Source of the DNA: a virus
Strand: one strand, 5' to 3'
Length of the DNA: 22,782 nucleotides
IMG/VR virus record: IMGVR_UViG_3300035070_002492
Location: 1-22,782 of that record
Shown here: one piece after another, positions 1 through 22,782 of the stretch
Layout of the letters: each line of letters begins with the position of its first letter
Numbering within the stretch: the stretch's first letter is position 1
Notes under the pieces: generated by a model
The model's database searches: none
What the model was told of the DNA's origin: nothing
What the model saw: only the letters and a program-made list of their open reading frames with translations
Position numbers and translations under genes: made by a program

Positions 1-1
1 G

Positions 2-49
2 CGCAAGCTAAACGGCATGGATAGAAAAGACTTGAGGAACATACTGTGA
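2..49 (+). CDS. 3' end of an upstream tail-module gene (partial)
   Basis: An open frame enters from the left edge in frame 2 and ends at a TGA that overlaps the GTG start of the tape measure gene (GTGA). The 15 visible residues are basic (RKLNGMDRKDLRNIL). In siphoviruses this position normally holds a tail assembly chaperone, but too little is visible to name it. Confidence 0.5.
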   Translation, partial: RKLNGMDRKDLRNIL

Positions 50-1893
50 GCGAAGAAAGCTTAGTAGTAAAACTAAAAGGCGACACTGCTGACCTAGACA
101 AAAAGCTAGACAAGACAAGTAATAGCCTAAATGAACTAGACGATAACACAAAGAAGTCTGATAAAAGCCTAGCATCAATGGGTAAGGTTGCCGGAGTTGC
201 TGGTGGTGCTATTGCAACTGTAGGTAAGGCAGCTATCGCAGTTGGCACAGCGCTAACAACAATGATCACCCTGACTGCAAAGAGCGAGCAGGAATTACAA
301 GCCTTAAGCCGTCAAGCAAAGCTAACAACTGGAGAGTTCGAGGCTCTAGCATTTGCAACCAAACAGTACGGCATTAACGCGGAACAAGTAGCCGACATCT
401 CAAAGGATATTAGCGATAAGCTTGGCGAGTTTGCATCCACAGGTACTGGTGCATTCCAAGACTTTGCAGATGTAACAGGAAAGACTACAGAGGAGGCTCA
501 GGCGCTAGCTGCTGAGTGGCAAAACCTATCATCGCAACAAGTAATTCAAGAGATTGCAAATCAGCTTGAGGATGCAGGAGCGAGCGCAAATGAAACAACG
601 TTTGTCTTCGAGTCTCTTGGTAATGACCTATCAAAGCTAACTCCTTTATTTGCCGATAATGGCAAGGAGTTAACCGAGCTAACCAAGCGCTACAATGATG
701 TTAACTCGGCGCTATCAATCACACAGAAAGAAGCTGAAGGCTTAACTGAGGCCGCCACATCGTTCGACTTGCTAACCGAAACTCTAGGTAATGGCGCTAA
801 AGTAATCTCAGCTCAATTAGCTCCAGCGCTTAACGAGTTCTTTAATAGCATTATCGAAGTAGTACCAACCGCAACCAATACGATAGTGGACTTCATTAAT
901 AAATTCCGTGAAGCGGCTAACATCGACAATATAAGCTCAATTAATCGAGAGCTTGAAGAGTTAACCCAAAACGCATCTGACTATCAAGAGCAGATTAATG
1001 CAATGATTGGTGGCGAGTATGTCAGCACGGACTTTAATGACGACCTTGAAGCTCAAGCTAAAGGGTTGTCCATTGTTAATGAGAGAATTGCAGAGCTTAT
1101 AGAGCAAAGGGATAAGCTTCAAAATACCCAAGGCCAAGTTGATCAGCCAGTTGGCGGTCTCATTAGCGGATCGATTGGCAGTAGCGATGCTGAAGAGGAA
1201 GCAGAAAAAGAGCTTCAACTACTAATTGGAAGGCTAAAAACTGAAGAGCAAATTCTTGGCGAGCAGTACGCAAAAGACCTAGAAACAGCCGCGGGACAAA
1301 AAGAGCTACTAAAGGAAATTGAAAGGCAATACCTTGAGGATGTTAACGCATTAAGGAATGAGGCTAGACAGGCTAACTTAGATGCAGACCAAGAAGCCTT
1401 TGATGCTATGGACAACCTAAGACAGCAAGCGCTAAAGAAAGAAAAGGAAGGGTCTGATGAGCTTGATAAGCAAAATAAAATAAAATCAAAGTCTGACGAG
1501 GCCTATCTTGATGCTGCGATGTCTATTGGTAACGCGCTATTTGAAGACCAGAAAGCCGTAAAAGCTGGTTTGGTTGTGGTTGATACCGCCGCTGGTATTT
1601 CAAAGGCATTCGCTGAGCTTCCCTACCCTGCTGCATTGGCCGCATCTGCATCTATCGCCGCAACTGGTGTTGCTCAACTGGCTGCAATCACAAGTGCATC
1701 TAAAGGTGGCGGTTCAACATCTTCTGCCGTGCCTGCCGAGTCTTTGCCTGATGAAGTGCCAGAGCTTGAAGCTCAAAACTCAGACCTGAACGGAAGCAAC
1801 CAGACCGTGACAATTAGGTTTGATGACTCAACAGAGCTTGGTGTAGCATTTAATAACGCTATTGAGCGCTCAAGACAGGACGGGCTAATTTAA
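46..1893 (+). CDS. Tail tape measure protein
   Basis: 615-aa protein expected to set tail length and leave the tail tube during DNA ejection. The N-terminal part is a charged coiled coil (about residues 1-45), followed by an Ala/Gly/Val-rich hydrophobic segment (about 45-75), long Gln/Glu/Lys helical stretches (about 300-480) and a second hydrophobic Ala-rich segment (about 505-555). This alternation, and the position just before tail-tip genes, is typical of tape measure proteins; 615 residues is on the short side. The start is GTG with GAGG nine bases upstream, overlapping the previous stop. The TAA overlaps the ATG of the next gene (TAATG). Family assignment is firm; exact homologues were not searched. 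Confidence 0.88.
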   Translation: MSEESLVVKLKGDTADLDKKLDKTSNSLNELDDNTKKSDKSLASMGKVAGVAGGAIATVGKAAIAVGTALTTMITLTAKSEQELQALSRQAKLTTGEFEALAFATKQYGINAEQVADISKDISDKLGEFASTGTGAFQDFADVTGKTTEEAQALAAEWQNLSSQQVIQEIANQLEDAGASANETTFVFESLGNDLSKLTPLFADNGKELTELTKRYNDVNSALSITQKEAEGLTEAATSFDLLTETLGNGAKVISAQLAPALNEFFNSIIEVVPTATNTIVDFINKFREAANIDNISSINRELEELTQNASDYQEQINAMIGGEYVSTDFNDDLEAQAKGLSIVNERIAELIEQRDKLQNTQGQVDQPVGGLISGSIGSSDAEEEAEKELQLLIGRLKTEEQILGEQYAKDLETAAGQKELLKEIERQYLEDVNALRNEARQANLDADQEAFDAMDNLRQQALKKEKEGSDELDKQNKIKSKSDEAYLDAAMSIGNALFEDQKAVKAGLVVVDTAAGISKAFAELPYPAALAASASIAATGVAQLAAITSASKGGGSTSSAVPAESLPDEVPELEAQNSDLNGSNQTVTIRFDDSTELGVAFNNAIERSRQDGLI

Positions 1894-2711
1894 TGTTTAT
1901 AAGTACATCTAATTTATCAAAGGTCGCCACAGTAACCGAGGTGCCAGAGTCGCTAACTCAGGATATAATGGTTATTACTGATGGTGATTACTCATCGACA
2001 TATACGGCCACTTTGTCGGGGCAGTTGACGATAAAGTTCACCTTTCCAACTCCGCAAGATATTGAGTACATTGCCTTTGGTGGCACAAATATCTCAAGGA
2101 AGGATAGACTGGTAATCACATCGATTAACCCTGACGAGCTTCTTGATGTTAATGTAAATGAGCTATTCGACTCTAACGCTGAGCAATTGTTTGCATTGGC
2201 ATCTGGTCAGATTGACGACACAACACTAGGTCTTGATGAGTCGCGAGTTATTGTATACAAAGTTGACCTAGAACAAACTCAGGAAGTTGAAATTACCATA
2301 TACGGACAAGGTCAGATTCAAATCTCCGAGATTGCCATGGGTAAGTTTTACGAAGTTCCGCGCGGTGAGCAATCTGGATACAATAGGAGCTGGGCCGTGC
2401 CAAACATTAGAGCAAGGTCAGCAACAGGCCTGGATGGAGCTCCAATTAACTTTGTTTACGAAACGGGAACTCAAACCGCAACGCTGACAGTGCCTAACAA
2501 TCTAATGTCAGATTACGAATTAGAAAACGGATGGCGTGAGATGCTTAAATACACCTCAAGAAATACGTTCTATGTACTTGAAGATGACAATAAGTTTCAC
2601 AGTTATGCTGGATTCTCAACAACCGGAATGTCAACTAAGGCCCACTCGCAAACTAGAGCGCTTGGTGTGTCTCAATTTACATTCAATACCTTTTCTGGGA
2701 CTGTTATTTAA
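1893..2711 (+). CDS. Putative tail tip / distal tail protein
   Basis: 272-aa protein, overlapping the tape measure stop by one base and overlapping the next gene the same way, so the three are translationally coupled. It is rich in Thr, Ser and beta-prone segments with no signal peptide or membrane segment. In siphoviruses the gene after the tape measure usually encodes a distal tail or minor tail protein joining tube to tip, which fits. No domain is recognised with certainty; the role comes from position. Confidence 0.6.
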   Translation: MFISTSNLSKVATVTEVPESLTQDIMVITDGDYSSTYTATLSGQLTIKFTFPTPQDIEYIAFGGTNISRKDRLVITSINPDELLDVNVNELFDSNAEQLFALASGQIDDTTLGLDESRVIVYKVDLEQTQEVEITIYGQGQIQISEIAMGKFYEVPRGEQSGYNRSWAVPNIRARSATGLDGAPINFVYETGTQTATLTVPNNLMSDYELENGWREMLKYTSRNTFYVLEDDNKFHSYAGFSTTGMSTKAHSQTRALGVSQFTFNTFSGTVI

Positions 2712-5089
2712 TGGCTTACTTAAACGATTTCGAACAATCGCATTATGTTATCTATGAGTTAGTGTTGCCGTATTGTACGGTTTGCACCCCTAGAGATAAT
2801 ATTGACGGAACTTGGCACACTCCGCCTATGTGCGTTGAGTCTAGTGACGCTGAATACTCTCTATTCTTCACTAGAGGAAAGACCCCATACGTATCACTAC
2901 CAGGCTTATCTATATCTGGAAAAAGCAGACTTAACTCAACAATGTTCAGGGTTGTTACAGGCGCAAGTGTTACAACATCAAAAGCAAAAGCTGGCGGCCT
3001 TGCGAGTCGTGGGACAATGTCAATGACATGCGCGGATGAAAATAGCGATCCTGGCCCAATTGAATTTACCGAGGAGGGGACACTTTTTGGTAAGTTAATG
3101 GCTAGAAACATCCTTGAAGGAAAGAAAATAATCACGCACTATTATTCAATAGGACGTGACGAGGTAACTCCAGTTGAGGTAAGAACAGAAACGCACTACG
3201 TAACAAATGCAACATTGAGCGCTGGAGTGTTCACGCTTAACGCAAAGGATGCACTAAAAGACCTTGAGGCGTTCTCACAGCAATTCCCCACACCTGGAGA
3301 GGTAACGTTAACCGCCGACATTGACGACACTCAAGTAACTTTTGATGTTAGTGACGCCACAGATTTCACAGCAGACACTTACTTTAGAATGGGCGCTGAG
3401 CTATTCCGCGTTAATTCTGTGACTGGCAACTCAATCACGGTAGATGCGCGAGGCCATACTCGCACAAGCTCAATTGATGGTCGTGTACTTTACAAATCAA
3501 ACAAAGAATCTCACGACGCAGAATCAACGCTTCAACCGTGCCGACTGCTAGATGGTGAGCCACTTGCTGATACGCTTGAGGCTATCTTTAACGAGGTTGG
3601 ATTGCAGGACTTTGTAAACTACACGCAATGGAATGATGATATTACACAATGGGATGGTGATGCGAAACTGTGGGGCATCATGTCAGAGCCAGAAGATGCA
3701 AGCTACCTGATTGATGACTTGCTAGAGGTGTTCTTGGTTGATATGTGGCTAGACCAAACAACACAGAAGGCATTCATTTCAACCAACAGTAACTGGAAGC
3801 AACCGGAAGTTTCATTTATCGAAGGAACTGACGTTCAGAATTACAAAGTCACAACAAGGGATAACACTCGATTCAGTCGCGCTTACATTCTGGCCGGTAA
3901 GGCGTATCAAGCCGATAACGACGACAACACAAACTACTCGCGCCTAATTAGCTCCACAGACCTTGAGTCCGAAACTTCAGATTTCTACGGCTCAGTTAAG
4001 CTAAAAGAGTTCGACCCAGTACAGTGGATTAGCGGAGATTCAGCAACGCGCCTAACGTCTCGATATATTCAGCGATACTCAGACACACCAAGAGAGGTAA
4101 CGTTTGATATTGAAGAGAGAAAGATTCAAGGAATCACCATAGGTAGCGTGATTGAGGTTGTAAGTATAGATAAGCAATCACCATCAGGCGCAACCCTCAC
4201 AAGCAATGACCGTGTTCAGATTTTAAAGCTACAGCCTAACCTTAATGGAGTTGGGCGCAAGTACACAGCAACAGCACTTGCTTATACGCCATTATTTGCA
4301 ACCGACCCGAACGAGGAGCAGTTCGTTACATTAACAGGCAGTATTCGCTCAATCAACCTTGCAACATACGTGGGCGCACCTACTAACATCCCGCTAAACT
4401 ACACGTTTATTTTTGATGGTTGTGAGATTGGTTCGGCGGAAGAGTCATCAACATGGCTTGCATCTGTAAGAGCTGGAGCTTGGCACCCAGACAGTAGACT
4501 TAGAATTATCTGTACAAACAACACAGTATGGAGCGCCAAGGGTGGCGACGCAGGAGGCTCGTTATTATCAAAAACAAATGGTGAAACATCTTACAACTCC
4601 AATGGAATAGAGACTCATATATATCTTAACTACGTAGTAGATAGTTACACGGCGTCATCATTTTTACTATCATCTGGTGGCGGAGGAGGGTCAGCTTTTG
4701 TTACCAATGGCAGTCAACTTGCGTACTTATTTGGAGGTGGTGGGTCAGGGATACCATCAGGTTATGGTGAGGTTTTTTCAGTTAACGGATTTGATTACAA
4801 GGGAGCTTACGACGGAACAGAGTCGGATGGCGGTTTGGGCGGGTTTGGACCGGTTGGAAACGCTGTTGAATACTCTGGAACTTCAGGGGGTAGCTCTGAA
4901 TCCGGATCTCTAATAATACCTCCAGGATGGTCAGCGTCAAATACTGAGCAACCAACACTTGCTGGATTTTCAATATCAGGCGCATTAGCACCTACAGACA
5001 TAACCGTTTATAATCTATCATCAGAGTCAGCGAAATTTAAACCAGGTCGCTCAGTTGCTGGTGTTGACTACACACTAATTGATTCTTAA
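2711..5089 (+). CDS. Tail tip / hub protein with glycine-rich C-terminal domain
   Basis: 792-aa protein. Residues about 1-540 are an ordinary mixed beta structural region, including a Cys/Trp-containing N-terminal part (YCTVCTPRDN, GTWHTPP near residues 20-40). The C-terminal 240 residues differ: Gly/Ser-rich, with a five-glycine run near residue 656, a four-glycine run near 674 and further Gly-Gly pairs to about 745. Polyglycine loops of this kind occur in receptor-binding tips such as the T4-like gp38 adhesins, so the C-terminus may contact the host surface; that is inference. It lies between the distal tail gene and the fibre gene, where the central tail-tip protein is expected. Confidence 0.65.
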   Translation: MAYLNDFEQSHYVIYELVLPYCTVCTPRDNIDGTWHTPPMCVESSDAEYSLFFTRGKTPYVSLPGLSISGKSRLNSTMFRVVTGASVTTSKAKAGGLASRGTMSMTCADENSDPGPIEFTEEGTLFGKLMARNILEGKKIITHYYSIGRDEVTPVEVRTETHYVTNATLSAGVFTLNAKDALKDLEAFSQQFPTPGEVTLTADIDDTQVTFDVSDATDFTADTYFRMGAELFRVNSVTGNSITVDARGHTRTSSIDGRVLYKSNKESHDAESTLQPCRLLDGEPLADTLEAIFNEVGLQDFVNYTQWNDDITQWDGDAKLWGIMSEPEDASYLIDDLLEVFLVDMWLDQTTQKAFISTNSNWKQPEVSFIEGTDVQNYKVTTRDNTRFSRAYILAGKAYQADNDDNTNYSRLISSTDLESETSDFYGSVKLKEFDPVQWISGDSATRLTSRYIQRYSDTPREVTFDIEERKIQGITIGSVIEVVSIDKQSPSGATLTSNDRVQILKLQPNLNGVGRKYTATALAYTPLFATDPNEEQFVTLTGSIRSINLATYVGAPTNIPLNYTFIFDGCEIGSAEESSTWLASVRAGAWHPDSRLRIICTNNTVWSAKGGDAGGSLLSKTNGETSYNSNGIETHIYLNYVVDSYTASSFLLSSGGGGGSAFVTNGSQLAYLFGGGGSGIPSGYGEVFSVNGFDYKGAYDGTESDGGLGGFGPVGNAVEYSGTSGGSSESGSLIIPPGWSASNTEQPTLAGFSISGALAPTDITVYNLSSESAKFKPGRSVAGVDYTLIDS

Positions 5090-5098
5090 GGAAATAAT

Positions 5099-6964
5099 AT
5101 GTCCTACACATTTACAAGAACAGGCGCGCAGATTGAAGAGATTCATAACACTGTTGACGACCTGTCAAATATAGTAAGCAATGAAAACCTAATATTAAAC
5201 TCATCATTTGAAATTGCAGGAAGCGTGACAAGTCCGCCTGATGCAACACCTAGAAGTTACAATGCTGGGGATGAGATATTTCAAGGTATGTTCGCAGTTG
5301 GTGCTCTAACTGGTGTAACTTACATTGACGGGAAATCGAATGGCACAGGCCAGCTTTACACAGATGTATATAAGTCAGAAAAACAAAAGCTATCAACAGC
5401 TAACTATGTGGCAAGTATTGCAAGTAGTGACGGCTCACCTGTCGAGTCTGGCGCATCATTTGTTGATATAGGTGACTACTGGCGCGTTACTTTTGATATG
5501 AACGAAACTTTCTCCGTGAAGTTTGAGCGGGGGAGTATTGCGACGAGTCATGAGATTTGCCAGTTGAAGTTAGCGAAATTCGGTAGCTCTGTTTCATTTA
5601 AGATCCCATCTGACTTCCCTGATTTTATGGATGCGATAGAGGCTACTCAATTCTCAATGTCTGGCTCATCATCATCAATAATCCTAATTGCAGAGTCTGG
5701 ACACAAAATAAAGCGAGGCATTGACGTAAGGTGGTTTGATGCGTCTAGATATATCATTCAGTCAGAAGATGCAATCCTAACGCTAGATCCATCTTTTGTT
5801 GGGGTCGATGCTTCTGACCTACTACCGGGATATGCTGGTATAATTGGAGAAATTCCAAGGCCCCCTCTGTTTTTTGGGCTCTATTCAAGACTGCCAACCC
5901 TCGACTGTGTGATAGATATGGGAGGGCTGTATGGCTGCGGAGTGCAGTGTGCTGAAAGTTGGTTTTCTGGTTCCCAAGGTAGCGGGGTGATAAACTCAGG
6001 ATTTAGGGCGTACCAAATACACGGAAGAGCCAATCTTTACGGAATGACAGGTGAGGGCGCTGACGGTTCATCCTTAAGAATACAGCAAGCGTCATCGGTA
6101 AATGCTAGAAACTTTATTGGTGACATGTCTTGCAAGAATGTGAATTCAAGTGATGATTCTGCAATATACCAGTCCAGATCTTCCACCTTAGAGTTTAGAG
6201 GGGGGTCAGCCAATGATTCCGGCGCTGCGGGTTACATCGGTAGAAGATGCCTGGCAACGCTTGATGATGCAACATTCGACAGGCCAGCTGACAAGGCCGT
6301 TATTGGCGAGAGTGAGTCAAATATATCCTGGGCTAATGGGTCTGGTGTTGACTGTGTATCCAACGCAATAAGATGCATATCAAATGCATCCGTGTACGCA
6401 GTGGGGGCTTCCACATCGACTACAAGTAGCGCTGATAACTTCAACGTTGACTCTGGCGGAGTTATAACGATAGCAGGGAGCAACACAATTGAAGGGGCGT
6501 CAGGTTCAGAGTCTTTGGTGATATCGGAGTCAAATGTAGAATACACCAATGCGTTCGGTGATTCTGGCATGATATTCTTTGATGGGGGTAACGGCACATT
6601 TAAATTAACATCTAACTCGAATGGTGTATCACAAAGATTTGCTGATGGAACTATGAGGACATTTATAAGCACAACCATAGATACAGGTCAAGTTCTGGCT
6701 AATGCCTACTCTCAACAAATCTCACTTCCAACTCAGCCGGACACGTTCGCTACCGTCAGGTCTGTTTCATTTGATGTGGTGGGAAGAACTGGCGCTTCGG
6801 GCGGTGGTAATCGATTGTTTGTAAGTGAATGTCACAGGCCCCAGCTTACAACAGGGAGTGAGTGGAAGGTATACAACACAGGGGTTCAGCTAGATGGTAC
6901 ATCAACAGGACTCATCTGTTTATCGATAAACGCAACAATAGTGACTGAAGGGACATGGAGATAA
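5099..6964 (+). CDS. Tail fibre / tailspike-like protein
   Basis: 621-aa protein with an AAGGAAAT ribosome site before ATG. Residues 1-30 look like a short fibre attachment segment (TRTGAQIEEIHNTVDD). From about 165 to 480 the sequence is a run of short Gly/Ser/Asn/Val-rich units without long helices, as expected for a right-handed parallel beta-helix of the pectate-lyase or tailspike kind. The last 100 residues are a separate Gly/Thr-rich domain. Likely role: binding, and possibly cleaving, surface polysaccharide. No catalytic residues can be assigned by eye. Ten bases separate it from the tail-tip gene. Confidence 0.65.
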   Translation: MSYTFTRTGAQIEEIHNTVDDLSNIVSNENLILNSSFEIAGSVTSPPDATPRSYNAGDEIFQGMFAVGALTGVTYIDGKSNGTGQLYTDVYKSEKQKLSTANYVASIASSDGSPVESGASFVDIGDYWRVTFDMNETFSVKFERGSIATSHEICQLKLAKFGSSVSFKIPSDFPDFMDAIEATQFSMSGSSSSIILIAESGHKIKRGIDVRWFDASRYIIQSEDAILTLDPSFVGVDASDLLPGYAGIIGEIPRPPLFFGLYSRLPTLDCVIDMGGLYGCGVQCAESWFSGSQGSGVINSGFRAYQIHGRANLYGMTGEGADGSSLRIQQASSVNARNFIGDMSCKNVNSSDDSAIYQSRSSTLEFRGGSANDSGAAGYIGRRCLATLDDATFDRPADKAVIGESESNISWANGSGVDCVSNAIRCISNASVYAVGASTSTTSSADNFNVDSGGVITIAGSNTIEGASGSESLVISESNVEYTNAFGDSGMIFFDGGNGTFKLTSNSNGVSQRFADGTMRTFISTTIDTGQVLANAYSQQISLPTQPDTFATVRSVSFDVVGRTGASGGGNRLFVSECHRPQLTTGSEWKVYNTGVQLDGTSTGLICLSINATIVTEGTWR

Positions 6965-6966
6965 TT

Positions 6967-7122
6967 ATGTTTGAAGCAAAAGACAGTGAAGGTTTATGGT
7001 GGCGTTTTAGTGTTAAACCTACCATGACAAATGACGGATGGTTCAGCGATGGACACGTATCAAGCCTACCAAATCATCAAAAAACAAAAGATCAATGGGA
7101 AGACTCGCTTGTAGGAATGTAA
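6967..7122 (+). CDS. Small hypothetical protein at end of tail operon
   Basis: 51-aa ORF beginning three bases after the fibre stop, with GGAG six bases before ATG. It has two adjacent Trp near residue 11 and is otherwise polar, with no membrane segment. It may be a fibre chaperone or accessory protein by position, but nothing in the sequence proves this. It is the last gene before the terminator. Confidence 0.55.
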   Translation: MFEAKDSEGLWWRFSVKPTMTNDGWFSDGHVSSLPNHQKTKDQWEDSLVGM

Positions 7123-7160
7123 TTAAAAACACTACACAAAAGCCCACCTAGGCACTAACT

Positions 7161-7197
7161 TTGCAATGCCCCATAATGACGGATAGAATACTGTTAT
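7161..7197 (+). promoter_or_regulatory. Sigma70-type promoter for the XhlA-like gene
   Basis: -35 TTGCAA (7161-7166), 17-bp spacer, -10 TAGAAT (7184-7189), predicted start near 7196. The -10 lies in the loop of the terminator hairpin, so transcripts from here lack its left arm. Confidence 0.5.
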
Positions 7198-7211
7198 TAT
7201 GGGGTTTTTAT
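7169..7211 (+). terminator. Rho-independent terminator of the tail operon
   Basis: CCCCATAAT (7169-7177) pairs with ATTATGGGG (7196-7204); three more inner pairs (one G-U) give a 12-bp stem with a 12-nt loop, followed by TTTTTATT. No T-run exists on the other strand, so it acts on + transcripts. Confidence 0.8.
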
Positions 7212-7212
7212 T

Positions 7213-7488
7213 ATGGATGTTAGCATGAGTGAAGTTAACGAACGGTTAGCTAGAGTTGAGCAAGGCCAAGTACATCAAGAAAAACAATTAGATAAGCTTG
7301 TTAGTGTTACCGAGAAGTTAGCAGATGTTCACATTAGGATGTCCAGTCTTGAGGGTAAGGTTGAAAAGCACGAAACAAAGATTTCGCAAAACGAAAAGCA
7401 GATTGCAAAATACTCTCTACTTTTCGCTATACTGGTTGGGTTCCTTGTTCGTTATTTCCCGGAGCTAAAGGCTATCATTGGTCTCTGA
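7213..7488 (+). CDS. XhlA-like coiled-coil membrane protein (holin accessory)
   Basis: 91-aa protein: a charged heptad-like coiled coil (residues 5-65) followed by one C-terminal membrane segment (about 67-85, SLLFAILVGFLVRYF). Size and layout match haemolysin XhlA-type phage proteins, which sit at the inner membrane and assist holin or endolysin function in some phages. The ATG has GGGG eight bases upstream, in the right arm of the terminator; an alternative ATG is at 7225. It converges with the LuxR-type gene and overlaps its 3' end by 24 bases. The assignment rests on architecture only. Confidence 0.6.
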   Translation: MDVSMSEVNERLARVEQGQVHQEKQLDKLVSVTEKLADVHIRMSSLEGKVEKHETKISQNEKQIAKYSLLFAILVGFLVRYFPELKAIIGL

Positions 7489-7788
7489 TTTTCTACGAGT
7501 TCTAACCTGACGCGACACTCTTCTTTGCATATCCAAATCTGTGAAGTCTGGGTTAATCGCCATCTCAAGCTCAATTGCTGAAGTTGTAGTTATCAGCAAG
7601 CAAATAATACCCGCCTTTGCTGCCTTGTATATGCACTCCGAAAGCGTTTTAGCTCCCAGCTTACTTTTGATATTCTTAATTCGCTTATCTATTGCTGAGT
7701 GACTAGAGCTATCCTGTGATGCTATCTGCTTAATTAGCTCACCATTTGCCAGTCTACGCAATGTAGATAACTCCAGTCGTGTTAGCAT
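7465..7788 (-). CDS. LuxR/GerE-type HTH transcriptional regulator
   Basis: 107-aa protein. Residues 3-62 fit a GerE-type DNA-binding domain: LSTLRRLANGELIKQIA, then SAIDKRIKNIKSKLGAKTL and a closing helix. There is no N-terminal receiver or autoinducer-binding domain. After the HTH comes a hydrophobic stretch (about 60-72, AGIICLLITTTSAI) and a basic tail (QRRVSRQVRTRRK). It is the last gene of the minus operon that includes the pyrophosphohydrolase. It probably binds DNA; targets and effectors cannot be read. GGGA lies nine bases before ATG. Confidence 0.7.
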   Translation of the reverse strand: MLTRLELSTLRRLANGELIKQIASQDSSSHSAIDKRIKNIKSKLGAKTLSECIYKAAKAGIICLLITTTSAIELEMAINPDFTDLDMQRRVSRQVRTRRKSETNDSL

Positions 7789-7792
7789 AATA

Positions 7793-7891
7793 TTATCCCA
7801 TTAGATCCATATTCTGGCTTGACCACCAAAACCCTAGAAGTTTTGATTCCTTTGCGCATTGAGCGCGGTGCTGTTTAATAAATTCAATCAT
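7793..7891 (-). CDS. Small coupled peptide (32 aa)
   Basis: ORF between the pyrophosphohydrolase and LuxR-type genes. Its ATG shares the A of the upstream stop (TAATG), and it ends five bases before the next ATG, so the spacing is operon-like. The peptide begins MIEFIKQHRAQC and has two adjacent Trp. No known family is recognised; the tight fit is the main argument that it is translated. Confidence 0.5.
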   Translation of the reverse strand: MIEFIKQHRAQCAKESKLLGFWWSSQNMDLMG

Positions 7892-8397
7892 TAGTATTTC
7901 TTCCCGCCTTTTTTAGCTCGATTTTCACGCTTATGGTCAGCGCGGTGTTTGTTGTACTCCACTTTCTCTAGAATAATTTGGTGCAGGTCTACTTTATGCA
8001 GGTCAGCCATAGCAAAACACAATCTAACAGAGTTAGATAAATCAAAGTTCCTAGCATCCCCATCATTGTGAGATGTGGATCCAGAAATAAGCCTGTGAAG
8101 AAAGCATAGGTCATCAATCTTGTTGTAATTGCCAGTGCAAAAAACACCAACTGGCCAAGTGAATGATTTACTGCCAAGGTAGTCAAGCACCCTAATTGCA
8201 AAGTCACCAAGCTCAACCCAGAACATTTCGTAATTAGGTAGGTGGTCATCCATTAAACCCTTGCGATCCCCTTCCATTGCCTCCGATAGTTCTGAGTGAA
8301 ACAAGCAAGCAAATGTACTGAATGGTCGAGGTTCATCCCACCAACCTAGCTCTTTATTTTGCGCGTGGATTTTATTTTGTAGTTCAACTAAATTCAT
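7891..8397 (-). CDS. MazG-like nucleotide pyrophosphohydrolase
   Basis: 168-aa protein of the all-alpha NTP pyrophosphatase kind. It shows the metal-binding signature ExxE (E36-E39 in HSELSEAMEGDRKG) followed by ExxD (E62-D65 in WVELGDFAIRVLDYL), as in MazG and dimeric dUTPase-like enzymes that split (d)NTPs or ppGpp-like substrates to monophosphate and pyrophosphate. The C-terminus is a Lys/Arg-rich tail. Which nucleotide it uses cannot be read. Phage versions are thought to adjust nucleotide pools or stringent signalling. Its ATG overlaps the upstream TGA (ATGA). Confidence 0.8.
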   Translation of the reverse strand: MNLVELQNKIHAQNKELGWWDEPRPFSTFACLFHSELSEAMEGDRKGLMDDHLPNYEMFWVELGDFAIRVLDYLGSKSFTWPVGVFCTGNYNKIDDLCFLHRLISGSTSHNDGDARNFDLSNSVRLCFAMADLHKVDLHQIILEKVEYNKHRADHKRENRAKKGGKKY

Positions 8398-8540
8398 TTT
8401 CTAATCATCTCCATTCTATGCAGTCTATTTGCTTGGTATCTGGCCATATTTCTCAAATGAACATGGCGACTTCTACAGCTTGGTTTAGTGTTTGGTCTTT
8501 TACTTCCAGACCGTTTACCCTTGTTAAACTTCCCACTCAT
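8394..8540 (-). CDS. Small basic hypothetical protein
   Basis: 48-aa protein, strongly basic (MSGKFNKGKRSGSKRP at the start, many Arg/His after). The start at 8540 has AGAGGTG at good spacing, and a promoter -10 sits 35 bases upstream. A longer in-frame version beginning at 8663 would cross both that promoter and the preceding terminator and is rejected. The stop overlaps the pyrophosphohydrolase start (ATGA). Possibly nucleic-acid binding by charge; no family recognised. Confidence 0.6.
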   Translation of the reverse strand: MSGKFNKGKRSGSKRPNTKPSCRSRHVHLRNMARYQANRLHRMEMIRK

Positions 8541-8562
8541 CGATTCACCTCTCTGATTGGCT

Positions 8563-8612
8563 TGAGTTAATAATACTAGCCTTGATAAATTAAAACTGTG
8601 ACCTATACGATA
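8563..8612 (-). promoter_or_regulatory. Promoter with degenerate CRP site (MazG/LuxR operon)
   Basis: Minus-strand -10 TATTAT (8575-8570), predicted +1 at 8563. Centred at -41.5 is a 16-bp site at 8597-8612 whose promoter-proximal half is a perfect TCACA on the minus strand (TGTGA on +), while the other half is degenerate (2/5). Its position is identical to the perfect sites elsewhere. Confidence 0.55.
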
Positions 8613-8615
8613 GAT

Positions 8616-8642
8616 ATAAAAAAGCCTCAAATTAATGAGGCT
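8616..8642 (-). terminator. Terminator of the lysis operon
   Basis: On the minus strand AGCCTCA (8642-8636) and TGAGGCT (8629-8623) form a 7-bp stem with a 6-nt loop, followed by a run of T. Confidence 0.88.
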
Positions 8643-8788
8643 GCGGAAATTACGAACAAACAAACGACCATAAATTTTGCCGCCAAAGCAAAATGCAAGA
8701 TGCAGCTGTCGGATGGACTGCGACTCGCGTTGTCAGTCACGTTAATCAACGTTACCAAACCCAATGCACTTAGACCTGCGCGGTAGAT
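8627..8788 (-). CDS. Possible membrane peptide with non-standard start (ATC)
   Basis: A perfect TAAGGAGGT ribosome site (8803-8795) follows the o-spanin stop, but no ATG, GTG or TTG at useful spacing opens a long frame. The only long one runs from an ATC seven bases after the ribosome site, through 53 codons, to a TGA inside the terminator stem. The peptide ends in a very hydrophobic segment (FALAAKFMVVCLFVISAASL). It could be a small membrane lysis protein starting at AUC, a gene whose start has mutated, or a chance frame. Confidence 0.35.
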   Translation of the reverse strand: MYRAGLSALGLVTLINVTDNASRSPSDSCILHFALAAKFMVVCLFVISAASLI

Positions 8789-8800
8789 ATGACCACCTCC

Positions 8801-8998
8801 TTATTTACCACAAATTCGTTCAATTAATAGTTTATTCCTAACTAGTTCAATCTTTGTTTGTTCGGTTAGTACGTCATCACTAGATATCGTCACTGGTTGA
8901 ATTACTTCGCATAGGGCGGGTGATTTCGCGCAACTGCTCATTAATAAACACATCGTCACCATTAGCAATATCTTCGTCAACTTGCTGTAACGCCTCAT
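8801..8998 (-). CDS. Rz1-like outer-membrane lipoprotein (o-spanin)
   Basis: 65-aa lipoprotein precursor: basic N-terminus, hydrophobic signal core, then a lipobox-like LMSSC with the lipidated Cys at 23 (Met at -3 is tolerated but not consensus). The mature part resembles short Rz1-type proteins (DDVLTEQTK, then ICGK at the end). O-spanins sit in the outer membrane and, with the i-spanin, fuse the two membranes after the wall is cut. Its 5' part lies inside the i-spanin gene in another frame, the classical spanin overlap, which supports the call. Confidence 0.78.
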   Translation of the reverse strand: MRRYSKLTKILLMVTMCLLMSSCAKSPALCEVIQPVTISSDDVLTEQTKIELVRNKLLIERICGK

Positions 8999-9116
8999 GC
9001 GCTAATACCTTTTCTTCGGCCTCTGAACGCTTACCACGCTCTGATTGCCATGAGTTATACACAAAGTATAGCGCTGCAATTAAAGTCAGAACTACACCTC
9101 CTAGAATCTCAATCAT
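8880..9116 (-). CDS. Rz-like inner-membrane spanin (i-spanin)
   Basis: 78-aa protein: N-terminal membrane anchor (residues 4-20, ILGGVVLTLIAALYFVY) and then a charged coiled-coil-type periplasmic region. The ATG at 9116 was chosen over 9143 because it overlaps the upstream stop (ATGA) and has GGAG eight bases before it. The 3' half overlaps the o-spanin gene by 119 bases in another frame. It is short for an i-spanin, so the call leans on this gene pairing and location. Confidence 0.7.
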   Translation of the reverse strand: MIEILGGVVLTLIAALYFVYNSWQSERGKRSEAEEKVLAHEALQQVDEDIANGDDVFINEQLREITRPMRSNSTSDDI

Positions 9117-9265
9117 TCGACACACTCCACAGCGACACCACATGCAGCATCAACAATTACATCTTGAGTGTCATCACCCAAAACTAGACCATATGACGCG
9201 GCGATTGCAGCAACTAGCGCCACAACTGCCGCAACGATTTTCTTACTTACCGATGGTTTCTTCAC
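9113..9265 (-). CDS. Small one-TM protein, holin candidate
   Basis: 50-aa protein starting at GTG with GGGAGAG four bases upstream. A Lys-rich N-terminus (KKPSVSKK) is followed by one Ala/Val-rich membrane segment (about 10-29) and an acidic C-terminus with two Cys. It lies directly between lysozyme and spanins and overlaps the i-spanin start (ATGA). The lysozyme has no signal or anchor sequence and so needs a holin; this is the best candidate by position, but the 26-aa TM peptide at 9967 and the XhlA-like protein are alternatives. Confidence 0.55.
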   Translation of the reverse strand: MKKPSVSKKIVAAVVALVAAIAASYGLVLGDDTQDVIVDAACGVAVECVE

Positions 9266-9328
9266 AATACTCTCCCAATAAAAAATAACTGATTTTCCTG
9301 AAGTCTTCGCGGAGTAATTAACGCCAGA

Positions 9329-9790
9329 CTAAATAAGACCCTGATAAACACTAGCAATAGATTCACCTCCAATTACTCTAGCGTGTCGATTAGCTCGCTT
9401 AGGCGAATCACTACGCGCCCATTTCGAATCTAAAGCCTCTGTAGCGGCCGTTTCCATATCATTGATAGATAGCGCGCCAATCATCTTCTTAAAGCGTAAC
9501 AGGCCGTGAATACCTAACTGATAGCTCATGCTAATCAACACAGCCTGGACATCTTTTGATTGATCGATAAACCATGCGAACTTGCAGAGTTTACCCTCTT
9601 CTTTACTTGCGTGGTCTTCTAGCCATAACTTAGCAACAGGCTCAGGAATCGAACACTCAAAGTTATCGATGTTCACATTTTTATTGGCTAGCTTAATTCC
9701 ATAGCCAAATGTCGGATAACCTAGCGAATCCTTGTACGGCTTAGCGCGGTATCCTTCCTCAAATGCAATAATATTTACGTAACTCATCAT
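9329..9790 (-). CDS. T4-type lysozyme (GH24 endolysin)
   Basis: 153-aa muramidase. The catalytic triad fits T4 lysozyme spacing: E12 (FEEGYR), D21 (YKDS) and T27 (PTFGYG). Length is close to T4 lysozyme (164 aa). There is no N-terminal membrane or signal-anchor segment, so export should depend on a holin. It cleaves the MurNAc-GlcNAc bond of peptidoglycan. The gene begins with two consecutive ATG codons overlapping the upstream TGA (TGATG), with AAGG just upstream. Confidence 0.9.
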   Translation of the reverse strand: MMSYVNIIAFEEGYRAKPYKDSLGYPTFGYGIKLANKNVNIDNFECSIPEPVAKLWLEDHASKEEGKLCKFAWFIDQSKDVQAVLISMSYQLGIHGLLRFKKMIGALSINDMETAATEALDSKWARSDSPKRANRHARVIGGESIASVYQGLI

Positions 9791-9963
9791 TTAACCTTAA
9801 TTAGCAATCTCTGAGAGCCAAGAAACATCGGCTCAAATGTAATAACAGAGCCCGTATTATACGGAGTTTTCACCATAACAGTTTTATCATCAAACTGCAT
9901 ACCTTCCACAACCTCACCTTTATGGTGGTCGTGGTAGTTTCGCATAAATCGATACTTTCCCAT
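9787..9963 (-). CDS. Small hypothetical protein upstream of lysozyme
   Basis: 58-aa soluble protein (begins MGKYRFMRNYHDHHKGE). GGGAGG lies ten bases before ATG, and an in-frame TGA just upstream fixes the start. The stop overlaps the lysozyme start. It is beta-prone with no membrane segment. It may be a single small domain, but no family is recognised. Confidence 0.55.
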   Translation of the reverse strand: MGKYRFMRNYHDHHKGEVVEGMQFDDKTVMVKTPYNTGSVITFEPMFLGSQRLLIKVK

Positions 9964-9966
9964 AAA

Positions 9967-10047
9967 TCATAAACCTCCCATATATAAACCGTAAATCACC
10001 GTTAAAAACAATCCAACCGATACCGTATTACCTATTAACTTATCCAT
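9967..10047 (-). CDS. 26-aa single-TM peptide
   Basis: ORF with AGGA seven bases before ATG, starting directly after the previous stop and ending four bases before the next gene. It is almost wholly one membrane segment (VGLFLTVIYGLYMGGL). It could be a small holin-type or regulatory membrane peptide; packing between genes is the main evidence that it is real. Confidence 0.5.
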   Translation of the reverse strand: MDKLIGNTVSVGLFLTVIYGLYMGGL

Positions 10048-10048
10048 T

Positions 10049-10381
10049 CTAGTTCCTACCTATAAATTCCATGTTATCGAAAACCTTTGATGGAAGTTTT
10101 CCGTTGTTGTTTTCAAGGCAGTAGATTAACCTATCCACATTCTCTACAGCCTTGGCTAGCAAGCCGTTAAATATCAAACGGCCTCTAACTGATACCTGAT
10201 GGCAAGCCTGCTCCTTTCTGTTCACGAAGCACATGAACGGGATTCCTTTTCCCTTATGCGTCCATAGCGGCTTAACTCTAATTCTATTTACAACACCCAC
10301 TGACAGCCCGGTTAACCTGCAAAGAGCTGTCGTTGATAGGTTAGGATTATCAAGTATCAACCTTTCCAGTTGGCTATCCAT
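10049..10381 (-). CDS. HTH protein in the early part of the lysis operon
   Basis: 110-aa protein, counted from the ATG at 10381; a TTG at 10405 is an alternative in the same frame. Residues about 3-35 form a probable helix-turn-helix (LERLILDNPNLSTTALCRLTG, then SVGVVNRIR), followed by a small basic region. It is likely DNA-binding and could regulate the operon; it does not resemble CI or Cro closely. It overlaps the previous gene's end by eight bases. Confidence 0.6.
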   Translation of the reverse strand: MDSQLERLILDNPNLSTTALCRLTGLSVGVVNRIRVKPLWTHKGKGIPFMCFVNRKEQACHQVSVRGRLIFNGLLAKAVENVDRLIYCLENNNGKLPSKVFDNMEFIGRN

Positions 10382-10604
10382 TTTTAACCCATACGAACTT
10401 ATCAAAATCGCGCTCTAATTGCTCGTAAGTGTAAACAACATCAGTAGCCTCAACCACGAACCCATTAAGCTCATCACTCCACATCATTACAAGCTTGGTT
10501 AGGTTGGTATCAATCGCTATAAACCTCTCGCAGATGTTGCCGTTAACTGGCGGCTTGCTACATACAACAAGCTCTTTGTTATTGCTGAAGTCAAACATGG
10601 ACAT
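10374..10604 (-). CDS. Hypothetical protein
   Basis: 76-aa protein starting at the first of two close ATG codons (10604 or 10598), with GGAG before them; the start overlaps the previous gene's end. Acidic, Trp-containing and soluble (MWSDELNGFVVEATDVVYTY). No family recognised. Confidence 0.55.
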   Translation of the reverse strand: MSMFDFSNNKELVVCSKPPVNGNICERFIAIDTNLTKLVMMWSDELNGFVVEATDVVYTYEQLERDFDKFVWVKNG

Positions 10605-10776
10605 ACTCTCCACTCTTATTGTTATGATTGCAAAACTCACTAGCTACAAAGTGAGTAAAGCCAGAGTTATAACCAGCTTCATAGCTTGGCGTGTAGTCTT
10701 CTTGGTTAGCCAAAGCATTCCACTTTGATTCCAGCTTAGATAGATTCGCTTCTTTAAATTCCACTAACTTGCTCAT
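10591..10776 (-). CDS. Hypothetical protein, first gene of the lysis operon
   Basis: 61-aa protein (MSKLVEFKEANLSKLESKW...). Its ATG has AAGGGA seven bases upstream and lies 35 bases from the -10 of the CRP-type promoter, so it is first in the operon. The N-terminal half is probably helical; the rest contains Tyr/Phe/Asn-rich turns. Function unknown. Confidence 0.65.
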   Translation of the reverse strand: MSKLVEFKEANLSKLESKWNALANQEDYTPSYEAGYNSGFTHFVASEFCNHNNKSGEYVHV

Positions 10777-10798
10777 TGTTTATCCCTTATCGTTTCGT

Positions 10799-10848
10799 TG
10801 AGTTAAATATACAAACAAAACTGATTTGTGTATGTGATGGTCGTCACA
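10799..10848 (-). promoter_or_regulatory. Class II CRP-type promoter of the lysis operon
   Basis: Perfect TGTGA-N6-TCACA at 10833-10848, centred 41.5 bp upstream of predicted +1 (10799). The -10 on the minus strand is TATATT (10811-10806). The hexamer at the -35 position is CATACA, a poor match, as expected for an activator-dependent promoter. Confidence 0.75.
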
Positions 10849-10865
10849 GATTTGATACAGGCAAA

Positions 10866-10892
10866 GAAAAACCCGCTATGGTTGGCGGGTTT
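10866..10892 (-). terminator. Terminator of the recombination operon
   Basis: On the minus strand AACCCGCC... pairs with ...GCGGGTT: AACCCGC (10891-10885) and GCGGGTT (10876-10870) with an 8-nt loop, then TTTTC. It separates the recombination operon from the CRP promoter of the lysis operon. Confidence 0.85.
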
Positions 10893-10898
10893 GGTTGG

Positions 10899-10979
10899 TT
10901 AATTAGATCCAATAAGTAACCCAATTAAAAATGCAAGGCACGCTATAAAGAATACGACAAGCATTATTGCTTTATTCAT
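10899..10979 (-). CDS. 26-aa single-TM peptide after SSB
   Basis: ORF with AGGGG six bases before ATG, ending just before the terminator. MNKAIM is followed by one long membrane segment (LVVFFIACLAFLIGLLIG). It is the last gene of the recombination operon. Role unknown; possibly a membrane-acting early protein such as an exclusion factor, which is a guess. Confidence 0.5.
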   Translation of the reverse strand: MNKAIMLVVFFIACLAFLIGLLIGSN

Positions 10980-10988
10980 GCGCAACCC

Positions 10989-11501
10989 CTAGATGCAGTG
11001 CATTAAGTTGTTATTGTGCATCAGACCAACTGGAGCAAACGGGATGTCGTCATCAAAATCCATAGGAGGCTCATTGTACTGAGGTTGCTGCTGCATTGGC
11101 TGCTGTCGCTGTTGCTGCTGCTGTGGAACTTGCTGGCGTTGCTGGTATTGTTGCTGCTGGGCTTGTTGTTGTTGCTGCGGTTGATTGCCAGTATGCACAA
11201 AGCCTAACTTGGCGTCATGAATCTCAATGGATAGCACCTGACCATTCTGACCATCGAAAGATTTAATCTTCTGAGTTGTGCCGCTTAACTCAATTACAGA
11301 GCCTTCCACAAGTGCCTGTTGATAGAACTGCACCTGAGCCGGAGCCTTGGCAAAGATAACAGCTTCGTAGTTCGTGTATTTATTCTGCTGCGTTTCACGG
11401 TCATAGTATCGAACACCAAGTCGAACGCCAAAGCCGATTGATTCGCCAGCTTGAAATTGGTTAGCTGCTTTGTTCAGTTTGCCTGTGATAGAAATTGCCA
11501 T
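10989..11501 (-). CDS. ssb: Single-stranded DNA-binding protein with poly-Gln linker
   Basis: 170-aa protein. Residues 1-105 are an OB-fold-like region, 107-141 a linker made mostly of Gln, and then an acidic tip MDFDDDIPF (147-155), the motif with which SSB proteins recruit partners. Unusually the tip is not terminal: 15 more residues follow (APVGLMHNNNLMHCI). It follows ERF in the operon, fitting a role in phage replication and annealing-type recombination. The OB domain itself is divergent from E. coli SSB. Confidence 0.8.
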   Translation of the reverse strand: MAISITGKLNKAANQFQAGESIGFGVRLGVRYYDRETQQNKYTNYEAVIFAKAPAQVQFYQQALVEGSVIELSGTTQKIKSFDGQNGQVLSIEIHDAKLGFVHTGNQPQQQQQAQQQQYQQRQQVPQQQQQRQQPMQQQPQYNEPPMDFDDDIPFAPVGLMHNNNLMHCI

Positions 11502-11512
11502 TGTTTTATTCC

Positions 11513-12118
11513 TTATTGTGTTAATTCAGATAGTCGTAAATCGTATGCTTCTTTTGCTTTGTCTTGATGTTGCTTACTTTGTGATAGCTTTTTCCATGCA
11601 TCTCCGAATGCGGTTTTTAGTGATTGCTCATTAGCCGATGATGCTTTGTTTGTAAATTCACCCAGCATCTTATCAAAATCAATAGCTACAGTTTTAACGT
11701 GATTCTGAGCGTTGCTGGTTGCTTGCTGTCTAAACTCATTAGTGTCAGCATCTTTTGAATCGTCAATGTTGTACATACCATTTAGGGCGTACTTACGAGC
11801 GTATGAGCTTGTTGATCCGGTTACCTGTGCGTCATCCATACCTTTCTTGGTTAGAGATTCACGAGCCAGAGCGCTAACGCTGTGCGAGTCAGTTCCATTC
11901 GTTACTGTAACTGTTGCCTTGACGTAGTATCTATCTCCAATCAAAACAATCTCATCACTAACAAACTGAACAAGGCCGTGCTCAGCAAGCAACGGTTTAA
12001 CTGCGCCCATAATATCTTCGCAGCTTCGATAGTTGTATTTCCCGAAAGAATTGAACTGCCCTTTCGGCGCGTTAAGTGTAGCCTGAACCTTAATCAAGCT
12101 TGAGTAGAAATTACTCAT
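11513..12118 (-). CDS. ERF-family single-strand annealing protein
   Basis: 201-aa recombinase. ERF hallmarks are visible: FGKYNYRSCEDIMGAVKPLL (near 26-45), then SYARKYALNGMYNIDDSKDAD (near 105-125). ERF proteins anneal complementary strands and help circularise or recombine phage DNA without RecA. Its start overlaps the exonuclease stop (ATGA), and SSB follows after 11 bases, a usual functional trio. Confidence 0.9.
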   Translation of the reverse strand: MSNFYSSLIKVQATLNAPKGQFNSFGKYNYRSCEDIMGAVKPLLAEHGLVQFVSDEIVLIGDRYYVKATVTVTNGTDSHSVSALARESLTKKGMDDAQVTGSTSSYARKYALNGMYNIDDSKDADTNEFRQQATSNAQNHVKTVAIDFDKMLGEFTNKASSANEQSLKTAFGDAWKKLSQSKQHQDKAKEAYDLRLSELTQ

Positions 12119-12837
12119 AAGAAATTAATCCTCTTGTAAACGTCACGCAATACTGTCACATCTTGAACGCAGTAACTAACGACATCTTCCGGTTTTGTGA
12201 TCCATGTATCATAAACTTTTGAACCATCCATGCCTTCAGTTTTGCTTTGAACGCCAAGCGCTTTAGCAAGGTTATCAAGTGAGATTCGATTACCATAGCC
12301 ACACCAAGCTTCCATCGTACAAAATACATCGCGACCATGGCGAGCGTGCGGGTTAAAGTAAACATTTGGATTCACATTATTGATAACACTGCGATGCCAG
12401 ATAAACGGAATATCAAACTTTGCGTAATGAGCTACAAAGCGCCATTCGTGCATTCCAATCGAGTCACTTAGCCACCGCCAGAACTCGCGAAGCATTTGAG
12501 CCTCACTCATATTCATCTGACTAAACTCTAAAATCTCACCATCCTCGATAGCTGGACAGATAACACAAATCTCACCCTTAGAGCCATCAAACGAAGTCTT
12601 ACGCCAATCTTGCTCACCTTGAATCTTAGCTTGCTCAAATCCAAACTTATCAATCCATTCGCCTTTTAACTCATCGACTGTTTTGTATTTAGCGTCAGAA
12701 CCAAGTCCTAGCGCCTCGATAAGCTTAGGCTTAGTCAGTGCTGACGGAACCTTAATTGAACCTTTAGCTGACTCTACAAACCTATCTAAACCGTTAGGCT
12801 CAGGCAGGGTTTCTATATCAATGTGACAATTTAGCAT
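12115..12837 (-). CDS. DnaQ-like 3'-5' exonuclease (DEDDy)
   Basis: 240-aa nuclease. Exo I motif D7-x-E9 (HIDIETL), Exo II HYAKFD with D142, and Exo III YCVQD (Y222, D226) identify the DEDDy exonuclease fold, which removes 3' nucleotides with two metal ions. The start at 12837 has AGGAG five bases before ATG; the longer frame to 12924 overlaps the upstream gene with no ribosome site. Placed with ERF and SSB, it probably processes ends for annealing. Confidence 0.8.
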   Translation of the reverse strand: MLNCHIDIETLPEPNGLDRFVESAKGSIKVPSALTKPKLIEALGLGSDAKYKTVDELKGEWIDKFGFEQAKIQGEQDWRKTSFDGSKGEICVICPAIEDGEILEFSQMNMSEAQMLREFWRWLSDSIGMHEWRFVAHYAKFDIPFIWHRSVINNVNPNVYFNPHARHGRDVFCTMEAWCGYGNRISLDNLAKALGVQSKTEGMDGSKVYDTWITKPEDVVSYCVQDVTVLRDVYKRINFL

Positions 12838-12997
12838 TTGAACTCCTATTATCATCAATCTGTTGCTGTGCGTATTCTTCCCCAGCAGCGTTACTAACAA
12901 GCGTTGATACAAACTCATGCACACCTACGTTATTGCGCTTGGCTGCATCTTTTATCAACTCATATGTATTTTCGTCTAACTCATTCAAATCAAACAT
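12818..12997 (-). CDS. Small hypothetical, possible ribbon-helix-helix protein
   Basis: 59-aa acidic protein. FDLNELDENTYELIKDAAKR then VGVHEFVSTLVSNAA resembles the strand-helix-helix pattern of Arc/CopG-type proteins, though weakly. GAGG lies eight bases before ATG; a GTG one codon earlier is an alternative. It overlaps the exonuclease start by 20 bases, so the two are coupled. Confidence 0.55.
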   Translation of the reverse strand: MFDLNELDENTYELIKDAAKRNNVGVHEFVSTLVSNAAGEEYAQQQIDDNRSSNAKLSH

Positions 12998-13008
12998 CAC
13001 ACCAACCT

Positions 13009-13275
13009 CTATTTATACTCAACACCAAGCTCTTTAAATAACTTCTTTAGACCTCGACAGTATTTCTTTCTTGTCCTAAATTTGTACTTACCAGTTGACG
13101 GCCAGAAATCAACAATCTTACCTTCATGACTTACAACCAAATGAAAGCCGCCGTTTTTAGATTCAAACTCAACACCTAGCTGCTTTAGCTTTTCCGTTGA
13201 AAACTCAAGATTACTAATCTTCTTCTTTTTCTTTGCTGCGTCCCAATCGCGGAACATTTCACCCATATCGCCCAT
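13009..13275 (-). CDS. Conserved-looking phage hypothetical protein
   Basis: 88-aa basic protein. MGDMGEMFRDWDAAKKKKK, then NLEFSTEKLKQLGVEFESKN and a beta-hairpin-like GGFHLVVSHEGKIVDFWPSTG, ending in a basic helix. Proteins with this order (MFRDWDAxxK...DFWPSTGKY) are familiar in phage early regions but have no known role. GAGG lies eight bases before ATG. First gene of the recombination operon. Confidence 0.65.
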   Translation of the reverse strand: MGDMGEMFRDWDAAKKKKKISNLEFSTEKLKQLGVEFESKNGGFHLVVSHEGKIVDFWPSTGKYKFRTRKKYCRGLKKLFKELGVEYK

Positions 13276-13300
13276 AATAAAAGCCTCATCACTTTCGAAT

Positions 13301-13350
13301 TACACACAGCTTAACCACCATCGATTTAATTTACTGTGAGCTCTATCACA
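13301..13350 (-). promoter_or_regulatory. Possible minus-strand CRP-type promoter of the recombination operon
   Basis: The palindromic site at 13335-13350 also faces the minus strand. At exactly the spacing used elsewhere lies TAAGCT (13313-13308), a weak -10 that keeps the key A2 and T6. Predicted +1 is 13301, 26 bases before the ATG. Confidence 0.35.
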
Positions 13351-13383
13351 AAATAAAAATCACGGTAGGATATAATTTACAAA
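13335..13383 (+). promoter_or_regulatory. Class II CRP-type promoter of the DUF968/RusA operon
   Basis: Perfect TGTGA-N6-TCACA (13335-13350), then a consensus -10 TATAAT (13371-13376); the centre is at about -40.5. The -35 position reads ACAAAA, a poor match. Confidence 0.75.
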
Positions 13384-13397
13384 ACAAAGGAGAAAGC

Positions 13398-13748
13398 ATT
13401 GCAAGTCGAGTGTATAGAAACAAAAAGATAGCTAAACACATTCAGCAAAATATGAACTGCTGCATAACAGGTGCACCATATCCAGACCCGCACCACATTA
13501 TAGGAAATGGATATTCAGCAATGGGAAGTAAAGCGCCAGACTGGACGCAGATGGCACTATCACACCATTTACACCAGGAGTTACATAATTTCGGATGGAA
13601 AGCATTTGAAAATAAATACGGACGCACACAGAAATCAATGGTAGCTGAAACACTAGCTATATTACACGCAGAGAAAATCATTGACCTATATCAATTAGAA
13701 GTTGATGGCTGGGTATTTGAAGAAATGGAGAGGCTATATTGTGAGTGA
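13398..13748 (+). CDS. DUF968-type HNH nuclease-like protein
   Basis: 116 aa from an ATT codon, or 112 aa from GTG at 13410. The core CCITG...PDPHHIIGNGYSAMGSKAPD, then LSHHLHQELHN, matches the DUF968/Ref-type His-rich domain, a metal-dependent HNH-like nuclease fold; E. coli phage Ref cuts DNA with RecA. A strong AAGGAG ribosome site (13387-13392) is five bases from the ATT but 17 from the GTG, so initiation at AUU is likely. It is first gene after a CRP-type promoter and is coupled to the resolvase gene. Confidence 0.72.
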   Translation: MASRVYRNKKIAKHIQQNMNCCITGAPYPDPHHIIGNGYSAMGSKAPDWTQMALSHHLHQELHNFGWKAFENKYGRTQKSMVAETLAILHAEKIIDLYQLEVDGWVFEEMERLYCE

Positions 13749-14145
13749 TTGGATATTTGAACTACCTCTAAAGGTCGTCATGCCACGAAAGACCAAAAAG
13801 GATAAGGTTATACCAATAAACATAAACTGGTATCGTAACGCTCACCACAGGGAGTCTAACGACGTAAAGAAAGCATACAAGGCTTTAATTGCCGACCAAT
13901 TTGAAGGGTTAAGGAAGCCAGAGGGTAAAATACACGTACATTACGACTACTACGCGGCAATGAATAACAGCCCCGACCTGGATAACCTGACAGGATGTGC
14001 AAAGAAGTTCTTTCAGGATGCAATGGTAGAGCTAGGATTTATAGAAGACGATAACATCCACTTTATACCAAGCACATCAGAAAAGTATTGCGGAATAGAT
14101 AGAGATAACCCGCGCTTGGTTGTGAAGATACAAGAGTTAAATTAA
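13741..14145 (+). CDS. RusA-like Holliday junction resolvase
   Basis: 134-aa protein. SPDLDNLTGCAKKFFQDAM, then LGFIEDDN matches the RusA pattern of acidic residues (D-x-D-N and D-D) that bind metal and cut four-way junctions. The GTG start at 13741 overlaps the upstream gene's stop and has GGAGAGG seven bases before it; the longer frame from 13702 lacks such a site. It probably resolves replication and recombination intermediates before packaging. Confidence 0.78.
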   Translation: MSDWIFELPLKVVMPRKTKKDKVIPININWYRNAHHRESNDVKKAYKALIADQFEGLRKPEGKIHVHYDYYAAMNNSPDLDNLTGCAKKFFQDAMVELGFIEDDNIHFIPSTSEKYCGIDRDNPRLVVKIQELN

Positions 14146-14149
14146 ACAT

Positions 14150-14177
14150 AGGCTGCCGATTGGTGGCCTTTTTTATT
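14150..14177 (+). terminator. Terminator after the RusA-like gene
   Basis: AGGC (14150-14153) pairs with GCCT (14166-14169), with an inner CC-GATT-GG step, followed by six T. Confidence 0.7.
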
Positions 14178-14223
14178 GATAGGCAAAACCTTTCAAAATC
14201 AAATTAACGATTGAATCAAACGA

Positions 14224-14260
14224 TTGGAGATAAATTCTAGGTCGCGCAATAATTAGCTCA
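14224..14260 (+). promoter_or_regulatory. Probable promoter for the small-gene cluster
   Basis: -10 AATAAT (14248-14253), possible -35 TTGGAG (14224-14229), 18-bp spacer. The -10 to ATG distance (33) and the leader resemble the promoter at 15318. No CRP site at -41.5. Confidence 0.4.
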
Positions 14261-14280
14261 ACCAAACAAGAGGTCGCAAA

Positions 14281-14415
14281 ATGTTCAAAGCAGAAATAAT
14301 AGATGGAAAATTCACCGTAATTCATTGCGGCGAGGTTATTGAGCAAAACCCTGACTGGAACTTCTTACAAGAAGCATGGGAAAGAGCCGATGAGCTTAAC
14401 GAGGAAACCCAATGA
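14281..14415 (+). CDS. Small hypothetical protein
   Basis: 44-aa acidic protein (MFKAEIIDGKFTVIHCGEV...), with AGAGGT seven bases before ATG. It overlaps the next gene by ATGA. No family recognised. Confidence 0.55.
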   Translation: MFKAEIIDGKFTVIHCGEVIEQNPDWNFLQEAWERADELNEETQ

Positions 14416-14531
14416 TAACAACACAACAAAATAGCCTTGGCTTGTGGTTCATTCACTTAGACGGCGACGTTTTAACTGGCGGATGGATTACAGAGCAAGA
14501 AGCAATTAACGAAATGGAGCAATACAAATGA
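14412..14531 (+). CDS. Small hypothetical protein
   Basis: 39-aa protein (NSLGLWFIHLDGDVLTGGW in the centre) that overlaps both neighbours by ATGA. The three-gene overlap chain is the evidence for translation. Function unknown. Confidence 0.5.
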   Translation: MITTQQNSLGLWFIHLDGDVLTGGWITEQEAINEMEQYK

Positions 14532-14815
14532 ATTGGGTAAATATTGAAAAAGAAACACCAGAGATTGGTGAGTTGGTTTTGGTTTCGTTTAGAACAAATA
14601 TCGGAACGCAGCAAATGACAACGGCAAAATACAACATCATCAATCACTCAGCGCATGGTGATAACTATCATCCACAGTGGAATGTTGAGGTTTCTGGTGG
14701 CCACACACTAAACACAGTTACTCACTGGTGTTCAATCAAGAATCCATTGGTTTGCAAGTGCGGAAAAGTCGAAGGCGCAAGCTACTGTTACGAAGGCGAT
14801 TGTTTGCCGTTTTAG
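14528..14815 (+). CDS. DUF551-like protein with Cys-rich tail
   Basis: 95-aa protein. The first 75 residues fit the DUF551 pattern: W near the start, P-E-I-G then LVLVSF, and closing VTHWCSIKNP. DUF551 proteins are common small phage proteins of unknown role. The last 20 residues carry four Cys (CKCGKVEGASYCYEGDC), which could bind zinc. Confidence 0.6.
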   Translation: MNWVNIEKETPEIGELVLVSFRTNIGTQQMTTAKYNIINHSAHGDNYHPQWNVEVSGGHTLNTVTHWCSIKNPLVCKCGKVEGASYCYEGDCLPF

Positions 14816-14829
14816 ATAGGAGAAAGGTT

Positions 14830-15015
14830 ATGATTTATCTTGATATAGCAACAAGAATGGGATGCGCATACACAGCCTGGGGACCTTGCTTTTGTGATAA
14901 TGAAAAGTGCAAGTCGTGCGTTACTGCTGACAAAATCGAAGAGCTAGGAATGGACTGGGATGAAGAGTTTAACAAAGCTGAGATGAATAACTTCAAAGAC
15001 CCAGACTACATTTAA
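14830..15015 (+). CDS. Small Cys-rich hypothetical protein
   Basis: 61-aa protein with AGGAG eight to nine bases before ATG. Five Cys fall in a short span (GCAYTAWGPCFC, then CKSC), suggesting a metal site. The frame extends upstream to 14728 but that part overlaps the DUF551-like gene without a ribosome site. Function unknown. Confidence 0.6.
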   Translation: MIYLDIATRMGCAYTAWGPCFCDNEKCKSCVTADKIEELGMDWDEEFNKAEMNNFKDPDYI

Positions 15016-15058
15016 CCAAAACCAAGGGGTTGCGCGAGCTTTCCCTTAATGGAGCAAT

Positions 15059-15262
15059 ATGAATATAGTCAATGAAAACGCCTTCCTGTCGATCTGTAAG
15101 GCGTGCAACGAAGAAATACGACCAATCGACCGCAAGGATTTATCTGCCATTAGGTTGATAATGGATAAGCATGCAGCCAAGGCAATTTTACTTGGATTTA
15201 GCAAGGTGGCCATGATGTGCCAGATAGGGCGGATTAATGGAGTGTTGAAAGAAAGGGCGTAA
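15059..15262 (+). CDS. Small hypothetical protein
   Basis: 67-aa, mostly helical protein (CKACNEEIRPIDRKDLSAIR near the centre). GGAG lies four bases before ATG, and the stop falls in the terminator loop. An RNA hairpin (15024-15047) lies just upstream. No family recognised. Confidence 0.55.
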   Translation: MNIVNENAFLSICKACNEEIRPIDRKDLSAIRLIMDKHAAKAILLGFSKVAMMCQIGRINGVLKERA

Positions 15263-15277
15263 CAGCCCTTTTTATTT
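15253..15277 (+). terminator. Terminator of the small-gene cluster
   Basis: AAGGGC (15253-15258) and GCCCTT (15265-15270) with a 6-nt loop, followed by TTTATTT. Confidence 0.85.
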
Positions 15278-15294
15278 AACTCGGTAATGCAAAT

Positions 15295-15330
15295 TTGACA
15301 GCACCTACAGGTAATGCGATAATTGCTTTA
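15295..15330 (+). promoter_or_regulatory. Strong sigma70 promoter for the replication operon
   Basis: Consensus TTGACA (15295-15300), 17 bp, GATAAT (15318-15323) with an extended -10 TG. No CRP site: it should fire without activator. Confidence 0.85.
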
Positions 15331-15352
15331 CCAACAAAGAAGAGGTGTAAAT

Positions 15353-15841
15353 ATGGAAAACTTAGTGATGATTAATGGCAATAAAGTGTTTGTAACGTCA
15401 AACCTTGTATCCGATAAATTTAACAAGGCGCACAGGAGTGTTCTTAGAAACATAAGAAGCATTATCGAATCGCACCCTGACTTTGGTATGCACAATTTTG
15501 TGCGCACCTCTTACACAACAAACCAAAATAAAACCCATGAGTGCTTTGAGATGACAAGGGATGGATTTGCAATGTTAGCCATGGGCTTTACTGGTTCAGA
15601 AGCTAATTCATGGAAGATAAAGTACATAGAAGCATTCAACAAGATGGAGTCTGCGCTTGTTGATGTTGCTCCGACATTGGAAAGTGTTAACCATATAGTA
15701 AAGAGAGCGGAGAGCGATAAGCAGATAGCTAGTGAGTGTGGTAGTCAGCTTGCAAAGTACAAGAAGGTCAAAAAGAACAATCAAGAGAAGTTGGATTCAG
15801 CAATTAAATCAGTTCAGATCTCACTTGGTTTTGCAGGCTAG
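15353..15841 (+). CDS. Rha-family phage regulatory protein
   Basis: 162-aa protein. The pRha domain covers residues 1-100: VTSNLVSDKFNKAHRSVLRNI, then a C-terminal ECFEMTRDGFAMLAMGFTG and KIKYIEAFNKME. Rha of phage P22-like and phi80-like phages affects growth in IHF-deficient hosts; similar domains occur in antirepressors. The rest is a charged helical tail. The ATG has AGAGGT seven bases upstream and is 35 bases from the -10; the longer frame from 15323 starts inside the promoter. Confidence 0.85.
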   Translation: MENLVMINGNKVFVTSNLVSDKFNKAHRSVLRNIRSIIESHPDFGMHNFVRTSYTTNQNKTHECFEMTRDGFAMLAMGFTGSEANSWKIKYIEAFNKMESALVDVAPTLESVNHIVKRAESDKQIASECGSQLAKYKKVKKNNQEKLDSAIKSVQISLGFAG

Positions 15842-15896
15842 CAAAAAGCCCCGCTTAGCAGAGCAAGGGCAATCACATTACAAGGTAATTATAATC

Positions 15897-16649
15897 ATGC
15901 ATTACTATAAGTTCAATGTCGCAGGGTGGGCGAAAGATACAAGCCACCTATCACTAAAAGAAGAGGCGATATACCTACGGCTTATCAACTTCTATTACGA
16001 CCACGAGAAGCCAATCCCACTCAAAACCCACTTGGTTTTAAGAAAGTTGCGAATGGCTGACGAATCGGAAACGGTTGATATCATCCTTGAAGAGTTCTTC
16101 ACAAAAACAAAAGATGGTTGGATTCAAAACCACTGCGAGAAATTAATAGGTGAATACCAAAAAATGTCCGAGCGCAACAAGAAAAACGCAAAGCTAGGAG
16201 GTCGCCCTAAAATCAATGACTTAGAAAAACCAAGTGGGAATCCAGAAGATAACCAAGAGGAAACCGAATCGAATCCGAAAGGTATCCCTAACTATAAACT
16301 AGAAACTAATAACCAAGAACTAGAAACTAATAACGAAAAACCAGACACAAAAAAACAAATAGACTTTGCGCCTTTGGCTTTTAATTCTGAAGAGATTAAA
16401 GAGTTCAAAGAGATTCGAGCGAGAAAGAAAAGTGCAGTTACTCAGCGCGTGGTGAACGAACACGGTAAGCAGTTTGACCTATCAAGAAGGCGCGGCTATT
16501 CGAATGACGACATACTAAATGAATGGTCAACCCGTGGATGGACAGCTTACAAAGATGAATGGATGAAAGTTCCAGTTAAGAAGCCGTCACCACAACCAAA
16601 CGTACCACCTGCAGATTATGATCCACTTGAAGCGCTAAGGAATATGTAA
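15897..16649 (+). CDS. DUF1376-type phage replication protein
   Basis: 250-aa protein. Residues 1-95 match DUF1376 (YdaU-like): MHYYKFNVAGWAKDTSHLSL, EEAIYLRLINFYYDHEKPIP. Next is a low-complexity Asn/Glu/Lys linker (about 100-160), then a small C-terminal domain. Such proteins are placed before the replicative helicase and probably act as origin-binding or loader proteins. The ATG at 15897 is chosen because the domain begins there; the in-frame extension to 15732 lies over the Rha gene. AAGG is 12 bases upstream. It overlaps the helicase start by one base. Confidence 0.75.
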   Translation: MHYYKFNVAGWAKDTSHLSLKEEAIYLRLINFYYDHEKPIPLKTHLVLRKLRMADESETVDIILEEFFTKTKDGWIQNHCEKLIGEYQKMSERNKKNAKLGGRPKINDLEKPSGNPEDNQEETESNPKGIPNYKLETNNQELETNNEKPDTKKQIDFAPLAFNSEEIKEFKEIRARKKSAVTQRVVNEHGKQFDLSRRRGYSNDDILNEWSTRGWTAYKDEWMKVPVKKPSPQPNVPPADYDPLEALRNM

Positions 16650-18028
16650 TGAACCTGATAACACCACCGTACTCACAAGAAGCTGAAATGGCGGTTATCT
16701 CAACTCTGATTGAGGACTGCAGCCTAATGAGCAAGATTGAGTTCTTGTCTGCAGATGATTTCTACATGATGCCTCACAGGATGATGTATGAAATGTTTAT
16801 CGAGGAATCAAAGAAAGGCGAGTTCTTCGATATCAACATGCTAGCCGACAAGGTCACTGATGAGATGGGCGGAATTGCTTACTTTGCTGACATCGGTAAG
16901 ACAAAGACCGCCAAGGGTGCGGTTATCTCTTACGCAAGAAAAGTTGTTGATATGGCAATCAGACGCAAATCAATGGCAGCGTATCAACAGGGCATTGAAG
17001 ACCTAGCGAATACCAATACAAACTTTGTTGATGAGATTAGCAAGGTGTCAGGTGAAGTAGACAAGAACGTCTGCAGGCTTAACGCAAGCGATTCTCTGGA
17101 CGTTGAAACATTAATCGATCAATCAGTCGATGAAATGGAAAAGTCACTGCAGGAGGCGCGTACAGGGGTTTCTAGCGGCATTCCTGAAGTTGATGAGCGA
17201 TTAGGTTATCAGCAACTGGCAATTGGTGAGGTTACAATCCTTGGCGCTCCATCTAAAAACGGTAAAACACTATTCGCAAACACCATCGCGGCACGTTGTG
17301 AATTATTAGAAGGTGAGTCAGCTCACATATTTAGCATTGAAATGCCAGCTCTAGGCATGTTTAACGGTATAGTCTCTGCAATCTCTGGTGTACCTGCGAA
17401 CTTCTATGCTCGACAGGCTTATTACAGCCAAACCATGCCGAGTAAGTATGACGAATGGATGGCTAGATGGGGCAAGGCTGCTACAGAGTTGCGCGATAGT
17501 GGAAAGATTACTATCGATGGGCGCAAGGATGTGACAATGCAATACATCTGCAGCGAGATGAGAAAGCAAAGCCAGTTAGAGCAAAACAAAGGTCGTAAGC
17601 TTCGCGTTGTATTTATCGACCACGCACACCGTATTAGTTATGACTGCAGTAAAAAGCCAATGACTTATGCAATGGGTGACGATGTTCGAATGCTAAAGAA
17701 TACTGCAGCGGATTTGGGTGTCGCGGTTGTCTTACTTTGTCAGCTTAATGAAAACAGCAAAGACAGGGACCCGACCTCATACGATATTCTGGATACGTCT
17801 CGTATTCGCCATGAGATGCAAGCATTCATTGGTTTGCGATTATTCAGAGAAGGCGGCGGTACTTACTTCGGCGTTTACGGGCATGATCCGCGATATGCAG
17901 ACCATGAGACAAAGTTTCACCCTGCTTACATGTGGATGGATAACGGTGTTGTCAAATCTCTACCAGAGCATAATAAGCACTGGACACCACAACCAACAGA
18001 AGAAACACAAAGTAATTACAAGCGATAA
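16649..18028 (+). CDS. DnaB-like replicative helicase
   Basis: 459-aa protein. The N-terminal helical domain starts with the typical PYSQEAEMAVISTLI; the RecA-like ATPase domain follows with Walker A GAPSKNGKT (199-207), SIEMP (the DnaB SxEM motif) and Walker B VVFIDHAH with D324, then the LCQLNE motif. It unwinds DNA at the phage fork. Length is near E. coli DnaB (471). It directly follows the DUF1376 protein, a usual initiator/helicase pair. Confidence 0.92.
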   Translation: MNLITPPYSQEAEMAVISTLIEDCSLMSKIEFLSADDFYMMPHRMMYEMFIEESKKGEFFDINMLADKVTDEMGGIAYFADIGKTKTAKGAVISYARKVVDMAIRRKSMAAYQQGIEDLANTNTNFVDEISKVSGEVDKNVCRLNASDSLDVETLIDQSVDEMEKSLQEARTGVSSGIPEVDERLGYQQLAIGEVTILGAPSKNGKTLFANTIAARCELLEGESAHIFSIEMPALGMFNGIVSAISGVPANFYARQAYYSQTMPSKYDEWMARWGKAATELRDSGKITIDGRKDVTMQYICSEMRKQSQLEQNKGRKLRVVFIDHAHRISYDCSKKPMTYAMGDDVRMLKNTAADLGVAVVLLCQLNENSKDRDPTSYDILDTSRIRHEMQAFIGLRLFREGGGTYFGVYGHDPRYADHETKFHPAYMWMDNGVVKSLPEHNKHWTPQPTEETQSNYKR

Positions 18029-18052
18029 ACTTTTAACTAGATAGGTAATGAG

Positions 18053-18229
18053 ATGAAAAATAAAAACGCTAAACGAATGATGGCTACTGTTTTTAGTGGT
18101 GAGTGGGAAATGTTTCAGCAAAATATGTATCGACTGGTAATTCTTGAGGGTTACTTTGGGGCATGGCCAGTTCACTGCGCATTACATAAACAGGTATCAC
18201 TAACCGCTGACCAGTTGAGAGGTAAGTAA
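18053..18229 (+). CDS. Small hypothetical protein
   Basis: 58-aa protein (MKNKNAKRMMATVFSGEWE...), aromatic-rich centre (YFGAWPVHC). The ATG follows a GGTAATGAG stretch; an earlier out-of-frame ATG is dead after two codons. No family recognised; it is followed after one base by the next gene. Confidence 0.5.
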   Translation: MKNKNAKRMMATVFSGEWEMFQQNMYRLVILEGYFGAWPVHCALHKQVSLTADQLRGK

Positions 18230-18230
18230 T

Positions 18231-18413
18231 ATGAAAATCAAGAAAGGCTCAGTTATTCGCGAATACAAGTACGGCCACTGCATTCAATCAACAGTAATCA
18301 CAGACCCAATTGAGAACGAGCGCGGCCAGTTAGAATTTAAAGCGGAGACAAGCATCGGTTCGATTATCGAGTACATGAAAAACGAATCAAGCCTAGATAT
18401 TATTAAGGAGTAG
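18231..18413 (+). CDS. Small hypothetical protein
   Basis: 60-aa protein with beta-rich N-terminal half (KGSVIREYKYGHCIQSTVIT) and a helical end. AGAGGT precedes the ATG. It could be a small SH3-like barrel, but this is only an impression. Confidence 0.55.
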   Translation: MKIKKGSVIREYKYGHCIQSTVITDPIENERGQLEFKAETSIGSIIEYMKNESSLDIIKE

Positions 18414-18415
18414 AA

Positions 18416-18592
18416 ATGAACAACGTATTTAGAATGCCAAAGCTACACAGAAACTCCCCGGCAATGGGCAAGATACTCAAGGATATCGAGAAGCGCGGGT
18501 GCTTTTATTATAACAATCAGCGCGTAAAGCTAGACGAAGCTAACACGAAGGTAGACGGCGTTTATGTTTATTTGGCATATACGCCAGTTTAA
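18416..18592 (+). CDS. Small hypothetical protein
   Basis: 58-aa basic protein (MNNVFRMPKLHRNSPAMGKI...). AAGGAG five bases before ATG and two-base spacing from the previous gene. A helix followed by a beta hairpin seems likely. Function unknown. Confidence 0.55.
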   Translation: MNNVFRMPKLHRNSPAMGKILKDIEKRGCFYYNNQRVKLDEANTKVDGVYVYLAYTPV

Positions 18593-18603
18593 GGAATTTT
18601 AAA

Positions 18604-19323
18604 ATGAAAAAAGCAATATTCTTATTTGATTACACAGGAATTATGGCAAAACCATGGGCTGATGCCGGTTACTTATGTTACTGCTTTGATGGGCAACATC
18701 CGTTAGGTGTATCGAAAAGCAACCACGAAAATATACTTAACGTTGGTATGTGGTTTAGTACTGATATCACCGGTGATATTTCAGGTGGTGATGTAGATAA
18801 GATTTTAGCCATTACCGGTAGTGATGTTGAAATCGTTTTCGGATTCCCAGAATGCACTCAATTAGCAGTTAGCGGCGCGGCTCACTTCCCAGCTAAGTTT
18901 GATGCAAACCCGTTTTTTCAAGATGAAGCCATGGTTCTTGTTTACCTGGTCCGAGACCTAGGAGAGAGGGTCGGGTGTAAATGGGCCCTAGAAAATCCAG
19001 TTAGTGTCATTAGCTCAAAATGGCGCAAGCCGGACTTTTACTTTGACCCGTGGCAATACGGCGGTTATCTACCTGAAGATGATGTACACCCGATTTATCC
19101 AGAATACATAAAATCGCGTGATGCTTATCCAAAGAAAACCGGAATCTGGTGTGGTAATGGATTTGTTAGGCCAGAAATAAAACCGGTATATGTCGAGAAA
19201 GGCTATTCGAACCAACACAAGAAGTTAGGTGGCAAGTCACTAAAGACTAAAAACATCCGTAGCGCAACACCAAGAGGATTTGCAATTGCGACATACGAAT
19301 ATAACAGTGAATCCGATAGATGA
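18604..19323 (+). CDS. C5-methyltransferase-like DNA-modifying protein
   Basis: 239-aa protein of the phage Dcm-like group. FGFPECTQLAVSG (79-91) corresponds to motif IV, with C84 as likely nucleophile in PEC instead of the usual PPC. ENPVSVISSKWRKPD (130-144) fits motif VI (ENP), and PWQYG near 149 and a PRGFA near the end complete the pattern. The N-terminal SAM-binding glycine loop is weak (FDYTGIMAKPW). It may methylate cytosine or modify it otherwise. AAGGAAT precedes ATG. Confidence 0.68.
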   Translation: MKKAIFLFDYTGIMAKPWADAGYLCYCFDGQHPLGVSKSNHENILNVGMWFSTDITGDISGGDVDKILAITGSDVEIVFGFPECTQLAVSGAAHFPAKFDANPFFQDEAMVLVYLVRDLGERVGCKWALENPVSVISSKWRKPDFYFDPWQYGGYLPEDDVHPIYPEYIKSRDAYPKKTGIWCGNGFVRPEIKPVYVEKGYSNQHKKLGGKSLKTKNIRSATPRGFAIATYEYNSESDR

Positions 19324-19351
19324 GCTTAAACAGCGTTACGGAGGTGAATTA

Positions 19352-19780
19352 ATGGCTTTTGAGAAGCTAATAACGAGTGTTGATGACCTGCACGAGATAA
19401 GTGGTTACGCACATGACCACTTTGAGCAAGGAGGTGGAGCGCTAAAGGTTAGGATTACGAATGGTGGTAAACGGTCATTGTCGCAAAATGCTCTCATGTG
19501 GAAATGGCTAACTGAGATTGCACAGCAGACAAAAGAGAAGGGCTATGGTGATTATGACTCAGAAGACATGCACGAGTATTTTAAGGATAGGTTCTGCGTA
19601 GACAAATTACTAACAATTGGTAAAACAACAATCCAGGTTAAGAGCACCAAGAAGATGGATAAGGGCGAGATGACGTTTTACATGAATCAGATTCATCAAT
19701 GGGCTGTTAATGCCGGGTTTAGACTATCAATGCCAGAAGAAAGCGAATACATGAAAGCAATGCAATCTCAAAACATGTGA
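19352..19780 (+). CDS. NinB-like recombination protein
   Basis: 142-aa protein matching NinB (lambda Orf) family: RSLSQNALMWKWLTEIAQQ (about 46-64) followed by the EYFKDRFC region. NinB/Orf binds DNA and SSB and can replace RecFOR in recombination. The ATG at 19352 has GGAGGTGA five bases before it, so the longer frame from 19280 is rejected. It begins 28 bases after the methyltransferase-like gene. Confidence 0.85.
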   Translation: MAFEKLITSVDDLHEISGYAHDHFEQGGGALKVRITNGGKRSLSQNALMWKWLTEIAQQTKEKGYGDYDSEDMHEYFKDRFCVDKLLTIGKTTIQVKSTKKMDKGEMTFYMNQIHQWAVNAGFRLSMPEESEYMKAMQSQNM

Positions 19781-19825
19781 CACCTATCACGGAAGTTGGT
19801 GGATATTGAATTTATAATGTATCCA
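19776..19825 (+). promoter_or_regulatory. Class II CRP-type promoter of the triple-HTH gene
   Basis: TGTGA-N6-TCACG (19776-19791, one mismatch) centred at -41.5 from predicted +1 (19825). Consensus -10 TATAAT at 19813-19818. The site overlaps the NinB stop codon. Confidence 0.7.
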
Positions 19826-19846
19826 TCAACTGAAGAGGTTAATCAA

Positions 19847-20317
19847 ATGGCCAGACCATATAAATTAGCGAATTATTCGCAAGAAGAAGTAAGAGCAAAA
19901 GTAAAAGAACTGGGAACCATCGCAAAGGCGGCTAAGTTCTACGAATGCGCAGAGAAGACAGTAAGCAATAAGATTGGATTCTTTGTGTATCGAAGCGTTG
20001 ACCCAAAGCACCATAAAGAGCTTAAAGAGTTACTGAAGATTCACACTAAGAGTCGAGTTGGCGAGCTGATGGGATATTCACAGAGTCAGATGGAATGGTT
20101 CACCAAGAAGCATAAAATTAAATGCTCATCGAAAGGTAAGCCAAAGATTGATTCAAACCTTACCCATTACGAAATGAACAACATGGATGAGGTGATAAAG
20201 GATTACGCGACCATTTTAGATTGCGCGGATGAATTAGAAGTAAGCGCAAAGACAATTCATCGTCATTTAAAGATTTGCAGAGAGCGTAAACGTGAAGCTG
20301 CTCACGGTTCGAGTTAA
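19847..20317 (+). CDS. Protein with three predicted helix-turn-helix units
   Basis: 156-aa basic protein. Three HTH-like segments are seen: about 22-44 (GTIAKAAKFYECAEKTVSNKI), 71-95 (KSRVGELMGYSQSQMEWFTK) and 123-145 (ATILDCADELEVSAKTIHRHL). The first and third have the typical A-A-x(3-4)-x-K-T-V/I spacing of Mor/resolvase-type HTHs. The ATG at 19847 has GAAGAGG seven to ten bases upstream; the frame start at 19796 lies in the promoter. Possibly a phage regulator or adaptor; targets unknown. Confidence 0.65.
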   Translation: MARPYKLANYSQEEVRAKVKELGTIAKAAKFYECAEKTVSNKIGFFVYRSVDPKHHKELKELLKIHTKSRVGELMGYSQSQMEWFTKKHKIKCSSKGKPKIDSNLTHYEMNNMDEVIKDYATILDCADELEVSAKTIHRHLKICRERKREAAHGSS

Positions 20318-20405
20318 TCAAAATCAGTAGGGTAGCTTAGGTAGTTGCGTTGTCGATTAATCTGGTAACGCGCAGGTAGTTTAAATTGAATGTTTAGGTG
20401 TTGTT

Positions 20406-20561
20406 ATGACAATTGAAGAGTACGAACTTAAGTTTAATGATGAGTTAAGAGGAAATCAGCCTGCATATAAGAGTTGGCCGATTTGGGTTAAAGAGTGCTA
20501 CCAATCATTTATGGATAGCGTAGCAGAGCAAGAGTTAGATATGGAGTTGAATCAGTTATGA
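20406..20561 (+). CDS. Small hypothetical protein
   Basis: 51-aa acidic protein (MTIEEYELKFNDELRGNQP...), Trp/Tyr-rich centre. It overlaps the next gene by ATGA. The 88-bp stretch before it holds no clear terminator; no confident promoter is visible. Confidence 0.55.
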   Translation: MTIEEYELKFNDELRGNQPAYKSWPIWVKECYQSFMDSVAEQELDMELNQL

Positions 20562-20869
20562 GTAAAGCGCACAAGCATAGTAAGTTGATTTCAGAGTGGG
20601 CGAGTAATCCAAGTGGTTATGTGATTTGGATGGCATATGGAGTTGGTGTTGATTTTACATGGGTAGAGGCTCCGACGCCTTGCGGTTGGAATGAAAGTGT
20701 TCAATACAAACTTGTACCTTTAGTTAAAAAAGAAAAGCGATGGATTGCGTATAGCACAAACCAAAAAAGACTTGGTTGTTTGACTTTTAACTCTGAAATT
20801 GAAGCTAGAAATCACTACATTCACGAAGTCGATGGGCCTCAGTTTATAGAAATTGAGGTCGAAGCATGA
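20558..20869 (+). CDS. Phage hypothetical protein (small duplicated-strand type)
   Basis: 103-aa protein. HSKLISEWASNPSGYVIWMAY, then WVEAPTPCGWNESVQYKLVP resembles a common small phage family (x-I-x-x-W-A ... W ... P ... Y-x-Y-K/R-x-x-P), here with a C-terminal extension. Function unknown. Coupled both ways by ATGA overlaps. Confidence 0.6.
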   Translation: MSKAHKHSKLISEWASNPSGYVIWMAYGVGVDFTWVEAPTPCGWNESVQYKLVPLVKKEKRWIAYSTNQKRLGCLTFNSEIEARNHYIHEVDGPQFIEIEVEA

Positions 20870-21105
20870 CAATAGAAAAGGTACTCCTTCAAACCCAACT
20901 ATGCGCATTAGACTTTAAAGCTAACCTTGAAGCTTTAGATGTGCCAGCAAGGTTGATTGAGAATGCGAGTGGGAATCCCTCCAGGTACGTTATCCTGGAT
21001 AATACAAACCTAACCACAGAGCAAAGGGTGAGGTTAACAAGGCTGCATGATTTGATGTGGTGTCGCATCGATGTGGCTGATATCAAGTTGATAGAAGAGT
21101 TGTGA
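20866..21105 (+). CDS. Small hypothetical protein
   Basis: 79-aa, helical protein (MTIEKVLLQTQLCALDFKAN...). Starts by ATGA overlap and its TGA lies within the CRP-type site of the next promoter, so the two units are packed tightly. No family recognised. Confidence 0.6.
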   Translation: MTIEKVLLQTQLCALDFKANLEALDVPARLIENASGNPSRYVILDNTNLTTEQRVRLTRLHDLMWCRIDVADIKLIEEL

Positions 21106-21150
21106 CAACAATCACAGACTTAAAACAATGCGCAGTCTATTATGGCTGCG
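21101..21150 (+). promoter_or_regulatory. Class II CRP-type promoter
   Basis: Perfect TGTGA-N6-TCACA (21101-21116) centred at -41.5 from predicted +1 (21150), -10 TATTAT (21138-21143). It overlaps the upstream stop codon. Confidence 0.75.
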
Positions 21151-21171
21151 TACTTAATTGGAGAGATAGAT

Positions 21172-21843
21172 ATGATTACTTGTAAAGAAGATTTGTACGG
21201 GACGCATGTTTTGCTTTCTGATGGTGAGGCGCTTGAGATTTACGTTAATTTAATTAATGAGCTTGAAATAGCAGAAATAAAAATTAGAGCAGGTGATTGC
21301 GAAGATGCTATCGAGGTGCACAAGGCAGAGTGGGAGCCGTCTGGTTGGGGTGCTTCATTTGCAACGCTTGTAGGTTTGGATTTTGGATCAAAGCGACTAA
21401 CCCTAGAAGACTTTAAACCACAAGCCAAAGGGGTTGAGTGTGCTAATGGTTTACATCCTATCGGTGTTGAGTGTGAGCTTAAAGACCTAAAACCAAAACC
21501 AACCAAGTTTGTAAAAGTCGAAGAGTCTATCTTTGATTTAAAGGAAGAGTTCGAGAGTGGTGAGTTGTATTTTGATGCTGGCGAATTGTCAGACGGTTAC
21601 GCACTATCAATTAGTGGGTACGTAAAGATTAATAGCAAGGAAACATTGTGCGATTGCTACTCTGATGGAAATGTTTACCGACAGGTTGAGCTTGATTGGC
21701 GCGATGAGGTTAAAAGTAAATACTCATTGACTGACTTTAGAAACCTTGATGATGAAGGATGTATAAATCTAGGCGATTGGACTCCAGAAGGGTTTATTAA
21801 ACTTTGTCATTTTGTAGCAGAACTAACAGGTAAACTAGAGTAA
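21172..21843 (+). CDS. Hypothetical protein under CRP-type promoter
   Basis: 223-aa acidic protein, no membrane or signal segment. The ATG at 21172 has GGAGAG six bases before it and lies 34 bases from the -10; the in-frame ATG at 21142 is inside the -10 hexamer and is rejected. The N-terminal 80 residues look helical, then a Cys-Glu-rich segment (VECANGLHPIGVECELKDL) and a mixed C-terminus. No family recognised. Confidence 0.65.
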   Translation: MITCKEDLYGTHVLLSDGEALEIYVNLINELEIAEIKIRAGDCEDAIEVHKAEWEPSGWGASFATLVGLDFGSKRLTLEDFKPQAKGVECANGLHPIGVECELKDLKPKPTKFVKVEESIFDLKEEFESGELYFDAGELSDGYALSISGYVKINSKETLCDCYSDGNVYRQVELDWRDEVKSKYSLTDFRNLDDEGCINLGDWTPEGFIKLCHFVAELTGKLE

Positions 21844-21852
21844 GGGGCGGGT

Positions 21853-22020
21853 ATGTGCAACCCAAGAAAACTAACAAGGCGTGAGATGTTTGGGTTTTCT
21901 GCATGGAAGCGTGGAATGGATAAGGAAGACATTAAAGAGTTTGGCGAGGTTGTCAAAAGGCCGCTAAGCTCATATCACGACCTATACAGGATTTACCTAG
22001 ACTCAAACAAGCCCCGTTAA
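21853..22020 (+). CDS. Small basic hypothetical protein
   Basis: 55-aa protein (MCNPRKLTRREMFGFSAWKRG...). AGGGGCGGG precedes ATG. The stop lies inside the terminator loop. Helical and basic; function unknown. Confidence 0.55.
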   Translation: MCNPRKLTRREMFGFSAWKRGMDKEDIKEFGEVVKRPLSSYHDLYRIYLDSNKPR

Positions 22021-22034
22021 TTCGGGGTTTTTTA
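22012..22034 (+). terminator. Terminator
   Basis: CCCCG (22012-22016) and CGGGG (22023-22027), followed by six T. Nearly identical to the terminator at 22601. Confidence 0.88.
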
Positions 22035-22088
22035 TTGGTATCGAGTCTAAAGGTAAGGAATGACCGAATAGTTTATCTGTCTACACCC

Positions 22089-22104
22089 TGAGATAATTAA
22101 CCCT
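22089..22104 (+). promoter_or_regulatory. Extended -10 promoter
   Basis: TGA-GATAAT (22089-22097) with no clear -35 and no CRP site. -10 to ATG distance is 35, as at the other promoters. Confidence 0.5.
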
Positions 22105-22126
22105 CAAAAACAATGAGAGCGCCAAC

Positions 22127-22435
22127 ATGAATGAAATGAAAGCAACAGATGCAGCAAGAGAGCTTTACCAAATTACAGAGGAGTTAGAGCGTGGTGACTG
22201 GGCGATGATTTACCCAGAAGGCGCAATGCTTAAGGTTAAGAGAAAGATTGAGCTCATCAATATTATATCTAATCAGATGAGAGATAATGAGCCAACAAGG
22301 GATTCATTCCCAGAGTATGGTGACGCGCAAGGTGACTTGATGGAGTTTGTTTATAAGCGATTTGACGGTATGCCAATTGCCGCAATCATAGGATTCTTAG
22401 AGATGGCCAAGTTATCAATCATTGACGAGGCATGA
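22127..22435 (+). CDS. Hypothetical protein in single-gene unit
   Basis: 102-aa acidic, helical protein (ATDAARELYQITEELERGD...) with GAGAG eight bases before ATG. It has its own promoter and terminator, so it stands as a one-gene unit. No family recognised. Confidence 0.65.
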   Translation: MNEMKATDAARELYQITEELERGDWAMIYPEGAMLKVKRKIELINIISNQMRDNEPTRDSFPEYGDAQGDLMEFVYKRFDGMPIAAIIGFLEMAKLSIIDEA

Positions 22436-22444
22436 TAACAAAAG

Positions 22445-22464
22445 CCCACTTAACCGTGGGTTTT
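22445..22464 (+). terminator. Terminator
   Basis: CCCAC (22445-22449) and GTGGG (22456-22460), followed by TTTTCTC. Confidence 0.75.
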
Positions 22465-22471
22465 CTCATTA

Positions 22472-22521
22472 TGTGATATTAATCACAGACACGAATAGAA
22501 ATTAGGACTATTATTAAACCC
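22472..22521 (+). promoter_or_regulatory. Class II CRP-type promoter of a short transcript
   Basis: Perfect TGTGA-N6-TCACA (22472-22487) centred at -41.5 from +1 (22521), -10 TATTAT (22509-22514). Confidence 0.75.
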
Positions 22522-22625
22522 TCAAAGCAAGAAGAGATTTAACCTTTAACTAACCAAAAGGTACATAACATGAAATGAGAGGCTAAAGACCTCAAACTAG
22601 AAGCCCCTTAATTGGGGTTTTTTAT
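22521..22625 (+). ncRNA. Possible small RNA or two-codon minigene transcript
   Basis: The transcript predicted from the CRP-type promoter is about 105 nt and ends at a good terminator. It contains a ribosome site (AAAAGG, 22556-22561) and ATG at 22570, but the frame is only ATG AAA TGA; an overlapping ATG at 22575 stops after three codons. A small stem GAGG/CCTC (22579-22593) lies between this and the terminator hairpin. It could be a regulatory sRNA, a minigene as in lambda bar sites (two-codon ORFs that sequester tRNA), or the remnant of a deleted gene. Confidence 0.45.
22601..22625 (+). terminator. Terminator of the short transcript
   Basis: CCCC (22604-22607) and GGGG (22614-22617) with a TTAATT loop and flanking AAG/TTT pairs, followed by six T. 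Confidence 0.85.
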
Positions 22626-22639
22626 TACCTAAAGATTGG

Positions 22640-22655
22640 TGATATAATCAAGCTA
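22640..22655 (+). promoter_or_regulatory. Extended -10 promoter before the terminase gene
   Basis: TGA-TATAAT (22640-22648) with no good -35 (TTTTAT). Predicted +1 near 22655, 42 bases from the ATG. No CRP site. Confidence 0.55.
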
Positions 22656-22696
22656 ATTCGGTTAGGCCGATTAACATTAAATCATAAGGTGATTAT

Positions 22697-22782
22697 ATGG
22701 CTAAATTGACAGATAAGCAGAGGAGTTTTATAGAGCATTATTGCTCAAATGGATTCAATGCAACACAGGCTGCAATCAGTGC
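22697..22782 (+). CDS. Terminase small subunit (5' part)
   Basis: The visible 28 residues (MAKLTDKQRSFIEHYCSNGF, then NATQAAISA) match the start of Terminase_2-type small subunits, whose N-terminal HTH (LTxKQxxFxxxY...NATQAA) binds the packaging site and guides the large subunit. AAGGTG lies before ATG. The gene runs past the window end. It marks the start of the packaging/head module. Confidence 0.85.
   Translation, partial: MAKLTDKQRSFIEHYCSNGFNATQAAIS

Follow-up and report, generated by a model that had tools for sequence, protein, structure and literature searches.

Predicted class II CRP-type promoters in a lineage of integrase-free Vibrio phages

Introduction

Tailed phages that depend on the RNA polymerase of their host usually begin infection from strong, activator-free promoters with -35 and -10 hexamers, and then turn to factors of their own. 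A 22.8-kb virus record (IMG/VR record IMGVR_UViG_3300035070_002492, positions 1 to 22,782; the window) carries repeated copies of the palindrome TGTGA-N6-TCACA ahead of predicted operons, and raises the question of which protein reads these sites and whether it turns phage genes on or off. By DNA the window matches tailed phages of Vibrio: 351 of the 355 phage records that share DNA with it are Vibrio phages by name, and the closest, MG592515 (Vibrio phage 1.144.O), covers 36% of it at 90% identity. We infer that its host is a Vibrio. Tail-type genes fill the left third of the window, and the rest holds leftward lysis and recombination operons (the latter with exonuclease, ERF and OB-fold genes), a rightward operon (DUF968, RusA, Rha, DUF1376, DnaB-type helicase, NinB) and small accessory genes that reach up to the terminase. 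For comparison, we used 12 related Vibrio phage genomes of 40-46 kb, comprising siphophages and P22-like podophages. The integrase family PF00589 was absent by profile search from all 15 phage records, in keeping with the "virulent-looking" description in the first-pass annotation, and a weak test for prophage relatives in bacterial genomes, with the helicase as query, found none.

Results

The window contains exact TGTGA-N6-TCACA at 10833, 13335, 21101 and 22472, a copy with one mismatch at 19776, and a half-site at 8597, all as first listed (Table 1); the half-site reads on the minus strand. In a ranking of all 1024 half-sites at spacers 0-20 (about 21,500 half-site/spacing combinations), this was the joint first 5-bp palindrome in the window, seen four times against 0.033 expected from half-site counts (0.02 in the first-pass annotation). 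The sole tie was TTGAT-N17, and other half-sites at spacer 6 occurred at most once each. Within the helicase gene, at 17312, is a further one-mismatch site; it lacks a -10 hexamer and is probably due to chance. The same palindrome ranks first or joint first in 12 of 12 relatives, with 3-10 copies against 0.04-0.09 expected. The initial observation is confirmed, and is stronger than first stated.

Table 1. Predicted regulatory sites in the window and the features around them
Feature	Position	Strand	Details
Degenerate CRP site, 8597 promoter	8597..8612	-	TATCGTATAGGTCACA; downstream half intact; predicted
-10 hexamer, 8597 promoter	8570-8575	-	TATTAT; predicted +1 at 8563
Genes predicted under the 8597 promoter	7891-8397 and 7465-7788	-	7465-7788 is a GerE/LuxR-HTH gene
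Terminator preceding the 8597 promoter	8623-8642	-
CRP site, 10833 promoter	10833..10848	-	TGTGACGACCATCACA; -10 TATATT at 10806-10811; predicted +1 at 10799
Operon under the 10833 promoter	10776 down to ~8801	-	Leftward; small genes and lysozyme
Terminator preceding the 10833 promoter	10869-10892	-
CRP site, 13335 rightward promoter	13335..13350	+	TGTGAGCTCTATCACA; -10 TATAAT at 13371-13376, 20 bp past the site; predicted +1 at 13383
Genes under the 13335 rightward promoter		+	DUF968/HNH, RusA, then further genes
13335 palindrome read leftward	13308..13350	-	TGTGATAGAGCTCACA; 21 bp to TAAGCT (13308-13313); predicted +1 at 13301
Leftward recombination operon	from 13275	-	88-aa ORF, exonuclease, ERF, OB-fold/SSB-like gene
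Ordinary sigma-70-like promoter	15295..15323	+	TTGACA-17-GATAAT; upstream of Rha and replication genes
CRP site, 19776 promoter	19776..19791	+	TGTGACACCTATCACG; -10 TATAAT at 19813-19818; predicted +1 at 19825; ATG at 19847, 22-nt leader
Inverted repeat, candidate operator	19794..19831		AGTTGGTGGATA-N14-TATCCATCAACT; centred on the -10 of the 19776 promoter
156-aa protein, candidate autorepressor	19847..20317	+	Two helix-turn-helix-like stretches by eye
CRP site, 21101 promoter	21101..21116	+	TGTGACAACAATCACA; -10 TATTAT at 21138-21143; predicted +1 at 21150; ATG at 21172, 22-nt leader
Terminator-like hairpin preceding the 22472 site	22441-22470
CRP site, 22472 promoter	22472..22487	+	TGTGATATTAATCACA; -10 TATTAT at 22509-22514; predicted +1 at 22521
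Leader, ATG AAA TGA, then hairpin with T-run	hairpin ~22600-22625		After the 22472 promoter
Probable terminase small-subunit start	22697		Beyond the hairpin of the 22472 promoter

The sites stand at a fixed distance from a -10 hexamer. The centre-to-hexamer distances reported before (29.5 bp in five cases, 28.5 bp in one) equal gaps between TCACA and the -10 of 21 bp at 8597 and 10833 (minus strand) and at 19776, 21101 and 22472 (plus strand), and of 20 bp at 13335 (plus strand). Across 141 non-redundant readings of sites with one mismatch or none, for which a -10 was not a prerequisite, near-consensus -10 hexamers numbered 16 at 21 bp and three at 20 bp; at other distances between 0 and 59 bp the mean was 0.5 and the maximum 2. 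Altogether 43 dissimilar promoter types have this layout in common.

In an alignment of 37 dissimilar 21-bp promoters, TGTGA-N6-TCAC(A/G) is followed by G at -33, the -10 hexamer and CA at -1/+1, where the bases outside the selection criteria reach 59% (C at -1), 59% (A at +1) and 84% (G at -33). An independent -35 element is lacking; the TCACA half-site and the base after it cover that position (-38 to -33, with C-A/G-G as the consensus from -35 to -33), and pairs of sigma-70 hexamers show no excess in the region (27 versus 37.9 in shuffles). A ribosome binding site and start codon follow within 220 nt in 89 of 96 promoters from 13 sequences, and lie 13-27 nt past the predicted +1 in 80 of them, counts that, like those of the alignment, include related phages and are not fully independent. 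Terminators often precede the sites (three are listed in Table 1), and the T-run of such a terminator, or else an UP element, may account for the T-rich bases from -59 to -56.

Conservation in related phages had been set beforehand as a test of the CRP reading, and the sites are kept in the 12 relatives. Those at 10833 and 13335 are orthologous in 13 of 13 sequences; variable columns number 1 of 10 in the half-sites and 4 of 6 in the spacer at 10833, 0 of 10 and 6 of 6 at 13335, and 1 of 10 versus 4 of 6 in the 19776 family. The 60 bp upstream of orthologous sites also vary (31-60 columns). The 8597 site has orthologues in five relatives, recognized by linker similarity, with better palindromes than in the window, and a promoter of the 21101 type has decayed to a half-site in one copy (genome L010); together with the degenerate 8597 family, this copy indicates that some promoters tolerate weak sites. 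About one third of exact sites in relatives have no good -10 at 20-22 bp: many of these have TAGTAT (4/6), and others lie at gene ends without a visible promoter. The strong ordinary promoter at 15295 indicates that dependence on CRP does not extend to every operon, and since few sites fall among the virion genes that come after the terminase, late expression may be independent of CRP.

Two of the window's sites have further structure. The palindrome at 13335 separates the rightward DUF968/RusA operon from the leftward recombination operon, and has a -10-like hexamer on the minus strand that the first-pass annotation missed. This hexamer lies 21 bp off the palindrome in 13 of 13 sequences, as TAAGCT in the window and two relatives and as TAGACT in the other 10 of 12; it is weak (3-4/6 match), and the leader after it is conserved and resembles gtgtgtaattcgaaa. 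One CRP dimer at this site is likely to drive two divergent operons. At 19776, an inverted repeat surrounds the -10 hexamer; it measures 11-12 bp in relatives, none of 60 shuffles gave one as good, and its arms covary (GGATA/TATCC and GGCTAA/TTAGCT). A Pfam search with the 156-aa protein encoded downstream gave no match. The arrangement suggests a promoter that CRP would activate and its own downstream product would shut off. Inverted repeats around the -10 are not a general feature, as only the 19776 family clearly exceeds shuffles.

Use of the design is wider than the "several operons" first proposed: the CRP-type promoters number about seven per genome and include those of accessory cassettes. 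Where relatives have accessory genes among their structural genes but on the other strand, these genes carry their own promoter of this type. In four genomes the 21101 promoter and leader are found close to the right end, and in seven they come after the terminase; sequence upstream of this module is unrelated (20-30% identity) versus 81-98% identity from site to -10, and downstream lie mosaic genes, most of them related. The leader, ATG AAA TGA and hairpin after the 22472 promoter look like a cassette that has lost its gene.

Whole-record scans found seven sites in a record similar to related Vibrio phages that we take to be phiHSIC, nine in 1.278.O, and eight in ICP1 (a full-length match to HQ641347). 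No exact site was present in seven comparison phages (T1, ICP2, KVP40, ST160, HK629, vB_VaM_H2 and 199E37-1), a set that spans T1, lambda-like, P22-like, KVP40, ICP2 and two other Vibrio phages. Among the 21-bp matches listed from IMG/VR, 22 of 119 loci had at least two palindromes, against 0 of 77 for a 16-bp control and 2 of 103 for a 26-bp control. Counts of single matches were set aside as proof of enrichment because the background is too high (at least 119 versus 78 and 104 in the off-spacing controls). Loci L016, L025, L060 and L087, and L038 and L041, are one palindrome read on both strands and are probably chance. Loci L055 and L125 are AT-rich and possibly host genes, and L055 has no match in the phage collection.

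Discussion

The class II CRP-type reading of the first-pass annotation, a prediction from sequence, is supported by the enrichment, the fixed geometry, the missing -35 element and the conservation of half-sites and not spacers, and further by the recurrence of one design at non-orthologous accessory genes, the uniform short leaders and the absence of the design from unrelated phages. As to the protein that binds, the cNMP-binding domain PF00027 was found in none of 16 phage records, with control genomes positive, and the Crp helix-turn-helix PF13545 gave only sub-threshold fragments, in 4 of the phage records searched; a phage-encoded CRP/FNR regulator was rejected, as these profile searches revealed no homologue. 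According to PMC6050953, CRP of V. cholerae recognizes the same palindromic motif, and activation by CRP is established for sites at -41.5 or -61.5. The exact palindrome appears there in one (engA) of about 90 host ChIP-table sites examined, so that, by that portion of the table, the phage sites are nearer consensus than the host's own.

Very probably, cAMP-CRP of the host is the direct activator of most operons in this integrase-free lineage and acts at class II promoters carried in insulated cassettes. CRP-cAMP would bind the near-consensus palindromes centred at -41.5 (-40.5 for the 13335 rightward promoter), replace the missing -35 element and recruit host RNA polymerase through class II contacts, with transcription predicted to begin at the conserved CA and translation about 22 nt on. 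Most non-structural and accessory operons would be activated by host CRP in this way. Each insulated unit consists of a terminator, a predicted CRP promoter, a short leader and genes, and such cassettes have been gained, lost and moved across the lineage. Host cAMP is high on poor carbon and low on PTS sugars, and early and accessory phage expression would track it. The sites, their spacing and conservation, the leaders, the layout of the cassettes and the lack of a phage CRP can be read from the sequences themselves. We infer binding and activation from established CRP biology; carbon gating would lie one step further.

The dispersed sites overlap promoters, and Rha/antirepressor-like genes occur, as would suit operators of a phage repressor with CRP-like specificity, comparable to the stoperators of some temperate phages. 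We consider such a repressor very unlikely because the -35 hexamer is missing, the spacing is fixed and an integrase is absent (PF00589, 15 records). Promoters without a -35 hexamer need an activator, and a site held on a fixed face and at a fixed distance from the -10 would be needless for a repressor; the sequence is, moreover, the CRP consensus. Nor, judging from annotations, is any one regulator present in all relatives, the GerE/response-regulator gene of the siphophages being unannotated in the P22-like L005, L010 and L011. It is slightly less probable again that CRP binds and mainly represses or tunes, with poor carbon turning phage genes off. This would agree with the inhibition of the coliphage T1 promoters of pir, dam and recE by cAMP-CRP in vitro (PMC6737242); against it, a site at -41.5 with no -35 is the arrangement by which CRP activates at class II promoters, and T1 has no exact TGTGAN6TCACA, hence a different arrangement. 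Some promoter modules have clearly been copied between positions, as expected if chance, or common descent of one repeated element without a regulatory role, had produced the pattern. That account is scarcely credible given 43 dissimilar promoter types of the same layout, and is already contradicted by the conservation pattern, in which half-sites are frozen while the spacer varies.

Activation by host CRP is compatible, save for its last step of gating, with CRP acting as an abundant constitutive activator in Vibrio hosts whose cAMP never falls low enough to gate infection. We regard this as a serious possibility, if a somewhat doubtful one: near-consensus sites should fill at low CRP-cAMP, and host sites, among the roughly 90 examined in the ChIP table, are far weaker, whereas the sequence is compatible with gating, and greater sensitivity is to be expected of the degenerate 8597 and 19776 sites than of the exact ones.

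The predicted promoters resemble the galP1-type class II promoters of Escherichia coli in their palindrome, centre at -41.5, -10 hexamer and lack of a -35 element; unlike these, they lie in virus genomes, stay close to consensus, recur about seven times in each genome and form the standard promoter type of a phage lineage. In T1, too, phage genes respond directly to host CRP (PMC6737242), as is proposed here, with the difference that CRP represses there. The same promoter design, with common cassettes, occurs in phiHSIC, the Nahant and oyster siphophages and the P22-like podophages (MG592515, HQ632860, MG592423, MG592647); these are isolated phages with annotated genomes, and their promoters are unannotated in the records examined. 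The Vibrio cholerae phage ICP1 shares the exact palindromes, seven of its eight lying within 5 kb between small genes, but is unrelated to the window and has only two or three at class II spacing; if CRP acts in ICP1, it may do so from other positions. According to PMC4551915, LexA-controlled GIL01 and other regulator-borrowing phages likewise place phage promoters under a host transcription factor, in GIL01 one repressor for a lysogeny switch as opposed to an activator for most operons here. The first-pass annotation had called systematic CRP use by such a phage not commonly described, and we found no report of it in the mainly open-access literature searched, where only work on T1 and CTXphi was relevant.

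The cell's metabolic activator has apparently been written into most phage operons, and infection could depend directly on the carbon source, with a possible tie between marine nutrient conditions and phage output. The broader proposal that a large lineage of integrase-free Vibrio phages adopted host cAMP-CRP as a general activator, that carbon status gates infection, and that the CRP promoter lets otherwise unrelated phages swap accessory cassettes is one we hold tentatively, as about as apt to fail as to stand. The reading predicts receptor-independent resistance in crp or cya mutants, which bears on the use of phages against Vibrio in aquaculture, and the CRP site offers a signature, both simple and strong, by which promoters, transcription units and host guild could be found in Vibrio phage genomes that lack annotation. 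It suggests that the phage senses the nutritional state of its host to switch its genes on.

The -10 of the CRP-type promoter at 19776 lies in the middle of an inverted repeat whose arms covary across the related Vibrio phages; this repeat is a candidate operator for the product of the gene directly downstream (19847-20317). In several siphophage relatives the counterpart of the GerE/LuxR-type gene carries the annotation "response regulator C-terminal domain", which is absent from the P22-like relatives. The segment beginning at the predicted +1 at 22521 looks like an accessory cassette minus its gene, or a small RNA.

Features of the window and of related phages
Feature	Position	Strand or note
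Small helix-turn-helix protein, GerE/LuxR-type, without sensor domain	7465-7788	-
Inverted repeat, 11-12 bp	19794-19831	centred on -10 of 19776 promoter
CRP promoter, then leader, ATG AAA TGA, terminator-like hairpin	22521-22625	
Exact CRP palindromes TGTGATATAATTCACA, TGTGATTAATCTCACA	L006 26377; L007 19714; L004 18547, 22631; L008 19076	

TTGAT-N17-ATCAA, with four copies, ties with the CRP palindrome (TGTGA-N6-TCACA) in the window, and lies outside the top three palindromes in all 12 relatives. The five exact CRP palindromes tabulated for four relatives (L004, L006, L007 and L008) each lie where a tail-region gene ends or close to that point, and lack a good class II -10; they may belong to a different promoter class or have another role.

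ICP1 (L019, HQ641347) is a well-studied cholera phage. Seven of its eight exact CRP palindromes fall within 5 kb (record 5140-10059), between the small genes of the ORF10-ORF25 cluster, where only two or three sites, counting one-mismatch ones, have class II spacing. This arrangement points to a possible CRP connection in ICP1.

Follow-up and report, generated by a model that had tools for sequence, protein, structure and literature searches.

What product, if any, is encoded by a phage unit in which a perfect CRP-type promoter leads into a terminator with no real gene in between? This question is raised by a locus near the right end of the window, the 22,782-nt stretch of DNA analysed here, which represents part of the genome of a tailed Vibrio phage. 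The annotated kin of the window come from the Nahant collection and from related Vibrio phages. Coordinates refer to the + strand of the window unless stated otherwise.

Promoter, predicted transcript and borders of the unit

The CRP box TGTGATATTAATCACA at 22472–22487 is a perfect palindrome of the form TGTGA-N6-TCACA with 10/10 conserved bases. The -10 element TATTAT (22509–22514) is found 21 nt past the box. Given a transcription start near 22521, which we infer from the promoter sequence, the center of the box is located at -41.5 and overlaps the -35 position. This is the class II geometry, and the box together with its spacing has the architecture of a class II CRP-activated promoter. Four perfect CRP boxes are observed in the window while 0.026 are expected from its base composition, and rearranged half-sites, used as a control for this count, have no match in the window.

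About 85 nt without a gene separate TATTAT from the downstream terminator, and no ORF of at least 40 aa is found from the CRP box to the terminator. The intrinsic terminator AGAAGCCCC-TTAATT-GGGGTTTTTT with its U6 tail occupies 22599–22623. Our pattern scan returned no downstream terminator on the + strand, and the terminator is evident from the sequence and the predicted fold. The positions of promoter and terminator, together with fold z-scores, point to a putative small RNA at 22521–22623, and from these positions the transcript would therefore be about 100–105 nt long. A non-coding stretch with its own promoter and intrinsic terminator is the arrangement of a phage-encoded small regulatory RNA.

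On the left, the slot that holds the unit is closed by the terminator (22443–22466) of the preceding accessory gene (22127–22435). On the right, an extended -10 element, TGATATAAT at 22640–22648, is presumed to be the promoter of the terminase small subunit gene (terS) and is also seen in L003 and in L063, a contig described below. The terS gene starts at 22697 and is cut by the end of the window (22697–22782). A preliminary description of this DNA had placed a perfect CRP-type promoter at 22472, followed by a 105-nt transcript with no real gene and a closing terminator, just before the packaging genes. As a reading of the sequence, this is borne out, coordinates included.

To the left of the slot, 22127–22465 is an accessory cassette whose downstream part, with its terminator, is located behind the portal gene in phage 1.003.O and its kin (counterpart L006 4407–4644, 85% identity). 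As judged from these positions, this accessory cassette changes place.

Copies, empty site and other cargo in relatives

One certain and one probable homolog of the unit were found. The certain one is in Vibrio phage 1.265.O, where a unit of 178 nt with 78.7% identity lies in the equivalent place upstream of terS. The homology begins exactly at the CRP box and ends at the terS -10 element (22640–22648). In the adjoining terS gene, only 8/18 third positions are identical between the window and 1.265.O at shared amino acids. The probable homolog is a weaker copy in the jumbo Vibrio phage GR7B, located between two other genes, and no CRP box is found in the DNA upstream of it. This match came from BLAST with E values of 0.2–2 over 2.3 Gb, and therefore its homology to the window unit is probable but not certain.

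Exact-pattern scans of IMG/VR and genome contigs yielded no further copies, BLAST against plasmids gave no match to the unit, and no Rfam family scored above its gathering score. A degenerate pattern gave two matches, of which the first is unrelated coding DNA and the second lies in a Bacteroidetes contig. A match in the V. alginolyticus phage Va1 (H92) was discarded, as it consists only of a ribosome site and an ATG before a longer frame.

In other relatives the slot is empty or holds another cargo. The IMG/VR contig 3300038485_000133 (L063) has a terS start and leader nearly identical to those of the window, and the unit is absent. At about 6490–6518 of this contig, a terminator almost identical to 22443–22466 is directly followed by the terS promoter, which makes it an empty site. 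In phage 1.144.O and the IMG/VR contig 3300035070_002521 (L041), the slot contains a different CRP promoter and a gene for a 66-aa membrane protein. This cargo precedes the terminator and leader that are common with the window, and in 1.144.O these are identical over 97/97 nt. The DNA from promoter to ATG in 1.144.O and L041 does not align with that of the window; only the box and the terminator are related. The empty site in L063, the other cargo in 1.144.O and L041 and the homolog in 1.265.O thus establish the unit as discrete and the cargo of the slot as variable. In being an autonomous promoter–gene–terminator unit that is present or absent at one site among close relatives, it corresponds to the phage morons, but its product is a predicted RNA and not a protein.

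The stretch shared with 1.144.O, 22601–22697 in the window and 44322–44418 in MG592515.1, comprises the terminator and the terS leader, and the terS genes behind it are of different types. Read from this alignment, a mosaic junction between the two phages lies exactly at the terS start codon.

RNA structure, short reading frame and rival readings

The predicted folds of 3/3 copies contain hairpin 1 (ACCUUU/AAAGGU or similar), hairpin 2 and the terminator. The fold z-scores are -2.1 for the window, -3.1 for 1.265.O and -3.2 for GR7B. Hairpin 1 of the window, ACCUUU-N9-AAAGGU, is located at 22542–22562. Its 3′ arm holds a ribosome-site-like AAGG, and its 5′ arm could pair with a site of this kind. 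1.265.O retains the pairs of hairpin 1 and GR7B, where the hairpin lies within a longer predicted stem, retains most of them; covariation among U-A, U-G and C-G is observed across the copies. Hairpin 2, GAGG-CUAAAGA-CCUC at 22579–22593, appears as GUGG/CCAC in GR7B, so that an A-U pair is replaced by U-A. In the terminator, a compensatory C-G to U-A pair is present in 1.265.O. All changes inside stems between the window and 1.265.O, those of the terminator included, preserve pairing. In hairpins 1 and 2 and their surroundings, 1/20 paired and 11/38 unpaired positions differ between these two phages, a faster change at unpaired positions whose significance is weak (P = 0.04).

A covariance model built from the window and 1.265.O only gives the GR7B copy 39.3 bits (E 9e-5 in the 208 kb of this phage), while the next best match in that genome reaches 22.2. 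With its alignment row placed by hand, GR7B keeps 9/10 pairs of hairpins 1 and 2, including compensatory A-U/U-A and U-A/C-G exchanges. The secondary structure is conserved between relatives, as counted over three copies, which is a small sample. The covariation that the preliminary description had proposed to look for is found, with base pairs kept or covarying in both 1.265.O and GR7B.

At the level of sequence, the class II architecture, the insulation by terminators, the polymorphism of the slot, the homology to 1.265.O and the kept three-hairpin structure are established. Since two other Vibrio phages have kept the unit, a small RNA (sRNA) gene seems a better reading than a two-codon protein gene or a gene remnant. 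We consider it fairly probable that the unit is a CRP-activated sRNA gene, carried as a moron-like cassette with its own promoter and terminator in a slot between accessory genes and terS. The host cAMP–CRP complex would switch the sRNA on when sugars are scarce. The RNA of about 105 nt would then accumulate, perhaps together with Hfq bound at the U-rich terminator. It would probably act through base pairing, most likely via the conserved stretch AAGAGAUUUA(A)CCUUU. The ACCUUU of this stretch could pair with ribosome-binding sites and would be sequestered in hairpin 1 until used. When pairing with the gene starts of the phage was predicted, the RNA performed no better than shuffled RNA and no target stood out.

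The unit also carries a two-codon ORF, ATG AAA TGA at 22570–22578, with AAGG 8 nt upstream. The ATG and the upstream AAGG are kept in 3/3 copies, but the ORF itself is not conserved. It has 2 codons in the window, 13 in 1.265.O (MKLEAKNLTLKAL) and 5 in GR7B (MTTVD), and its last codon is AAA, CTT and GAT, respectively. Furthermore, fold prediction places AAGG inside hairpin 1, in paired form, for 3/3 copies. The short ORF thus fits neither a minigene that depends on its last codon nor a conserved peptide. The good ribosome site described earlier before ATG AAA TGA therefore stands in position and spacing, but would be poorly accessible. From the earlier alternative of an sRNA gene or a minigene, the 1.265.O unit, the GR7B copy and the covarying pairs speak for the sRNA gene, while the unconserved ORF and the paired site speak against the minigene.

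Among the other readings, a deletion remnant survives best, although we regard it as unlikely. A CRP-driven gene would have lost its body and left a functionless promoter, ribosome site, start codon and terminator. The preserved ATG and AAGG agree with such a history, and so does the tail past the ORF stop, which resembles part of a 233-aa protein (27 nt, 78%). In addition, the slot of 1.144.O and L041 holds a CRP promoter and the 66-aa membrane-protein gene before the same terminator. A longer gene between the same promoter and terminator had been named in the preliminary description as the mark of a remnant, and in form this is what these two relatives contain. However, their leader DNA is unrelated to that of the window and the site in L063 is empty, so that a remnant of the membrane-protein gene is not indicated, and on the unrelated leader we reject this particular origin. 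For remnants in general, it counts against them that the DNA from box to ATG does match 1.265.O, which has no long gene in the unit either. The unit is also more conserved than neighboring third codon positions, its hairpins are preserved, and a probable copy is found in GR7B, an unrelated jumbo phage.

An effect in cis seems quite improbable to us. CRP-driven transcription across 22521–22623 would tune the terS promoter by interference or read-through, and the RNA would be incidental. The T-run of the terminator adjoins the extended -10 of terS (22640–22648), and the unit is equally placed in 1.265.O, as would be expected. But the kept hairpins 1 and 2 would be left unexplained, the GR7B copy sits between other genes, and in the close relative L063 the terS promoter is present and the unit absent. 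A minigene like those of the lambda bar regions, in which translation of ATG AAA TGA would trap peptidyl-tRNA or ribosomes, has AAGG at the proper spacing in the window and a start codon with a short ORF in 3/3 copies in its favor, but is very unlikely, since the ORF is not conserved (substitutions between the copies alter the peptide) and the predicted folds bury the ribosome site in a stem; AAA, moreover, is a commonplace lysine codon in AT-rich Vibrio DNA. Attenuation of terS by a leader peptide was rejected: the 13-codon ORF of 1.265.O extends into the loop of the terminator, where it ends, but the ORFs of the window and GR7B stop earlier, which leaves no common mechanism of this kind.

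CRP promoters across the phage group and known systems

The promoter of the putative sRNA cassette is one of several with the same geometry. In the related phage DNA examined, where homologous promoters are included and the cases are not all independent, a -10 element (at least 5/6) lies 21 nt past a CRP box (at most one mismatch) in 40 cases and 20 nt past it in 4, and each other spacing accounts for 0–3. Promoters with this class II signature number at least five in the window, nine in 1.265.O, five in 1.144.O and five in 1.003.O, and none is found in simulated sequences matched for dinucleotide content. In the window, the boxes with a -10 element at 20 or 21 nt are located at 10833 (- strand), 13335, 19776, 21101 and 22472. 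These five precede replication, recombination and accessory genes, and the signature recurs in the three whole relatives.

No Crp domain (PF00325) was found in the window, 1.265.O, GR7B, 1.144.O or 1.003.O, and therefore the regulator is likely the CRP of the host. We propose, tentatively and with somewhat less than even confidence, that this group of Vibrio tailed phages entrusts much of its transcription to host CRP, including replication, recombination and accessory operons and a mobile sRNA cassette. Infection and, by way of the sRNA, translation in host or phage would then be tied to the carbon state of the cell.

The CRP-driven gene at 21142–21843 is located before terS in the window, and its homolog in 1.265.O (MG592630.1 1619–2279) lies in the interval between terL and portal. 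The latter has its own CRP promoter; thus CRP-driven cassettes occupy several sites.

Phage-encoded small RNAs of Vibrio or lambdoid phages are among the closest known likenesses. VpdS of vibriophage VP882 and PreS/LPR1 of lambda are phage sRNAs for which Hfq is the proposed partner, and they affect phage and host mRNAs (PMC12197685). VpdS comes from a quorum-sensing temperate phage, whereas the window unit is headed by a promoter of class II CRP architecture. A search of relatives turned up no integrase domain. CisR of V. cholerae is a host sRNA whose transcription requires CRP and which ties both phage and host to the supply of carbon (PMC13250501). It acts on a Vibrio phage, is host-encoded and cut from a 3′UTR, and its promoter needs HapR too (PMC13250501). 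Both CisR and the putative window sRNA are CRP-linked, but the latter is phage-encoded with its own predicted primary promoter. In phage T1, host cAMP–CRP acts on several phage promoters and represses them (PMC6737242). The window phage, in contrast, has the geometry of class II activation, repeated through its genome.

Spot 42/SpfP of E. coli is an sRNA that resembles the window unit in its link to CRP, its length of about 110 nt and the very short ORF annotated inside it. Spot 42 is repressed by CRP, and Rfam gives no match of the window unit to it. With the lambda bar minigenes, the unit shares a two-codon ORF after a ribosome-site-like sequence, but relatives do not preserve this ORF, and the predicted fold pairs the site. 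Our incomplete coverage of the literature brought up neither an account of this unit nor one of class II CRP promoters spread over a phage genome.

Few small RNAs of phages are known so far, and prophages have supplied most of them. For the putative sRNA of the window, a covariance model and three copies define a family signature, and both the slot and the regulator of the promoter are known; it is therefore directly testable. If one host-CRP promoter architecture indeed extends across this marine Vibrio phage group, a link between host nutrition and phage expression also becomes testable, and this genome-wide architecture may matter more than the single sRNA.

The window also encodes, at 7465–7788 on the - strand, a 107-aa protein that contains a LuxR-type (GerE) HTH and carries the annotation of a sigma-factor-like or response-regulator effector domain. 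Judged from this domain, it is possibly a transcription regulator of the phage.
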